DNA from: Sphaerimonospora thailandensis
GTDB lineage: Bacteria > Actinomycetota > Actinomycetes > Streptosporangiales > Streptosporangiaceae
NCBI RefSeq assembly: GCF_016863115.1
Contig: NZ_BOOG01000043.1
Coordinates: 1 to 64,000 of the forward strand
DNA length: 64,000 nt
Direction: 5' to 3'
The translations under genes were made by a program, and so were the position numbers. Under the pieces are notes generated by a model. It did no database searches, was not told the origin of the DNA, and saw nothing but the letters and a program-made list of their open reading frames with translations. The stretch's first letter is position 1, and every line of letters starts with the position of its first letter. Below are positions 1 to 64,000 of the stretch, one piece after another.

Positions 1-11
1 AGGCTGGCGGT

Positions 12-84
12 CTTGCCGTAGCTCAGCGGTAGAGCTCCCGGCTCTGGGACCGGGTGGACGCCGGTTCGAGCCCGGCCGGCAAGG
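12..84 (+). tRNA. tRNA-like gene with 8-nt anticodon loop (Pro/Gln-like)
   Basis: A complete cloverleaf can be drawn. The 7-bp acceptor stem pairs 12-18 (CTTGCCG) with 77-83 (CGGCAAG). The D-arm is 21-35. The anticodon stem pairs CCCGG at 37-41 with CCGGG at 50-54. The variable loop has 5 nt and the T-arm is GCCGG-TTCGAGC-CCGGC at 60-76. The anticodon loop is CTCTGGGA, 8 nt instead of 7. Read from the 5' side the anticodon is CUG (Gln); read from the 3' side it is UGG followed by GA, as in tRNA-Pro. No CCA is encoded directly after the discriminator. It could be a non-decoding relative or a frameshift-reading tRNA. Confidence 0.65.
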
Positions 85-172
85 TCACCATCCATCGCCA
101 ACCGGCACGACCATCATGCCCGCCGTTAACCTGTGGCGCCCGGCAGGCCGTATCGAGCAGACTGGGTCTCGG

Positions 173-245
173 CCCGCCGTAGCTCAGCGGTAGAGCTCCC
201 GGCTCTGGGACCGGGTGGACGCCGGTTCGAGCCCGGCCGGCGGCG
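173..245 (+). tRNA. second tRNA-like gene, same body, different acceptor stem
   Basis: Positions 176-241 are identical to 15-80 of the first copy, including the 8-nt loop CTCTGGGA. The acceptor stem is different: CCCGCCG (173-179) against CGGCGGC (238-244). Six of seven pairs form and the 1-72 pair is a C-C mismatch. Both copies differ on both sides of the acceptor stem and still pair, which argues for two structured RNAs rather than one gene plus a recombination scar. The repeat unit is 161 bp. Confidence 0.55.
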
Positions 246-255
246 CCACCCACGA

Positions 256-879
256 TCAACGGGGCGCCCCTGCCGAAGCCCAGCGGCAGGAGGACCAAGC
301 GCGCCGTCGACTTGTTGCCGGCCGCCCTGGAAGAGCTTGCAGGAAGCCCACCAGGTCACGGCGGACTGAAAGCAGCAGCTCAGGTAGGAGGGAAACCGGC
401 AGGTCGACGACGTGTTCGGGATCGGATTCGCCGCTGAGTCCGCCGTCCTGGCACACGCGTAGCCGCTCGCCGTCCAGTGCGATCGATGGAGACGGGTCGT
501 GTCCCAGCCACAGGTATTCGCCGCTGGGGACCTGTGCCCACTCCCGCCAGGACTCCAGCCCGCAACAGCATCCCGGGACGACCGTCACACCGGTGCCGAG
601 GTCGCGCATCTCGAGACCGCCGGGAAGGATCAGCCCGTCCCTGCCGAGGAGACCACCGAGCAGCGCGGTCGTGTCCGACCCGGCCAGATCCGGACCATCC
701 CCGGCATCCAGATTCATCTGTGCCAAGGTGGCGACGACCGCGCCGATCTCGGCGGGCGCGAGCCGGTCGGAGATCGCGATCCGGCCTGCACTCTCGGCGA
801 CGGGCCAGGCCCGGAAGCCGCCGATCCCGCTGAGCTCGGCCACCGGGAGGAACCGTACCTGCCGGTCGTCAGAACCCAT
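256..879 (-). CDS. hypothetical protein, 207 aa
   Basis: The protein is not assigned to a family. Residues 1-165 read as a normal soluble acidic protein, with segments such as LGHDPSPSIALDGERLRV. The last 30 residues become Arg/Ser-rich and run almost into the second tRNA-like gene, so the true C-terminus may have been changed by rearrangement. The gene starts inside the end of the neighbouring minus-strand gene (11-bp overlap), so the two are probably co-transcribed. The pair resembles the small immunity-type or SUKH-like genes common in actinomycete polymorphic-toxin loci, but no toxin is visible nearby. Confidence 0.55.
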   Translation of the reverse strand: MGSDDRQVRFLPVAELSGIGGFRAWPVAESAGRIAISDRLAPAEIGAVVATLAQMNLDAGDGPDLAGSDTTALLGGLLGRDGLILPGGLEMRDLGTGVTVVPGCCCGLESWREWAQVPSGEYLWLGHDPSPSIALDGERLRVCQDGGLSGESDPEHVVDLPVSLLPELLLSVRRDLVGFLQALPGRPATSRRRAWSSCRWASAGAPR

Positions 880-1207
880 CCGGGCGCCTCGACAGCCAGT
901 CGTGGTGCGCGGCCTTCAGACGGTCGCGTTCTTCGGTGGTTTCCAGAATGCAGTCCGCCCCGCCGTCGTAGGGGTGATACAGCCGGCGCAGCCCCGTGTC
1001 GGTGATGAGGACGTCAGCGCATTCGTCGTCGGCCACGGCGCGCAACAGCGGGTCGATCATCCCGGGCTGCCACGGGCGTTCGCTGACGTACAGATGCACG
1101 AACCGGCACTCCCCTGGATCGCCGTCCCGCACCGTCGTCCAGAGCTCGGATCCGGGGTTCAGCGTGTGCGGGTCGCGCCCGCCGAAGAATTCGACGGGCT
1201 TCCCCAT
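869..1207 (-). CDS. DUF3885-like small protein, possibly 5'-truncated
   Basis: 112 aa from the first ATG. The core pattern of a local fold with 'LITDTGLRRLYHPYDGGADC' near residues 67-86 is like DUF3885 proteins, a family of unknown function often found among immunity genes. The reading frame stays open and protein-like for about 50 bases upstream of the ATG (DAFAGYGP before MGKPVEFF), then meets a stop near 1270. The real N-terminus may therefore have been lost. It overlaps the start of the next minus-strand gene by 11 bp. The family call is from memory of motif pattern only. Confidence 0.5.
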   Translation of the reverse strand: MGKPVEFFGGRDPHTLNPGSELWTTVRDGDPGECRFVHLYVSERPWQPGMIDPLLRAVADDECADVLITDTGLRRLYHPYDGGADCILETTEERDRLKAAHHDWLSRRPDGF

Positions 1208-1264
1208 GGGTCCGTAGCCGGCGAACGCGTCGTGGGCTTCACCCGCGCCCAGGTCTCGCTGCCG

Positions 1265-1618
1265 ATGTCATCGGCCACCCCTGACCAACGCGGACACCGC
1301 TTCCACGCCGGCCTGTTCGAGCTCCACCTGTTTCACGACCTCGTGCTGCTGCAACGAGCACTCTGGGACGGATCCTCCGCGATCAACCTGTTCGCCATCG
1401 AGCCCGGCACCGACCGAAAGCACCGCCTCCTGCGCGCCCTGCGCTCACCATCACCCCCGCCCCTCGCCGACGTGCTCGACGAGGGCGAGTTGCTGATCGA
1501 CCTCACCATCGGGATGGACATGGGTGTTGGCGTGCCGCCTGGTGCGAGGCGAAACGCCTCTCCCGGCAGATCATCAGGGAAGTACGCGCTAGAGAGATCT
1601 GGGCATGATCAAAGGTGA
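1265..1618 (+). CDS. hypothetical protein, likely gene fragment
   Basis: The plus frame from ATG 1265 is well formed to about 1530, with segments such as FELHLFHDLVLLQRALWDG and LADVLDEGELLIDLTIGMDM. It then turns into Arg/Ser-rich sequence up to the stop, which looks like read-through after a deletion. The same frame is open far upstream but there it only mirrors the minus-strand genes. The fragment abuts the truncated 5' end of the DUF3885-like gene, so 1255-1270 may be a deletion junction. No function is proposed. Confidence 0.4.
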   Translation: MSSATPDQRGHRFHAGLFELHLFHDLVLLQRALWDGSSAINLFAIEPGTDRKHRLLRALRSPSPPPLADVLDEGELLIDLTIGMDMGVGVPPGARRNASPGRSSGKYALERSGHDQR

Positions 1619-1657
1619 TGAGTAGTCACTGGCATTGCCCGAGAAAGGGGACAGACA

Positions 1658-2605
1658 CTGACGAGTCGAACCGGCATCGCGTCTCGGCGCCACTTCACGA
1701 CGATCGACGTCCCACTCGATCGTCAGGTCCAGTTCTGGGAACGCTACAACGCCGACTCCCTGATCGCTCTGCAGTGTGACGTGCCGACCGAGCAGCCGTT
1801 CCGGGCGCTCGAGGTCAACGTCCAGCTCGGCGAGCTCCATCTCGCATTCGTCCGTGGCAGCCGACACGCGATCCATCGCACTGCGGCCGTGGTCGACGAC
1901 CAGCCGGCCGATGCCATCGCCATCTACGCAGCGCTGCGCGGGGAGGTCGTCCTGGAGCAAGCTGGCCGACGTCACGTCCTCCGCCCGGGTCACCTGCTGG
2001 TCTGCGACGCCGACCAGCCGTTCGCGCGTACCTTCGCGCGTGGGCTCGAGGAACTGGCGGTGAAGCTGCCCCGGAGCAACTTCGAGGCCGCCACCGGCCT
2101 GTCGTCCGTGCCCGCGCCCGTCGTGCTCGACACCCGCGACAGCAGCAAGGCAATCGCCCGAGCCCTCGTCCGCATCGTCGGACAGGCGGTCAGGCCCAAG
2201 GACGCCGTGCCCGCCGACGAGGCGGCGGTGCTGGACCTCGCCTCCGCCCTCGCCGCGGGCGAGCGGGGGCCTCGCTCCTTGGCACATCGCAGCACCGCCA
2301 AGGCCTTCATCGAGGAGCATCTCACCGACCCCGGTCTCGGGGCAGTCGAGGTCGCGGCCGCAGCAGGCATCAGCGATCGGACCCTGTCGCGAGTCTTCGC
2401 CGAGGCCGGCACCAGCGTGCCGCGCTACATCCTTGCCCGCCGACTCGACCTCGCCTACAGCCTGCTCGCCGGCGGCGACGCTGCACGACTACGCACGGTC
2501 GACGTCGCCGCGCGATGTGGGTTCAACTCGAGGGCGTACTTCTCCCAGAGCTTCGAGCGCAGGTTCGGCGTGGCGGCCGGCGAGGTGCGACGCGCACATA
2601 GTTGA
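1658..2605 (+). CDS. AraC-family transcriptional regulator of the adjacent catabolic operon
   Basis: 315 aa if translation starts at CTG 1658, which has AAAGGGG 8 bases upstream. There is no ATG or GTG between the preceding stop (1619-1621) and GTG 1781, yet the codons from 1658 on are protein-like (RRHFTTIDVPL, FWERYNADSL), as in the AraC-binding-like N-terminal domain. The C-terminal 100 residues hold the two helix-turn-helix units of AraC/XylS proteins (VAAAAGISDRTLSRVFAEAG and VAARCGFNSRAYFSQSFERR). The gene lies 111 bp upstream of the hydroxylase on the same strand, so it probably activates the pathway genes in response to a phenolic substrate. The effector is not known. Confidence 0.85.
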   Translation: MTSRTGIASRRHFTTIDVPLDRQVQFWERYNADSLIALQCDVPTEQPFRALEVNVQLGELHLAFVRGSRHAIHRTAAVVDDQPADAIAIYAALRGEVVLEQAGRRHVLRPGHLLVCDADQPFARTFARGLEELAVKLPRSNFEAATGLSSVPAPVVLDTRDSSKAIARALVRIVGQAVRPKDAVPADEAAVLDLASALAAGERGPRSLAHRSTAKAFIEEHLTDPGLGAVEVAAAAGISDRTLSRVFAEAGTSVPRYILARRLDLAYSLLAGGDAARLRTVDVAARCGFNSRAYFSQSFERRFGVAAGEVRRAHS

Positions 2606-2716
2606 AGGTTCGCATTTCCGCCATCGCCCTACTCCCGGCGTGACGCCGGTCACCTCCGGCGCCGAGAATCGCCGGAGCGCCCGGCACCTGGGCCGGCGAG
2701 AACGGAGTCAAGCGCG

Positions 2717-4507
2717 ATGCCAGTGTTCGATGACGGCCAGGCCGCAACCGCCCTGCCCGAGTCCGGTCAGGGGGTGGAGACCGACGTGCTCGTCGTCGGG
2801 TCGGGACCGGCGGGCGCGTCGGCGGCGTTGTTCCTGTCGACGCTTGGCATCCCCAACATCATGATCACCAAGTACCGGTGGACCGCGAACACACCGCGGG
2901 CGCACATCACGAACCAGCGGGCGATGGAGATCTTCCGCGACATGGGGATCGAGCAGGAGGTGCTGGACGACGCGACCCCGCACGAGCTGTGCGGCGACAC
3001 CGTCTTCTGCACCTCGATCGCGGGCGAGGAGATCGGGCGCATCCTCACCTGGGGCACCCACCCAGGGCGGGAGGCGGACTACCAGCTGGCGTCCCCGTGC
3101 CTGACCGTCGACATCCCGCAGACCTACCTCGAGCCGATCCTGGTGCGCAACGCGACGATGCGCGGCACACAGAGTCGGTTCTCTACCGAGTACCTGTCGC
3201 ACACCCAGGACTCCGATGGCGTCGACGTGCGGGTGCTGGACCGGCTGACCGGCCAGAAGTACACCATCCGCGCCAAGTACCTCATCGGCGCTGACGGCGC
3301 CCGGTCGAAGGTCGCCGCGGACATCGACCTGCCCTACGAGGGCCAGATGGACATCGCCGGGTCGATGAACATCACCTTCAGGGCCGACATCTCGGCGCTG
3401 GTCGACCACCGCCCGTCGGTCCTCTACTGGGTGATCCAGCCCGGCTCGAACGTCGGCGGCATCGGCACCGGCCTCGTGCGGATGGTCCGTCCGTGGAACG
3501 AGTGGCTGATCGTCTGGGGATACGACATCAACTCCGAGCCGCCGAAACTCGACGACGAGGCGGCCAAGAAGATCGTCCGCGACCTGCTCGGCATGCCCGA
3601 GCTCGAGCCGGAGATCACCGGCTACTCGCTGTGGGGCGTCAACGAGATGTACGCGACACACCTGCAGAAGGGCCGGGTCTTCTGCGTCGGCGACGCCATC
3701 CACCGGCACCCGCCGAGCAACGGCCTCGGCTCGAACACCTCGGTGCAGGACTCGTACAACCTCGCCTGGAAGATCGCGGCGGTGCTCCGAGGCCATGCCG
3801 ACCCGTCGCTGCTGGGGTCCTACTCCGCCGAGCGGGCGCCCGTCGCCAAGCGGATCGTCACCCGCGCCAACAAATCGGCGCGGGAGTTCGGGCAGCTCTT
3901 CGAGGCCCTCGGCATCGCCGACCTCGAGGACCCCGCCGACATGGCGGCGGCGATCGAGGAGCGCAAGGCCAACACCCCGGAGGGCATCGCCAAGCGCGCC
4001 GCGCTGGTCGAGGCGATGGAGCTGAAGAACTACGAGTTCAACGCCCACGGCGTCGAGCTCGGCCAGTTCTACGAGTCCTCGGCGATCGTCTCCGACGGCA
4101 CCCACCCGCCGGCCAGCGCGGACCACGACCTCTACTACGTGATGTCGACCAGCCCCGGCGCGCACCTGCCGCACGCCTGGGTCGGCGACAACGTCACGAA
4201 GCTGGCGCTGATGGACCTCGCGCCGTACACCCGGTGGACGCTGCTGACCGGCGTCGCCGGCGAGGCGTGGGCGCACGCGGCGGACAAAGTCGGGCACGAG
4301 CTCGCCGTGCCGCTGGAGGCGGTCGTGATCGGCCCGGGCCGTGAGGTCACCGACCTCTACTACGACTGGGCGAAGTTGCGCGAGGTCGACGAGAGCGGCG
4401 CGATCCTGATCCGCCCAGACAAGCACATCGCCTGGCGGTCGATGTCGATGGTGGAAGATCCCGAGGAGGCGCTACGCTCGGCGCTGACCAGGACCCTGGG
4501 TCGATGA
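2717..4507 (+). CDS. FAD-dependent phenol/resorcinol-type hydroxylase
   Basis: A 596-aa class A flavoprotein monooxygenase of the TfdB/phenol 2-monooxygenase type. Residues 28-33 carry the FAD-binding GSGPAG. The middle has the GADGARSK motif. The second FAD motif is GRVFCVGDAIHRHPPSNGLG. The C-terminal part is the thioredoxin-like domain of this family. RBS GGAG lies 8 bases before the ATG. The stop overlaps the next start (ATGA). The downstream maleylacetate reductase and hydroxyquinol dioxygenase imply that its product is hydroxyquinol (1,2,4-trihydroxybenzene). Resorcinol is the most likely substrate, as in the similarly ordered Corynebacterium glutamicum cluster; a chlorophenol or other phenol is possible. 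Confidence 0.85.
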   Translation: MPVFDDGQAATALPESGQGVETDVLVVGSGPAGASAALFLSTLGIPNIMITKYRWTANTPRAHITNQRAMEIFRDMGIEQEVLDDATPHELCGDTVFCTSIAGEEIGRILTWGTHPGREADYQLASPCLTVDIPQTYLEPILVRNATMRGTQSRFSTEYLSHTQDSDGVDVRVLDRLTGQKYTIRAKYLIGADGARSKVAADIDLPYEGQMDIAGSMNITFRADISALVDHRPSVLYWVIQPGSNVGGIGTGLVRMVRPWNEWLIVWGYDINSEPPKLDDEAAKKIVRDLLGMPELEPEITGYSLWGVNEMYATHLQKGRVFCVGDAIHRHPPSNGLGSNTSVQDSYNLAWKIAAVLRGHADPSLLGSYSAERAPVAKRIVTRANKSAREFGQLFEALGIADLEDPADMAAAIEERKANTPEGIAKRAALVEAMELKNYEFNAHGVELGQFYESSAIVSDGTHPPASADHDLYYVMSTSPGAHLPHAWVGDNVTKLALMDLAPYTRWTLLTGVAGEAWAHAADKVGHELAVPLEAVVIGPGREVTDLYYDWAKLREVDESGAILIRPDKHIAWRSMSMVEDPEEALRSALTRTLGR

Positions 4508-5559
4508 GGTTCGTCCATGACACCCTCCCCCAGCGCGTCGTGTTCGCCTCCGGCGGTGCGACGGAGGGCGTCGCGACCGAGGTCGGGCGCCTGGCCGCCG
4601 CGCGGGTGATGGTGATCGCCGCGCCGGCCGCGGCGGAGCTCGCCGACCGCGTCACCCGGGGCATCCCCGTTGCGCTGCGCCACGACGAGGTGGTCATGCA
4701 CGTCCCGCTGGACGTGGCCGAGCGGGCCCGGGAGGCCGCGGCGGCCCACAACGTGGATGCGATCGTGTCGGTCGGAGGCGGCTCGACGACAGGGCTTGCC
4801 AAGGCCGTCGCGCTCACCACCGGCCTGCCCGTGGTCGCCGTGCCGACCACGTACGCCGGCAGCGAGGCCACCGACGTGTGGGGACTCACCGAGGGGGCGA
4901 CCAAGTCGACCGGCAGCGATCGGCGGGTACTGCCGCACTCGGTGGTGTACGACGCCGAGCTCACGCTCGGCCTGCCGAAGAGGATGACCGTCGCCTCGGG
5001 GCTCAACGCGCTGGCGCACTGCGTCGACTCGCTGTGGGCCCCGAAGGCGGACCCGATCAATGCAGCCCTGGCGACTGAGGGGGCACGAGCACTCGCCGAC
5101 GGGCTGCGACGAGTGGACGCCGACCCCACCGACCTGGCCGGGCGCGAGCACACCCTCTACGGTGCCTACCTCGCCGCCGTCGCGTTCGCCTCGGCTGGCT
5201 CCGGTCTGCACCATAAGATCTGCCACGTGCTCGGCGGGCGCTACAACCTGCCGCACGCGCAGACCCACGCCGTGGTGCTGCCCTACGTGCTCGCCCTCAA
5301 CGCGCCGAACGCCCCCGAGGCCGAGGCCAGGCTGGCCCGGGCCTTCGGCTCCGCGACCGCGCTGGAGGGCCTGCAGTCGCTCCGGGCGGCGCTCGACGCC
5401 CCCCGCGCCCTGCGCGACCACGGCCTCGCCGAGGCAGATCTGCCGGACGCGGTGACCGCCGTCCTCCCCGTCGTCCCCCCGAGCAACCCCACCCCCGCCA
5501 CCGCAGACAACCTCGGTGCGCTGCTGCGCGCCGCCTGGGAAGGAGCCGACCCGTCATGA
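4504..5559 (+). CDS. maleylacetate reductase
   Basis: A 351-aa iron-type alcohol dehydrogenase fold enzyme that reduces maleylacetate to 3-oxoadipate with NAD(P)H. The nucleotide-binding [11 protein letters not shown] lies near residue 98. The metal-ligand histidines appear in [12 protein letters not shown] and in [10 protein letters not shown]...LPHAQTHAV. Length is normal for the family. It overlaps the hydroxylase stop and the dioxygenase start by 4 bp each (ATGA), so the three genes are translationally coupled. The product is named by sequence pattern and operon context together. Confidence 0.9.
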
Positions 5560-6443
5560 GCACCGACATCTCGCCCGAGCAGGCCGCCCGCGAGCAGGGC
5601 CTCGTCGACCGGGTGCTGCAGTCCTTCGACCACTGCCCCGACGCGCGCCTCAAGGAAGTCATGCAGGCGCTGGTGCGACACCTGCACGACTTCCTGCGCG
5701 AGGTGCGGCTGACCGAGGCGGAATGGGCGAAGGCCATCGAGTTCCTCACCCAGGCCGGCCACATCACCGACGACAAGCGGCAGGAGTTCATCCTGCTGTC
5801 CGACGTGCTCGGCGCCTCGATGCAGACCATCGCCATCAACAACGAAGCCTACGGCGACGCGACGGAGGCGACGGTCTTCGGGCCGTTCTTCGTCGAGGGT
5901 TCACCGGAGGTGCCGATCGGCGGCGACATCTCGTCCGGCGCGATCGGCCAGCCGTGCTGGATCGAGGGCACGGTGCACGACACCGACGGCAACCCGGTCC
6001 CCGATGCGCGGATCGAGGTATGGGAAGCGGACGAGGACGGTTTCTACGACGTGCAGTACGCCGATGGCCGCACCGCCGCGCGGGCACACCTGTTCACCGA
6101 CGACTCGGGAAGCTTCGCCTTCTGGGGCATCACGCCGACGCCGTACCCGATCCCGCACGACGGCCCTGTGGGGCGGATGCTCGAGGCGGTGGGCCGCTCG
6201 CCGATGCGGGCTTCGCACCTGCACTTCCTGGTCACGGCGCCCGATCTGCGGACACTGGTGACGCACATCTTCGTGCGCGGTGACGAGCTGCTCGACTCCG
6301 ACACCGTTTTCGGCGTGAAGGACTCCCTCGTCAAGGACTTCCACACCCATCAGCCCGGCACGCCCACGCCGGACGGGCGCGCGCTGGACGGCACGTGGTC
6401 ACGCGCCCGGTTCGACATCGTGCTCGCACCCATACGCACCTGA
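5556..6443 (+). CDS. hydroxyquinol 1,2-dioxygenase
   Basis: A 295-aa intradiol ring-cleavage dioxygenase. The Fe(III) ligands fall at the canonical numbers of hydroxyquinol dioxygenases: Tyr164 (GFYDVQ), Tyr197 (PTPYPIP), His221 and His223 (ASHLHF). The helical N-terminal linker domain of about 105 residues used for dimerisation is present. It opens hydroxyquinol to maleylacetate, the substrate of the upstream reductase. It is the last gene of the operon, coupled by an ATGA overlap. Confidence 0.92.
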
Positions 6444-6479
6444 GAACCGTCCTCCCCGCGACCGGGGAGTGGCACACCA

Positions 6480-6878
6480 ATGTTCGATCGGATGGACATG
6501 CCGAACCCCACTCACCTGTACGACCTGCTCGAGTCCCGCTGGGAGAACGTCGCCGACGGCTTCGCCGCCGTCTGGGCCGAAGGACTGACGGTCGAGGAGA
6601 CCGCCCGGCGGCTCGGCGCCGACCTGGGCAGCGCGACGGCGCTCACGCTGGAGGACATCGGACTCGGCTTCGAGGGTGATGAGATGCCCGGCGACGAGGA
6701 CGGGATCATCCTCGTCGGCCCCTGGGACGCCTGGACCCTGGCGGTGCAGATCCAGTGGATGGACGTCACAGAAGAACCCCGGTTGTCGGAGCTCTCGCGC
6801 GACGGCGGCCGGGCCATCGCGATCGGCTGGCACGGTGATGGGCGGCGGCCCCCGCTGGGCCACGCCAACCTCAACTGA
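6480..6878 (+). CDS. DUF6461-like protein, probably 3'-truncated
   Basis: 132 aa. The pattern VWAEGLTVEETARRLGAD near residue 30, then a Trp-containing strand and a 'SELSRDGGRAIAIGW' segment, are like DUF6461 proteins of actinomycetes (function unknown). Members usually continue after this point, whereas here a TGA follows GHANLN and only degenerate sequence is seen beyond. A second ATG at 6492 is equally possible as the start. It follows the dioxygenase by 36 bp but is unlikely to belong to the pathway. Confidence 0.5.
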   Translation: MFDRMDMPNPTHLYDLLESRWENVADGFAAVWAEGLTVEETARRLGADLGSATALTLEDIGLGFEGDEMPGDEDGIILVGPWDAWTLAVQIQWMDVTEEPRLSELSRDGGRAIAIGWHGDGRRPPLGHANLN

Positions 6879-7163
6879 CTGGGCCGCAACGCGATCGCTT
6901 CCTCGTCCCCCGGGCAAGGGCCTGCGGCCGCTCGGCACGGCGGTGCTACCCGAGGCCAGCACCGTCAGTGCCACTGTCGTGGACGAGGACGGCGTCTGAA
7001 GCGCGAACCATTCGGATCCCGGTGACGTGAAGTGGCCACCGGTGACGTCGGCGGTCAGTGATCTGCTGTCGCTCGTTCTACGGCTGAGAACGGCTGCCAA
7101 GCTCACCGGTGCGCTGGAACTGGTTCTCGTCAGCTGAGCAGCCTCCGACCTGGCCGCACGCCC

Positions 7164-8414
7164 TCACCTCTCCCGGCTCCTGTAGGTGGCCCGCAGCTCG
7201 ATCAGCTTCTCCCTGGCCACCTCGTCCAAGGCGTGGCGCAGATCCTGGTCCTCCTCCCAGGTGGCCTCCGCGCACAAGACCCTGGCCGCCTCGTGCGGCT
7301 CGGCGTCGCGCACCACGTACCAGACGGTGTCGCCACAGCCGTGCCTGTCGTGGTCGCGGCGCAGGACAGTCACGATGCCGGAGACGAGGATTTGCCTTGT
7401 CCATGGGTTCCTGGCCAGAATCTGCCGATCTACCGTCAGCCCCTCGTCCATGAGCTCTCCGCCGAGCATGTCGTCCTCCCACCGCCACACGCGGCGGCTG
7501 ACACCCGCCGGCACATAGAGGGCGCCGCGGCCTTCGACGGGCACCGAGAACGTATGCGTGCCGCCGCGGCACAGCTCCTTGGCGATGCGCTCGCCGTCGG
7601 CGTACTCGCGCAGCCGATCCTCGCCCAGGTCGCGCCCGGACAACGAGCCCCACCGCGCCTGCTCGGCGTAGTAGCGGTCGATCAGCGGATCCTTGAACCG
7701 CCCCGCACGCATCCGCGGCGTGGTGCAGCAGGCAGGGGTGAGGTCCACCCCGTCCTCGATGTCGACCCCGGCCGCGCGTAGCAACTCGTGAACGGTGACG
7801 CCCCTGTCCTCCGCTTTGCGGCGCAACCTACGCAGCCAGCCGTCGAAGGTGTCCAGGTCCGGGTCCGCGCGCAGCGACGCCCAGTCCGCCACCGCCGAGA
7901 CCGGCACCGGCACCTCCCGCCGCGCCGGAGGTTGCACGAGCTGCTCAGGCTCGAGGTCGATCGAGTAGTACAGCACTCCGCGCGCGATGTAGGAGAACGG
8001 CGCCGCGTGCGTGATCGGGTCGAAGACATCCCGGATCGGCCAGAACCTCAGCAGCCACGCCTCCGCGCACTCACCTGTGGCATGCCCGTCGCTCGGCTCG
8101 GGTTCACGCAGGTACATGTCCACGCCGTACTCGAAACGCGGCGGCCCGATCAGGAAGTCATGCCCCCTGCCGTCCATCATCGTCACGATTGCGACCACAC
8201 CACTCTCCGCGACGAACGTCCCAGAACTGACCGGCGTCCACGAGGCGTCCGCGGCCCCCGGCTCGGCGTCCCAGGACTCCAGGCGCACGGCCGCGACGAA
8301 GTGGTAGAGCTCGTCGGTGGGAGAGTCCCACTCCGGCAGGTCGGTGCCGTCCAGCCCGAACGTGTTGTACTCGACGTAAACCTCGTCGTCGAGCCTCCGC
8401 AGCAACTGTGCCAT
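7164..8414 (-). CDS. hypothetical protein, 416 aa
   Basis: Family not recognised. The start at 8414 is chosen because the sequence upstream is low-quality in this frame and GAAGG sits 9 bases before the ATG. The protein is soluble and acidic, rich in Trp/Tyr/Asp. The N-terminal 150 residues look like a beta-rich domain with a Trp-x-Pro pattern, and residues 170-260 hold an Arg-rich helical stretch (FDGWLRRLRRKAEDRG). A cysteine pair (ACCTTPRMRAGRFKD) lies near residue 225. No signal peptide or membrane segment is seen. Confidence 0.6.
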   Translation of the reverse strand: MAQLLRRLDDEVYVEYNTFGLDGTDLPEWDSPTDELYHFVAAVRLESWDAEPGAADASWTPVSSGTFVAESGVVAIVTMMDGRGHDFLIGPPRFEYGVDMYLREPEPSDGHATGECAEAWLLRFWPIRDVFDPITHAAPFSYIARGVLYYSIDLEPEQLVQPPARREVPVPVSAVADWASLRADPDLDTFDGWLRRLRRKAEDRGVTVHELLRAAGVDIEDGVDLTPACCTTPRMRAGRFKDPLIDRYYAEQARWGSLSGRDLGEDRLREYADGERIAKELCRGGTHTFSVPVEGRGALYVPAGVSRRVWRWEDDMLGGELMDEGLTVDRQILARNPWTRQILVSGIVTVLRRDHDRHGCGDTVWYVVRDAEPHEAARVLCAEATWEEDQDLRHALDEVAREKLIELRATYRSRER

Positions 8415-8448
8415 GTCAACGCCTTCGCCTTGTTGATGATCACCCTGG

Positions 8449-8580
8449 CTAGGCGGAGTATGACCCACCGCACTGACAATCCGAGGCGACGTGCACATAC
8501 GCCGCGCTGGCATCCACGTCGTCCACGTAGGACAACGCGGCGGGCATGTCCCAGAAGACGTCCTGATCGAAGTCAATGGT
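8449..8580 (-). pseudogene. C-terminal gene fragment, unknown
   Basis: A minus-strand frame ending at 8449 reads as a coherent acidic C-terminus (IDFDQDVFWDMPAALSYVDD, then ASDCQCGGSYSA), but its upstream part is Arg-rich noise. It sits just upstream of the 416-aa gene and may be what remains of a former neighbour. Weak evidence. Confidence 0.25.
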
Positions 8581-8743
8581 GTGCCGTTTACGAGATCGGC
8601 GATCGGTCCGGGGCTGGGGGCGGTGGATCGCCAAGCGTTAGGGGACCTGGTCACTGCCGTGGATCCGTCGTCGATAGTGGGGCGGCGACCCGTTGGGTGA
8701 CTTTGGCGGTGGCCTACCCGTAAACCTTGAGAGGAGAAACGAG

Positions 8744-9064
8744 GTGAACGCCGATACAGCGAACCTGCTCTTCGATGTCGTCGAACGGCTGGAGAGGAGC
8801 ATCGTCGCTCGCGACTGCCCCGCGATGGTCATGCTGGAAGGTCACCCACGAGCCACGGCCCCGGCGTTGTTGTGGTTTGTCCGGTTTAGTGATCGTTGGT
8901 CAGATGTCGTAGACGGGACCCGCCCGCGCCCTCCTGTCGATGCGGAGGTCACTGTCGCCGTCCACGCCACGACCGAATCGGAGCCGATACTGCGTCAGGG
9001 GAAGGAGACTTCTCCGGAACGCAGCAATGGCGGGATCAGAAGGGACGCCGAGCCACGACGGTAG
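8744..9064 (+). CDS. small hypothetical protein
   Basis: 106 aa from GTG 8744, which has GAGAGGAG 8 bases upstream. The first 80 residues look coding (TANLLFDVVERLERSIVARD; ALLWFVRFSDRW). The last 25 residues overlap the 3' end of the minus-strand NUDIX-regulator remnant and look like run-on. Possibly an effector-associated or small regulatory domain, but no family is recognised. Confidence 0.4.
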   Translation: MNADTANLLFDVVERLERSIVARDCPAMVMLEGHPRATAPALLWFVRFSDRWSDVVDGTRPRPPVDAEVTVAVHATTESEPILRQGKETSPERSNGGIRRDAEPRR

Positions 9065-9412
9065 AGCGCTGCTGGACGCCCGATATCCGGTATGCGCCGC
9101 TCGCCCGTGGGTTGGAGAAAGCCTTCCGTCCGGGTTACCTTCCTGCGGAAGTTGCTGGGATCAAGTTTGAAGCCCCACACGGCTTCGTAGATGCGGCGCA
9201 GGTCGCCAACGGTGAACGGCTCGGGGCAGAAGGCCGCGGCCACCGTTGTGTGCTCCAGTTGCGTTCTGGCTCTTTCCAGTCCGTCACGCAGGATCGCGGC
9301 GTGGTCGAAAGCCAGCGGCGTGCCGCCGTCGAGAGCTGTTGAGACGGGTGACCATTGTGCTGCCGTTGCGTCCGTGCCCGCGACGGGGAGCGGCAGGTCG
9401 GGGCCGAGGTAC
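8995..9412 (-). pseudogene. NUDIX/NrtR-type regulator, C-terminal remnant
   Basis: Reading on the minus strand from about 9412 (just after an in-frame TAG) gives YLGPDLPLPVAG, then LAFDHAAILRDGLERARTQL, then FTVGDLRRIYEAVWGFKLD and FRRKV, then TGERRIPDIGRPAALYR. This is the linker plus winged-helix DNA-binding domain that follows the NUDIX domain in NrtR-like regulators of NAD metabolism. The whole catalytic NUDIX domain is missing and a plus-strand gene fragment begins where it should be. It is therefore a truncated pseudogene at a rearrangement junction. Confidence 0.7.
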
Positions 9413-9423
9413 GGCCGTGCCCT

Positions 9424-10137
9424 GATTGGCTACGCGAACGTCCGGACCAGCACCATATCAACAAGGTCATCGACGACCCCTACGGGGATGTTCACCACTT
9501 CCTCGAAATCGGTGCCAGCGCCACCGGTGAACTGGTCACGACGGTCTTCCTCCGGGTGACTGTCAAGGGCCGGGCGCTCAGCCTCGATTTCGCCGCGTGC
9601 GCCCTGACCCGCACCCCCACCGAATACCACCGTCTCGACGGATACGGCGAGATCGGTGCGGGTGCCGTGGTCCGCTCCACCGTGCGCAGGCTCTTCGACC
9701 TCCCCGGTGAAGTCGCCGGAATCTGGCACCTTGCCGAGGCCCCTGTGTTGCTGGCCAATGTCGTACGCGCGCGTAAGAACCGCATGTTCAAACCCCGGCG
9801 CGGCATGGCGATCGGGGCCCGCCTGAGCATCCGGGAACTCCAGTCGACCCCGTGGAAGTACGCCCAACTGGACAAGGTGATCATCCACGATCACGTGAAA
9901 CTCATCGAGCAACGCCTACTCACGGCGGTCGAAGACTTCCTCGGTGGGCACGGGATCGACACCTCGGCGTTCCAGAAGAAAGCACTGAGCATCATCAACA
10001 CCGGCGTGCTCAACATGGGCGGCAGGACCGAGATCAACCAATCGGCCGTCGGTACCAACTCCCAGGTCCGCGCGGACGCCCGCGACGAACCCGGCGGAGG
10101 CTCCCAACCACACCCGACCAGCGATGGAGGTCAATGA
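9424..10137 (+). pseudogene. N-terminally truncated protein of the nucleosidase operon, with C-terminal GG...QSAVG motif
   Basis: The plus frame becomes protein-like at about 9424 with no good start codon or RBS. Everything upstream belongs to the NUDIX remnant, so the N-terminus seems to be deleted. About 235 residues remain. They contain a beta-rich region, a basic segment (RARKNRMFKPRRGMAIG) and a helical region before the tail. The tail reads INTGVLNMGGRTEINQSAVG, the same motif found at the N-terminus of the next protein. The stop overlaps the next gene's first ATG. Full-length relatives are probably membrane-linked sensors, but that is inference. Confidence 0.5.
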
Positions 10138-11027
10138 TGCGCGACAACAGCGGCGTCGTGAACTACGGAGGAACCACCCAGATCAGCCAGTCCGCCATCG
10201 GCCACGGGGCGCGGGTCACCCTGTCTGCAGACCATGACAAGGGCGCGGGACAGCCCAGACGCGCCGACGTGGGCGTGATCACCGTCAAGGGAAACGAGGC
10301 TCACGCCGTCCACAAGGTGCTGGGCCTGCATCGGGTCCCGACAGGCGGGCTTCCCTTCTGGGAAGGAGAAGTGAATGCGCGAGACAACCTCGTCCGCGTC
10401 GCCGCGATCCGCGCCTTGGCCCAGGGACAGCGGTCGACCGTCGTGGCCTTCGACCACCTCCGGCGGCACTACAACCCCGCGGTCGTCGCACTGCCCGGAA
10501 TCGCGGGCGGCATCGACCCCGAGCTCCCGATCGGGGACGTCGTGGTCACTACCCAGGTCGTCTACTACGACCTGCGTAAGGAGACCCCGGATGGGCGACG
10601 GCGCAGAGGAGAGGAGAAGGACGCACCCGCCGCCATCGGCCACGCCGTGAACTCGTTCTTCACCGACTACGGCGAGCCCGCCCGGCTCGTGAGCACCGAC
10701 GACGACGGCGCCACCCATGACTACCGAGTGCATACCGGACCGATCGGCTCGGGGGACGCGGTGATCGCCGACGCCGAGTCCGAGATCGTCAAATACCTGA
10801 AAGCGTACAACGACAAGATCCTCGCGGTGGACATGGAGGCCGGCGGCCTCATGCAGGCATTCCACGAGCAGGACGGGCCCGCTGCCGTCAACGGCTGGAT
10901 CGTCGTCCGCGGCATCTCCGACGACGCCAGCCAGCGGAAGGATGACAGCAAGCAAGATCTCGCCGCATACCGTGCGGCGATGGTCCTGCGCAGCCTGCTC
11001 CCCTATCTGTCAATCGACGGTGGCTGA
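10137..11027 (+). CDS. nucleoside phosphorylase/nucleosidase-fold protein, probable effector
   Basis: 296 aa from ATG 10137, which has GGAGG 6 bases upstream (ATG 10134 would be too close). Residues 1-30 hold the motif VVNYGGTTQISQSAIG. From residue 42 a PNP/UDP phosphorylase-type domain follows: DVGVITVKGNEAHAV, VALPGIAGGIDPELPIGDV (the strand-loop of the fold), DMEAGGLMQAF (the conserved Met-Glu of the nucleoside site) and RGISDDAS. Housekeeping enzymes lack the N-terminal motif, and the neighbours are not nucleotide-salvage genes. I infer a nucleotide- or NAD-targeting effector of a defence or cell-suicide system. The substrate is unknown. Confidence 0.7.
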   Translation: MRDNSGVVNYGGTTQISQSAIGHGARVTLSADHDKGAGQPRRADVGVITVKGNEAHAVHKVLGLHRVPTGGLPFWEGEVNARDNLVRVAAIRALAQGQRSTVVAFDHLRRHYNPAVVALPGIAGGIDPELPIGDVVVTTQVVYYDLRKETPDGRRRRGEEKDAPAAIGHAVNSFFTDYGEPARLVSTDDDGATHDYRVHTGPIGSGDAVIADAESEIVKYLKAYNDKILAVDMEAGGLMQAFHEQDGPAAVNGWIVVRGISDDASQRKDDSKQDLAAYRAAMVLRSLLPYLSIDGG

Positions 11028-11066
11028 CACCCGCCTCCCTCCCAGCCCGTGATCAAGGAGACGAAC

Positions 11067-11720
11067 GTGGATGCGTTCATGCTCGGCGTGGTCAGCTCTC
11101 TTCTCGCGACCGCGATCACCGTCGTCGGGGGATGGCTCTTGTCCGTACGTTCCCGCCAGTGGCCGGTCACGCTCCTGTCCCGGCTGACGGGCCTGGGAGT
11201 CCGCCGCGTCTTCCCCCGCCAGCGGCAGGCTTCCCAGGAGCTGGCGGCCGAGTTGGCCCGTGCCCGCTGGGTACACGTCCTCGCCGGACGCGGGAACGAG
11301 TTGACACGAGACGGATTCGCCACCCTTTGGCAGACGGCGGGCAGTCGCCTCGAAAGCGTCCAGGTCCTCTTGCCCGACCCCGACCTCGGCCCCGACTCCT
11401 GGCTCTCCCACAGGGAAGCCGAAATGCGCCGCGTGGACCTGGGCTTTGCTCCCGGCATGCTCGCCGAGCAAGTACGCATCAACGCCGCCTACGTCACCGA
11501 AGTCGCCAGACACCGCGACCACGTCACCCTGCGCTTCTACGACCTACCCAACCTGCACCGCGTCATCGTCACCGACAACGCCGCGTTCCTCACCATGTAC
11601 CGTCAGTCCGAACACGGCCGAGACTCCCCATGCATTCTCGCCCACCGGCCCAGCCTGATGTACGACTACGCGCTCCTCCTCTTCACGACTGCCTGGGAGC
11701 ACAGCCGCCCAGCACCATGA
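11067..11720 (+). CDS. one-TM protein of the nucleosidase operon
   Basis: 217 aa from GTG 11067, which has AAGGAG 6 bases upstream. GTG 11049 lies before this RBS and is less likely. Residues 4-25 form a single hydrophobic segment (MLGVVSSLLATAITVVGGWL) followed by a basic stretch, so the rest is probably cytoplasmic. The soluble part (residues 60-215) has alternating strands, including VHVLAGRGNELTRDGF and HVTLRFYDLPNLHRVIVTD. It resembles the C-terminal parts of DUF5919-like proteins associated with signalling and defence genes; this is a weak similarity. It starts 39 bp after the nucleosidase gene on the same strand. Confidence 0.6.
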   Translation: MDAFMLGVVSSLLATAITVVGGWLLSVRSRQWPVTLLSRLTGLGVRRVFPRQRQASQELAAELARARWVHVLAGRGNELTRDGFATLWQTAGSRLESVQVLLPDPDLGPDSWLSHREAEMRRVDLGFAPGMLAEQVRINAAYVTEVARHRDHVTLRFYDLPNLHRVIVTDNAAFLTMYRQSEHGRDSPCILAHRPSLMYDYALLLFTTAWEHSRPAP

Positions 11721-11730
11721 ACATCCCCAA

Positions 11731-11964
11731 GTGAGCGGCGACGGAGGCGTCGACATCATCGCCGTCGCAGCCACCGGAGAGCGGTTCGTCGTCCAGTGCA
11801 AGAGGTGGGCGAAATCGGTCGGCTCCCCCGAGATACGCGATCTTCTCGGCGCCCTGCACGCCTACCCCGGCCACCGTGGCGTCCTGGTCACCACGGCGGG
11901 CTTCACCGGCCCAGCCAGACAGGCCACCGCGGGCACCGAATTGATCTTGATCGATCGTACGTAA
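11731..11964 (+). pseudogene. Mrr-like restriction endonuclease fragment
   Basis: The frame carries the core of the Mrr_cat/PD-(D/E)XK nuclease fold: SGDGGVD with the catalytic Asp, then FVVQCKRW with the Q-x-K pair, then GVLVTTAGFT and ELILIDR. The N-terminal DNA-recognition part is absent. A TAA splits the frame after LIDRT, and the reading resumes with LAAWLAG, the expected continuation in intact relatives. Both a 5' deletion and a nonsense change are present, so it is a pseudogene. It directly follows the nucleosidase operon. Confidence 0.65.
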
Positions 11965-12290
11965 CTCGCCGCGTGGCTGGCGGGCTCCTTCGTCCTCACG
12001 GTGCCCTTCCGCGTACGCCACGGTTCTCAGTCCTCACCTAGTCCCGGCGATATCACCAGCCCACAGTGACCTCACCCTCGGCGGAGCGTTCGACCAGCAG
12101 TCCTCAACCGTGCCCCTGGATTGCCTCTCTGTGCGGGAGCGTGGCATGGAGTTCCAGGTTCTCGGCTCGTTCACCCGCGCCTTCACAACTCCAGCAAACA
12201 CAATGCGCGCATGGTCGACTTCAAACAGTAATATTACGTGTCCTGAGCTACTCCAGCTCTGCGCCCCCTGCGTGAACCCTCGTACGCCCC
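11965..12290. other. non-coding stretch
   Basis: Apart from about 25 codons that continue the Mrr-like fragment after its TAA, I see no credible gene here. The short plus frames are Ser/Pro-rich and have no RBS. A small A/T-rich patch (ACAGTAATATTACGTG near 12225) could be part of a promoter for the pilin-like gene that follows. Confidence 0.4.
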
Positions 12291-12533
12291 GTGGAAGATG
12301 TTGAGGCCCCGTTGAACCACCCCTGGATCATCTACCTGCGAGCCTGCCTGTCCGTTCGGGTCCACCGCGCCCGGACGGCCCCGACACGTGGAGCCTCAGC
12401 CGTGGAATGGGTGATCATCACGGCCATCATCGCCGGGGTCGCACTGGGCCTGGCCACTCTGATCAAAACCGTGGTGGAACAGAAGCAAGGCGACATTCAA
12501 GCCAACCTGAGCGGCGGCAGCACGGGGCCATGA
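12291..12533 (+). CDS. Flp/Tad-type pilin-like peptide
   Basis: 80 aa. After a basic leader comes RGASAVEWVIITAIIAGVAL: a Gly-Ala cleavage context, a Glu at mature position 5 or so and a hydrophobic helix, as in type IVb pilins and TadE-like pseudopilins. The leader is unusually long if GTG 12291 is the start; TTG codons at 12303 and 12312 are alternatives. No tad secretion genes are in the window, so it may be assembled by machinery encoded elsewhere or be a stray copy. Confidence 0.5.
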   Translation: MEDVEAPLNHPWIIYLRACLSVRVHRARTAPTRGASAVEWVIITAIIAGVALGLATLIKTVVEQKQGDIQANLSGGSTGP

Positions 12534-12929
12534 CCCGATCGCCGGCCGCCGTCGGCGTCCTCCTTGTCCTGGACGGTCATCTGGTGCTCGTAGGCAACCC
12601 CACTCGGCGGTGGTCGTGGACATGCGAACTCCTTTCGAAAAGGCGGTACGGGACAAAGAGAGGCAGGCAGTGCCGTACAGGTCGGCACGGCACCGGCGGC
12701 AGGAGCATCGAGCCGTACGGGCGGCCCGGTGTCATCGGGTCGTAGGCGATCCTGCCGGTCAGACTGATGTGGATGTCGAGCACGGGTCCCCTCCCCTTCA
12801 CTGTGGCACTGCCGCCACACGGGTTTCCTGCGTCCTTGACCTGAAGGGCAGCCGCCTACGGTGACCCCGGCCGGGACGCCGAGACCATGGCGAAGGCCGA
12901 GTTCAGGAGGACCGTACGACCTCCCAGCA
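12534..12929. other. stretch without a supported gene
   Basis: Frames on both strands are open, as is usual at this GC content, but none has a coherent protein. The minus strand has a good RBS (AAAGGAG) before ATG at 12656, yet the frame behind it is degenerate. Another minus segment (DIHISLTGRIAYD near 12775) looks like the start of a lost gene. It is best described as decayed DNA. Confidence 0.35.
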
Positions 12930-13245
12930 TCAGGTGCCGGCAGCACCTGCCCGCCGTGCCGTCCGGCTCGCAGAAGGGTGCGCTTCAGCGATCTGGAAGC
13001 GGCGGTCGATCGCACCGCCGGGGACGGCCCAGTGTCGTCGTCGGACCGGCGGATCATCAGCAGGTCTCCGGAGTCGTTGGTGACGATGACGTTGAAGGAC
13101 GGTGCTCCGGGTCCGCCCTCTGCACGCGGTAGAAGGCGACGCCGCACCCGTCTCGCAGGACCTCGTCGTACCGGAGGGCGGTCGCACGGGAACACTGTGC
13201 GGCCGCATCCCGCAGCTCCTCCCAGGAGGCATCCGAGATTTCCAT
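12930..13245 (-). pseudogene. NUDIX hydrolase, frameshifted remnant
   Basis: ATG 13245 has AAAGG 7 bases upstream and begins a normal N-terminus (MEISDASWEELRDAAAQCSR, then GVAFYRVQRA). The reading then moves to a second frame (APSFNVIVTNDSGDLLMIRR) and to a third (HWAVPGGAID), after which the expected Nudix box (GX5EX7REUXEEXGU) is missing. At least two frameshifts and a deletion of the catalytic box show that it is dead. It lies 27 bp downstream of the DUF3293 gene on the same strand. Confidence 0.65.
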
Positions 13246-13272
13246 GGAGCACCTTTCCGAGGAAAACGCAGG

Positions 13273-13722
13273 TCAGGCCGCGGCCGAGTGCGTACGAGCG
13301 ACCCAGCCGAACGTGGCCGTACGGGTGTCCCGGCAGGACAGCAGGCGCCAGGCGCCGGGGGTCCAGGCGAAAACGGCGTCCTGGCCGTAGCGGTGGCCGA
13401 GTGCGCGGGCCGCACGGTCGTCCAGACCGGCGACGGCCACGCTGTCCTCGACATGCCCCGCGGCGAAATCCCCTCCGGCGGCGGGCCACCACCGCAGACC
13501 GAGGGCGTCGATCTCGGCGACCAGCGCCGCCTGGGCGCGGGCGTTGACGTCCCGGGCAGCCGTACGGCCACCCGGGTTGAACGCGGTGATCACGTGGACC
13601 GCCGCAGCCGGCGGCAGGACGCCGGCGCACGTCCCCGGCGCGGCCGGCGTCAGTTCCACAACGGCGGCGTCCAGCTGGAAGCGGACGACCGCCGTGCAAT
13701 AGAGGTCCCAGGACGAGGTCAT
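13273..13722 (-). CDS. DUF3293 family protein
   Basis: 149 aa. The pattern HVITAFNPGGR, then N-A-R-A-x-x-x-L, then a Trp-Pro-Ala segment (GLRWWPAAGGDF), then VEDSVAVAGLDDRAARALG and YGQDAVFAWTP matches DUF3293, a small domain of unknown biochemical function. Start ATG 13722 has AAGGA 8 bases upstream. Earlier minus-strand codons in the same frame are Ser/Thr/Arg noise. It seems intact, unlike the NUDIX gene downstream. Confidence 0.75.
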   Translation of the reverse strand: MTSSWDLYCTAVVRFQLDAAVVELTPAAPGTCAGVLPPAAAVHVITAFNPGGRTAARDVNARAQAALVAEIDALGLRWWPAAGGDFAAGHVEDSVAVAGLDDRAARALGHRYGQDAVFAWTPGAWRLLSCRDTRTATFGWVARTHSAAA

Positions 13723-13867
13723 GAGGGGTCCTTGATGTTCCGGGACCCCCTTACCCGAGGGCAGGGAGATCCGCGCTTGCCCCTGCCGGGCCGGCAGCGG
13801 CCAGGTCTTCCCTGGAGGGCACCTTGCGCGGTGAGGCGAGGTTGCCAGCCGACTCTGATCCAGGGGC

Positions 13868-14359
13868 GTGGTCGGCTTCGTGACCCGGGCCAGATGCTGG
13901 CACAGCCGTCCGGTTTCTGTCCAGGTGTTGCAGTCGGTGGTCGTGGTGGGAGCCGAGGAGCGCCTCGTCCTGGAGGTCGCCCGCCGCTTCGGCCAGCCGG
14001 CCGTCCTGCGCTGGACGGCGGGGCTGTTGACCCCGATCGGCACCCACACCCGGGAACCTCTCGCCGACGGCGACGCGGTCGTCGTCACCCGGCTGCCGCA
14101 GCGGCCCTGTGTGATGACCGGCGAGGTCCGGGACGAGGTCTGCCGCAACCCGGGAGGGCCGTGGATCAGCAGGTCGAGGGTTGTCGGCACGGACTGGAAC
14201 GACCGGCGCACCTGCCTCTACACGGCTCTCGGCTGCGACACCTGCCAGGGGGCCCGGGCCGGTGGAATCGCCGGCGCGGCCGCCCGCGTCGTATCCATCC
14301 GGCCCAGCGTTCCCAGCCGGTACGGCCTCGCACGGCGGGCGACCGTCACTGGACCGTAA
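13868..14359 (+). CDS. hypothetical protein
   Basis: Up to 163 aa. The plus frame has strongly G/C-biased third positions from about 13930 to 14290, with segments such as GQPAVLRWTAGLLTPIG and PLADGDAVVVTRLPQRP. The opposite strand is Arg/Pro-rich noise. The start is uncertain: GTG 13868 gives a poor N-terminus and a start nearer 13930 is possible. Cysteines in TCLYTALGCDTCQG could bind metal. No family is recognised. Confidence 0.4.
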   Translation: MVGFVTRARCWHSRPVSVQVLQSVVVVGAEERLVLEVARRFGQPAVLRWTAGLLTPIGTHTREPLADGDAVVVTRLPQRPCVMTGEVRDEVCRNPGGPWISRSRVVGTDWNDRRTCLYTALGCDTCQGARAGGIAGAAARVVSIRPSVPSRYGLARRATVTGP

Positions 14360-14394
14360 CAAAAAGACTGTGGATTTAATTCACATAAGCCGCA

Positions 14395-14424
14395 TAAGGT
14401 GTGATCTCTACCTCTTACACCTTA
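14395..14424. promoter_or_regulatory. inverted repeat upstream of the TPR gene
   Basis: TAAGGTGT at 14395-14402 and ACACCTTA at 14417-14424 form a perfect 8-bp inverted repeat with a 14-bp spacer. It sits in an A/T-rich 100-bp intergenic stretch that stands out from the surrounding GC-rich DNA, 31 bp before the TPR gene. It fits an operator for a dimeric repressor. No cognate regulator is visible. Confidence 0.5.
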
Positions 14425-14455
14425 GTTGTCCGGCTTCCTCCCGAAAGACCAATAG

Positions 14456-17400
14456 ATGGAACTCCTCGACGCCTGCGCCAAGCTCGGCGCTCTCGCTCCT
14501 CACCTGCTCGACGCCGAGGTTCGCCGGTCGATCGAGACGCTGGCGGCCCGCGCCCCCGGCGTCGAGCCGATCCCCGACAGCGACGACGCCGAGGAGCTTC
14601 TGTATGCGGTGACCGACGAGGTGATCCGCATCGGCCATGAGATCGGGCAGATGGGCTGCGCGGACGACCACATCCTGGCCCGCCGGATCGTCGCCGACCT
14701 GCTCCGGCCGCTCCGCGAGCGGAACCTCCTGGACTTCGCCAATGCGCTCGGCATGCTCTCCTCGCTCCTTGCCGGGCGGGGACGCCACGCGGAGGCCGTG
14801 GACGCTCTCGAGGAGTGCGCACATGTGCTCCGGCCCCACCTGGTGCTCGGCGTGCGCCACCGCGGCATGTACGCCCACGCTGTGCGGGATCGGGGCACCT
14901 CGCTTGTCGAACTGGGGCGGGTGGAGGAGGCGGTGGCCGCCAACCGTGAGGCGCTGCGCCACTACGAGCGCTGCGTGGCCGACGACTCCAGCTATGCGCT
15001 GAACCTCGCGCTGACCTGTCAAACACAGTCCGGGCTCCTCCTCGAACAGGGAGAGCACGCCGAAGTGCTGGAGATCGCCGAGCTGGGCGTGTCCTGGGCT
15101 CGGGTGGTCGCCGCCACCGGCGACGACTGCCGGTTCAATCTCGCGATGATGCTGCGCTACCGGGCGAGCGCGCTGCTCCGGCTCGACCGGCTGGAGGAGG
15201 CGGTGGAGAACGGACTGAAGGCAGCGGCCGTCCTGCGAGAGATCGCCGGGCATCCGGTGAACGACATCCAGCTCGCGCTCATGCTGCACCTGATCTCTGA
15301 CCCGCTGTCCGCGCTCGACCGGGACGACGAGGCGCTGGCCGTCGCGGCGGAGGCCGTTGAACTCGTCGAGAGGCTCGACCCCGAGCCCGCCCTGCGCGCA
15401 CTCATGCTCTGGACGTACGGCAGGCGGCTGCTGGAGCACGGCCGCCTCATGGAGGCGAAGGACGTCTACCTCGCCGCCGTTCCCGGGAGCGAGGACTTCC
15501 GCGAGGGGCTCGCGCCGGAGCTGTACCGGCTGGCGGAGATCCTCGCCGGAGAGGGCCTGCTCGGCGAGGCGTCCTCCGTCCTGACGGTGACCGCGCGCCA
15601 GTACAAACTGCTGGCCGCCGCGGACGCCGGCTGGGCCGCACCGTACGCGGGGCTGCTCGGCCGCCTCGCGGAGCTGGAGTTCCACCGCGGGCACCACGAG
15701 GCGGCGCTGCGCCTCGCGGAGCGGGCGGTGGCCGCGGCGCGGAACTCCGGGGACCGCGAAACCATCGCACGGGCCATGGGCCACCTCGGCAGCAGCCTCG
15801 CGGGCGCCAGACGCCATGAGGATGCCGAGCGGGCGGCCCGCGACGCGCTGGAACTGTGGCAGGGGCTCTACGAGGAGAACCCGGACGCCTACCTGCCCAC
15901 CCTCGCGGGCGCCTGGAACAACCTCGCCAACAAGCTCCGACCGCTGGGGCGGCGCGAGGATGCCGTGGTGGCCGCGCGGAAGGCCGTCGCCCTGTACGAG
16001 CAGGGCGACGAGCCGCAGCACCTGGCCAATGCGCTCAACAGCCTGGGCGCGCACCTCGCGTCGCTCGTGCTGCCCGAGCAGGCACGCGACGCCGCCGCGC
16101 AGGCCGTGACCATCTACGATCGGCTGGTCCCAGGCGAGCGCAGGCATCTGCGTGACCTGGCCGTCGCGCTGGACAACCTGTCCGGCTACCACGCGGTGCT
16201 CGGCGAACTCGACGAGGCCTGGGCCGCGGCCGATCGCGCGCTGACCATCCGCCACCAGTTGTGGCTCCTGGACCCGGAGGCCGTCGAGCCCTACCTGCTG
16301 GCATCGGCACGGCAGGCCTCCGACCACGCCTCGCAGACCGGACGCTTCGAGGAGGCGGCGTACGCGAACGCGATCAGAGTCGAGGTGTTCGAGATTCGCG
16401 AGGAGGCGGGCGTCGAGCTGGCGGAGGCACTCGCCGACCTGGCCAGTTCGCTGACCGGCACCCCTCGCCTGCGGGAGGCCGCGGAGGCGGCCGAGCGCGC
16501 GGAATCCCTCGCCGCCGTGATGCCCGAGGTGCCGGGGCTGCACGCCTTCTGCGTGGACCGGCTCGCCTGGTGCCGCGCGCAGCTCGGCCGTCCCGACGAG
16601 GCCGTACGGCTGGCCCGCCGTGGCGTAGCTCTGCTCGAACCGACCACCGGAGACGACCGCGACCCCCACTTCCCCGAGCTGGGCGTGCTGCTGTGCGACC
16701 TCACCGGCTACCTGCTCGCCTGCGAGCGGCCCGTCGAGGCGCTCGACGCCGCCACGCGGGCAGTCGCCGTACGCGAACGCCTGCACGCGCGCGACCCCAA
16801 GCGGTTCGGGGGCGACCTGGCCGAGGCGTTGCGGCGGCTCGGCGACGCGCTGGCCGCACTCGGACGCGGGCAGGCCGCGGCAGAGGCCCGGCTGCGTGCC
16901 GCCGACCTGACCGGACCCGTACGCGACGGCGCCCCCGCCGGGGAGACGTACGAGGGATGCACGGCGGCCGACCTGGCCAGGGAGTACGACCGGCTGGAGG
17001 GCACGGCGGAGCACCGGCCCAAGATCTCCGCGGCGCTGCACGCGCTCGCCGAGACCACCGCGGGCCTGGCCATCGTCCCCGCCGACGGACCGGACTGGCT
17101 GGCGCTCTCGCTCAGCGACCTCGCCGGCGGGCTGTGCCTGCGGGGCCGGCCCGAGGACGAGGCCGAGGCGCTGCGGGTCGTCGTGGCGCTGCGGGAGGCC
17201 ACGGAGCCCATGACCGAGGAGGCCGCCGGGGAGCTCGCGCTCGGCGTGGGCAGGCTCGGCTCGGCACTCAACCGCGCCGGCCGGTCCGCCGAGGCGGCGC
17301 CCGCGAGCCTGCGCGCGGCGACGATGCTGGAGGGCCTCGTCGCAGCGGGGCATCCCGGGCTCCGTTACTTCCTGGCGCAGGCGTACGAGGACGCCGGGCA

Positions 17401-18427
17401 CGCGCTGTCCCGCCTGGGCGAGCCGGAGGACGCGGCCGCGCGCATGTGCCAGGCGGTCGAGACGTACGACGATCTCGCGGCGGACGATCCCGGTTGCCGG
17501 GACCTCCTGGCCCGCGCCTCGGGGGCTCTCGGCGACCTGCTCACCGGCCTCGGCGACCTGTCCGGCGCGGCCGGGGCGTACGAGCGGGCCGTGGGCCTCT
17601 ACCGCGCGCTCCTCGCCGAGGGGCGCACCGCCGTACGCGCGGACCTCCGCAGGGCCTTGATCTCGGCGGCGATGACCTGCGACCGGGCCGGGGACACGGC
17701 CGGATCGCTGACGTTCATCCGGGAGGCGATCGGGCTTCTCGAACAGGCCGTCCTGGTCGACGCGGACGCCAGGCCCACTCTCGCCGATCTTCTCGAGGCC
17801 GCCGCCGACGGGCTCGCCGAGGTCGGCGATGACGAGAACGCGGCCGGCGTGGCCCTGCACGCCGCCGACGTCGCGCGGCGTCTGCCGGAGGAGGATGGCG
17901 GGGCGGTGCGGACCGGGCGGTGCCTGCTGCTGGCCGGTCTGGCCACGTGCCGCCTCGGCGAGATCGGGGAAGGGCTCGGCCTGCTCCGCCGGGCGGTGTC
18001 GCTCCTCGACGCCGCCGACGGCACGGACGCCATGCCGGACCTCGGCCAGGCCCTGCACACGATGGCCGTGATGTCCTCCGGCGACGAGGCGTACGACGCC
18101 GCCGAGCGGGCCATCGCCTGCTACCGGCGACTCGACCGGGAGACGCCGGGGACGTGGCGGCGCGCTCTCGTGCTGACCCTGGCCCTACTCGCGCGCCGCG
18201 CAGCGGAGACGGAGCGCTGGCGGGTCGTCGCGGACGCCGCGGAGGAGGCGATCCCCGACCTGCTGGAGAACGCGCCCGACGACGAGCGCGCCCGCGAGGT
18301 GCTGCCGGAGCTCCTCGGCGACTACCGCACGGTGATCATCCGCCTGAACATCCCGGACACGCGTCTGGCGTACGCGGAGGCGGCGCTGCGCCGCCTCACC
18401 GAGACACCGGTCACGACCGCGGGCTGA
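14456..18427 (+). CDS. giant tetratricopeptide-repeat protein
   Basis: 1323 aa, built almost entirely of helix-turn-helix TPR units of 34-45 residues. Typical units include ALGMLSSLLAGRGRHAEAVD, LARSLV-like and NNLANKLRPLGRREDAVVAA. There is no kinase, NTPase, CHAT, TIR or membrane domain at either end, no signal peptide and no HTH. A high Ala/Leu/Glu/Arg content and heptad-like spacing are consistent with a superhelical scaffold. Related long TPR proteins in actinomycetes are often joined to NTPase or caspase-like domains; here none is attached. The gene stands alone with its own A/T-rich upstream region. Its role is unknown. Confidence 0.85.
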   Translation: MELLDACAKLGALAPHLLDAEVRRSIETLAARAPGVEPIPDSDDAEELLYAVTDEVIRIGHEIGQMGCADDHILARRIVADLLRPLRERNLLDFANALGMLSSLLAGRGRHAEAVDALEECAHVLRPHLVLGVRHRGMYAHAVRDRGTSLVELGRVEEAVAANREALRHYERCVADDSSYALNLALTCQTQSGLLLEQGEHAEVLEIAELGVSWARVVAATGDDCRFNLAMMLRYRASALLRLDRLEEAVENGLKAAAVLREIAGHPVNDIQLALMLHLISDPLSALDRDDEALAVAAEAVELVERLDPEPALRALMLWTYGRRLLEHGRLMEAKDVYLAAVPGSEDFREGLAPELYRLAEILAGEGLLGEASSVLTVTARQYKLLAAADAGWAAPYAGLLGRLAELEFHRGHHEAALRLAERAVAAARNSGDRETIARAMGHLGSSLAGARRHEDAERAARDALELWQGLYEENPDAYLPTLAGAWNNLANKLRPLGRREDAVVAARKAVALYEQGDEPQHLANALNSLGAHLASLVLPEQARDAAAQAVTIYDRLVPGERRHLRDLAVALDNLSGYHAVLGELDEAWAAADRALTIRHQLWLLDPEAVEPYLLASARQASDHASQTGRFEEAAYANAIRVEVFEIREEAGVELAEALADLASSLTGTPRLREAAEAAERAESLAAVMPEVPGLHAFCVDRLAWCRAQLGRPDEAVRLARRGVALLEPTTGDDRDPHFPELGVLLCDLTGYLLACERPVEALDAATRAVAVRERLHARDPKRFGGDLAEALRRLGDALAALGRGQAAAEARLRAADLTGPVRDGAPAGETYEGCTAADLAREYDRLEGTAEHRPKISAALHALAETTAGLAIVPADGPDWLALSLSDLAGGLCLRGRPEDEAEALRVVVALREATEPMTEEAAGELALGVGRLGSALNRAGRSAEAAPASLRAATMLEGLVAAGHPGLRYFLAQAYEDAGHALSRLGEPEDAAARMCQAVETYDDLAADDPGCRDLLARASGALGDLLTGLGDLSGAAGAYERAVGLYRALLAEGRTAVRADLRRALISAAMTCDRAGDTAGSLTFIREAIGLLEQAVLVDADARPTLADLLEAAADGLAEVGDDENAAGVALHAADVARRLPEEDGGAVRTGRCLLLAGLATCRLGEIGEGLGLLRRAVSLLDAADGTDAMPDLGQALHTMAVMSSGDEAYDAAERAIACYRRLDRETPGTWRRALVLTLALLARRAAETERWRVVADAAEEAIPDLLENAPDDERAREVLPELLGDYRTVIIRLNIPDTRLAYAEAALRRLTETPVTTAG

Positions 18428-18645
18428 CGGGACGGCGCTTCGGCTCGGCACGCAGGATAAGAATGACGGGGCTCGTCTTGCTCGCCGTATCTCGGGCCCT
18501 CCTGCGTGAGAACTGCCGCAGGTGCTGAGCCCGCCACTGTCGGGCTGCGCCCTCGACCCATTCGAGGCGATCGGAGGGCACCGAGCCGAAGAGAGCAGTC
18601 TCGCTTCTACAACTCTCCGGCTGGCGAACCCCTATTCTGATCTTC
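18428..18645. other. intergenic stretch
   Basis: No gene is seen. The DNA just before 18646 (TTCTACAAC...CCTATTCTGATC) is A/T-richer than its surroundings and probably holds the protease promoter. Confidence 0.4.
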
Positions 18646-19428
18646 ATGCCCCCCGTGTCGATGCGAACGATCGCCGCTGGACCACTCGCCGTGATGTGCG
18701 GCGTCATGTGCACCGCCATCGCCACGGGATGCGCCGTGCCCCGGCAGCCGCCCGCTTCCCAGAAGAGCGCCGCGGCTTCCGAAGAAGGCCCCGTTCTTTC
18801 CGGGGAGAGCGTCCAGCCGTACGCCGGAGAGGCTGACCGCAGCGTCGTACGCGTCATCGGGACCGCGCGCGCCTGCGAACGCGATGTCGCGGGAACCGGG
18901 TTCGTCTACGCCCGGGAGCGGGTGATGCTGACCGCGCATACCGTGGCCGGAGCGGATCGACCCCTGAGGGTGTCGCTCGCCGACGGGCAAGGCTTCGACG
19001 CCGAGGTGGTGCTCTTCGATCCGCTTACGGACATCGCGGTGCTGTGGGTCAAGGGTCTCCCCTTGCCGCCCATGCCGTTACAGGCGAAGCGGGAGGCGTC
19101 GGCAAGGGTGGTTAGCTACGAGGAGGGGGGCACCACCCCGTCGGACCAGCCCGCCATCGTGGGTGATCGCCAGCGTGCCGAGTCTCGCGGGATCTACGAC
19201 AATCAACTCGTCGAGTTCGACAGTTACATCTTCCGGGGGCCACGTGTGGGGCGGGGCATGTCGGGAGCTCCCCTCGTCTCCCGCGACGGACGGGTTCTCG
19301 GCATGGTCTTCGCCGCGGATACGGATCATGAGGACAAGGGGTACGCACTCACGACTCGGCAACTCTCGGCGGCTGCGAAGACGGGAAGGCACGCGACCGC
19401 CCCGGTCTCCACCGAAGGGTGCGCATGA
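18646..19428 (+). CDS. MarP-like serine protease, predicted lipoprotein
   Basis: 260 aa. An N-terminal hydrophobic segment ends in the lipobox IATGC, with Cys29 as the lipid anchor; the start may be ATG 18646 or 18661. The chymotrypsin-fold domain has His98 (MLTAHTVAG), Asp129 (DPLTDIAVLW) and Ser206 (GRGMSGAPLV). The strand order and the ending YALTTRQL are like the periplasmic domain of mycobacterial MarP, but the four N-terminal TM helices of MarP are replaced by a lipoprotein signal. It would act on the outside of the membrane. The 3' end touches an IS remnant on the other strand. Confidence 0.8.
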   Translation: MPPVSMRTIAAGPLAVMCGVMCTAIATGCAVPRQPPASQKSAAASEEGPVLSGESVQPYAGEADRSVVRVIGTARACERDVAGTGFVYARERVMLTAHTVAGADRPLRVSLADGQGFDAEVVLFDPLTDIAVLWVKGLPLPPMPLQAKREASARVVSYEEGGTTPSDQPAIVGDRQRAESRGIYDNQLVEFDSYIFRGPRVGRGMSGAPLVSRDGRVLGMVFAADTDHEDKGYALTTRQLSAAAKTGRHATAPVSTEGCA

Positions 19429-19430
19429 CC

Positions 19431-19640
19431 ATCGCCCCCCGCATCCCGACCAGCCTGACCATCCGCCCAGGTGTCCAGCAACCGCTGCCGCGCCACCGCT
19501 TTGAGCGTCTCCAGCTCGGCGTCGTCGTGCGCCGACCCGATGTGCTCGATCTCCCGCGCCCCACGACGGGAGGAGGACACGATCTGCACCGCCCGGGCCC
19601 CTGAGGCCGTCTCACCGTCCGCGTACGGAGACACGGCCAC
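19431..19640 (-). mobile_element. IS1634-type transposase, N-terminal remnant
   Basis: The minus frame reads GARAVQIVSSSRRGAREIEH, then IGSAHDDAELETLKAVARQR. This is the N-terminal signature of IS1634/IS4-superfamily transposases, where it precedes the DDE domain. It is cut off after about 60 residues by the end of the protease gene. No terminal inverted repeats or target duplication could be identified. Confidence 0.65.
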
Positions 19641-20000
19641 CAGCGTAGAGACATGACCGACTTGGTGCGCACTTTTCGCCGTTCCCGGCGGGAAACCACG
19701 AGGTCAGCACCATGGGCTCAATTCTGATCTTTCGACGTGAGCCAGGTCACATCAGCGTCGTTGGCATCGCGCGCGCGGACATGGGAAACCTTCAGCCGCA
19801 ACTGGCACACCGACACCCGGCACGTCTTCACCTGGACGCGGCCGGTTCCGGCCCCGCATCACCACAAGTGGCAGCACCGCCAATGGACAAGCCCTGGTAA
19901 GGATCATAAGCCTGCCGAATCTCGCGGCTGGGTGACGTGTCGACGGTCCGGGACGGGGGATGACGTCTGATCCTGCGGTCCAACGACGGTCCAGAAGACG
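19641..20000. other. stretch without a supported gene
   Basis: Short open frames exist on both strands but have no RBS and an abnormal composition (His/Arg/Ser-rich). This should be original chromosomal DNA downstream of the tRNA-Val attachment site, given the terminator at its right end. Confidence 0.35.
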
Positions 20001-20035
20001 AAAGGCCGAGTCCGCTTGTCCACGGCTCGGCCTTT
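20001..20035 (-). terminator. tRNA-downstream terminator
   Basis: AAAGGCCGAG (20001-20010) and CTCGGCCTTT (20026-20035) form a 10-bp perfect stem with a 15-nt loop. Read on the minus strand it directly follows the tRNA-Val 3' fragment, as expected for the native terminator of that tRNA gene. Confidence 0.7.
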
Positions 20036-20049
20036 GACCTGGGAAAATA

Positions 20050-20100
20050 TGGTGGGCGATACTGGGATCGAGCCAGTGACCTCTTCGGTGTGAACGAAGC
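20050..20100 (-). other. tRNA-Val(CAC) 3' fragment, probable attachment site
   Basis: On the minus strand this 51-bp segment reads GCTTCGTTCACACCGAAGAG, then GTCACTGGCTCGATCCCAGT, then ATCGCCCACCA. That is the anticodon arm (loop with CAC, Val), T-arm, acceptor 3' strand and encoded CCA of a tRNA-Val. The 5' half (acceptor 5' strand and D-arm) is absent: upstream sequence does not pair. A tRNA 3' half followed by the native terminator is the classical far-end att of an integrative element. The element should extend to higher coordinates, with the intact tRNA at its other end outside the window. Confidence 0.75.
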
Positions 20101-20392
20101 AATCAAGGCCATGGCGGAAGGGATCCCGCTCTCGGTGGTTCGCCTTTCGCGTGGTCGTGGGAGTATGACCCACTAACTAACCCAACCCGATGCCTTTACG
20201 CTGTAGATTCACTGAGCGCGATCCGGTCAAAACGGGCGGCTCCGGTGATTGGCGGGGGAGCTCATTTGAACACACTGGGTCGGAGCATCCTCGTTGACCG
20301 TGGATGCCCTGGTCACGGCCGGGATCGAGGGGCACCGGTCAGGACTGGTCTGACACGCTCAGCTTCACGGTCAAACGACGGTCAGACATCAA
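20101..20392. other. non-coding island edge
   Basis: No credible gene and no integrase or excisionase are seen between the tRNA-Val fragment and the second terminator. Confidence 0.35.
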
Positions 20393-20427
20393 AAAGGCCT
20401 GATCACTTTTCTCGTGATCAGGCCTTT
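20393..20427. terminator. strong hairpin terminator
   Basis: AAAGGCCTGATCAC (20393-20406) and GTGATCAGGCCTTT (20414-20427) make a perfect 14-bp stem with a 7-nt loop, flanked by A and T runs. It would work in both directions. It is followed by GACCTG, the same bases that follow the terminator at 20035. Confidence 0.75.
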
Positions 20428-20442
20428 GACCTGCTAGAACTC

Positions 20443-20466
20443 TGTCGGAACCGCAGGATTTGAACC
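20443..20466 (-). other. possible second tRNA 3' end fragment
   Basis: On the minus strand GGTTCAAATCCTGCGGTTCC followed by GACA has the look of a T-loop (TTCAAAT), T-stem 3' half (CCTGC) and acceptor 3' strand. The expected 5' partner GCAGG is missing. It stands next to a terminator in the same arrangement as the tRNA-Val fragment. The tRNA species cannot be named. Confidence 0.35.
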
Positions 20467-20478
20467 AAGACCGCGAAG

Positions 20479-21843
<1,365 letters not shown>

Positions 21844-21845
21844 GG

Positions 21846-22430
21846 GGTACCCATCGCCACACTGGAGTGCACCGTCGCCGGGTCCAGCACCTTGGCGATG
21901 CCGAAGTCGATGACGACCGGTCCTTCCGGGCCGAGGAGAACGTTGCTGGGTTTGAAGTCGCGGTGCACGATGCCGGCCTCGTGGATCGCCATGAGGGCGG
22001 TCATGGTACCGACTGCGAGCCGGGTCAGCCCGCCGGCGTCCCGTGGTCCTTCACGGCGAACCCGTTCGGCCAGCGACACCCCCTCCACATACTCACTGAC
22101 GATGTACGGCTGACCGCTGTCCATGCCCGCATCGATGACACGAGCCGTGCAGAAGGCGGCGACCTGCCGAGTCGCCGTGACCTCGCCCAAGAAACGCCGG
22201 GTGTCATCGTCTCCCGGAAAGCGAGCGTGAAGCACTTTCACCGCGACCTTGGTACCGTCCGGGGCCTTGCCCAGATAGACCACGCCTTGCCCGCCCTCGC
22301 CAATAATGCGGCCCAGGACATAACCACCGAGACGCTTGGGAGCTATGCCACGGACTCCTCTCGACAGCGCCAGCAGGCGGGAGCGGTCGGCAACGTCAGC
22401 CCTGGCTACCCGAAGCCAACGGCCGATCAT
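21846..22430 (-). pseudogene. Ser/Thr protein kinase, truncated by the IS4 junction
   Basis: The minus frame has the Hanks-type kinase N-lobe and catalytic loop: IGEGGQGVVYLG (Gly-rich loop), VAVKVLH (Lys), IVHRDFKPSNVLLG (HRD loop) and VVIDFGIAKVLD (DFG). It reads into the activation segment (SSVAMGTP) and there, where 'AYMAPEQ' is expected, changes to transposase sequence at about 21845. The C-lobe, juxtamembrane and any sensor domain are gone, so it cannot be a working kinase. Confidence 0.8.
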
Positions 22431-22616
22431 GGATGTTCTTCCAGCAAGGCAGTCCGCAGAATCAATCGCACTGTTTACTTGGTTATCTACTTATGGAGCA
22501 CTTGAAGCCCGATACGGGCAAACGGTAGGGCAGTGCCGTAACGCAAGCAAGACGTCGTCTCGTCCGTGCTGGAAGAGTTGCCCGACCCCGTTCCCTGCCC
22601 CTACGAGGACGGTTGC

Positions 22617-23053
22617 TCATCGCCATAGGGCTCCTCCTCGTCTGGGATGACGGCGATGCGACGAGACCAAGGAATCCAGCCGCTCGGACGATATGCCGGC
22701 GGTCCTCTCGATGGCGGCCATGTACTTCGACGGCGCCACGCCTCCGATCTTGCGATTCGTGGCTGCGGACAACGGCGTCTTGTTGACGATGCTCTCGCGG
22801 CGCTCGTCGTCGATGCTGTGATCGAGGCACCACTTGTAGGGGAAGATGTCGGTTTGAACCGGATCTGGTCGTTGCCGGTCTTGAGCAACATCACCACCCC
22901 CATGGGGTGGTGCTGCAGGACCGTGACGAGCAACTGACGGATCCGCTCATCCTCCCATTTGTAGCCACGCTGGAAGTCGGGCAGCTGGATCTTCCCGCTG
23001 GTAGTCCAAACCAGATAGTCGGCCAACTGGTAGAGCGGCGTCTGGAAACCCAT
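22617..23053 (-). pseudogene. GmrSD-type (DUF262) restriction gene with internal deletion
   Basis: The first 66 codons from ATG 23053 read as the DUF262/ParB-like N-terminus (YQLADYLVWTTSGKIQLPDF, then QRGYKWEDERIRQLL). At about 22850 the frame shifts and reads as the far C-terminal part of the same family (VNKTPLSAATNRKIGGVAP, SKYMAAIERTAGISSERLD). A GmrSD protein has 550-750 residues, so some 400 codons have been deleted. GmrSD enzymes are type IV systems that cut DNA with modified cytosines. Here only a scar remains. Confidence 0.75.
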
Positions 23054-23156
23054 TCGTACTCGTCCTCCGGATAATCGATCTCGCCTGGCATATTGCGAGG
23101 CCGGGGCAGTCTGGGATGTGTCGACTACATCGCCCCACCAGTGGCGGCGGCATGGA

Positions 23157-26100
23157 TCAGAAGGGTGCGGTGCCGGCGGTCCAGGTCTTCGACCAGCTCG
23201 CGCGGATGCCGGTCGCTGCCATGTCCCCGAAGTCGACGCCGGCGAAGGGGCCGGCGACGTACCGCACCTGGTCGTGCTCGGGGCCGGCCTTGCTGACGGT
23301 GACCAGTGCGAGCCGGTAGTGGGGGACGGCGTTCTTGCCGGTGATGATTTCGTTGTGAGTGACGTAGAAGTCCTCGGCCCCCTCTAGCCGCGCCTTGACC
23401 TCGATGCGGATGGAGGGTCCGCCGTCGGCGGGGAGGGACAGGACGTCATAGCCGGGGTTGTCGAACGCCTGCTCCTGCGGCTGCCGGCCGAGAGCACGCT
23501 CGGTGGCGAGCACCAGGTCGACGCCGCGCCGCTCGACGGCTTTGGTCTCCTTTGCACGGATGGGGGCGTCCGCTGCGATCTCGGTCTTGACCATGGCCAG
23601 CGGCAGCACGAGCGCGGCGGTCATGATGCGGGGCGGCTGGATGGCCAGCTGAGCCTGCTGGTCCAGCAGCGCCAAACGAATCTCCCGCCGGGCCTGGAGC
23701 TCCTGCGCCTTGCGCATAAGACTGTCAGAGCTCTCCTTCGGCCTGATCCCGGCCCGCTCCTTTTCCTGGGCTGCGATCGCTTCGCCGATGAGCCGGTTCG
23801 ACTCGTGGGCCAGCCGCTGGTCGACCCGGATGCGGGTGCGTTTCACCTCCGTGAACCGGCGGGATGAGACCTCGGCCAGGTACTCCTTGAGCTGGTGGCC
23901 GATGATCCAGGTCTGGGCCCGGGACTCGGCCTCACTGAGCCAGCCCAGTTTTGTGGCTGCGGCCACGGCGGTGGTGTGCGGGGCGGCCACACAGTCGAGG
24001 TATGGCGCGGGGCCAGCGGGCGTGACCTGGCCGGCGGCGTCGACGTAGGCGTAGCCGAACCGTCGGGCGATCGACTTCCCGGTACCGTCGACGATCTCCT
24101 CAACGACACCGACCAGCAGGTTCGGCTCCTCGATCTCCGGGGAGACCAGGACGGTGCCGCGTTCGAGAGTGGGCCGGAGCTGGGTGATGGTGAGGTCGGC
24201 GACTGCGTCGTGGAGCGGATGCCCGGGGGCGAGCAGGTCGGCACGCGCCCTGTCGTCGACGTCGATACGGTCCAGCTCGAACGTTACTCGCTCGTAGCGG
24301 GTGGTGACGGGGCCGTGCTTGGTGACGGCACGAACGGCTGCGGGGACGTGGGTGATCTCGTAGCGGCCGCGCTCACGCCTCGTGAGCCGGCCGCCGAGGC
24401 GCTGGAAGGCAAGGCGGAAGGCCCACTCGACGTAGTGCGGCTGCAACCGGCGGGCGCGGGCCTCCTCCATGCCCCGCTGCATCCGTGCCAGATCGGCGTC
24501 CGACATGGCGTCATGGGTGAGTGCGCGTTCCTCGAGGAGCTCCTTGAGGCCATGGGCGACCGAGTCGTCGATGACCTGCTCCATCTTGGCCCGGGTCTCG
24601 GGGAGGTCGCCGTACCGGATGGCCTCGATCAGCAGCTCCCGCAGCGGCGTCTCATCGAAGGCCGACCCCAGAACGTCAAAGACCTTGCCGCCGTAGGCCT
24701 TGCGCTGCTCCTCGACCTTCTGCAGCAGCCGAGTGAACACTTCGCCCTCGCGGGTGTTCGCGGCCACGAGGTTCCACAGGCGGCACACCTCGGTCTGACC
24801 GATGCGGTGGACACGACCGAAGCGCTGCTCGATCCGGTTGGGGTTCCACGGAAGGTCGTAGTTGACCATCAGGTGGGCGGCCTGAAGGTTGAGCCCCTCG
24901 CCGGCCGCGTCTGTGGCCAGCAGCACCTGGCAGGCCGGGTTCTTGGTGAACTCCTCGGTGATGGCGCGTCGGTCGGTGCGTCGGACACCGCCGTGGATGG
25001 CCTGCACGATGTCGGGCCTGCCGAAGAGCGAGCGGATCTTTCGGGCCAGGTAGTCGAGAGTGTCGCGGTGCTCGGTGAAGATGATCAGCTTGCGTGGCTT
25101 CTCGGCGCCTGGGTGGATGAGGTCGTTGTCCTCCAGGATCTTGCGCAGCTCGACCCACTTGCGGTCGGTATCGAGATTGCGGACCCGACGGGCGACCTGG
25201 ATGAGCTGGTCGAGATCGGCCAGCTCGATGTTGAGCTCCTCGATGGTGCGGGCCGCGGTGGCCGCGTCCAGCAACTCCTCCTCGACCTGCTCGATCTCTT
25301 CGGCGCTGCGTTCGTCATCGTCCCAGTCGCCCAGGTCGATCGAAGCGGGTTCGTCGGCGACACCGCGGCCATTGATCAGGTCGTCGCGGCGGCGCTTGAG
25401 TCGTTCCGCGCGTCGCACCAGGGACTGGTAGATCGCCTCGGGGCTGGAGGCCAGGCGTCTCTGGAGCACCGTGAGCGCGAAGCCGACGGTGTTGCGGCGC
25501 TTGTCGTCCAACCGTGCGGCCCGGTTCATCCCCTCGCGGACGTACTCGGTGACGCGCTCGTAGAGGTCCTGCTCGTCTTCGGTGAGCTCGTACGGCACCG
25601 TCTGGGCGATGCGTTCGGGGAAGAGGGGCTTGCCGTCGAAGGTGAGCAGGTCCTCCTTGACCATGCGTCGCATGAACCCCGTGGTGTCCGCGTTGTGTAC
25701 GCCGGCCTTGAACTTGCCCTCGAAGCCGTCGCGCTCGAGCAGGGTGAGGAAGAGCTGGAAGTCCTCCTCCTTGCCCGCGTGTGGGATGGCTGTCATCAGC
25801 AGCAGGTGACGGGTGCGGTCGCGCAGGCTCTCGCCGAGCTGAAAGCGTCGGGTTTTGTTCAGCCACCGCCGAAGTAGTGCGCGCCCATCCGGTGGGCCTC
25901 GTCCACGACGACCAGGTCGAACTCGGCGTCGGCAAGCTGGGCGGCCAGATCCTCGTTGCGCGCGAGCTGGTCCATCCGTGCGAGGAGCAGCGGGTACTGC
26001 TCGAATACGGTCGATCCGAGTGCGGCGTCGACCAGGTCCCGGCTGAGGATGTCGAAGCGCAGGCCGAACTTGAAGTAGAGCTCGTCGTGCCACTGGTCGA

Positions 26101-26584
26101 CCAGTCCGCCAGGGGCCACGATCAGACAGCGCTTCACGTCGTCGCGGAGCAGGAGCTCCTTGATGTACAGGCCAGCCATGATCGTCTTGCCGGCGCCCGG
26201 GTCGTCGGCCAGAAGGAACCGCAGCGGTGTGCGGTCGAGCATCTCGCCGTACACGGCTCGGATCTGGTGGGGCAACGGCTGCACGTCGCTGGTGGCCACC
26301 GCCAGCATCCTGTCGAACAGTCCGGCCAGGGAGATCCGCTGCGCCTCGGCGACCAGCCGGAAGTCTTCGGCATCGGCGTCGAACGGCCGGCTGCCCGCGT
26401 CGGAGGGACTCAGCTTGGCCTCGTCGGCGCGGAAGAGCACCTGCTGGCGCAGTCTCCCGTCGAGGGTCTTGTAGGTCAGCTCCAGAGCGTCGGAGCCGTG
26501 CCACTGCGCGGCGATCACCGAGACCGTCTCGCCGGGCACCACCCCGGCCACCCGGACCCCGGACGAGAGATCCTCAAGCCTCAC
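23157..26584 (-). pseudogene. SNF2-type helicase with C-terminal DUF3883 (DrmD-like), one-base frameshift
   Basis: About 1140 residues in two frames. The first (26584 to about 25866) has LLADDPGAGKTIMAGLYIKE (Walker A) and LVVVDEAHRM (DEAH). The second continues with NKTRRFQLG, LLLMTAIPH, DAAGEGLNLQAAHLM and NRIEQRFGRVHRIGQ (motif VI). It ends in a DUF3883-type domain (GYDVLSLPADGG, IRIEVKARLEGAEDF). The frames meet at GGCGGTGGCTGAAC (about 25864), where one base appears to be missing. Length and layout match DISARM DrmD and other stand-alone restriction helicases, but no drmA, drmB, drmC or methylase is present. It is a pseudogene unless the shift is a sequencing error. Confidence 0.8.
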
Positions 26585-26745
26585 CGACTACCTCCAAATC
26601 GACAGCCTGCAGACCGTACTGACGAGCACCAACGTTGACGAGCACAACATCGGCACCGATCTGTGGCCTTGGAGGTCCCGTTCCCCGTCGTGGGCGGGTG
26701 CTTTACTATCCCCTACGCTAACCCATCGATTCCCCGTAGCGAGGC

Positions 26746-29406
26746 ATGAACAAGACAGAGCGCGAACAGATCCGTCGCCTCGTGGCGGACTTCAAGCAGT
26801 GGGGTCAACGAGCCGCAGACGTGCAGGCCTGGCACCACACTGTCAAGGACGCCGCAAGCAGCGGCGAGCGCAATCTGCGCTCACGCAGCGTCGAGATCAT
26901 CCGGGCGGGTCAGGCCGCCTGGCGCGTAGTGCCGCTCCAGATGAACGACACTGGCATCGTCATGCGCCTGTGGGAGCGGGCGAACCTCCCGGTGACGACG
27001 GCCGGCGACCGTGCCTTGCTGCGGCTGCTCACCGAGGACGTGCCCCGCGCCATCGCTGAGGTCGGCCCCCTGCTCAGCGTGCGTCGTTTCTTCACCGGAT
27101 CGGCGAGGAAGCAGTCGGCGGACGCCGCGGGTGAGTCCCTGCGTCGTCACCACCTGGCGGTCACCGGGGCCGACGGACCCACACGTCTGGAGCAGCTCGG
27201 CTTCTTCACCGCGCCCGTCGACCCGGCACGGCTCGGGTTCGATGCACTGCTCGACCCGGCCCTTCGCTTCGACCTCATATCCAGGCGAACTGGCCCGGAG
27301 CCCGAGATCTTGGACCGGTCGGTCTTCGAGGGCCTGTCCGAGGCGCTGGCCGCCATCGCCAAGGTCGTCGCGAGCGAGGCCTCGTACCGCTCGGCTGCAC
27401 GCGATGCGGGCGAGAAGGTGCGACACGCCGAGGTTCAGCGGCTCCTGCAGGAGATGCCGGTGGATGCGTTGAAGGCCGCCACCCGCGACCGCCTCCGACT
27501 GGGTGCACTTTCCCAGGCGGGCATCGGCACCGTACAGGAGGTGCTGAACTGGGGTTGGTCCCTACAGACGCTTCCAGGCGTCGGGGAGACCTCGGCACGG
27601 CACATGCTCGGAGCCGCCCAGACGCTCTGGCAGACGACATACGACGAGATGCCCGTACGCATCGACATCAACAGCCGCCGCCCGGAGACCACCCATCTGC
27701 TGCGCCGCCTCGCCGAATGGGACTCGTGCCGTCAGACCCGAGGCGCATCAGCCGACCTTGAGCGTGCAGCCGAGCTCGCACCGTTGCGGACAGCCGTCAG
27801 AGGCGAGACGCGTCACCTTCTGGTGATTCCGACCAGAACGCTCGCAGCCGCAGGGCTCGTCGAGAGCATCCAGATCGTCAAGCGGCGAGCCGAACTGCTC
27901 GGCGCGTCGTCTGCTTCCGGCCCGAAGGGCGTCGGCTCGGACCCGTGGGACGACTTCCTCACCCGGCCTGCCGACTACTTCGCCATGCTCTCCGAGCTCG
28001 GTTTCATCACCGAGGACGAGAACGCGGTGCACGGGGATCTCCCGGAGGAGATCATCAAGGCGGTGCGCGACCAGGCGCTCAGCGGTGAACACCTGACCGC
28101 GTCACTGCGCGGCTATCAAAGCTTCGCGGCCCGCTTCGCCCTCGTGCAGCGCAAGGTCATCATCGGGGACGAGATGGGCCTCGGCAAGACCATCGAGGCC
28201 CTTGCCGTGCTCGCCCATCTGCGCAGCCGAGGTGAGACCCACTTCCTGGTGGTGTGCCCGGCCGCAGTCGTGACCAACTGGGTCCGCGAGGTGAGTAGCA
28301 AGTCGAAGCTGCGAGCGCACCGGGTCCACGGACCGGAGCGTGACCGCGCGGCCCGGACATGGGTACGCGATGGCGGGGTCGCCGTCACGACGTACGAGAC
28401 CCTGGCGTGGTGGGAGCCGGCCCTGAAGGAGCTCCCCGATCTGGCGTGCACCGTGGTCGACGAAGCCCACTACATCAAGAATCCGCAGGCACTGCGGACG
28501 ATCAGGACCAACGACCTCATCGCGCGCTCGGACCGCGCGATCCTCCTCACCGGCACGCCGCTGGAGAACAGGGTCGACGAGTTCCGCAATCTGGCGTCCT
28601 ATGTCCGCCCTGACCTCACCGTCGATGCCACGGATCTCTCGCCGAGGACGTTCCGGCGTCAGATCGCGCCGGCATACCTCCGCCGGAACCAGGAGGACGT
28701 GCTGACTGAGCTCCCGGAGCTCGTCGAGGTCGAGGAATGGTTGCCCATGTCCGCGGCGGACACCGCCCGTTACCGGGCCGCCGTCGGGCGTGGAAACTTT
28801 ATGGAGATGCGCCAGGCGGCCATGCTCCAAGGACCCAGGTCCGAGAAGGTGCAACGGCTGATCGAGATCGTCCGCGAGGCGGAGGAGAACCAGCGGCGGG
28901 TCATCGTGTTCTCCCACTTCAGGGAAGTACTGGACATGGTTGCCCGGTCGCTGCCGGGGCCCGTGTTCGGGCCGTTGACGGGGTCGGTGCCGGCGAGCCA
29001 ACGACAGCAGATGGTGGACCGGTTCTCGTTGGCCAGGCACGGTGCCGTGCTGGTTGCCCAGATCGTGGCCGGCGGCGTCGGGCTCAACATCCAGTCCGCT
29101 TCCGTCGTCGTCATTTGTGAGCCTCAGCTCAAGCCCACCACCGAGGCCCAGGCCATCGCCCGCGCCCACCGGATGGGCCAGGTGCAGTCGGTGCAGGTCC
29201 ACCGGTTGCTGTCCGAAGACAGCGTCGATCAACGAATCGTCGAACTGCTGGCCGGCAAGAAGCGGCTGTTCGACGACTTCGCCCGGGTCAGCGACATGGC
29301 TGACTCCACCCCGGAGGCGGTGGACCTGTCCGAGGCCGAACTCGTCCGAGAGGTCGTAGCCGCGGAGCGCCAACGCCTCGCCGAGCGTGCCTCTGTTGAG
29401 GCCTAA
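26746..29406 (+). CDS. SNF2-family helicase with N-terminal HhH region
   Basis: 886 aa. The N-terminal 450 residues contain a helix-hairpin-helix pair (SQAGIGTVQEVLNWG, LQTLPGVGETSARHML). The ATPase part starts near residue 465: VIIGDEMGLGKTIEALAVL (Walker A), CTVVDEAHYIKN (DEAH), ILLTGTPLENR (motif III), VIVFSHFREVL, and TEAQAIARAHRMGQVQSV (motif VI). It is divergent from the DrmD-like gene with 161 bp between starts, so both may share a promoter region. It is probably a DNA-translocating component of a former defence locus. Function is otherwise unknown. Confidence 0.85.
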   Translation: MNKTEREQIRRLVADFKQWGQRAADVQAWHHTVKDAASSGERNLRSRSVEIIRAGQAAWRVVPLQMNDTGIVMRLWERANLPVTTAGDRALLRLLTEDVPRAIAEVGPLLSVRRFFTGSARKQSADAAGESLRRHHLAVTGADGPTRLEQLGFFTAPVDPARLGFDALLDPALRFDLISRRTGPEPEILDRSVFEGLSEALAAIAKVVASEASYRSAARDAGEKVRHAEVQRLLQEMPVDALKAATRDRLRLGALSQAGIGTVQEVLNWGWSLQTLPGVGETSARHMLGAAQTLWQTTYDEMPVRIDINSRRPETTHLLRRLAEWDSCRQTRGASADLERAAELAPLRTAVRGETRHLLVIPTRTLAAAGLVESIQIVKRRAELLGASSASGPKGVGSDPWDDFLTRPADYFAMLSELGFITEDENAVHGDLPEEIIKAVRDQALSGEHLTASLRGYQSFAARFALVQRKVIIGDEMGLGKTIEALAVLAHLRSRGETHFLVVCPAAVVTNWVREVSSKSKLRAHRVHGPERDRAARTWVRDGGVAVTTYETLAWWEPALKELPDLACTVVDEAHYIKNPQALRTIRTNDLIARSDRAILLTGTPLENRVDEFRNLASYVRPDLTVDATDLSPRTFRRQIAPAYLRRNQEDVLTELPELVEVEEWLPMSAADTARYRAAVGRGNFMEMRQAAMLQGPRSEKVQRLIEIVREAEENQRRVIVFSHFREVLDMVARSLPGPVFGPLTGSVPASQRQQMVDRFSLARHGAVLVAQIVAGGVGLNIQSASVVVICEPQLKPTTEAQAIARAHRMGQVQSVQVHRLLSEDSVDQRIVELLAGKKRLFDDFARVSDMADSTPEAVDLSEAELVREVVAAERQRLAERASVEA

Positions 29407-29641
29407 TCCTGGCCCGTGTACTGGTGTGAATTGAAATCACAGCAACATTGACTAGAAGTCCTATTCATCGCTAGTCTTCTGGCAGGTCATGAGTTCCAGT
29501 GACAAGCCCCGGCTTGCTGGACGGCATCCCGCGCGCCGCGGGTGCCCCGGGTGACGACCTGCTCCACGCGGAGTGCGTGGAGAACGGCGGATCACCGGGG
29601 TGCGGCACTACCGGGGTCCCAGGCTCCGGAGGAACACATCC

Positions 29642-30937
29642 ATGCCCGAAGACGGCATCATCACCGACCTGCCTCAGCGCATCGTAGGCATCCTGGACAT
29701 CGAACCTGAGTGGACCGTCCAGGAGGACGGCATGCTCGGCTTCGTCCCCGGAGAGATCGGCGTCCTGCTGGCCGTGGAGGAGGACGCCGACGACGGGCCG
29801 GCGGTGCTGCGCGTGGAGGCCCGGCTGGCCCGGCACGCCCCCGACGGCCCGGAGACGTGGAAGTTCTGCGACCTCCTCAACAACCTGTCGCTGTTCGGCT
29901 CACTGGGCGGGCGGTGGGTGCACGATCCGGCCACCGGTGTGGTCGCGCTCGTCGCCGATCTGGCCGTGCCCGCCGAGGCCGAGCTGGTCGAGCCGTACGC
30001 CGAGTTCGTCGCGCTGCTGACCTGCCGCGCGGAGATCGCCGCGTTCAACTCCATCCCGCAGAAGGACCTCGGCGCGGGCAAGGCGCTCACACTGCTGCAC
30101 GGGCGGCGCCGTACCGTCGCCCATCCGCTGCTGGACCGGCTGAGTGAGGCCCGCCGCGCCGGCGCCGATCCCGCGCCGGTGCGCGCGGTGGCCGAGCTGG
30201 CCCGGCAGCGCCTCGCCGAACGGCTCGCCACCTGGTCAGCGCCCCGATGGTTCTCTGCCCCCGTGGACTGGTTCGAGCTGTGGAGCGGCTACGGCACGGT
30301 GCTGGGGATCGACGAGGTCGAAAACCCCGAGCTGGGCTGGGGCATCATGATCGGCGCCTCGTTCCTGCCTGAGGCCAAGCGGCAGGCCTTGATCGCCGAG
30401 GGCACGCTGCCGGACATCCCCGGTTTCGCCACCGACCCGCACACGCTGACAACGCTCAACCGGGACGCCGCCACCCTCGGCGGTACGGCACCCGGATGCT
30501 GGACCGTCGGCAGCCGCGACAACACCGTGCACCGTCTGTTCCTCCCCGCAGCCTTGCTCGCCACGGCGACACCGCAGACCGCGGCGCTGTTGGTCGAGCA
30601 ACTCGCCTGGCAGACCGCCGACCAGTTCCACGCCGGCTTCCGCTATCGCGCTGAGGGCGTGCGCGTGCTGGCGGCCCCGGAATGGCTGGGCGATGAGGAA
30701 GCCGACGTGATCGCCCGGCGTGAGCCCTACAACGACGGCCCCCGGCCCCGCAACCCACACGCGGTCTGTCATTTCGAGGACGCGCTCGGCCGCGTCTGCG
30801 GCATCAACGCCGACTCGCTGGCCCTGTGGGAGTCCCGCCTGACCGACGACGACCGCGCCACCCCCGGCGTCCTGGACTTCCCCCGCATCACCAGCGGCTA
30901 CATCGTCGGCGGCGCCTCCCACCGCCGCCGCACCTGA
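29642..30937 (+). CDS. hypothetical protein, YbjN-like N-terminal fold possible
   Basis: 431 aa from ATG 29642, with GGAGG 10 bases upstream. The N-terminal 130 residues (VEARLARHAPDGPETWKFCD, LLNNLSLFGSLGGRWVHD) have the alternation seen in YbjN/type-III-chaperone-like proteins; this is a weak call. The C-terminal part (residues 210-430) is a second domain with a conserved-looking DWFELWSGYGTVLGIDEVEN. No TM or signal is seen. It begins a same-strand group of four genes (to 34584) that share acidic, Trp-rich character. Confidence 0.6.
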   Translation: MPEDGIITDLPQRIVGILDIEPEWTVQEDGMLGFVPGEIGVLLAVEEDADDGPAVLRVEARLARHAPDGPETWKFCDLLNNLSLFGSLGGRWVHDPATGVVALVADLAVPAEAELVEPYAEFVALLTCRAEIAAFNSIPQKDLGAGKALTLLHGRRRTVAHPLLDRLSEARRAGADPAPVRAVAELARQRLAERLATWSAPRWFSAPVDWFELWSGYGTVLGIDEVENPELGWGIMIGASFLPEAKRQALIAEGTLPDIPGFATDPHTLTTLNRDAATLGGTAPGCWTVGSRDNTVHRLFLPAALLATATPQTAALLVEQLAWQTADQFHAGFRYRAEGVRVLAAPEWLGDEEADVIARREPYNDGPRPRNPHAVCHFEDALGRVCGINADSLALWESRLTDDDRATPGVLDFPRITSGYIVGGASHRRRT

Positions 30938-30991
30938 CCACCCTTGGGCACTCCCCCGAGCATCCCCCGATCCCTCGCGCAAGGAACATCG

Positions 30992-32305
30992 ATGACGACC
31001 ATTCGCATCCGGATCGACGACCAGTGGATCACGGTGATCTCCGCCGGCATCGGCACCATCGCGGGAGAACGGCCCGCACCCACCGAAACTCCCATCCACA
31101 TCATCGGCGGCACCGGCCCGGACGGTTCCTGGGCGGCCGAGTACGGCAGGCCGGACGGCCCCGCGATCCCGGCATACGCGGTCACCGGGTTGACCCACGA
31201 GGAGGCCTGCGAGCTGGGGCGGACGTCCGGCCAGGAGATCGTCTACGCCTGGAGCTACAACTGTCTGGCCGTGTTCTCCTGCGCCGACGGCTCCTGCTCC
31301 CTGACCGGCTGGCGGTCGGGCACATTCGCTGAACAGCCCGCCGGGCACGAACCCGCCACAGCTGTCAACGGCGAGCGGGAACCGGCGCCGTCGGCCGAGC
31401 GGGAGCCCGAGAAGCCGGCTGCCGCCCAGCCTCTGCCCACGCCCCCGACTTCCACGCCCCGGCCCGCTGCTCCGCCCAGGCCGCAACGGCTCGTCGCGGA
31501 CTGTCTGTACCCAAGCCGGCCGCTCGGTGAGACCGAGGACGTCCTGCTCGGCGTCCGCGCCTGGCGCATGTTCGGCAGGAGGATCTCCCGGGTGCTGCAC
31601 GTACGGGACGGGAGGCTGGAACTGCTCAGCCGCCACGGCAAGGACCCGGTGGAGACGGTCGACCTCGGCCCGGTCCCCGACGATGCCCTGGCCACCGCGC
31701 TTGCCCGGGTGCCGGATCTGCTGACCTTCCCCTCCGAGGCCGCGGTGGAGATCGAGTGCCCTGACGAGGACGCCGAGCGGGTCTCCGGCCTCGTCACTCC
31801 GATCTTCGACGAGTTCTACACCGTGGAGGACCTGTACGAGTACGACGACGACTGGGATGACGAGGAGTGGGACAAGGAGGACTGGAACGACTACCGTGCG
31901 GGGCGCGACCGCGCCTGGCCGCGTGAGGACGAGCGGACCTACGGCTGGTACGACGGGCTGACCGCCGTCCGGATCCACATCAACGGCATCCTGCACCTGG
32001 CCGCCGAGGTGGACGATCGATGGATCCTCGTCCCGATGGACCCGCACCGGGAGTTCCCTCCCTTGCCCATGCCCGCCCACCACTACACCGAGGACTCCTA
32101 CGGCTTCGACGGCGGCTCCCCCATCAACAACAGCCATTGGTGGACCGGGTCGGGCAACATCCGCGGCGATCTCCACATCGCCTGGGCCGCCTGGGACGAG
32201 GGCGGCGAGGTCCTCATCGCCCGCTGCGACAGGCAGGAGTTCGAGCGCCGCGTGTACGCCTGGGGCTACCTGGACCGCCCGGACGAGGGCGTGATCGAGG
32301 AATGA
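30992..32305 (+). CDS. acidic hypothetical protein, paralogue of next gene
   Basis: 437 aa from ATG 30992 (AAGGA upstream). Domain layout: residues 1-115 a beta-rich domain (WAAEYGRPDGPAIPAYAVTG), 120-165 a Pro/Glu/Ala-rich linker, 170-437 a domain with ALARVPDLLTFPSEAAVEIE, an Asp/Glu-Tyr-Trp cluster (DDDWDDEEWDKEDW), and VRIHINGILHLAAEVDDRWI. The last domain has a clear counterpart in the following gene. Its 3' end overlaps the next start by 4 bp (ATGA). No known family. Confidence 0.65.
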   Translation: MTTIRIRIDDQWITVISAGIGTIAGERPAPTETPIHIIGGTGPDGSWAAEYGRPDGPAIPAYAVTGLTHEEACELGRTSGQEIVYAWSYNCLAVFSCADGSCSLTGWRSGTFAEQPAGHEPATAVNGEREPAPSAEREPEKPAAAQPLPTPPTSTPRPAAPPRPQRLVADCLYPSRPLGETEDVLLGVRAWRMFGRRISRVLHVRDGRLELLSRHGKDPVETVDLGPVPDDALATALARVPDLLTFPSEAAVEIECPDEDAERVSGLVTPIFDEFYTVEDLYEYDDDWDDEEWDKEDWNDYRAGRDRAWPREDERTYGWYDGLTAVRIHINGILHLAAEVDDRWILVPMDPHREFPPLPMPAHHYTEDSYGFDGGSPINNSHWWTGSGNIRGDLHIAWAAWDEGGEVLIARCDRQEFERRVYAWGYLDRPDEGVIEE

Positions 32306-34065
32306 CGGATCCGGACGGCGAAGGGTCGATCACGATGGACATCACCGAGGCCGGAAGGCTCTTTCCAACGGCGGAGATCGCCCCCGACGGCGAAAGCGGC
32401 AACGGCCAGGCCTTCGACGCGTGGCTCGGCGAGGGAGCCGACGTGGCCTTCTACCGGGCTCTCGACGGCCGCCTGCTCGCCCGCCAGGCCCGCCGTGCTC
32501 ACCCGCCCTCGACCAAGCTCTTCAGCGACAGGTACGACTCCGCCCAACTGATCGGCGTGTTTCTCAACCCCAACCCCCTCCCCGAGGCGGAGGAACCGGA
32601 GGACCCGTCCGAAGACCCGGACGACCTGGTCGATGACGACGAACCTGAGCTCGGCGATGACGATGAGGACGCAGATCAGGACAACATGGGCGATCTCGTC
32701 GACGCTTTCGCCGTCAGATGGAGTGCCGAAGAGTGCCCTTGGCCGGCCGTACAGACCCTCAACGCACGGCGCGCTCGGCAGTTCCTGCTTGCCGCGATCA
32801 AATCCTCCGGAAGTGAACGTGGCGGGTCCGGCTTCTACAACGCCCTCCTGATGCGTGATCACCGCCTCGCCTTCTATGCCCGGACCGTTTACCGTCCCCG
32901 TGCCTCCCTCGGGTTCTATCCCGGGCCCGAAATGCCCCAGCGGGAGGTGATGTGCCGCCACTACGGTGGCCCCACACCGCGCCTGCTGCCCGCCGTGCCG
33001 CCGGAAATCCTCGAAGATCTGTGCGATGAGCCGTGGCAACTGGTCGCGACCTACCAGGATCGGGAATATGTGCACTCGACCATGTTCGGCTGGAACTGGA
33101 AGGAACAGGTGTCCACCCTGCCTCTGGAGTCATTGCTCACGGTCCACGTCTCCGGCAACGGCGAGTACGGAATGCACATCGAAAACGAGATTCTGAAGCT
33201 GGTCCGGGTCGGGGAGGACGGCACCGAGAGCGTCACCGACCTGGGCAGACTCGGCTCGGGCGACGACCCGCTGGCCCTCGCCCTCCGGGCCGTCCCCGAC
33301 CTGCTCACGTTCGACCCGCACACGGCGATCGACATCACCACCGACACCCCATACAAGCTGGCCGACGCCATCCGCCTCAGCACCGACCCCGACCGCGACG
33401 AGATGATCGACTTCATGAACCGGGACGGCAGCGACTTCCTCGAGGGCTACGAAGAAGGGATCGTCAGCTACTTCGACAACCTCGTGCCCCTCCGGCTTCG
33501 CATCAACGGCCTCATCCACTTCGCCGCCAGACTCGACGACGGCTGGGCACTCATCCCCGTGCACCACCCATACAGCCTCCCCGCCCCGGTGCTGAACCGC
33601 ACGTTCCTGTCGATCGAGTACCACTTCGACGCCGGCGGCTACTCCAGCGGCGGAGGTCTCGAGACCATCGGGGAGATCCGCCCTGGTCTCAACGTCCGCT
33701 GGGAGGACTTCCAGGACGAGATGTGGAACCGGTCCCTGACCCTGTCCCGCGGTGACCTGGCGACCTTCGCCGCCGAACAACTGGGCGAGATCAGGTTCGG
33801 CCACCACATCCTCGACTCCCTGCTCGGCACCGAAGACGACCTCTCCGAGACGGAACTCACGGAAGGCGACGGCGAGGACGACACCTATGAAGAAGAGATC
33901 GTGGTGGCGGCTTGCTACGACGAGCGGTACTACGACTTCCACGCCCCCGAGATCGGGTTCGAGCCGCGCAACGAGGAAGGACTCCGCTTCCTCAACGCCC
34001 TACTCCGGCAATACTCCGAAGGGTCCGACACGGCGGCGCGCATCCGGGCTGTGCTCGGCTACTGA
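32302..34065 (+). CDS. acidic hypothetical protein, paralogue of previous gene
   Basis: 587 aa from ATG 32302, coupled to the previous gene. An acidic low-complexity segment (residues 92-124) separates an N-terminal domain from a middle domain. The C-terminal half repeats the pattern of the upstream protein: LALALRAVPDLLTFDPHTAI, then LRLRINGLIHFAARLDDGWA, then a (S/T)-x-(E/D)-Y-x-F-D-(A/G)-G block. The two genes therefore arose by duplication. Function unknown; candidates are immunity-type or surface-associated proteins. Confidence 0.65.
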   Translation: MTDPDGEGSITMDITEAGRLFPTAEIAPDGESGNGQAFDAWLGEGADVAFYRALDGRLLARQARRAHPPSTKLFSDRYDSAQLIGVFLNPNPLPEAEEPEDPSEDPDDLVDDDEPELGDDDEDADQDNMGDLVDAFAVRWSAEECPWPAVQTLNARRARQFLLAAIKSSGSERGGSGFYNALLMRDHRLAFYARTVYRPRASLGFYPGPEMPQREVMCRHYGGPTPRLLPAVPPEILEDLCDEPWQLVATYQDREYVHSTMFGWNWKEQVSTLPLESLLTVHVSGNGEYGMHIENEILKLVRVGEDGTESVTDLGRLGSGDDPLALALRAVPDLLTFDPHTAIDITTDTPYKLADAIRLSTDPDRDEMIDFMNRDGSDFLEGYEEGIVSYFDNLVPLRLRINGLIHFAARLDDGWALIPVHHPYSLPAPVLNRTFLSIEYHFDAGGYSSGGGLETIGEIRPGLNVRWEDFQDEMWNRSLTLSRGDLATFAAEQLGEIRFGHHILDSLLGTEDDLSETELTEGDGEDDTYEEEIVVAACYDERYYDFHAPEIGFEPRNEEGLRFLNALLRQYSEGSDTAARIRAVLGY

Positions 34066-34106
34066 TCATCGCCCCGTACAGCCCCTACCAAGAAGGCCAG
34101 AAGAAC

Positions 34107-34584
34107 ATGCCTGAACTGGCCGGCGCACCCCGCCGTACCGCGGCGGAGATCCTCGCCATCTGGCCGTCCGCCACCGTGACCGTTGACCCCAGCTACTACG
34201 GCGGCCCGTTGTTCATGGTGCTGAAGGAGTGGGAGGACAGCCTGCCTGCCGAACCTTCAGCTCCGACGGCCGATGACCTGGACGACGGCTTCAATGAGGA
34301 GGATTGGTACGCCTACAAGTACAACGAACGGCGCATCCCCTTGCACCTGGCCACCGACGAGTGCCACCGACGAGTGGGTGCCGGTCGAGATCGCCGAACG
34401 CTTCGGCGTCCCCGGCGGCGGATACGGGATCGACTACTGGCCTGGTCGTTCGACGGTGCTTGCCACCTCTTATCAGAGCGCTGTGTCAGCGAAACAGCTC
34501 GAGCCTGTCTCGTGCACGCTGCCTGTCTTCGTCCCTGAAGAGATCCGCGAACTCGTCTTTCAAGACAGAAGGTCGCGTAGTTAA
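34107..34584 (+). pseudogene. hypothetical gene broken by a 13-bp tandem duplication
   Basis: ATG 34107 opens a frame (AAEILAIWPSATVTVDPSYY) that runs well to ...HLATDE and then becomes Arg-rich. The 13-bp unit CCACCGACGAGTG occurs twice in a row (34351-34363 and 34364-34376). Removing one copy joins the frame to DEWVPVEIAERFGVPGGGYG in the next frame, which is the natural continuation. The end (after about 34470) may already be foreign DNA at the IS4 remnant. Confidence 0.65.
34351..34376. repeat. 13-bp perfect tandem duplication
   Basis: Two adjacent copies of CCACCGACGAGTG. The extra copy shifts the frame of the gene at 34107 by +1. Confidence 0.9.
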
Positions 34585-34639
34585 GGATCTCGGGCGCATG
34601 GCAAGCGGTTCGTGAGTACGGCGGGACCAGTGGAAAAGA

Positions 34640-34888
34640 GGAACGGGACCTCTGGTAAAAGGGTGATCGACCAAGATCTTCCCGAGCCCCGAGGTCCCGT
34701 TGCGTACTGATTCTGCCACCACCACGACGCTCACCCGCACCCTCACGGTTGCCGGTGGCGTCTTCGCGCCCGGCCATCTGGGAGAACTGACCCAGCACCT
34801 GCCGTTCGAGCTGGTGGATGCGGTGCTGGAGGACGCCGGGAAGATCCAGCGGCGGTTGCGGAACCTGCCCTCACGCGTCGGGGTCTAC
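34640..34888 (+). mobile_element. IS4-family element: left end and transposase N-terminus
   Basis: From TTG 34700 the frame reads GGVFAPGHLGELTQHLPFEL, then VDAVLEDAGKIQRRLRNLPS and RVGVY, which is the N-terminus of the same IS4 transposase type as at 20.5-21.8 kb. It stops at VGVY and is followed by unrelated DNA. Upstream, AACGGGACCTC (about 34642) and GAGGTCCCGTT (about 34691) form an 11-bp inverted repeat in the leader, as is usual for these elements. Confidence 0.7.
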
Positions 34889-34892
34889 GTCA

Positions 34893-35110
34893 GACCGGTG
34901 CGGCGGCGGCGAGCAGTGTCTCAATCTCGGTGCACGGAGATCGACGTGCTCGTGTCCTCCCACCATATGGACAGGGCCGCGGCAGCCATGGCGAATCGCA
35001 GTGCCCGCTCGAGTTCGAGTCCCTCAGGCCTGGGCCACGGCCAGCGCGCCCACGAACGCGCCCCCGCCGCCGTCGGGTTCCACCACTCGTATACCAACAG
35101 GGCCGACAAC
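34893..35110 (-). pseudogene. PfkB-family sugar kinase, C-terminal remnant
   Basis: Joining the minus-strand frames gives a TAAGA-type anion-hole region, then EGLELERALRFAMAAAALS, then GTSTSIS and EIETLLAAAAPV. This is the end of ribokinase-like (PfkB) proteins. Several frameshifts and loss of the catalytic GAGD Asp show that it is dead. It adjoins the IS4 N-terminal remnant, so the IS inserted in or next to it. Confidence 0.5.
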
Positions 35111-35485
35111 TGGAGTCGCCTGTCAACACGGGTGGACCCCGAAGGGCCACATGCGGCTTGTCAGGAGCATTCGCGCAGGTCGGTGCCGCAAGGCAGCCCC
35201 GTCCATGCCGAAACTGACAGCAGGCCACGGGAGACACTTGCTGCAGTTTCAGTCTTCTCCCGAGACGCAAGCCACCCCGTACGATCCAGAGTCGATGCTC
35301 TGACCAGCGGGAATGTCTGATCACTCCGAACTGGACCCGTTGGGACGTAGCCGGCTAGTAGCGATCCGCTCAGCTCAAGGAGTTGGCTTGGGTTGGCATC
35401 GAAGAGTTCCGGAAACTACGCTCCTCCTGCGAGGAAAGAGTGCTGTAATTTCCTGGAGCTACTGATGCGCACGGAGGGTGGGCAA
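35111..35485. other. stretch between the IS/kinase remnants and queC
   Basis: No gene is supported. The last 150 bases hold the queC leader. AGGAAA (about 35431) and TTTCCT (about 35450) could form a small hairpin just before the queC RBS. A promoter must lie here because queC is the first gene of the operon, but no clear -35/-10 pair can be picked out. Confidence 0.35.
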
Positions 35486-36190
35486 GTGACTACGAACAAG
35501 CCTAAGGCTGTGGTGCTGTTGAGCGGCGGCCTTGACTCGACCACGGTCCTGGCGATCGCGCGGGATGAGGGGTACGAGACGTACGCCCTCAGTTTCCGAT
35601 ACGGTCAGCGACACACCGAGGAACTCGAGGCTGCGAAGAAGATCGCTGTTGAGTTGGGCGCTGCCAAGCACGTGATCGCCGACATCAACCTCGCCGTCTT
35701 TGGAGGCTCGGCTCTCACGGACGATTCGCTCGCGGTCCCTCATTATGAGAGCGTAGACGATCTGGGCGAGGAAATTCCGATCACATACGTACCCGCCCGA
35801 AACACCGTCTTCCTGTCTTTCGCGCTGGCTTGGGCAGAGACCCTTGGCTCTTCGGACGTTTTCATTGGGGTGAACGCTCTGGACTACAGCGGGTACCCGG
35901 ACTGTCGTCCCGAGTACATCGAGGCCTACGAACGTATGGCCAACCTCGCGACCAAGGCAGGTGTGGAGGGCACGCAGCAACTCAAGATCCACACTCCTCT
36001 GATCCAACTCACCAAGGCCCAGACGATTCAGCGTGGGTTGGAGCTGGGCGTCGACTACTCCTGGACGCACAGTTGCTACGACCCGATCGACGGCCACGCC
36101 TGCGGGACTTGCGACTCCTGCCTTCTTCGTGGGCGGGGTTTTGTCGAACTGGGTTTGGTCGACCCCTCCGTCACCTCAGCGAAAGCGTAA
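35486..36190 (+). CDS. queC: 7-cyano-7-deazaguanine (preQ0) synthase QueC
   Basis: 234 aa from GTG 35486, with GGAGGG 8 bases upstream; earlier ATGs at 35393 and 35465 give a poor N-terminus. The ATP-pyrophosphatase motif [10 protein letters not shown] lies near residue 12. The zinc site is the C-terminal Cys cluster in [20 protein letters not shown]. QueC converts 7-carboxy-7-deazaguanine to preQ0 using ATP and ammonia. First gene of the four-gene preQ0 module. In this operon preQ0 is the precursor of modified DNA bases rather than, or as well as, tRNA queuosine. Confidence 0.95.
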
Positions 36191-36197
36191 TGCGGTC

Positions 36198-36836
36198 GTG
36201 TACCGGATCAAGGAGATCTTCTACACACTGCAGGGCGAAGGAAGTCATGCTGGACGGCCTTCCGTCTTCTGCCGGTTCACTAGCTGCAACTTGTGGACTG
36301 GCAGGGAGAAGGACCGACACCGGGCTATATGTCAGTTCTGCGATACCGACTTCGTTGGTACGGATGGTCCAGGTGGAGGGCGTTTTCGGACCGCGGCAGA
36401 CCTCGCAGTGGCAGTAGCCAAGGCCTGGCAGGGGCGACTCCACGCGCGTAGCCAACCCTATGTCGTCTGCACAGGCGGGGAACCGCTTCTACAGTTGGAC
36501 ACAGCGGCAGTGGATGCGCTGCATGCTGAAGGATTCGAGGTCGCCATTGAGACCAATGGAACCCTTCCTGCGCCGAGTGGCATCGACTGGATCTGCGTGA
36601 GCCCGAAGGCCGGCACAGAGTTGGCGCTCACTTCCGGGAATGATCTAAAGCTGGTCTACCCGCAGGTCGGGGCCGAGCCGCACCTATATGAGGATCTCGA
36701 TTTCGACCGCCTGCTACTTCAACCGATGGACGGTCCAGACCTTATCGCTAACACGAGGTCTGCGATCGATTACTGCCTTGAGCATCCCCAGTGGCAACTG
36801 AGTATCCAAACCCACAAGACCTTGGGCATCCGTTGA
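36198..36836 (+). CDS. queE: 7-carboxy-7-deazaguanine synthase QueE
   Basis: 212 aa from GTG 36198. A radical SAM enzyme: the cluster is Cys30, Cys45 and Cys48, a C-x14-C-x2-C spacing instead of the usual C-x3-C-x2-C. This long insert is known from the Burkholderia multivorans type of Que[10 protein letters not shown] near residue 11 and CTGGEPLLQ are the other family motifs. It converts 6-carboxytetrahydropterin to 7-carboxy-7-deazaguanine. The stop codon overlaps the TTG start of queD. Confidence 0.93.
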
Positions 36837-37192
36837 TAGAGATCTTCCGTGAGTTCACATTCGAAGCCGCCCACCGACTTCCCAATGTGTCGCCAGGGCA
36901 CAAGTGCGCGCGTCTGCACGGTCACAGCTACCGTGTAGAAGTGCATGTAAAAGGTGAGATTGATTCCTCTACCGGATGGCTTATGGACTTCGCGGAACTT
37001 AAGGCCGCATTCAAGCCCTTGGAGGAGCAACTCGATCATTACTACCTCAACGAAATTCCAGGGTTGGAGAATCCAACCAGCGAGGTTCTCGCTAAGTGGA
37101 TCTGGGACCGCCTACGGGACGTACTTCCGTTATCAGCCGTAGCCGTTCGAGAGACATGCACCTCAGGGTGTGTCTATCGAGGGGAGAACTGA
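36833..37192 (+). CDS. queD: 6-carboxytetrahydropterin synthase QueD
   Basis: 119 aa from TTG 36833, which overlaps the queE stop (TTGA). The zinc ligands are His14 (EAAHRL), His29 and His31 (RLHGHS), and the nucleophile is Cys25 (HKCARLHGH). The C-terminal [15 protein letters not shown] and RETCTSGC (catalytic Glu) are typical. The start is supported because [13 protein letters not shown] is the usual N-terminus of the family. It makes 6-carboxytetrahydropterin from dihydroneopterin triphosphate. Confidence 0.93.
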
Positions 37193-37986
37193 TGCTGGAG
37201 GATGTGCAGGCCCGACCCGATACTCGTGGGGTCGCACTCGAAGAGGTCGGAATCAAGGGGTTGCGCTACCCGGTTCTTGTTGCGGACGGCCAAGGCGCCA
37301 AGCGCGAAACCGTCGCTACTGCGGTGCTGTCAGTCAGTCTTGCACCCGACGTCAAGGGGGCACACCTCAGTCGATTCGTGGAAGTGCTGCACGGGTCTCG
37401 CGACCAGTTGACCCTCGAATCGGCGCTCAGGCTTGCCGACGATCTTCGGCATCGGATGGGCAGTCCGAGCGCTCAGATTCATTTCACGTTCCCTTATTTT
37501 CTCGAACGTGAGGCGCCGGTCACGCGGGCCCCAGCCTACGTGGAATATACCTGCGGGCTCTCTGCGTCGAGCGACCCTCGCGGCGCTGAGGTGACTCTCA
37601 CCGTGGACGTTCCGGTCACGAGTGTCTGTCCATGCAGCAAGGCAATCAGTGATCGAGGTGCCCATAACCAGAGGGGGCACATCTCCATCGAGGTGAAGCC
37701 GTCAAGTCTTGAGACTGACTTGTGGTTCGATGAACTCATCGAGATCGCCGAAACAGCCGCCTCGTCACCAGTGTATGCGCTGCTAAAGCGACCAGATGAG
37801 CGGTACGTGACCATGGCCGGCTACGATAACCCCGTCTTCGTGGAGGACATGGCTCGGAACGTATGTCTCGTTCTGGACACATCCAGTCGTGTCGCCGCCT
37901 ACCGCCTGCAGGTAGTCAACGACGAGAGCATCCACAACCATGCTGCGTACGCTGCTGTCTCCTGGAAGTCCTCGAAGGGCGCATAA
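37192..37986 (+). CDS. folE2: GTP cyclohydrolase FolE2 (type IB)
   Basis: 264 aa from ATG 37192, coupled to queD (TGATG overlap; GAGGGGAG upstream). The family motifs are VTSVCPCSKAISDRGAHNQR, with the active-site Cys and His, and FVEDMARNV. It produces dihydroneopterin triphosphate from GTP, the first step to preQ0. Type IB enzymes can use metals other than zinc. Dpd islands often carry a FolE of type IA, so the use of FolE2 is noteworthy. Confidence 0.92.
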   Translation: MLEDVQARPDTRGVALEEVGIKGLRYPVLVADGQGAKRETVATAVLSVSLAPDVKGAHLSRFVEVLHGSRDQLTLESALRLADDLRHRMGSPSAQIHFTFPYFLEREAPVTRAPAYVEYTCGLSASSDPRGAEVTLTVDVPVTSVCPCSKAISDRGAHNQRGHISIEVKPSSLETDLWFDELIEIAETAASSPVYALLKRPDERYVTMAGYDNPVFVEDMARNVCLVLDTSSRVAAYRLQVVNDESIHNHAAYAAVSWKSSKGA

Positions 37987-37991
37987 GGCAG

Positions 37992-38948
37992 ATGGACCGT
38001 AGCGACGATCACAGTGAGCAGGCAGTGCATGTCGTCGTGACCTGCACCAACCGCAAGCGCGTTCCCGCAGATGACCGGCTTCGCGTCCGAAGCCTCGAAG
38101 CTGGAACCGTTGGGATGCGTTTTCGTTCCTGGCTGGAGCGGTTGGAGGCTGCCGAAGTTCGAGTTCCGGCACGTGACCTATACGCTGGCGAGCACTGGTT
38201 GATCGCTAACGATCTGGCCAAGACTCTCGGGGCGGACGCACATTTTTGGGTCTGTTCGGCTGGCTATGGCCTCATCCCTGCGGCAACGCCCATCGCGGCC
38301 TACGCCGCGACCTTCGCTTCTGGTCATGAAGATTCCGTGGCTGAGGGCGTCGACGGTGCTCGGGAGTGGTGGCGGCAACTCTGCCGGTGGGAGGGTCCAC
38401 AAGCCGGCCAGCCACGCTCGTTCGAAGAGTTGGCGAACCAGCATCCAGACTCGGCAATCGTCGCTGTCCTGTCAGAGCCGTACCTGAGGGCCTGTGCGTC
38501 TGACCTGCGTGCAGCAGCATCGCGCTTGGCTGAAAGCGACAACCTAGCGGTCATTGGACCCGCAGACCGAAGCCCCGAGCTGGCAGATCTCATCGTCCCA
38601 GTGACCGCAGCACTCCGGGCGTTGGTCGGTGGAAGTCTCCTCTCGCTCAACGTGCGCGTTGCGAGGCGCCTTCTGCAGGATTCGCGCGATCAGGGCGTGC
38701 GCCGTTCACTGCTGCTCAAGCTCATGGAGACGTTGACGGCCGAAGTGCCTGAACAGGTACGGAGACAACCGGGCATCCGCATGACTGATGAAGAGGTACG
38801 TTCTTTCATCAGACATCATGGAAAAGGATTCCGCTCGGCCACACCATTGCTGCGCAAGCTGAGGTCCTCTGGCCTCTCATGCGAGCAGGCACGTTTTCGT
38901 ACGCTCTTCCTCGACGAAGTGAGCCGCTTGGCGGAGGGGCGAGAGTGA
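37992..38948 (+). CDS. dpdC: probable DpdC, preQ0-to-amide conversion in DNA
   Basis: 318 aa. Motifs: HVVVTCTNRKR near residue 12, VPARDLYAGEHWLIAN and WVCSAGYGLIPA. The order (Cys-Thr-Asn, ARDLY-x-G-x-W, CSAGYGL) resembles the YaaA/DUF6884-like group. It lies between folE2 and dpdB, 5 bp after folE2 and overlapping dpdB by 4 bp. In the Salmonella Dpd system DpdC is needed to turn inserted preQ0 into 7-amido-7-deazaguanine. The name rests on position, size and family likeness, not on an alignment. Confidence 0.65.
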   Translation: MDRSDDHSEQAVHVVVTCTNRKRVPADDRLRVRSLEAGTVGMRFRSWLERLEAAEVRVPARDLYAGEHWLIANDLAKTLGADAHFWVCSAGYGLIPAATPIAAYAATFASGHEDSVAEGVDGAREWWRQLCRWEGPQAGQPRSFEELANQHPDSAIVAVLSEPYLRACASDLRAAASRLAESDNLAVIGPADRSPELADLIVPVTAALRALVGGSLLSLNVRVARRLLQDSRDQGVRRSLLLKLMETLTAEVPEQVRRQPGIRMTDEEVRSFIRHHGKGFRSATPLLRKLRSSGLSCEQARFRTLFLDEVSRLAEGRE

Positions 38949-40093
38949 GTACACCGCAGAAGCAGGCCATGACAGAGGTGCGCGCGCTGCGCATCATCCA
39001 AGCCAAAGACAATCCCCTTTACATTTTTATGTTGCGCGCCAAAGATGTTCTGCAGTTCGCCGATATCTCAAGGGTTAGTAGAGACGAAGCGGGAAAGCTC
39101 ATCGGATATCAACGTCCCCAGGTAAAAAAACATATTCAGGAGATCGTTCAGTATCTGGACAGCGACCTTCCGATCTTCCCCAACCCCATCATCATGGCAT
39201 TATCGCCTCGCGTTCATTTCCGGAGCACGCGGGGTGGCAACCGACATCTCGATGATGGTGTTTCCGATACTGGGCGGCTCTTCATTCCACGCTCAGACGA
39301 AGGAGAGCCAAGGCCTGCGTGGATCGTGGACGGTCAGCAACGAGCACTGGCCCTGGCTCAGACACAACGACAAGACTTCCCGGTACCCATTGCGGCGTTC
39401 GTTGCGGATACCATCAACCTGCAGCGTGATCAATTTGTTCGAATCAATAATACCAAGCCGCTTCCCCGGGGACTTGTGACGGAACTCCTTCCCGAGGTGA
39501 ACAGTCCACTCCCGCCGAGATTAGCTATTCGCAAGGCCCCATCACAGCTATGTGACATTCTAAACTCTGATAAGAGTTCACCGTTTTATGGTCTCGTTAG
39601 ACGGGCGTCGACAACTGCCTCCAACCGGACAAGTGCCGTTGTTACGGACACCGGCGTCGTCGACATGATCCAAGAGAGCCTGGTTTCCTCCTCTGGTTGC
39701 TTGTTTCCCTATCGCGACATCGTGAAGGGGGAAACCGATTTCGGTGGAATCATACAAGCACTGTTCCTGTATTGGTCAGCGGTCCGCGACACCTTCCCCG
39801 AAGCATGGGGAAGGCCGCCAGAAAAGAGCCGCCTCATGCATGGCGCTGGAATCCGATCCATGGGAAGACTGATGGACAGGATTCTTGGCACCGTTGATCC
39901 GCTACAAAAAGATGCATCCGATACGATACGGAAGCATCTTCAACTAATTGCACCGCACTGCAGATGGACATCGGGAAGTTGGGACGAGTTGGGTCACCGC
40001 TGGAACGAAATTGAGAACGTACCCAAGCATGTTCAGGAACTCTCCAACTACCTAATCCGCACCTACCAGAATGCTCGTAGGGTTCTCACGTGA
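38945..40093 (+). CDS. dpdB: DpdB, first copy (DGQQR/DndB-like)
   Basis: 382 aa from GTG 38945 (GTGA overlap with dpdC; GGAGGGG upstream). Two motifs of the ParB/DndB-like superfamily are seen: GYQRP at residues 54-58 and DGQQR at 129-133, followed by FVRINNTKPLPRGL. DpdB works with DpdA, and the pair is needed for preQ0 insertion into DNA, with ATP use by DpdB. The codons are more A/T-rich than those of the left half of the window. A second homologue lies after dpdA. Confidence 0.88.
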   Translation: MSTPQKQAMTEVRALRIIQAKDNPLYIFMLRAKDVLQFADISRVSRDEAGKLIGYQRPQVKKHIQEIVQYLDSDLPIFPNPIIMALSPRVHFRSTRGGNRHLDDGVSDTGRLFIPRSDEGEPRPAWIVDGQQRALALAQTQRQDFPVPIAAFVADTINLQRDQFVRINNTKPLPRGLVTELLPEVNSPLPPRLAIRKAPSQLCDILNSDKSSPFYGLVRRASTTASNRTSAVVTDTGVVDMIQESLVSSSGCLFPYRDIVKGETDFGGIIQALFLYWSAVRDTFPEAWGRPPEKSRLMHGAGIRSMGRLMDRILGTVDPLQKDASDTIRKHLQLIAPHCRWTSGSWDELGHRWNEIENVPKHVQELSNYLIRTYQNARRVLT

Positions 40094-41334
40094 AGTTCTA
40101 CTTTCCTGACAGTCAGGACCAGGTAAGCCCGACGTTCAATTTCGACACGGAGGAGCACTCGCCATATCGCGTACGCCAGCGTGATGACAAATACGCTCAC
40201 GAAATACTTGAGCCTCAACCATACGACGGATTACTCGTGAGCAAGGCTATTGTTGATGGCTCGGTCAAAGGTGCCGGTAAGTACTCGATGCCACAGCGAG
40301 AGCGACTGTACCGCTTGGGTGTGACCAGATACTTCAGATTGCACGAGCACGTCGATACGCTTGGCGACTGCGGCGCTTTTAACTATATAAACGAAGAGGT
40401 TCCCCCCTACACCATCGATGAGGTTTTGGACTTCTATGAGCGGTGCGAGTTCGACGCCGGCATCAGCATCGACCATGTGATCTTTGGTTATGACTCTATT
40501 ACCGCCGATGCTGATGTGAACCCGGCCTGGAAAGAGAGAAGGCAGATCTCTCTTCGATACGCTTCGGCATTCATCGAGGAAGTCAAGGACAGAAGGTCTG
40601 CACTCGAACCCGTGGGAGCGGCACAGGGATGGAGTCCGACTAGCTACGCAGACAGCGTCCGGTGTTTGCAGGAGTTCGGCTACCAACGGATCGCCCTTGG
40701 GGGCATGGTTCCTCTCAAGACCCATGATATTCTTGCTTGCCTCAAAGAGATCGAGCAGGTGCGTTGGCCACAAACCAAACTCCACCTTCTCGGTATCACT
40801 CGAGTCGAGTCGATGGAGGAATTTGCCGAGTACGGAGTCACCAGTTTCGACAGCACCTCTCCCTTCCGGCAAGCCTTCATGGACGATCGAAACAACTACC
40901 ATACTCTTGACGGCGCATATACCGCTATACGAGTTCCCCAGGTAGACGGAAATCCCACACTAAAGCGACGTGTCCTGGCCGGAGCGGTATCCCAGCCAAA
41001 GGCTAAAGTAATGGAGCGGGAGTGCCTTCGGCGCTTGCGTGGCTACGACTCGGGTGCGGAAACAGCAGACCGGGTACTCGAGATTCTCGGCGAGTACGAA
41101 TCGCTGACCGAACCCGCGAGCAAAAAGAGCAAGCTACCCGCGTACCGCGAAACGCTAGAGGCCAAACCGTGGAAGTATTGCCGATGCACTCTGTGTACAA
41201 CTCATGGAGTTGAGATAATTGTTTTCCGCGGCTCGGAGCGGAACAAGAGACGCGGTTTCCATAACCTAGCAGTCTTCGCTGAGAAGATTCGCCATATCAA
41301 AAACCCCACCTCGAACAGGAGATCAAATGGCTGA
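40090..41334 (+). CDS. dpdA: DpdA, DNA guanine transglycosylase (TGT paralogue)
   Basis: 414 aa from GTG 40090 (GTGA overlap). TGT-fold landmarks: Asp93 in GDCGAF (DSGGFQ-equivalent), Asp254 in SFDSTSPFRQA (nucleophile region) and LGGMVPLK. The C-terminal zinc-type cluster is CRCTLCTTHG followed by a His in GFHNL. These fit a transglycosylase that exchanges guanine in DNA for preQ0. Its length and insertions differ from housekeeping tRNA TGT, and the DpdB neighbours settle the assignment. Confidence 0.92.
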   Translation: MKFYFPDSQDQVSPTFNFDTEEHSPYRVRQRDDKYAHEILEPQPYDGLLVSKAIVDGSVKGAGKYSMPQRERLYRLGVTRYFRLHEHVDTLGDCGAFNYINEEVPPYTIDEVLDFYERCEFDAGISIDHVIFGYDSITADADVNPAWKERRQISLRYASAFIEEVKDRRSALEPVGAAQGWSPTSYADSVRCLQEFGYQRIALGGMVPLKTHDILACLKEIEQVRWPQTKLHLLGITRVESMEEFAEYGVTSFDSTSPFRQAFMDDRNNYHTLDGAYTAIRVPQVDGNPTLKRRVLAGAVSQPKAKVMERECLRRLRGYDSGAETADRVLEILGEYESLTEPASKKSKLPAYRETLEAKPWKYCRCTLCTTHGVEIIVFRGSERNKRRGFHNLAVFAEKIRHIKNPTSNRRSNG

Positions 41335-42445
41335 CCGCCATACGCTTCGTCTTCCAGCGCTGGAGGTCAGGCAAGGATCGCGTCGCATCTACTGTTTTGC
41401 AGTCGACGGTAAGAGACTCCACGAATTCGCGGCCGTATCCAGGATCCGTCGCGATCCGGAAGACCAACTGCAGGGGTATCAGCGCCCAGAAGTAGCAAAT
41501 CATATTCGTGCCATTCAGAGGTACCTTGAGTCCGAGAACCCGATGCTTCCGAACGCCTTGGTCCTCGCGTTCGACAGTCGCGTGATCTTTGAGCCAGCAG
41601 CGTCGTCGGCGGACAACGCGGTCGGATACTCGGTCCTCGGAGAGCTCGTCGTCCCAATCGATGAAACCTTGGAAGATGATCAGAAGCCTGCGTGGGTGGT
41701 TGATGGACAACAACGAAGCGCTGCGATCCGTGAGGCCGACATCGGCGAGTTCCCAGTTGCTGCAGTTGCCTTTATAGCGGACAGCGAGGCCGAGCAACGT
41801 GCTCAGTTCATCCTTGTCAACAACACCAAGCCTCTTCCAAAGGGCCTCATCCACGAACTGCTCCCGGACACGAGCGGCCACCTTCCGCCCGCCTATGCCC
41901 GTCGGCAACTGCCTGCTGTTCTAATGACCCGCCTCAACGGAACGTTCAAGGGACCCTTCTACGGTGCGATCGCTACGCCAACATCTCCCGATGGCTATAT
42001 CAAGGACAACAGCGTCCTGCGGATGATCGAGCACAGCCTGTACGAGGGTGCCCTGTATAAGTATCGGGATCCCGCCACCGGCGCTGGCGACATCGAGCAG
42101 ATGCTGCTCCACCTGAACACTTACTGGGGACTCGTTCGGGATACATTCCCACAGGCATGGGAACTTCCTCCGCGGCTATCCCGCCTGACCCACGGCGTGG
42201 GTATCCAAGCCATGGGGTTCATCATGGACCACCTCACGGAAGACCTGATGCCGAGCGATATCAACTCAGCGGTCAATGAGGGGCTGAAGCGCCTTGAGGC
42301 GTGCGCCGCTTGGACGTCTGGGGTCTGGAATTTCGGTGACGGAGATGCCCGCAAGTGGAATAGTCTCCAGAACACGCCGAACGACGTCCGAATGCTCACG
42401 AACGGCCTGCTCCGTCTGATCAACCAGCAGCGTCTGTTCGACTGA
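41327..42445 (+). CDS. second DpdB-like protein
   Basis: 372 aa from ATG 41327, 8-bp overlap with dpdA. It has the same landmarks as the first DpdB: QGYQRPEV at residues 49-56, DGQQR at 126-130, and FILVNNTKPLPKGLIHELLP. Sequence outside the motifs is clearly different and GC content is higher, so this is an old duplication or a separate acquisition, not a recent copy. It may form a hetero-oligomer with the first DpdB or select other target sequences. Last gene of the plus-strand operon. Confidence 0.85.
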   Translation: MADRHTLRLPALEVRQGSRRIYCFAVDGKRLHEFAAVSRIRRDPEDQLQGYQRPEVANHIRAIQRYLESENPMLPNALVLAFDSRVIFEPAASSADNAVGYSVLGELVVPIDETLEDDQKPAWVVDGQQRSAAIREADIGEFPVAAVAFIADSEAEQRAQFILVNNTKPLPKGLIHELLPDTSGHLPPAYARRQLPAVLMTRLNGTFKGPFYGAIATPTSPDGYIKDNSVLRMIEHSLYEGALYKYRDPATGAGDIEQMLLHLNTYWGLVRDTFPQAWELPPRLSRLTHGVGIQAMGFIMDHLTEDLMPSDINSAVNEGLKRLEACAAWTSGVWNFGDGDARKWNSLQNTPNDVRMLTNGLLRLINQQRLFD

Positions 42446-42446
42446 G

Positions 42447-42486
42447 CAATCGTCCGGCCACTCGTTCGCCGAGGGCCGGACGATTG
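42447..42486. terminator. bidirectional terminator between convergent dpd operons
   Basis: CAATCGTCCGGCC (42447-42459) and GGCCGGACGATTG (42474-42486) form a perfect 13-bp stem with a 14-nt loop. It starts 2 bp after the dpdB-like stop codon and lies 30 bp from the stop of the minus-strand operon. Confidence 0.85.
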
Positions 42487-42515
42487 TGCGTAGCTTACCG
42501 AGGCAGTGCTGTCAC

Positions 42516-44498
42516 CTACTGGTCGGTCAAGACGTTTACAGCTGCGCGCAGGAGCGAGGCTGAACCGCTTCCATCGGCAAAAGCAATCTTGGCTTTCGTC
42601 TTGGCTGTAATCGCGCCGGTCGCGGCATGCGTGGCGCATCTGGTGGCAAGAGCGACTCTGGTGGCGTGCTGAGCCTTCTGCTTCAATGAGGCCGTGGAGG
42701 TCTTTTCGCTGCTTGTTAAAACTTTGATACCAGGGGCAAGTTTTTCGAGAGCCTCAGCGACGCGCGCAAGGACCTGCTCGTCGAGGGAGTAAAGCAGGAT
42801 GACCTCCCCCTTGCCGTTTATCCGTTCCTCTATCGCTGAAGGTACGAGGCTTTCATCTGGTGTCCATGACGGTTCAACGTTAAGTTCTTTTGCGAGTTGC
42901 TTGGAGAAAGTCAGTGTGGAGGGATCGAGCCGAGTCGAACGCCTTAGGAGGGGCTCAAGCAGAGCAACCGCGAGATTGAGTCTGGCACTCTCATCGGGGC
43001 ATGGGGCCAGGACAAGTCGGTCCGCGAAATCCAGTACGATTCGCCAGTTGTCGATCGATACCCACTGGGGCGATGTATCCCTTAACTCGTCCAACAGTTG
43101 GCGATAATCGCTCGCGGAAGGCGATGAACGAAGATAGCTTTCCGTGAGGGCATAAACCGCATTGAGGTCGCCCGGAGCCAGGCGACTTCCGCTAAGGGCG
43201 TAGTTAATGAACTCTTTTGTAGATTGCGGCGCAACGTACGTGTACTCATCTGCTTCGATGAAGGCTCCCGCGAGTCTCCAGCACCGATCCCATTCTTGGT
43301 CCGTCAGATCCGCCAGAAGGTTGGCAACCTCACTATCCGAGACCGCGGGAGGTGGCCACTCACGCCAGGTCGAATCGGCAAGGACTGCGTTGGGATCGAT
43401 GCCATCCTTCGCCACGGCCTTAAACAGACCCAGCCAGGAGGTGATCGATTGCTGAAGCGCCGTCTCGATCAGTGACGACTTTGCCGGGTTGGGTTCCGTC
43501 ATTTGGTCAGCCGCGCTCGTAGTACGCTTCCGTGCAGTATCCAGCAGAGCGGCCGGGATGATCCCTATCTGTCCCTGCTCATCAATAGTGCGGAGCAAGA
43601 TCCTGAGATAGTCGACGTCACCTCGTCCGACAGCAGCGGTCAGTTGGACCGTGAGCGCCTGCGGCCCAAGGTGATGAGCATACTTTTTCACCGGCAGCGG
43701 AAGATCTAGAGTCCGAAGCCGCTCATAAGCAGCCTCGAAGTCGCTCTCGTTCAGCGGATCTTCGAGTACCGTCGACCGTACAGCATTGAGCACGGCCTCC
43801 CACACCGGGACGGGCGGATTCTGCTGGAGTACGTCGGATAGATCCTCCATTTCAAGCAGTTGAGTACTGAGCCCGAGTCGGTCGAGACGTTTGATCTGTA
43901 GATGCGCAAGGTTGGTAGGCGTCATGCCCCCACGCACCCGAATCTCTTCGAGAAGCCGTAGGGAGCCTGCCTCACCGCCGGCCGCGAGTTCCGCTTCGAA
44001 CTGGGCGATCAAGCGGCCCAAGGGCCTGGGCGTGCTCCACGTCCTACGCGGCTGTGCGCTCAAGGTCACCAGCATCAGTCCAAGTGATTCGCGAAGTTTC
44101 CTCCTCTTCCTCGAGTTCTTACCCGCCTGGAGGATGAAGGTCGTGTCCTCCGAGAAAAAGTCGATCACTGCCCTGTCAACTGGGTCGTTTCGATCCAGGG
44201 TCGCCGGCGTCAAGTCGCCGGACAAACAGTAGGACGGTCCCGCGAACGAAACGATCAAATTTCGGATCGCCGCAACCCCAGAGCGCTTCCTTACGATGAC
44301 GTACATCGCAAATTCATCGATGATTTCTTGGTATCGGGGGAGCGCGATAGGGAGGTTACTCTTTGTGAGGGCGTATTCAATGAATGGTGCAACGTATGGG
44401 GTGAGTTTAGGTTGGTCCGCATCGTTACCCTCCCCCATAAACCTCACAAGGAACTCTCGCATGCGGGAGCCATCAACCTCAGGTTCTCCCGTGCTCAC
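42516..44498 (-). CDS. dpdD: probable DpdD
   Basis: 660 aa from GTG 44498 (GTGA overlap with dpdK, AAGGAG upstream); ATG 44513 is an alternative. No catalytic motif is recognised. The first 500 residues are helical. The last 100 contain KGEVILLYSLDEQVLARVAE and a basic, Ala-rich end with ATHAATGAI and GSGSASLLRA. The name is by elimination: every other Dpd protein is accounted for in this operon and this is the only one left. It is the last gene of the minus-strand operon. Confidence 0.5.
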   Translation of the reverse strand: MSTGEPEVDGSRMREFLVRFMGEGNDADQPKLTPYVAPFIEYALTKSNLPIALPRYQEIIDEFAMYVIVRKRSGVAAIRNLIVSFAGPSYCLSGDLTPATLDRNDPVDRAVIDFFSEDTTFILQAGKNSRKRRKLRESLGLMLVTLSAQPRRTWSTPRPLGRLIAQFEAELAAGGEAGSLRLLEEIRVRGGMTPTNLAHLQIKRLDRLGLSTQLLEMEDLSDVLQQNPPVPVWEAVLNAVRSTVLEDPLNESDFEAAYERLRTLDLPLPVKKYAHHLGPQALTVQLTAAVGRGDVDYLRILLRTIDEQGQIGIIPAALLDTARKRTTSAADQMTEPNPAKSSLIETALQQSITSWLGLFKAVAKDGIDPNAVLADSTWREWPPPAVSDSEVANLLADLTDQEWDRCWRLAGAFIEADEYTYVAPQSTKEFINYALSGSRLAPGDLNAVYALTESYLRSSPSASDYRQLLDELRDTSPQWVSIDNWRIVLDFADRLVLAPCPDESARLNLAVALLEPLLRRSTRLDPSTLTFSKQLAKELNVEPSWTPDESLVPSAIEERINGKGEVILLYSLDEQVLARVAEALEKLAPGIKVLTSSEKTSTASLKQKAQHATRVALATRCATHAATGAITAKTKAKIAFADGSGSASLLRAAVNVLTDQ

Positions 44499-45016
44499 TC
44501 CGACTCCTTCCACCGCGCACGAAAGTCGATGTGTGCCTGAGCCACGCTTGGATCGCTGGTTCGGTAGGTGACAGACTCTTCGCTGTCACCCATGCCCGAT
44601 ATCGTAAAGTTCATCGAACCCGTCATAATCCAGCCATTCCCGCACAGTGTCTTCTCGTGCATGTTCGGGTCGCGAATAATCCGGAGTCGCTCCTTATCCC
44701 TGATCACTTCGTTGAGGTGTTCGATGAAAACGGTGTTATGTGGATTATGCCTCGTAGCGACACAGATCTTTGCACCTGCGGCGGCTATAAGAGCGAGCAT
44801 GTGTGAGAGCCTGCAGACGCTCGGCGGGTCATCGCCGAGGATCGAATCGAAGGCACCCTGGCTGTTGTCGAGTACCTTGACATCCGAAATCCACCCGGAG
44901 ACGACCCAGAGAACCTTACCCGGATCTAAGAGTTCACCGATGAGAGCGGTACCAACGATGTCATCAACCCGAAGGCCGAGGTTGTTGCCGGTACGGACGG
45001 TACGCTCCAACGACAT
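44495..45016 (-). CDS. dpdK: DpdK, phospholipase D-like protein
   Basis: 173 aa from ATG 45016 (ATGA overlap with dpdJ). One HKD-type motif is visible, MHEKTLCGNGWIMTGSMNFT, with His, Lys and the downstream GS-x-N-x-T. PLD-like nucleases with one motif per chain act as dimers. In Dpd islands DpdK belongs to the putative restriction module. The frame upstream of the ATG is noise inside dpdJ. Confidence 0.85.
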   Translation of the reverse strand: MSLERTVRTGNNLGLRVDDIVGTALIGELLDPGKVLWVVSGWISDVKVLDNSQGAFDSILGDDPPSVCRLSHMLALIAAAGAKICVATRHNPHNTVFIEHLNEVIRDKERLRIIRDPNMHEKTLCGNGWIMTGSMNFTISGMGDSEESVTYRTSDPSVAQAHIDFRARWKESE

Positions 45017-48000
45017 CACCAGACTGCCTCCTGCAGTTCGACCTTGACGACGAAGAGGTTGGCCGCACGTCGGACACCGGTAACTACCCCATGCGTGCGT
45101 AGGACGTCGCGGTCTACAGGCAGGGCCGGTACTCGGCGTAGCGCCTTGCCGAGGCGTCGGGATTCGCTCGCTGGGCAAGTGAGCTCGACAGCGCCAACCG
45201 AGTCGCTCCCAAGCGCGTTCTGATACGTCCCTTCCCAGTCCAGGTCCCTAAGGTCAATCTGCGGAAGGTGCTCATCGATGATCGTTTCCAGGAAGAGACG
45301 ATCGAGAACAGGCGGACGATCGTAGTCCACGTACGGCTGATAGTGCCTGAGGTGGTGGGATCGGGCGTCCAATCCACGTGGCCAGAGCATGCCGAAGACC
45401 TGGTCCGCGCTAAGTCCGGGGCCTTCCACATTCACCTTGCCGGCGCCAACCGCGTAGGCGATCACCCGTGCGTCCACCTCGATGCCCAGGCGTGATTCCA
45501 GTTGGCTCCACGCTTGGAGGAGACGCAACGTGGTCGCGTCTGTCTCTGGGGAGCTACCCGGCCGGAGTAACCGGGTGGACAGCGTAGCGATCGCGCTGTG
45601 CCGTGGAGTTCCATCAAGATCTGTCCACGCGTCGCGCAGTCTTCGCAGGGCATTGGCGGACTGCTCAGCCGAAACTGCTGATCGGAGTTCTGCTATCGCG
45701 GTAGCCGCCGGTCCGTATGGAGCCTCCTCCACGATATGTTTCAACAATCTACTAACCGTGGCATCGGTGTATTCGTACTCGTTGGGCCTCATCGCATTAA
45801 GGACAAGCGACCAGAAGGCTCCCGGGTCCTCGGAGTATCTGGTCGCCAACTTCTCGATGATTCCCAAGCCACCGATCGACGTTTCTGTGATCCAGACGAT
45901 GTCCGGATCCATCTCGCTCCCGGGCAAGACATCAATGATCAGATCTTGTTCCTGAGCTTCGGGGCAAGCGCGGAGGGCGGCAGCGAGGACCGCCGCCGCG
46001 AGAGTGTCCCGATAGGAACGGCGTGCGAGATCTGCAGTTATCGTGGCAACGTTATCGTCCGTGAGAAGATGCGAGGCCCGTTCCAGCGCTGCGATGGCCG
46101 TTGGGGTATGACTCAGTTGGACAAGTTCAGCGACGAGTTTACTGTTGGCCTGAGCCGAGTTATCAAGATCATTTTCACGATAAAGGACGCCGAAGATCTT
46201 CGGTAGGTCATCTCGCCAAGACCCATCTGCAAGTGCGGCGCGTATCTCCTTCGGCGTCCTGGCTCCGTCGAGGCTTGCGAGAGAGAAGGCCGTGATGTAG
46301 ATGAGGGAGAGCCATGCCCGTTTGAAAGAGTTGGCGACGGTGCCCAGTTGTGGGTCCTCCGCGACTGCCCGGAAAAAAGCCTGGGATCTCCACGCCGGCG
46401 ACGTCAGGTGCCTCCGAATGCTGCCAATGTGCAAATCGATTGGTTCGAGTTCAATACGGAGAGCATCAACCTCAAGTCGAAAGCCCAATGCGGCAGGCTT
46501 CCCTTCGAGGGTGTACTGTACTGTTCGCCGATCCGTCTCCGAACGACGCTCAAAGGCGATATCGCACTGCGCTCCGTAAGTCATGCGTCGGATCTCAACC
46601 GAATTTCCAGCAGCATGGGTGCTGAATCCAACACTTCTGATCCGGTTCCGCCACGTTGCTGCCAGGGGTATGTCGCCTGGGTAGGGGGGCCTGCCTTCTG
46701 GGACCCTCACTTCGGTCGCCCACTGAGGCATGCCCTGCGAACGGTCAGCGATCTCCCTCCGTGGCTCGGTAAGCCTCAATCGATACGGGCGGAGCACTGC
46801 CACGCCCTCGGGGAAGCTATGGGTCTGAGGATGCCAAATGCCTTCGTTGATGCTATCGGGTACGAGGGCTTCCGCCAGTTCGAGGGCATCGCCGCTCTCC
46901 GGGACTGGAATCCATGTACGGTGCTCGTCGCGTAGAACGCCATAGCGTCGACTGACCCTCCCGGGAACTGCTTCCCTGAGTGCCTTCGCGATCGGCAACC
47001 GCTCCTCTGCTGATCCTGTATCGAAAGGCAGATCAAACTCGACCTCCGGAGCGTTGAGTGGATCGAACAAAGAGCGAGTCACAAACTCAGGCATCATGGC
47101 ACCGGGCGATGTCCCTGGATCACGCCGAAGGCCATTCCATCCCGTCTTGAGTCGCCGCAATGAACTGGGCACCACTGAGAGAAGCAGCGAGCGTGGTTCC
47201 TCCCAAAGAAGAGCCTGGGCCTCCTCGTCCTTGATGTTCAAGGCAACTGTTAGATGCTTGGCCAGATTGTCCTGCAGCACTTGCTCCTTGAGGAGACTCT
47301 CGAGCAACTCGGCCAAACGCTCGGCAGCGGCAGGGTTGCTACCAACCCTTCCCTGTCCCGGCGCGGTGAGGAGATACCTGGGGTCGTCCCAAGAGCCCTG
47401 CTTCCGCAGACTGAAAGCAAGCCAGTCGAGCAGCGACTGTGCCGCCTGGATCTTGAGGATGTAGCGATTATTGATCGGAAGTCGGCGTGCGCCCAGTTCC
47501 GGGGCGAAGAGCGTCTCGTACCCTTGATAGCTCAACCGGTCTCGCCCATAGTCGGACAGCGTGACGATTGTGATCGGCCGCGTCCCCCGAGTTCTGCCAG
47601 CACGGCCTCGCCTCTGGATGAACGCCGCTGCGTCATAGGGCGCCTTATGCTGCAGCACGAGGCCCACGCGAGGGTCGTCGAAGCCTACCTCAAGCGATGC
47701 AGTGGCGACCGTCAAGTTGGTGTTCAGGTCCATGCCGGCGTCCTGACTCGAGGTACGCCCGATCCTCAACTCGCCTACGTTCAGGTCAGCATCGAGTGTG
47801 TGACCGATCTTTTCGATCAGGTCCCACGATTGGCCATCGCGTAGACGCTCGCTCCACTGCGGAAGGCTGGGTGCTCGGAGACCAGCAAGAACCGGTTTCT
47901 TACGATTGCGGAAGCCTGACCTACTCTGTCCGCCTTCCGCATCCCGTAGGTTGTTGTAGAACCGGTTAGTCACGTCCAGGTCATCTGTAAACAGGAAGCC

Positions 48001-49509
48001 CGTCGAGCCGTATAGGAACGCCTGTCCTGCCGTATCCATTATCCGACCGAACAGCATGGCAGTCTGAATTGATGTGGAGAGGTGGCTTGCTCCCGAGGTA
48101 GGGTCGCTTCGCAGCGCGATCGAATACTCTCGACCCTCCTCTTCTAGTTCGTCATCTGCCGGTGTGATGTACTCGACCATGTGATCAGAAAGGCCGGTTA
48201 GTTCGGCAAAGAACCGATTGGCATCTTTCAGGGTCGCACTCAGACCAACGAAAGTGACACGACGCCCGACGGCGTTTCGCCATCGGCGCAACAGCAAGGC
48301 AACTTGGGCACCTTGTGTACCCGAATAGGTGTGGACCTCATCGAGGAGGACCAGTTGAGGAACGTCGTAACCTGTCCACCCCAAGAGCTTGCCAAGCCCG
48401 ACATTTGAACTGTTTCGGTTCAACTGCTCGGTGGTCGTAAAGAGCAAGTCCGGAGGTCGACTTTGCAGCGACTTCCTCGTGAGCGCGAGGGTTCCGTTCG
48501 GAACCACATAGGCACACTTTAGGCACTTGAGAATTTCCTTGCCAGCCTTCCGGTCGGCATGGCTCCAGAGGAGATCACCTGTCGGGCATTTCGGGCAACT
48601 TAAATATGGACAGACCAAGCCGGTATCGCATTGCTTCCAGGCTCTCCGCGCCATGTTGTTGGGCATGTCAAGGGCGCCGACTTCATAGGGAGTGTCCGCA
48701 TACAGGGCCCCAATTCGCAACGGACGTCGTTTTATCCGAACAAGCATCGGTGCGAGATCGGCAGCGGTACCAACCGCTGTACGGAGTTGGTCCCGGAGCA
48801 GTTCCTTCCGTGGGTAAAGAGCCAGAGTGTGGAGTCGCCACCTGCCCGGTTGTGCCGCCTGTGCCATCGCGGCGAATGCAGGAAGGTAAAATGACAGGGT
48901 CTTGCCGCTACCGGTTCCCGCACCGATGATGATACCCGAGGAGTGGCCATAGCTGAGGGAGGAGTAGACGGCGGCAGTCGCTGCGATCTGGAAGCGACTC
49001 AGTTGCCGAGTCCCTATCTGTGCCCTCGCGACCGCGTCCTGCAACGCTCCCCACCCAGAGACCGAATGAAAGCGTTCTAGCGCCTGCCGTATCGGGACGT
49101 CGCGACTCGGATAGCGGCGTTTGGCGGTATGGATCCGATAGTCAGCAACGAGAACAGGTCCTCGAGCCCACCAGTTGGGCGGAAATGATCCATCGCGCTG
49201 ACGCCAGTCAAACAACTGACGCAGGTTAACTGTGAGCCGAAGCGCCTCGGCGAAGCGGGTACGGAAGCGCGGAGGCGACGTCGCAGGGAGTTTGAAGAGC
49301 AGGGCGCGGTCGACGAGTTCGTCAAGGACATCATCAACGTCCAACTCCAGTGGTGGTTGCTGGTCGACGAGGGCCGTGAAGATGACATCCCTTACCTCTT
49401 CTTCGGAAAGCGCCCGATCGGTGATCCCCCATGAGAGAAGAGGGAGTTCTCGATCTTCCAACAAGTTGAGCAGTTGCCCCGCGAACTCTCGACTTAGAGC
49501 ATCCTTCAC
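45016..49509 (-). CDS. dpdJ: DpdJ, large superfamily 2 helicase
   Basis: 1497 aa from GTG 49509 (GTGA overlap with dpdI). Motifs in order: IIIGAGTGSGKTLSFYLPAF (Walker A), a Cys-rich insert (CPYLSCPKC and CLKC, likely zinc), LVLLDEVHTYSG (DEVH), FVGLSATLKD (motif III) and FIQRRGRAGRTRG (motif VI). The C-terminal 600 residues have no known domain. It is similar in layout to DrmA-like helicases. Probably a DNA translocase of the restriction module. Confidence 0.88.
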   Translation of the reverse strand: MKDALSREFAGQLLNLLEDRELPLLSWGITDRALSEEEVRDVIFTALVDQQPPLELDVDDVLDELVDRALLFKLPATSPPRFRTRFAEALRLTVNLRQLFDWRQRDGSFPPNWWARGPVLVADYRIHTAKRRYPSRDVPIRQALERFHSVSGWGALQDAVARAQIGTRQLSRFQIAATAAVYSSLSYGHSSGIIIGAGTGSGKTLSFYLPAFAAMAQAAQPGRWRLHTLALYPRKELLRDQLRTAVGTAADLAPMLVRIKRRPLRIGALYADTPYEVGALDMPNNMARRAWKQCDTGLVCPYLSCPKCPTGDLLWSHADRKAGKEILKCLKCAYVVPNGTLALTRKSLQSRPPDLLFTTTEQLNRNSSNVGLGKLLGWTGYDVPQLVLLDEVHTYSGTQGAQVALLLRRWRNAVGRRVTFVGLSATLKDANRFFAELTGLSDHMVEYITPADDELEEEGREYSIALRSDPTSGASHLSTSIQTAMLFGRIMDTAGQAFLYGSTGFLFTDDLDVTNRFYNNLRDAEGGQSRSGFRNRKKPVLAGLRAPSLPQWSERLRDGQSWDLIEKIGHTLDADLNVGELRIGRTSSQDAGMDLNTNLTVATASLEVGFDDPRVGLVLQHKAPYDAAAFIQRRGRAGRTRGTRPITIVTLSDYGRDRLSYQGYETLFAPELGARRLPINNRYILKIQAAQSLLDWLAFSLRKQGSWDDPRYLLTAPGQGRVGSNPAAAERLAELLESLLKEQVLQDNLAKHLTVALNIKDEEAQALLWEEPRSLLLSVVPSSLRRLKTGWNGLRRDPGTSPGAMMPEFVTRSLFDPLNAPEVEFDLPFDTGSAEERLPIAKALREAVPGRVSRRYGVLRDEHRTWIPVPESGDALELAEALVPDSINEGIWHPQTHSFPEGVAVLRPYRLRLTEPRREIADRSQGMPQWATEVRVPEGRPPYPGDIPLAATWRNRIRSVGFSTHAAGNSVEIRRMTYGAQCDIAFERRSETDRRTVQYTLEGKPAALGFRLEVDALRIELEPIDLHIGSIRRHLTSPAWRSQAFFRAVAEDPQLGTVANSFKRAWLSLIYITAFSLASLDGARTPKEIRAALADGSWRDDLPKIFGVLYRENDLDNSAQANSKLVAELVQLSHTPTAIAALERASHLLTDDNVATITADLARRSYRDTLAAAVLAAALRACPEAQEQDLIIDVLPGSEMDPDIVWITETSIGGLGIIEKLATRYSEDPGAFWSLVLNAMRPNEYEYTDATVSRLLKHIVEEAPYGPAATAIAELRSAVSAEQSANALRRLRDAWTDLDGTPRHSAIATLSTRLLRPGSSPETDATTLRLLQAWSQLESRLGIEVDARVIAYAVGAGKVNVEGPGLSADQVFGMLWPRGLDARSHHLRHYQPYVDYDRPPVLDRLFLETIIDEHLPQIDLRDLDWEGTYQNALGSDSVGAVELTCPASESRRLGKALRRVPALPVDRDVLRTHGVVTGVRRAANLFVVKVELQEAVW

Positions 49510-50192
49510 GAGGTCTTCCTCCGAACTTCGATCTCATGATCGATCGAGAACCTCCGTAGGAGTTGAATCTCCTCATCCAAGAGGTCCTTAAGCGTCAGAG
49601 TCTGGCGCGTCAAACGATCCAAGACTGACACCAACTCGATCGGTACATCGGGCGCGTGATGGAGTTCGTCTGAGAGTTGGCGCAGTATGTTTACAAAGAT
49701 CCCAACATCGGGAGCAGCGAGACTGTTGCTTGAAGCGATCTTCCGTAGTTCGTTCAGGCGGGCTCTAGCCTGAGCAAGGTCCGCCTGCTTCAGCATCGGC
49801 AGTCTATGGGTGGGCAGAGCACCGATCCGTTCGGCCGCCCACGCACGCCAGACCTCGTACGCGGCCTCTCTGATGCTCGCCGCAGCCTTCTCGATCTTCT
49901 GCTTAGCTGCATTGAACGCTGAGTCGGACGGGAGTGCACCACCCTCGGCCCTACGGGCAAGCTCATTGTGGCCATGGGAGACGCTGGAGAGATCAATGTC
50001 ATGCGCGGTCTCCTTGACCACTGCCCGGGCAACCCTCAGTTGGCTATCCAACTGACCCAACGCTGTCCTGACGGCCTGGACCCGCTGCCGGACCCGCTGT
50101 GCCTGCTGTTCCCCTTGCTGGCCGAGTTCGAGGCGCCGGACTTCACCGCGCAAGATGTCCGCCTTGTCCAAGACGGAGATCGAATCTGTCAT
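49506..50192 (-). CDS. dpdI: DpdI, coiled-coil protein
   Basis: 228 aa from ATG 50192 (ATGA overlap with dpdH). The N-terminal half is predicted coiled coil by its heptad pattern (RLELGQQGEQQAQRVRQRVQ). The rest is helical and no catalytic motif is seen. It is positioned between the ATPase DpdH and the helicase DpdJ as in other Dpd islands, which is the basis of the name. Probably a structural link in a complex. Confidence 0.75.
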   Translation of the reverse strand: MTDSISVLDKADILRGEVRRLELGQQGEQQAQRVRQRVQAVRTALGQLDSQLRVARAVVKETAHDIDLSSVSHGHNELARRAEGGALPSDSAFNAAKQKIEKAAASIREAAYEVWRAWAAERIGALPTHRLPMLKQADLAQARARLNELRKIASSNSLAAPDVGIFVNILRQLSDELHHAPDVPIELVSVLDRLTRQTLTLKDLLDEEIQLLRRFSIDHEIEVRRKTS

Positions 50193-53100
50193 TTCTCGGT
50201 ACCCTCCATCGCACTCAGCGCTGCCCACTCCTGGAGAAGTGTCTGCACTTCGTCTGTGATTGAGTCCCCCGTGCCCCCGTGCCGCTCTCTTGCATCTGCG
50301 AGCGCCCTGGTCAGCCAGGTATCCGAAGCAACTAGGAAAGCGCAGATCACCTGAAGGCTGGCCCCATGGTCACGGGCGGCCGCTACGAGTGCCCTGTCAA
50401 ACTGGCCCTCTGCCGACGCGGAAGTAATGCTTTCGAGATCCCTTTCAGCAGCGGCTATCGCACGCCAGTCCGCGCCCTCGGCTGCTGCAGCCAGTTGAAG
50501 AATCCTCTGCCGCTCCATCAGGTTCGGCGACAAGCCGACAGTGTCAGCTGCTTCGAGGCTGGCTCGAATAGCATCGACCGTAGCCTTGCCTTCTCCACCG
50601 CGCGGTGCGCGCGATCTGATCTCCGCGACCATCTCTTTGAGTTGGTCGACCTGCTGGCTGACTGCGCCTTCGAGGCCGCTGAGTCCTGAGACGGTGTTAC
50701 CGACCCATTTCGGCACCCCACCTGAGGAATCCCACCGCCAAGACCGGGCAGCTTCCAAAACGAGTGGTAGGGCCCGAGCAGCATCGATCATGCGAACGGC
50801 ACCTGTCACCCCCTGGCTGATACCCAGACGAGATCGGAGAGCGCCTACCAGTGATGCACGCTCACGCAAGTGATTCTCAAGCCGTAGGCGCCAGGCTGGG
50901 ACTCGAGATGCAAGATCTCCGCGCTTCCAAGTACTGCCGTCGTCGAAGGCAACATCCATGAGTTCGATGTCGCTCATTCCAGGCCAGGCCCGGCCGGCAA
51001 GCGCGGCACCCACGAGCGAGACCTTTAATCCTACCACCAGGCTCTCGTCGGAACTCTCTATGAACTTCACAAGCGCATTCGAGAAGCTTCCACCATGGTT
51101 CTCGGCAATGCGAGCCAGTCGCCAGGTCGCTTCCGAACGCGCCCCGGGAGCACCTTCTTGCGCTAGCAGCAGCGATTGGAAGAACTGACTGTTTGTTGCA
51201 TTCCTGAGGAAGGAAATGGGAGCCCTCTCGACCCCGGGGAGATTCTCCCCCGCCCCCTCGATGGAGACAGTGATCGCCTTGGCCGGCCAGACCTTTTCGA
51301 TCGACCCCTCCCCCTTCTGAGGCAACTCCTTCATAAGGGGAGACGACCAGAGGTAACGACGAGTGACCGCGTTTATAGCCAGGGTGCGCAACTCACGAGC
51401 GAGGACTTGATCCAATCTCTTGTCGCGCGCCGCCCAATCTTCGAGCCTCTGCAGCTTGCCCTTGAGTGACTTCGAAATCCCGTCACTACGAGGCACCAGC
51501 GAAACGGTCTTTTCTCCTACCCTCTGACCTCGGTCAGAGTCGCCCTCGCCATTCGATGGGAGCAGATCCTCATCAAAAACAGGTAGGCCGAATGCATTTC
51601 GGATACCCTCCTCTATATGCCCAGCATTGTCTGGGGCATCTGCCCAGAACTCGAGAATAAGCCGGTGCCTGTGCGGGTCGACATGATTGTGGTTTCCAAT
51701 GAACTCATCGACACTCGTTGGCAGAGCGGTGTCAATCTCTGCTGTCCGGAACCGCTCACGGAGGCGTTCGGCAGGAAAGGAACCATCCCTAATCTCATTG
51801 GCTGAGTCAACCAGGACCGGTCGAATAACGCTACCGAGGAAGGTACGAGGCACGAAGGCCCATGGCCGGTTGGATGGTGCAACCGAATGGGCCATGCGGA
51901 GAAGCGAGGATCGATTAAACGGGTAAAGGCCGTATCCCTCGCTCGTCAGGCCGAAGGACTCATGACATTCAGTCTTGAGGGAGCAATTCTCGCAGGCGTT
52001 TGTAAAGTTTTTTCCCCCGGCCCTCTCAAGCTCCTCTCGTCCGACGCGCGCAGCGTTGAGATATCGGCCGGCAAACGACGCAATCTCCTCCACCCCCGCG
52101 TTTCCCTCATCAAACACCTGATCAAGGTCATAGACGTAACCTGTGGTCGAGGCAGATACCCGACTCATCACGGTCTCGGGGAGGTCACGGAAGTAACCCG
52201 TCGTGACTGCCATCAGCGTACGCATACTCGCATAGCGTTGACGTCCCTCTCGAGTCGCGGCTTCGGTCAGCGCCTCCAAGAGTTCGCGCTGCACCCCCTG
52301 AATAAGCGCGAAGTCCTCCACCAGGAGAATAATCTCTTTGTCCTGCGTTTCATACGCTTCTCGGACCTCTAGCATCGCCTTAGCTAGTCGACCGGTACCG
52401 ATATTAGAAGCACTCTTTACGGCGCTTTCCATATGCGTATTCAGCATATCGACAGCGTCCTGCCGAAGATTCGGTATAGACAGCAACTTCTCAAGAAGCC
52501 TCTGCGCAATCACAGAGGCTTGCTTCACCTCTTGGACTTCCAGTGGAAGGTCTTCGACCGAGAAGCCTGGCGCCCGTTCAGGATTCTCAAGATCCCGATT
52601 GTTCAGAAGTTGTGCGGCATACTGTGGGATATATTTCCCAGGAGCGAGGAGATGCTGCTGGATGTAAGGGTCTTGAAGGAGCGAAGCAAGCCCCTTGGGA
52701 CCAGAAAGGACGCGCGCCTGCCTAGATGGGACATCATCTGGTCCAGTTTTCGCTAGTGCCTCATTCAGTGCGTTGATAAGACGGCGCGACAAACTTTCCT
52801 CGTCCACGCCCTCACTGAAGGAGCGGACGTCCTTGCGGAGTTGGTCTAGGGAATCTCCCTCTACACCTTCGAGAAGTTTTTCAACAACGGATTTTAGACT
52901 GGTTTCCGACTTTTCGAGGTAGATCACTCGCCGTCGTGCAGAGGAGGGGATATGTTCTCGTACCCACCTGACTAGATGCGATTTTCCGGATCCGGAGTCA
53001 CCCACCACTGGCATCAAGAGAGTGCCTGTGGTCAACTTACTCTCCAGGAAGTCCCGTAGAACTGTTCGCTCGTCTACTGTTATACCCGTTGGCTTCAGGT

Positions 53101-53245
53101 CTCGGCCCTTAATAAGCGAACGGCTGATCCTCAACGGGGCATGCGTTGCCAGGAAGACCTCAGCGGATGGATTGACGGCCTCTGTGCTGATCGTTGCAGA
53201 TGCGGTTTCAGGGGCCCAGCAGAGGTGGTTGCGAAGATCAGACAT
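50189..53245 (-). CDS. dpdH: DpdH, AAA-type ATPase
   Basis: 1018 aa. Walker A is MPVVGDSGSGKSHLVRWV near residue 80 and Walker B is KEIILLVEDFAL near residue 310. A Cys cluster (CENCSLKTECHESFG) near residue 410 may bind metal. The C-terminal 400 residues are helical and carry no known domain. It overlaps dpdG by 8 bp and dpdI by 4 bp. Its size and neighbours fit DpdH, the motor or sensor ATPase of the putative restriction module. Confidence 0.85.
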   Translation of the reverse strand: MSDLRNHLCWAPETASATISTEAVNPSAEVFLATHAPLRISRSLIKGRDLKPTGITVDERTVLRDFLESKLTTGTLLMPVVGDSGSGKSHLVRWVREHIPSSARRRVIYLEKSETSLKSVVEKLLEGVEGDSLDQLRKDVRSFSEGVDEESLSRRLINALNEALAKTGPDDVPSRQARVLSGPKGLASLLQDPYIQQHLLAPGKYIPQYAAQLLNNRDLENPERAPGFSVEDLPLEVQEVKQASVIAQRLLEKLLSIPNLRQDAVDMLNTHMESAVKSASNIGTGRLAKAMLEVREAYETQDKEIILLVEDFALIQGVQRELLEALTEAATREGRQRYASMRTLMAVTTGYFRDLPETVMSRVSASTTGYVYDLDQVFDEGNAGVEEIASFAGRYLNAARVGREELERAGGKNFTNACENCSLKTECHESFGLTSEGYGLYPFNRSSLLRMAHSVAPSNRPWAFVPRTFLGSVIRPVLVDSANEIRDGSFPAERLRERFRTAEIDTALPTSVDEFIGNHNHVDPHRHRLILEFWADAPDNAGHIEEGIRNAFGLPVFDEDLLPSNGEGDSDRGQRVGEKTVSLVPRSDGISKSLKGKLQRLEDWAARDKRLDQVLARELRTLAINAVTRRYLWSSPLMKELPQKGEGSIEKVWPAKAITVSIEGAGENLPGVERAPISFLRNATNSQFFQSLLLAQEGAPGARSEATWRLARIAENHGGSFSNALVKFIESSDESLVVGLKVSLVGAALAGRAWPGMSDIELMDVAFDDGSTWKRGDLASRVPAWRLRLENHLRERASLVGALRSRLGISQGVTGAVRMIDAARALPLVLEAARSWRWDSSGGVPKWVGNTVSGLSGLEGAVSQQVDQLKEMVAEIRSRAPRGGEGKATVDAIRASLEAADTVGLSPNLMERQRILQLAAAAEGADWRAIAAAERDLESITSASAEGQFDRALVAAARDHGASLQVICAFLVASDTWLTRALADARERHGGTGDSITDEVQTLLQEWAALSAMEGTEK

Positions 53246-54134
53246 TGTAATCCTTGATTACAGTGATTGAACTGAAGGTGTGCGCGGTCAATGGGCGTTC
53301 CGGATCATTGATGCTCAGCAACTGGTTAGCGTCGGCCTCTCGTTCGAACTTCAGCCACTCCTCGTACCCCCCACGCAATAGAGCGAACGAAAGGGCTGAA
53401 CCGGCAAATGTATCCTCGGGATCTTCAACACCAAGACCTCGCGAATATACCCCGCCCGGCAGGACAGGAATTTTTTCGCGCAGCACACGCACAAACTCCA
53501 CTGCATTGACATTCGCATTGTGCTCCCAGGTCTCCATCACGGTCTGCCTGACAGCGACAGTACAATCAGGCACGTACTGGCCGACGTCTCCCATAGTAGG
53601 CAGCGCTGCCGCGGCCAGGCCGAGAGCAGGAGCCCATGCCGTGAACCTGTTCCAGCGATTGGGATTGGTCACGGCGGGACGAGCCTCGACTATCAAGGCG
53701 CCATCTTGCAGAACTTCGAAATTGTTGGACCCTACTATCGTAGTTGTCGGGTCCAAACTGAGAAACCAGCAAAGTGCGCGAGTTAGATCAGCAGCACCGG
53801 TATGCTCTTTCCCGTTCTTAATGACTTTGTTCTGCTCAGGATTAAAAACTGCCCTTCGCAGGACAATACAGAAATCATCCCAACTGCTGCCATCCAGACT
53901 GGCCACTCGTCCTTCCAGCGAGATCCGATCGTCATCGGACTTCTGGATAATACCCAGCCCCAGCAGCGTGTTAATAGCCCGGTCGAACATCTTATGATCC
54001 CCACCGGTCAGCGATGATGGACTGAGTAGCTTGCGGGCTCGTTCAACTGCCATCGGGCGCTTCTCGTGCACGAGAAGGCGCACCAGGGCCCATGTAGGCA
54101 TGGGAAGCGATGCTTCAACATTGAGCAGAGTCAT
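53238..54134 (-). CDS. dpdG: DpdG
   Basis: 298 aa. No recognised catalytic motif. The N-terminus (LPMPTWALVRLLVHEKRPM) and the following 80 residues look like winged-helix DNA-binding folds. The middle has TTTIVGSNNFEVLQDGALIV. It is adjacent to dpdF (no gap) and overlaps dpdH. The name follows from the conserved order dpdF-dpdG-dpdH and the size. Confidence 0.75.
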   Translation of the reverse strand: MTLLNVEASLPMPTWALVRLLVHEKRPMAVERARKLLSPSSLTGGDHKMFDRAINTLLGLGIIQKSDDDRISLEGRVASLDGSSWDDFCIVLRRAVFNPEQNKVIKNGKEHTGAADLTRALCWFLSLDPTTTIVGSNNFEVLQDGALIVEARPAVTNPNRWNRFTAWAPALGLAAAALPTMGDVGQYVPDCTVAVRQTVMETWEHNANVNAVEFVRVLREKIPVLPGGVYSRGLGVEDPEDTFAGSALSFALLRGGYEEWLKFEREADANQLLSINDPERPLTAHTFSSITVIKDYNV

Positions 54135-56723
54135 CTAGAGCGCCCCCAATGCGCTTTGAATGGAGAGAGTGCTGCTATGAACGTCAATAAGACGATATCC
54201 CGGTTTCTTGGGATGCGAAAGATCCTGATGGTGAATTAAGTAGGTCGAGTCCATGCTCCAGAAGCGCTCCTTTACGTCGTCATTCATCACTTGCTGATTG
54301 GAATCGAGCATCCAGACAACTGAGCCTTGATAACTACAGAGGAGGTCTTCATCCTGATCTACGATGACCACCTCGGGGCGAACGGACTTCTGAATCTTTC
54401 CAAGGATACGCTCATCGACACCCGGTCCCCCGATCACCGCGATACCCCGACGACATAGCGCCTCGATGAGATCGGGAACAAGGCTTCTAGCTTCCCTCTC
54501 ATCCCTCCACCAGATGCTGAGGTTCCTATCGCCCTCAGCCAAGTAGTTCCACAGTGGGAGATTCGAGTCAGCCCGCCATTGGGTAAGTGATGGGTGCGGT
54601 TGCCAACCAGTACGATAGAAGCCTCCTGGAGGTGGAAGCGCCTCCTTGCGACGGCAATGATTGCATCCTCGGCATGTCGGCGAGGTGCGAAGTGGACCGT
54701 CAGCAGTCGGTAAAGTGTAGTAGCCGACGAGGATGTCGGCCATGCATATATCGCCGGCGACGGCAGCCTTGAGTTGCGTCAGCGCATTTGTCTGGCTCGC
54801 AAGCATTCCGCTGCGCGCGGCCTCGATTGCGTTATTGAAGTATTGTGGATCATTGGTCTTGCCGTCGAGAATCACAACATCCACACGACTAGACAGCAAC
54901 TTGTAATAGGCCGCCAGTCGCTCGGTCCACTCATCTTCCGGTTCGTCCCCACTGGGACTCGGCACCGGCGGGGTCCTGACTTCCACCAGTTTCGCTCGCA
55001 CCATCAGATTGAGTGTGCGGATGTTCCAGGTGCGGTTCATCTCTGTGCTGACCGAAATGTTTGGCGGTCGCGTGTCCAAGTCGATCAGGTAGCCGTCCGC
55101 TGTCTTGGCTATCTTGTTGTTGAACATGCTTATCCACCTAGGCCATGCTTGGCCCTTGATGATGACCGGACTGTTGATGCTCTTGGCGATTTCGCTATCT
55201 CGCCGGGTTGTCACCATGTAGGCAACGGATGGGCTTCCGTCACGGCCGCCGCGGCCGACCTCCTGGTAGTACCGGTCCACAGTCTCTGGTAAGCACGCGT
55301 GAACCACGCTCTTGACATCGGGCAGGTCGATCCCCAGACCGAAGGCAGACGTACCGACGATCACGTCGTACCGCGTCGGGAGCGGTCCGGACGCTCCGTT
55401 ACCGCTCCATCCCTCCATCCGTTCGCGCCGTTGGTCGGCGCTAGCGTCGCCAGTGACGGATGCCGTGCGGAGGAACCCTATCTCCTTGATCCGACTCTCC
55501 CACTTGTAGGCATCATCGACCATAGACACATACAAGATCATCGGTCGCGGCAACTTGGCCACCGCTTCCAGAACTGCCTCTTCGCGTTCTTTCGCCGGCA
55601 AGGACTCGATGTAGTAACTGGGTTCGCTCCTCAACTGGGAGGCCCAGACGACCTGCGTTGTCTCGGATTCACCATAGAGATCCTTGATGGCGTCGACCTG
55701 CTGCGCGGTCAGTGTGGCACTCATCACGATGGTCCGTGGTTCCCGTCCCTTCGGTGAGCGACGGATCCACGCACGGCGCTGGCCTGCCATCGTCTGGAAG
55801 TCGGGGCGGAAGTCGTTGCCCCATTGCTCGATAAGATGCGCTTCGTCGATCACAAAATATCGCAGCAACCCTGCTTCCGCAGCATCGTCCAGTGCAGAGT
55901 GGAGGCCGGTAGTGATTGACTCCGGAGCCGCGTAGATGACCGGTTGACGGCCGGTGCGGATATCTTCGCGAAGATCACGCTTCAAGTCGTCTGGGAGATC
56001 ACCCGTGTAGGCGTAGCGTCCACTCGGAGCTGCCCGCCGGCTCTGGCCCAGCAACGCCCTCGTCCGCCGCTCCATGTCGAGGGCTAGGACAACAGTCGGC
56101 ACGACGACTACTGATACTCCAGCACCCTTGTCATCGAGAAGGATCGGTGCAAGTGCAACCGGCGTTTTACCGTGCCCTGTCGGGAGACAGACGATGGTCG
56201 TGGTTCCGGGAGGTGCCATGGCGACTGAGCGAGCAGCCTGGCGCTGGCCGATCGAGTAATAGCTGTCGTAGCCGAGGGACGCGGTCCAGAAGGGGTCGGC
56301 CGGAAGGCCAGCGAGAGTACGTCGCTGCAGCGAATCCTGGCCACGGTAGACCTCGCGGAGGTCGGCTTCGACCGCCTCCTTCGCCAAACCGTCAGGGGTG
56401 GGCGGGTGCCAGGGCACTGCCCTCACCACGAGTTGCTTCGAGTCCCCGGTGGCAGCCTGGCATCCGCATTCCCACCACTGAGCGAAGGTGGGGAGCAGTG
56501 GGTCGACCGGGACGGTGAGAGGCGAGTGATTCCCACGAGCGACTGCCTCTAGGAGGATCTGGCGGGTAAGCGCAGCCACATCCCGCCACCCTGATGCACC
56601 GAAGGACAAGGCGGCGAGTGCGTCCGCCAGTCGACGAGCAGTGCCGCTGGCACCATCAGGAGCCACGACAGTCGGCCACTCGGCGTAGAGTTGCTTGGCC
56701 TGAACCCAACTGTTCGTGCTCAT
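54135..56723 (-). CDS. dpdF: DpdF, RecQ-like helicase
   Basis: 862 aa from ATG 56723 (ATGA overlap with dpdE). Motifs: TIVCLPTGHGKTPVALAPIL (Walker A), FVIDEAHLIEQWG (DEAH), IVMSATLTAQQ (motif III), GTSAFGLGIDLPDVKSVVHA (motif V) and YYQEVGRGGRDG (motif VI). A Cys cluster (CRGCNHCRR) stands in the position of the RecQ zinc domain. Belongs to the restriction module of Dpd. Confidence 0.88.
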   Translation of the reverse strand: MSTNSWVQAKQLYAEWPTVVAPDGASGTARRLADALAALSFGASGWRDVAALTRQILLEAVARGNHSPLTVPVDPLLPTFAQWWECGCQAATGDSKQLVVRAVPWHPPTPDGLAKEAVEADLREVYRGQDSLQRRTLAGLPADPFWTASLGYDSYYSIGQRQAARSVAMAPPGTTTIVCLPTGHGKTPVALAPILLDDKGAGVSVVVVPTVVLALDMERRTRALLGQSRRAAPSGRYAYTGDLPDDLKRDLREDIRTGRQPVIYAAPESITTGLHSALDDAAEAGLLRYFVIDEAHLIEQWGNDFRPDFQTMAGQRRAWIRRSPKGREPRTIVMSATLTAQQVDAIKDLYGESETTQVVWASQLRSEPSYYIESLPAKEREEAVLEAVAKLPRPMILYVSMVDDAYKWESRIKEIGFLRTASVTGDASADQRRERMEGWSGNGASGPLPTRYDVIVGTSAFGLGIDLPDVKSVVHACLPETVDRYYQEVGRGGRDGSPSVAYMVTTRRDSEIAKSINSPVIIKGQAWPRWISMFNNKIAKTADGYLIDLDTRPPNISVSTEMNRTWNIRTLNLMVRAKLVEVRTPPVPSPSGDEPEDEWTERLAAYYKLLSSRVDVVILDGKTNDPQYFNNAIEAARSGMLASQTNALTQLKAAVAGDICMADILVGYYTLPTADGPLRTSPTCRGCNHCRRKEALPPPGGFYRTGWQPHPSLTQWRADSNLPLWNYLAEGDRNLSIWWRDEREARSLVPDLIEALCRRGIAVIGGPGVDERILGKIQKSVRPEVVIVDQDEDLLCSYQGSVVWMLDSNQQVMNDDVKERFWSMDSTYLIHHQDLSHPKKPGYRLIDVHSSTLSIQSALGAL

Positions 56724-59700
56724 CGGACGCCAATCTGCTGGCCGAATCGGATGATGCAAGTCACTGCGACAACCTTCACTGTTGGTCGCGTGAGATTGTC
56801 GATCAAGGCCTGTGTAACTGCCACGTCTGTGAGTAGGCTCTCGGCGTCGCCTACGAGATGCCCAGCTAGTTGACGAGTACGGGCCTGCGCTATGGTGACA
56901 GCAACACGCTGTCTTGCCTCATCCTGAGCACGCGCACATCGCTCGGACAGTTCCTTCGTTTCAGCCAAGTGAGCTCTTGCGGCCAACTCGGAGGAGGAGG
57001 CTGAGACGCGGTAACCATCCCATCCGTTGAAGATCTCCAGCAAACCCTGCAGGCGGATTGCGTTGAAGTTCTGATCCTTCTTGTTGTCATAGGGTTGGTC
57101 CAGCCATGCCCGAGCCTTCTCATTGATGACTGGTTTGCCGGATCCCGCGTCGATCCAGACCTTTAGCGTGAACGGCGCGAGAAGCTTATCCGCCTGGCGC
57201 CGCAGGGCGCGACTCGCGTCGGGGTGATCACCTGCGAGGGCGAGAGCGCCAGTGAGATCTGCCTCAACTAGGTAGTCGAAGCCGAAGTACGCCTGCGGTT
57301 CTCCTCGGTAACCCCTGTCAAGTCGCCGGAAAGCGGTTGCCTGGCCACGATCCTCGAGGTACACGGCCTCAGCCAGGACATCGACAAGAGGGTTACCGAT
57401 GCGGAAGAGACGGGTGCCTGGGTGCTTGAGTGCCATGTTGCGGTTGAACGTGCCGCGCAATACCTCGGGCGTGAGTCGCGTGCGCGCGGCACGCCACAGA
57501 CGCGGCTCGATCTTCGGCGTCGGCCCGGAGGCATCGAAGATCATATTCGGGCAACCGTCGACGGTCCTCTCGTTGTAACGAAGCCCGATTCCACCCGAGG
57601 TGTCGACATAGCCGGACAGAGCCTGGCTGATGTCGCGCCAACCGAATTCCATTTCCTGCAGGGAGGTGGCGATGTCACGGCCCTGGATGGAGGTCTCATG
57701 GATCGATTCCAGCATGTCCATCTTGTCAATCTCGCGTCGGGCCTCGGCGAGATCGGCCTTCACCCGCGCGGCCATGGCCAGCAGACCTTCGAGGCCCCCC
57801 TCAAGCCCAGAAGCCCAGACGTCGTTCAACCCTTCGGCGATGGCATCTTGAAGCGTCGAGACCGACACTGAGAACAACTCGTACCCATTGAGCAGTAATT
57901 CGACCCATGCTTCGAGGTAAGAGGCACCCGCGTCCTCATCGGCCAACCGGTACTGGAGAGCAGGGGTCCGACGGCCGGATACGCCAGGATACCTGTCCAC
58001 GCGCCCGAGTCGCTGCTCAAGTTGGTTCGGGGACCAAGGCAGGCGCAGATGGACAACCGCCTCGGCATCCTGGAGGTTGAGTCCCTCCTCTGCGGTGTCG
58101 TCTGCGATTAGAACGCGTGTCGCGGGACCGTCCTTGGCAGACCATCTCACCAGCGAATGCTCCGACGCCTCGGTTCCCGCCCTGCCCGAATGTTCAAGGA
58201 TGGCGACACTTCGGAAGCGCCTACTCATGCAGTCGGTAACCGCCCCGGCAAGCATCCCAGATCCACAGAAGATCACCGTCCGGTGACTCTTCTTCAGCGC
58301 CGGCAGCAACTCGGTCACGAGTGCGTTGACGATCTGAGACGCCTCGGCTTCCTGTTTCGCAGCCTGCCACTCTGTGAGCAAGTGCCGCTCCACGTCGAGC
58401 ACTTCAGGTTTGCCAAGCAGTTCACGCTCCTGGGTATTCAGCCCCGCCCTAACTGCTGCTCCTTCGTCTCGGTTGATGCGCCAGGCGAGCGCGTCTCTCA
58501 GATCGTTGGACCAACCGCCCGCGCGGGCAAAGAGGACAGCGAGCACCATTCCGTATTTCGCCTTATGCTGCTCAAGACCATGGTCGAGAAGGTAATCCCA
58601 GACTAAGGATCGCCAGTCCATGAGCATGGTCTGGGCCGCCTCGTGAGCACTGTTCGTCGTCGGCAAGAGGACGGGCGCCTGCCGGCCGCGGACTTCGTAG
58701 GGAAGGTACACAGCTTCGGGATCGTCGACCGTGACGCTCAACCTGCGGTGCCTGATGACGCGGCGATGGAGTCTGTAGGCTTCGCTGATGTGCGCCCTAA
58801 GCGCCTCAGTTCGCGCCTTAAGGTCGGCTTCGTCGGCACCGTCGCGGAGTTCATCGTTCTCGTCCAGCAGGGCGAGGACCTGTTGGCTCAGTTCGCAGAA
58901 CCGCTCGTCTAAGTCGGGGATGATCTTTTGGATATCTGCGATCGCGTCGGGAAGCAGGTAGGTGAACTCGCTGTCCAGGGCGTGAACGTAACTGGCCAGT
59001 TCGGAGCGCAATTGATACTTGCGCTCGAATCCAGCGAGATCGGACCACTTGTAGAGGTCCGGGTCCAGAAGATGTAGCAGCGCAAGCTGAGTCACATAGT
59101 TCGACATGACCGGAGTCGCAGTCATGAGAAGAACACGTTCTGCTGTGTGGACGACGTGTGCGAGTTGCTTATAGGGGTTGGCCTCGGGAGCCATGACCTG
59201 GACAAGTCGGTGTGCCTCGTCCACAACAACCAGGTCGCTCGCCTTCCAGTCCGACCATCGTCCGGGGGCATCATGAGAGAGGATCCGAATCTTTGCGAAA
59301 GGGAAGTCTACGATGAAAAACTTGTCAACGAGTTCCCGTTGCCACTGGCGTCGCAGAACGTCAGGGGCAATGACGCAGACCTTGGCATACGGGTTATCGA
59401 CCAGAGTCTGACGTATCACAAAGCCAGCCTCGATCGTCTTACCCAAACCAACCTCATCGGCGAGTAGGTAGCGCTGAACGGGATCTGACAGCACAGTGAG
59501 TGCCGCATGGACCTGGTGCGGGAAGAACTCAACAGCCGAAGACAGCAGTGCTGAGGTGCTGGCGGATGCTGCTCGCTGGGCGATCAGATTGCGGAGGAAC
59601 GGCAAGCGAGCATTGTGAAAGAAACCAGACTCGTTGCCACCCGAGGTCAGGACCTGAACCGGGTCTGCCACAGGCCGGTCCCACCGTACCCGTAGTTCAT

Positions 59701-60010
59701 CCTCACGTACGGGGAAGTCGAAGTCGGCGTTGGGAAACCGAACGTAGTACTCGCCGGGGTGAATTTGGTCCTTGACCCTACCTGCCATCCACACCCCCGT
59801 GTCCGGGTTGCGTCGATACACGCGTGTCTCAGGGGCAAGGGTCACATGCTTGCATTCAGACTCCGGAATATTGACGGAATGAACTACGGTCTGAGCTACA
59901 GACTCAAAGAAGTCGATCTGAAGCTGCGAGTCTGAAATTTGGCTGATTCGTCCGACACCGGGGGAACCGCCGTATTCGACTAGTTGCCCGGTGGTAAATC
60001 GTTTCGACAT
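56720..60010 (-). CDS. dpdE: DpdE, SNF2-type helicase
   Basis: 1096 aa from ATG 60010, chosen because SKRFTTGQLVEYGGSPGVGR is a natural N-terminal beta-barrel start; the frame is open to an ATG at 60127, but that part is unlike protein. Motifs: LLADEVGLGKTIEAGFVIRQ (Walker A), DLVVVDEAHRLVQ (DEAH), LLMTATPVMSN (motif III), AEEGLNLQDAEAVVHL and NQLEQRLGRVDRYPG (motif VI). First gene of the minus-strand dpd operon. No separate promoter can be marked between it and the decayed helicase upstream. Confidence 0.88.
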   Translation of the reverse strand: MSKRFTTGQLVEYGGSPGVGRISQISDSQLQIDFFESVAQTVVHSVNIPESECKHVTLAPETRVYRRNPDTGVWMAGRVKDQIHPGEYYVRFPNADFDFPVREDELRVRWDRPVADPVQVLTSGGNESGFFHNARLPFLRNLIAQRAASASTSALLSSAVEFFPHQVHAALTVLSDPVQRYLLADEVGLGKTIEAGFVIRQTLVDNPYAKVCVIAPDVLRRQWQRELVDKFFIVDFPFAKIRILSHDAPGRWSDWKASDLVVVDEAHRLVQVMAPEANPYKQLAHVVHTAERVLLMTATPVMSNYVTQLALLHLLDPDLYKWSDLAGFERKYQLRSELASYVHALDSEFTYLLPDAIADIQKIIPDLDERFCELSQQVLALLDENDELRDGADEADLKARTEALRAHISEAYRLHRRVIRHRRLSVTVDDPEAVYLPYEVRGRQAPVLLPTTNSAHEAAQTMLMDWRSLVWDYLLDHGLEQHKAKYGMVLAVLFARAGGWSNDLRDALAWRINRDEGAAVRAGLNTQERELLGKPEVLDVERHLLTEWQAAKQEAEASQIVNALVTELLPALKKSHRTVIFCGSGMLAGAVTDCMSRRFRSVAILEHSGRAGTEASEHSLVRWSAKDGPATRVLIADDTAEEGLNLQDAEAVVHLRLPWSPNQLEQRLGRVDRYPGVSGRRTPALQYRLADEDAGASYLEAWVELLLNGYELFSVSVSTLQDAIAEGLNDVWASGLEGGLEGLLAMAARVKADLAEARREIDKMDMLESIHETSIQGRDIATSLQEMEFGWRDISQALSGYVDTSGGIGLRYNERTVDGCPNMIFDASGPTPKIEPRLWRAARTRLTPEVLRGTFNRNMALKHPGTRLFRIGNPLVDVLAEAVYLEDRGQATAFRRLDRGYRGEPQAYFGFDYLVEADLTGALALAGDHPDASRALRRQADKLLAPFTLKVWIDAGSGKPVINEKARAWLDQPYDNKKDQNFNAIRLQGLLEIFNGWDGYRVSASSSELAARAHLAETKELSERCARAQDEARQRVAVTIAQARTRQLAGHLVGDAESLLTDVAVTQALIDNLTRPTVKVVAVTCIIRFGQQIGVR

Positions 60011-60123
60011 GCGAGCGTGATGGATCGGCTTCCCCTCGGTGGACTGATTGCGATTCTCCTCGAACGGCAACGCGACCTCGATCAGCCTATTCCGGGGGGT
60101 GCCGTTCGAGTCGGTCCCACTGA

Positions 60124-61008
60124 TCATGCCGGAGCACCTCCTCCTACTGCGCCTTCCTTAGGTAGGACGTGGAAGTCCTTCGCCCCGTTTACACGACCTT
60201 TCACTTGGACAACCCAGCGAGCGTCGACCGGTTTTGAGTGAATGTCATAGCTAGGGTTGTTATGCACCGTTTCTGCGGTGATGCGACCCACCACCACCCC
60301 CGGGTCAGCACCGGGTCGACGGCCCACCACTTGGTTTCGGCCAACTGCTAGGCATGCGCCTCCGATAGACGATGCCGGCCTGCCAACGGGTTGAACGGGC
60401 CCTTGTGGGGTGATCAGGGTGCCGCACGCCTTACGCGATCCGACATGCAACTGAGCCGTCCGATCCAGATCGATCAACTGGCGACTGAACAGTGTCTCCG
60501 CGCATGCCCACCGGTACACGATCGCCGAGGCCATCTTCAGTTGCGGCTTCTTCTGCCATTGCTTAACCAGCCGCTCCAGCACGACTATCATGTAACGTTC
60601 CAGATCTCCCTGGAACATCAGTTCCTTCACAGGGAGACGGCCTTGATGATCTTCCCCACGGCGGGTCCCTCCGCGAGCACGAAGGGCGGTAGCCTGCGGT
60701 AGATCTACCTGTACAGCACCTGGATCTGGTGTGGCAGCAACTCCGGGTCGCGGACAGCGACGGCGAGCATTGAGTTGAACCACGCGAACACGCGAATCAT
60801 CGGCGCCTCTGGGGCGGACTTTGAAGAGGGTGCTGTCCCAGCCAGTACCATAGGCGGGTAACCCCTTGCGTAGCATCAACCCGGTCCCGTCATCCGGGTA
60901 TCGAACCTGATCGACGATCTGATACCTCGCCATCCGGTGGTCATCGTCACGGGCAACACCGCCGACCCCTGCGCCGGACGTCAACTTCTCCAGTCTGACG
61001 TCCATCAC
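60124..61008 (-). pseudogene. decayed SNF2/DUF3883 helicase
   Basis: The frame is open for 294 codons but the protein is a patchwork. The start MDVRLEKLTSGAGVGGVARD matches the N-terminus of the DrmD-like helicase at 26.58 kb. A short piece in the middle (VKELMFQGDLERYMIVVL) matches its Walker A downstream region. The end (SYDIHSKPVDARWVVQVKGR, VNGAKDFHVLPKE) matches the DUF3883 domain. About 800 residues, including all helicase motifs, are missing. It is a deletion relic upstream of dpdE. Confidence 0.65.
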
Positions 61009-61480
61009 TCACCCTCACCGGCAACGGGCATGGCCGCCAACTCCACGAAGTTGCCCAACCCCTCTGCGGAAACCTGTAAAGTTAAATCTTCTACAACCTG
61101 CTGAGCTCGTGCGCAATGGCCTAGTTGGCGACATCTAGGATCCGATACGGACAAAATACCCATATCGTTACCAAAGAGACGCTAGCTCTCTGGGGCGACG
61201 CGACGGCAGCACCCACAGATAGAACTCAACCGCCATCCCAGACGCGCTCTAGCTCGCACCGAGCAACGACCCAACATCAGACACCGCCTCCAGCCTGTTG
61301 TGAGCCGAGTTCACGATGAACTCTTGCGTTGCTGGCGATGATACATGTACTTAAACTTCTGCTCAAGATGATCCGGGAGTTGAGTACGGTCGATGCTGTT
61401 GAGCATGCCATCCGCCGCCACCACGCCGCACTGCAGGGGCGATCCTCACCACGTGACCGTCCGCCATACTCGTCGTGGAT
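61009..61480. other. stretch with gene scraps
   Basis: No full gene is seen. Positions 61090-61210 are A/T-richer than the flanks. On the minus strand, codons before a TGA near 61316 read DGMLNSIDRTQLPDHLEQKF then KYMYHRQQRKSSS, which looks like a true C-terminus of about 40 residues, but its upstream part is missing. Family not recognised. Confidence 0.3.
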
Positions 61481-61639
61481 GACCGGCAGATGACAGGGCA
61501 TGCCAGCGATAGTGGCCCGCCCTCGCAACCCAAGGGAGGTCACAAGGCCCGGCAGCGCCGACCTCACCCTCCGGCGGCGGGCCGGTCTCCCAGCCAGGTG
61601 TCGAGCCGGGCGAGCAGCGCGGGCTTGGGCACCATGCCC

Positions 61640-61950
61640 CCCCGGTCCCCGGAAGAGGGCCTGGCAGGGCGACCGCCAGACCCTGATCTCCACGACCGCG
61701 CCGGTCAGGTCGGCGGCCCAGACCACGTCCATCCGGCGGACCGGGGCGGACGTGGACCCGGCCATGCCGCAGCGGCTATGGCTGATGTCGGTCACCCCGC
61801 CGTTCTCGTCGGTCACCGTCTCGTACCTGGTCGCCGCGTTGAGCAGGCCGCGGATCGGTTCGAGCCCCTCCCTGGTCGTCCACCGGCCGCGCAGGTGGAG
61901 TCGGTCCCCGTACCGCGTCCGAGCCGCCGCGATTGCGCGCGGCGCCGTCC
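61640..61950 (-). pseudogene. fragment of an unrecognised gene
   Basis: A minus-strand frame with strong third-position G/C reads RYGDRLHLRGRWTTREGLEP, then IRGLLNAATRYETVTDENGG and MDVVWAADLTGAVVEIRVW, then breaks down after the cysteine of RSPCQALF. The upstream side merges into the IS3 OrfA remnant. It is probably the middle of a larger gene that was cut by the IS. Confidence 0.35.
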
Positions 61951-61959
61951 CGCGGCAGC

Positions 61960-62235
61960 TCCAGTTCCCGGATCCGGGCCCGCAGTTGCTTGTTCTCCTC
62001 TTCCAGCACGTCGCCGGAGGTTACCGGGCCGGCGGGCGGCCGTTTCCCTGGGGTTGCCGCCTTCTTCCCGGCCGTGCCGGCCGAGCGCGCCTCGCGCACC
62101 CACAACCGCAGCGTCTCGCGATTGACGCCCAGATCCTTGGCCACCGACGCGTACGTCCGCACCAGGTCTGACACAGATACAACGCGACAGCGTCTGCCTT
62201 GCACTCAGACGAGTGGGCCTTCATGGCCACGAGGA
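61960..62235 (-). mobile_element. IS3-family OrfA remnant
   Basis: Two minus-strand frames together give MKAHSSECKADAVALYL, then DLVRTYASVAKDLGVNRETL and RLWVREAR, then a linker and LEEENKQLRARIRELE. This is the HTH plus leucine-zipper layout of IS3-group OrfA. There is a frameshift after VALYL and the usual end of OrfA and all of OrfB (the DDE part) are missing. Confidence 0.7.
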
Positions 62236-62471
62236 ACTCCTTGGTCTCCAGATCTCTATGATCCGGCACTCAAGGTGTCCACACCTCGGGGGGAGGGGCC
62301 CAAGTCGGCCGAAGGTCTCGACCGAGTGCTCACCCGCTGGTTGAACGTACGGCAGAGTTGGAAGCGGCTGATCACCGATCGGCAGCAGCCGCCCCCATCC
62401 CCCCACCTCGACCAACTGACCATCCGCATGGGCCGTCTCATCTCGGGACCAACCCGGAGTGGATTCCCGGA

Positions 62472-63011
62472 ATGCCCGGCACCCCGCCCATGAAGACGCC
62501 AGCCGAGTTCGCGCCGACGACAGCGGACATGTCGCAGATCCTGCTGTCGGTACGGCACGCCGTCGAGGCCGTCGCCGACCACGACCTCCCCCACGTCGTC
62601 ACCGCCGGTCGAGACCAGATCATGTGCGCCTCGCACATGAGGGACGCTTCGCCGTACGGCCAAGCCGGGCCAGCCGCGGTGCACCCACTCGTGGTCGCGT
62701 ACCGGGAAGTGACCGGCTACACCAACGCGGCGTTGTCCCACCTGAATCAGGCCACCCTCGACACTGCGACGCCCACACAGCGGCCCGGCGTAATGGTCGC
62801 GCTCTCCATCCTCGACCGCCGCCGCGACCCGTCAATCCCCACCGCACTGTTCGATACCCCTCTCGAAGGCTCCGCACCACCGGAGGCAGCGCGCTTCACC
62901 ACAGGTGCAGCATCTCCACCCTCCATCAGCCGATCAACTCGCAGCCAATCGGCTTCGATGCCTACCTCCGACACCAGCCGACACGGCGGAAAGCTAACGA
63001 GGGGAGGATGA
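62472..63011 (+). CDS. hypothetical protein
   Basis: Up to 179 aa. ATG 62472 or 62490 may be the start. Residues 10-130 look coding (MSQILLSVRHAVEAVADHDL, VHPLVVAYREVTGYTNAALS). The last 50 residues are Ser/Arg-rich and may follow a frameshift. The helical pattern is typical of small actinomycete proteins of unknown function. Confidence 0.4.
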   Translation: MPGTPPMKTPAEFAPTTADMSQILLSVRHAVEAVADHDLPHVVTAGRDQIMCASHMRDASPYGQAGPAAVHPLVVAYREVTGYTNAALSHLNQATLDTATPTQRPGVMVALSILDRRRDPSIPTALFDTPLEGSAPPEAARFTTGAASPPSISRSTRSQSASMPTSDTSRHGGKLTRGG

Positions 63012-63101
63012 CCAGGAGCGCGGAGGCACGCGTCAAATGCCTCCGTCCGCCCAACTGAGCAGACATGACCGAACTACGGCAACCAATCGCGGCACGACGC
63101 A

Positions 63102-64000
63102 TCACCGTGTGCTGAGTCCACGCAGATCTAGCGAAGCAATGACCTCGTCGTGGCCTTCGGCATCTTCAGGATGCTGGCTGAGGACGTACAGAGCGACCTG
63201 CGAGACGGGAAGGTACCAGGCCTTCGTCGTGTAGTGCCTGCCACGCTCGCAGCCCATGCGCCAAGAGCGGTAGGCGGCTCGTCGGCCGTCAGCGAGCTTA
63301 ACGGTGGTAAGCTTTCCTGTCTTCCAGTGGAAATCGTTCATCTCGTAGAGGGCAAACTCTCCAGCCGGATTGTACTTCGCGGCCTCGTCGTCAAGGACCT
63401 GCGTTACACCTCCTCCCGCCAGGCAGGGACTGCGGATAGAGAGCTGCCAAGGTATCGGATAGTCGAGTTTAGGCCCGGGCCAGTCATTAGGTCCGGACTT
63501 GACAGAAACTGTCAGAGAGTCGGGTGGGCATGGCAGATCCCATGGACCGATAGAACCTCGAGTATTAGGCGACTCGACGCACGCGACGAGCGGCGAGACT
63601 TCGGAGAGATGCCAACCGGCAGGCAACGTCATCTTCATCCCCCAGAACCTCTCGGTGACCGCTGGGATCGTAGGTTTCCAGCCGGAGAAGTCAAGGCCAG
63701 CGATGATGCCGTCGTATTCGCTGCTGTACCGCACATCTGCAGCCAGGTTGAACAGGGCCAGTTCCGCTTCCGGTATGTACCACGCTTTCGTGGTAAATCT
63801 GGTGCCGTTCTCACACTGGACATTCCAAACCCGGTACTCTGCGCGATAGCCGCCTTTCAGGATAATGCTTTCCTTGCGAATGAGACGCCCCGGCGGCTTC
63901 GCGAGATCCTTCTGAGTTGACCCGGGGGCCATGCAGAAGGGCGGGTCTCCAACCTGCCAGCCATTGTCCTCATCGAGACGATCGCTCGGCCACTGGTTGG
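63102..64000 (-). CDS. hypothetical protein with two repeated domains, 5' end outside the window
   Basis: The frame is open and protein-like up to the window edge (SDRLDEDNGWQVGDPPFCMA precedes the ATG at 63932), so that ATG is probably internal and the gene is partial. About 299 codons are visible. Two copies of one domain can be aligned: FTTKAWYIPEAELALFNLAA ... YDGIIAGLDFSGW and YTTKAWYLPVSQVALYVLSQ ... HDEVIASLDLRGL, each preceded by a Cys-x-x-G-x-x-(F/Y)TTKAWY block. A secreted or lipoprotein origin is possible but the signal region is not in the window. Confidence 0.6.
   Translation of the reverse strand, partial: NQWPSDRLDEDNGWQVGDPPFCMAPGSTQKDLAKPPGRLIRKESIILKGGYRAEYRVWNVQCENGTRFTTKAWYIPEAELALFNLAADVRYSSEYDGIIAGLDFSGWKPTIPAVTERFWGMKMTLPAGWHLSEVSPLVACVESPNTRGSIGPWDLPCPPDSLTVSVKSGPNDWPGPKLDYPIPWQLSIRSPCLAGGGVTQVLDDEAAKYNPAGEFALYEMNDFHWKTGKLTTVKLADGRRAAYRSWRMGCERGRHYTTKAWYLPVSQVALYVLSQHPEDAEGHDEVIASLDLRGLSTR

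Follow-up and report, generated by a model that had tools for sequence, protein, structure and literature searches.

A complete Dpd island (7-deazaguanine in DNA) of Sphaerimonospora thailandensis with two dpdB genes flanking dpdA

The window, a stretch of 64,000 nucleotides of the Sphaerimonospora thailandensis draft genome, was found to carry, at positions 35486-60127, a full island of the Dpd type (7-deazaguanine in DNA), in which two dpdB genes flank dpdA (Table 1). On the plus strand the genes are arranged in the order queC-queE-queD-folE2-dpdC-dpdB-dpdA-dpdB, and the minus-strand genes, in the order dpdE-F-G-H-(I)-J-K-D, converge on them. Within both operons the genes overlap or nearly abut, and no internal stop was seen in the 15 island frames read. 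Using the NCBIfam cut-offs, 14 of the 16 island genes passed, and dpdC was recognized by its PADLOC profile, giving model matches for 15 of 16. The first-pass annotation, made from the sequence alone, had proposed a complete Dpd island of two convergent operons with intact, tightly overlapped frames, and both proposals were borne out. Its island end at 60010 had to be corrected, as this is an internal ATG of dpdE, an equally possible start, in a frame open to 60127. Dpd is an already known kind of system; new here is a further intact actinomycete island. We assign a probability of roughly 0.88 to the reading as a complete Dpd system, taken as a whole, with preQ0 supply, insertion by DpdA with a DpdB pair, conversion by DpdC and restriction by DpdD-DpdK.

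Table 1. Genes of the Dpd island and the hairpin at the junction of its operons (positions in the window).
Feature	Predicted product or role	Position	Strand	Evidence
queC	7-cyano-7-deazaguanine (preQ0) synthase	35486..36190	+	TIGR00364 214 bits, cut-off 150
queE	7-carboxy-7-deazaguanine synthase, CX14CX2C variant	36198..36836	+	TIGR04508 348 bits, cut-off 240
queD	6-carboxytetrahydropterin synthase	36833..37192	+	TIGR03367 115 bits, cut-off 89
folE2	GTP cyclohydrolase of FolE2 type	37192..37986	+	NF010200 260 bits, cut-off 215
dpdC	predicted preQ0-to-ADG conversion in DNA	37992..38948	+	PADLOC DpdC PDLC02817 252 bits
dpdB, upstream copy (DpdB-U)	probable ParB/Srx-fold protein	38945..40093	+	NF041060 426 bits, cut-off 300
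dpdA	DNA-guanine transglycosylase	40090..41334	+	NF041059 617 bits, cut-off 200
dpdB, downstream copy (DpdB-D)	probable ParB/Srx-fold protein	41327..42445	+	NF041060 513 bits, cut-off 300
GC-rich hairpin	candidate two-way terminator	42446..42487	.	between convergent operons
dpdD		42516..44513	-	NF041061 553 bits, cut-off 300
dpdK	PLD-like nuclease	44495..45016	-	NF041068 183 bits, cut-off 100
dpdJ	YprA-like helicase	45016..49509	-	NF041067 1692 bits, cut-off 800
gene in DpdI place		49506..50192	-	position between dpdJ and dpdH
dpdH	ATPase	50189..53245	-	NF041065 1078 bits, cut-off 450
dpdG		53238..54134	-	NF041064 122 bits, cut-off 80
dpdF	RecQ-like helicase	54135..56759	-	NF041063 832 bits, cut-off 550
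dpdE	SNF2-like helicase	56720..60127	-	NF041062 1174 bits, cut-off 500

In such a system FolE2, QueD, QueE and QueC would convert GTP to preQ0. DpdA, aided by the DpdB pair, would swap selected guanines in DNA for preQ0, most of which would be converted by DpdC to 7-amido-7-deazaguanine, and the DpdD-DpdK proteins would restrict DNA without the mark. For the enzymatic steps and the restriction we rely on what has been published on islands of other organisms. Given the enzymes encoded, and given the validated islands quoted in the accessible text of PMC11888242, it is a sound inference that the host DNA would carry dPreQ0 or dADG.

The four preQ0 synthesis genes named in the first-pass annotation all scored above their NCBIfam cut-offs, and the cysteines of QueE were read as C30 and C45xxC48. 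QueC, QueD and QueE are common to the tRNA queuosine and preQ0-derived metabolite pathways, so that the que genes together with DpdA might serve one of these and not DNA. We regard this as very improbable, as DpdA scored 617 bits with the DpdA model and only 22 bits, below the cut-off, with the Pfam TGT family, and as the que genes lead straight into dpdC-dpdB-dpdA-dpdB on one strand. In the draft genome no TGT was found above the cut-off, DpdA being the sole TGT-like match, and no second QueC was found, the single match being the island queC; on these grounds preQ0 is probably made for DNA. A silent or partly decayed island, with the DNA left unmodified, would fit the broken genes in the surroundings and the reduced state of the related loci L078 and L112. 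The stop-free frames speak against it, as does a promoter-like candidate, TTGGCA-17/18-TAC(G/C)CT, located upstream of queC and common to four relatives, and we consider decay or silence improbable, though less so than a role in tRNA or metabolite synthesis.

The insertion and modification set had been annotated as DpdC, DpdB and DpdA. All three were matched, but two dpdB genes are present instead of the one claimed; the second, adjoining dpdA, was overlooked in the first reading of the sequence. The DpdC match covers positions 3-296 of the 299 of the PADLOC profile; no NCBIfam match was obtained for this protein, and a weak match to DUF6884 in Pfam remained below the cut-off. Residues 1-403 of DpdA align with 7ui4, a solved DNA-guanine transglycosylase homologue, and GDCGAF, S[FI]DST and CxCxxC are retained in this alignment.

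DpdB matches the DndB Pfam family. The best fold matches were ParB-type for DpdB-U (Z up to 7.6) and Noc/ParB-type for DpdB-D (Z up to 7.0); the top 20 structure-match rows of the former and the top 16 of the latter were all ParB, Noc, KorB, PadC or Srx, all with Z <8, the predicted DpdB models having a pTM of only 0.52 and 0.57. Foldseek yielded no match at E<=0.001 for either protein. The ParB-like alignment spans the first ~170 residues in both. The possible likeness to ParB-CTPase fold proteins, DndB included, would be N-terminal, and the DpdBs differ from them by a long helical C-terminal part. The idea that one DpdB is a dead copy found no support, as the GYQR, VDGQQR, PLP, ELLP and WxxGxW cores are kept in both.

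The arrangement dpdB-dpdA-dpdB was observed in 78 of 80 named actinomycete loci, and paired DpdBs in 17 of the 18 further genomes in this order that encode a full-length DpdA, the two samples consisting partly of the same genomes. L119 gave a weak third match resembling DpdB (24% identity), which was excluded from the counts. Plasmid records with a DpdA match numbered 26, of which 14 were taken for inspection; among the alphaproteobacterial records 9 of 11 held the pair. In the sequence stretches inspected, no DpdB was found beside DpdA in L078, in the other 2 of these 11 records and in a Paenibacillus plasmid. With the exception of one truncated locus, the DpdBs of the actinomycete and alphaproteobacterial islands examined are either paired or both absent. 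In a tree of 84 proteins, based on the window and 30 of the 78 two-copy loci, the position upstream or downstream of dpdA changes only once, and the DpdBs of the alphaproteobacterial plasmids sort into the same two families as the actinomycete copies. By this tree, the upstream and downstream DpdBs are two old paralogue families. An independent dpdB duplication in alphaproteobacteria was rejected by an AU test (p 2.8e-5) on a quick tree of 45 rows, of which 16 were held together, including two from the phage-labelled contig L152.

As the DpdBs are paired or absent apart from the truncated locus, we infer that they would cooperate during insertion, each probably forming one half of a putative ParB-like nucleotide-dependent DNA clamp. 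Tentatively, in most islands examined DpdA may be loaded on DNA by an NTPase clamp of ParB type, an obligate heteromer of DpdB-U and DpdB-D, with a pairing that predates the split of actinomycete and alphaproteobacterial islands and with single-copy enterobacterial systems that are either reduced or pre-duplication. Alternatively, the copies might divide the labour, the downstream one acting as insertion ATPase and the upstream one as a DndB-like repressor limiting modification. This would agree with the DndB family match and with the accessible text of PMC12704722 and PMC10853773, where DndB is presented as a repressor that acts on dnd genes in an ATP-dependent manner. The single copy of Enterobacter and E. 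coli follows dpdA, and that of Enterobacter is nearer to the downstream copy of the window (338 bits) than to the upstream one (233 bits). However, the same core motifs are kept in both families (79 rows each), and the gammaproteobacterial copy lies between the two families in the tree; division of labour appears unlikely, and less likely than the tentative joint clamp. The Enterobacter protein forms a long branch; in a smaller tree the upstream family was split from it at a support of 100, but for the downstream family the support was only 72. Its placement relative to the two families was left open by the larger tree. A single DpdB was found in two gammaproteobacterial islands, and according to the accessible text of PMC12839542 it has been suggested that certain clusters can dispense with DpdB. 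Together with the DpdB-less islands this indicates that the pair is not a general requirement. Extra dpdB copies were already counted by a 2025 survey. An account of two DpdB families was not found in the accessible literature, the founding Dpd papers being known to us only via other papers. The accounts available to us speak of one DpdB ATPase, whereas two distinct DpdBs flank dpdA in nearly all of the actinomycete loci and most of the alphaproteobacterial plasmid records examined. Thanks to the pairing, what DpdB does in DNA base exchange can be tested directly by omitting either copy in turn.

The island on the Enterobacter cloacae plasmid pPOL9A has the same convergent order D-K-J-(I)-H-G-F-E, with its genes annotated as Dpd, while in E. 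coli C7 dpdE-D lie on the dpdA strand. Both share with the window a gene in the dpdC place, dpdA, dpdB and dpdD/K/J/(I)/H/G/F/E, but have one dpdB, located after dpdA, instead of two; we group them with the S. Montevideo system. No que genes are annotated in the stretch of pPOL9A inspected, for which the gene table is incomplete. Islands of Planotetraspora, Microbispora, Actinomadura and Streptomyces share queC/E/D, folE2, dpdC-dpdB-dpdA-dpdB and often dpdD-K, but their que genes are often on the opposite strand. The compared genes of the Planotetraspora thailandica island (L024/L062) are 74-90% identical, except DpdC (57%). In some actinomycete islands the modification cassette is close to that of the window and the restriction operon is distant (for example L063: DpdA 73%, DpdJ 32%). 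Plasmids of Sinorhizobium, Caulobacter and Skermanella carry the same dpdB-dpdA-dpdB core, and its DpdBs belong to the same two families, but their que genes lie after the second dpdB. Within the 4-6 kb flanks none of the genes was named dpdD-K, and unnamed helicase genes lie near two of the cassettes.

Concerning restriction, the gene annotated as probable DpdD was confirmed by its model. The first-pass annotation had claimed all of DpdE to DpdK; when the ATPase, helicase and coiled-coil genes were searched against these models, E, F, G, H, J and K passed the NCBIfam cut-offs, and only DpdI failed, its model NF041066 giving no hit at E<=10. The gene at its place is DpdI by position only. It has relatives at the same position in other islands, and its likeness to the Enterobacter gene of the same position is weak (hhalign probability 5.5%, hmmsearch 3.6 bits). 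According to the accessible text of PMC11888242, dpdD and dpdI are those not present in over 70% of dpdAB islands. The open frame of the DpdI-place gene extends to 50228, with an ATG at 50192 overlapping the dpdH stop, and that of dpdK to 45178, with an ATG at 45016 overlapping the dpdJ stop. H174, K176, N190 and E201 of DpdK (ORF numbering from 45178) are invariant in 61 aligned rows, cut from 66 sequences including the window, with some genomes represented twice.

The GC content of the island is 58%, compared to 68% in the left and 63% in the right flank, and of 345 genomes in the order 19 have a DpdA that exceeds the cut-off; both observations would fit a mobile defence island. In the one other genome of the genus (G212, without a DpdA match), the search for an empty insertion site gave only short scattered flank matches, and no such site was found. 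Nearly all other defence-type genes of the window had been called broken. As far as checked, this is true for an HmaA/DrmD-like helicase, split across two frames (23157-26504 and 25859-26584), and for a weak NOV_C fragment directly upstream of dpdE, but not for an 886-aa SNF2 gene (26746-29406), which is open end to end. As a second DpdE the latter was rejected: it reached 878 bits with the PADLOC DpdE profile but 91 bits with the NCBIfam model (cut-off 500), and we therefore class it among the SNF2 helicases of general type.

A preQ riboswitch was looked for ahead of queC, but Rfam gave no match there at the gathering threshold. At the convergent junction a T-run scan called no terminator for the hairpin; its 81-nt fold reaches -39 kcal/mol with a z of -4.4 compared to 200 shuffles.

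The Dpd island covers 24.6 kb of the window and belongs to a system already known. Fourteen genes (those for QueC, QueE, QueD, FolE2, two DpdB copies, DpdA, DpdD, DpdK, DpdJ, DpdH, DpdG, DpdF, and DpdE) scored above the NCBIfam cut-offs, DpdC was matched by PADLOC and had no NCBIfam match, and no internal stops were found in the 15 island frames read. The Dpd island observed by the first-pass annotation was thus confirmed, and its reading as a Dpd system stands. The single DpdB listed there was not borne out: two copies, sharing 38% identity, flank dpdA and are termed DpdB-U (upstream) and DpdB-D (downstream).

Positions of island genes in the window
Gene	Position	Strand
queC	35486-36190	+
queE	36198-36836	+
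queD	36833-37192	+
folE2	37192-37986	+
dpdC	37992-38948	+
dpdB (upstream copy)	38945-40093	+
dpdA	40090-41334	+
dpdB (second copy)	41327-42445	+
dpdD	44513-42516	-
dpdE	60127-56720	-

The minus-strand operon runs toward the plus-strand genes in the order dpdE, dpdF, dpdG, dpdH, a small gene, dpdJ, dpdK, dpdD. Adjacent genes overlap or almost abut, and the ATGs at 45016 (dpdK) and 50192 (small gene) each overlap the stop of the preceding gene. A stable hairpin (42446-42487; -39 kcal/mol and z -4.4 for an 81-nt stretch) lies where the convergent operons meet, and a T-run scan found no terminator at this junction. A promoter-like TTGGCA-17/18-TAC(G/C)CT lies 5' of queC and is common to the window and four related islands. 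The small gene, an open frame as well, matched neither PADLOC nor the NCBIfam DpdI model. Its relatives occupy the same position in other actinomycete islands, the Enterobacter and E. coli islands likewise carry an unnamed gene at the DpdI position, and similarity to the Enterobacter gene there is weak; it is DpdI by position only. DpdA residues 1-403 align with 7ui4, a solved DNA-guanine transglycosylase. H174, K176, N190, and E201 of DpdK, which we take to be residues with a role in PLD-type nucleases, were kept across 61 aligned rows.

The distribution of the DpdB pair was determined in two sets that overlap in genomes. Full-length DpdA occurs in 18 further genomes of the order; 17 of these carry dpdB on both sides of dpdA and one (L037) carries none. 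Both copies were present in 78 of 80 named loci, which were the top 80 among 226 relatives and all titled as actinomycetes. The exceptions were L078, of the same layout as L037 and retaining only queC, queE, queD, and dpdA of the island's genes, and L112, which lacks the upstream copy and has a downstream match of just 123 residues. For alphaproteobacterial plasmids, 9 of 11 records showed both copies, 2 none in the stretch examined, and no record a single one. Two records come from Gammaproteobacteria, namely an Enterobacter plasmid and E. coli C7, and each has one dpdB, downstream of dpdA; 159 of 5426 E. coli genomes match the Enterobacter dpdA DNA. No dpdB was found in the stretch examined of a Paenibacillus plasmid, and a Scytonema plasmid gave a DpdB match of 40 bits only, with a DGQHR protein annotated there. 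L037/L078, L148, and L154 have dpdA and no dpdB in the stretch examined. From these counts, actinomycetes carry the pair as a rule and Alphaproteobacteria commonly, but it is not universal.

In every two-copy locus scored, the upstream protein matched DpdB-U best and the downstream protein DpdB-D. A quick tree, with branch support by SH-aLRT only, was calculated for 84 proteins. Besides the window, it covers 30 of the 78 actinomycete loci with both copies and 9 loci from Alphaproteobacteria, together with a phage-labelled contig, the single Enterobacter copy, and a lone copy of phage Mx4. Over 83 labelled rows the upstream/downstream label switches once, across a branch of support 100. By sequence, the two DpdBs form two old families. 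Copies within one actinomycete locus are 31-40% identical (78 loci), and each family is at least 45% identical across the same loci. Of the positions at least 97% conserved in both families, 59 hold the same residue and 7 different residues; neither copy looks dead. The single Enterobacter DpdB forms a long branch between both families, and its lineage may have split off before or after the duplication. A separate duplication in Alphaproteobacteria was rejected (p 2.8e-5).

Predicted structures of DpdB-U and DpdB-D reached mean pLDDT 80 and 79 and pTM 0.52 and 0.57. Residues ~15-170 of both align with ParB, Noc, KorB, PadC, and sulfiredoxin. The best Z scores, 7.6 for DpdB-U and 7.0 for DpdB-D, stay below 8 and do not prove the fold, but this fold type filled all top 20 and top 16 rows, respectively. 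Foldseek alone gave no match at E<=0.001 for either model.

According to two reports, preQ0 is made from GTP, put into DNA by DpdA and the DpdB ATPase, and converted to ADG by DpdC, unmarked DNA is restricted by the D-K operon (PMC11888242, PMC12839542), and for certain clusters DpdB has been proposed to be dispensable (PMC12839542). The island would follow these steps: preQ0 formed from GTP would be inserted by DpdA with DpdB and turned into ADG by DpdC, and the D-K products would restrict DNA without the mark. Since dpdC is intact, mainly dADG and some dPreQ0 are expected in host DNA. We infer a joint role for DpdB-U and DpdB-D, which may form the two halves of a ParB-like clamp driven by nucleotide. 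Their co-retention, shared cores, and probable ParB-like fold support this view. Islands with one DpdB or none indicate that the pair is not the only way, and one copy might instead act as a DndB-like repressor, a less likely reading. PMC11888242 gives 2,335 unique dpd windows, 333 of them in Actinomycetota, and names dpdB as the gene with most additional copies (801); the number of extra copies is therefore already published. In the accessible parts of PMC11888242, PMC12839542, PMC12458937, and PMC6392294 and among the listed literature matches, no account of two positional DpdB families was found; no priority is claimed. The pair raises the interest of an otherwise known-type island somewhat.

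The host genome was available as a draft of 6.18 Mb in 166 contigs, with 99% completeness. This draft contains one QueC, and its only TGT match, DpdA itself, falls below the Pfam cut-off, so the preQ0 pathway most likely serves DNA. DpdA exceeded its cut-off in 19 of 345 genomes of the order, the listed ones all of one family, and in 2 of 396 of a phylum sample, both counts including the host. Streptosporangiaceae and Thermomonosporaceae account for most of the closest named relatives of DpdA and DpdB. GC content is 58.3% in the island, 68.5% in the left flank, and 63.4% in the short right flank. Transposase-type ORFs (HTH_Tnp_1 and DDE_Tnp_1) lie right of the island (61776-62204, minus strand) and ~14 kb left (20479-21843, minus strand).

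Modification and restriction parts seem, by sequence comparison, to have separate histories. Identity to the window is 73% for DpdA and 32% for DpdJ in L063, and 65% and 56% in L096. Among the 47 named loci whose examined stretch includes both genes, 12 have DpdJ below 45%. L063, L070, and L140 combine a close modification cassette with a distant restriction operon, which points to module exchange where the operons converge.

Viral contigs (L143, phage Mx4; L173; L174; L175) also carry DpdB homologues that lie closer to the downstream type, with no other Dpd or Que match in the stretch examined; orphan or counter-defence use is possible. L152 (MT835580, labelled bacteriophage, unverified) carries a dpdC-dpdB-dpdA-dpdB-queE-queD-queC cassette of alphaproteobacterial type, and L172 (IMG/VR) has dpdD, dpdK, and dpdJ in an island of actinomycete type. 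Either sequence could derive from a host.

Elsewhere in the window, the coding sequence of an HmaA/DrmD-like helicase is broken into two minus-strand frames: 23157-26504 matches HmaA from profile position 244 onward, and the smaller, overlapping 25859-26584 matches the N-terminal helicase part of the DrmD/DpdE models. A NOV_C-like fragment directly upstream of dpdE (60154-60420, minus strand), 29% identical to the split helicase's C-terminus, is probably a gene remnant. An intact 886-aa SNF2 helicase (26746-29406, plus strand) was called DpdE by PADLOC (878 bits) and scored 91 bits against the NCBIfam DpdE cut-off of 500; general SNF2 helicases seem to be covered by the PADLOC models for DpdE. 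SAM-IV riboswitch aptamers were located at 29485-29593 (plus strand, 87 bits), 79 bases downstream of the SNF2 gene, and at 13768-13885 (minus strand, 61 bits). Two near-identical plus-strand tRNA genes (11-86 and 173-248), given no name and a four-base anticodon ctgg by ARAGORN, show an 8-base anticodon loop by eye.
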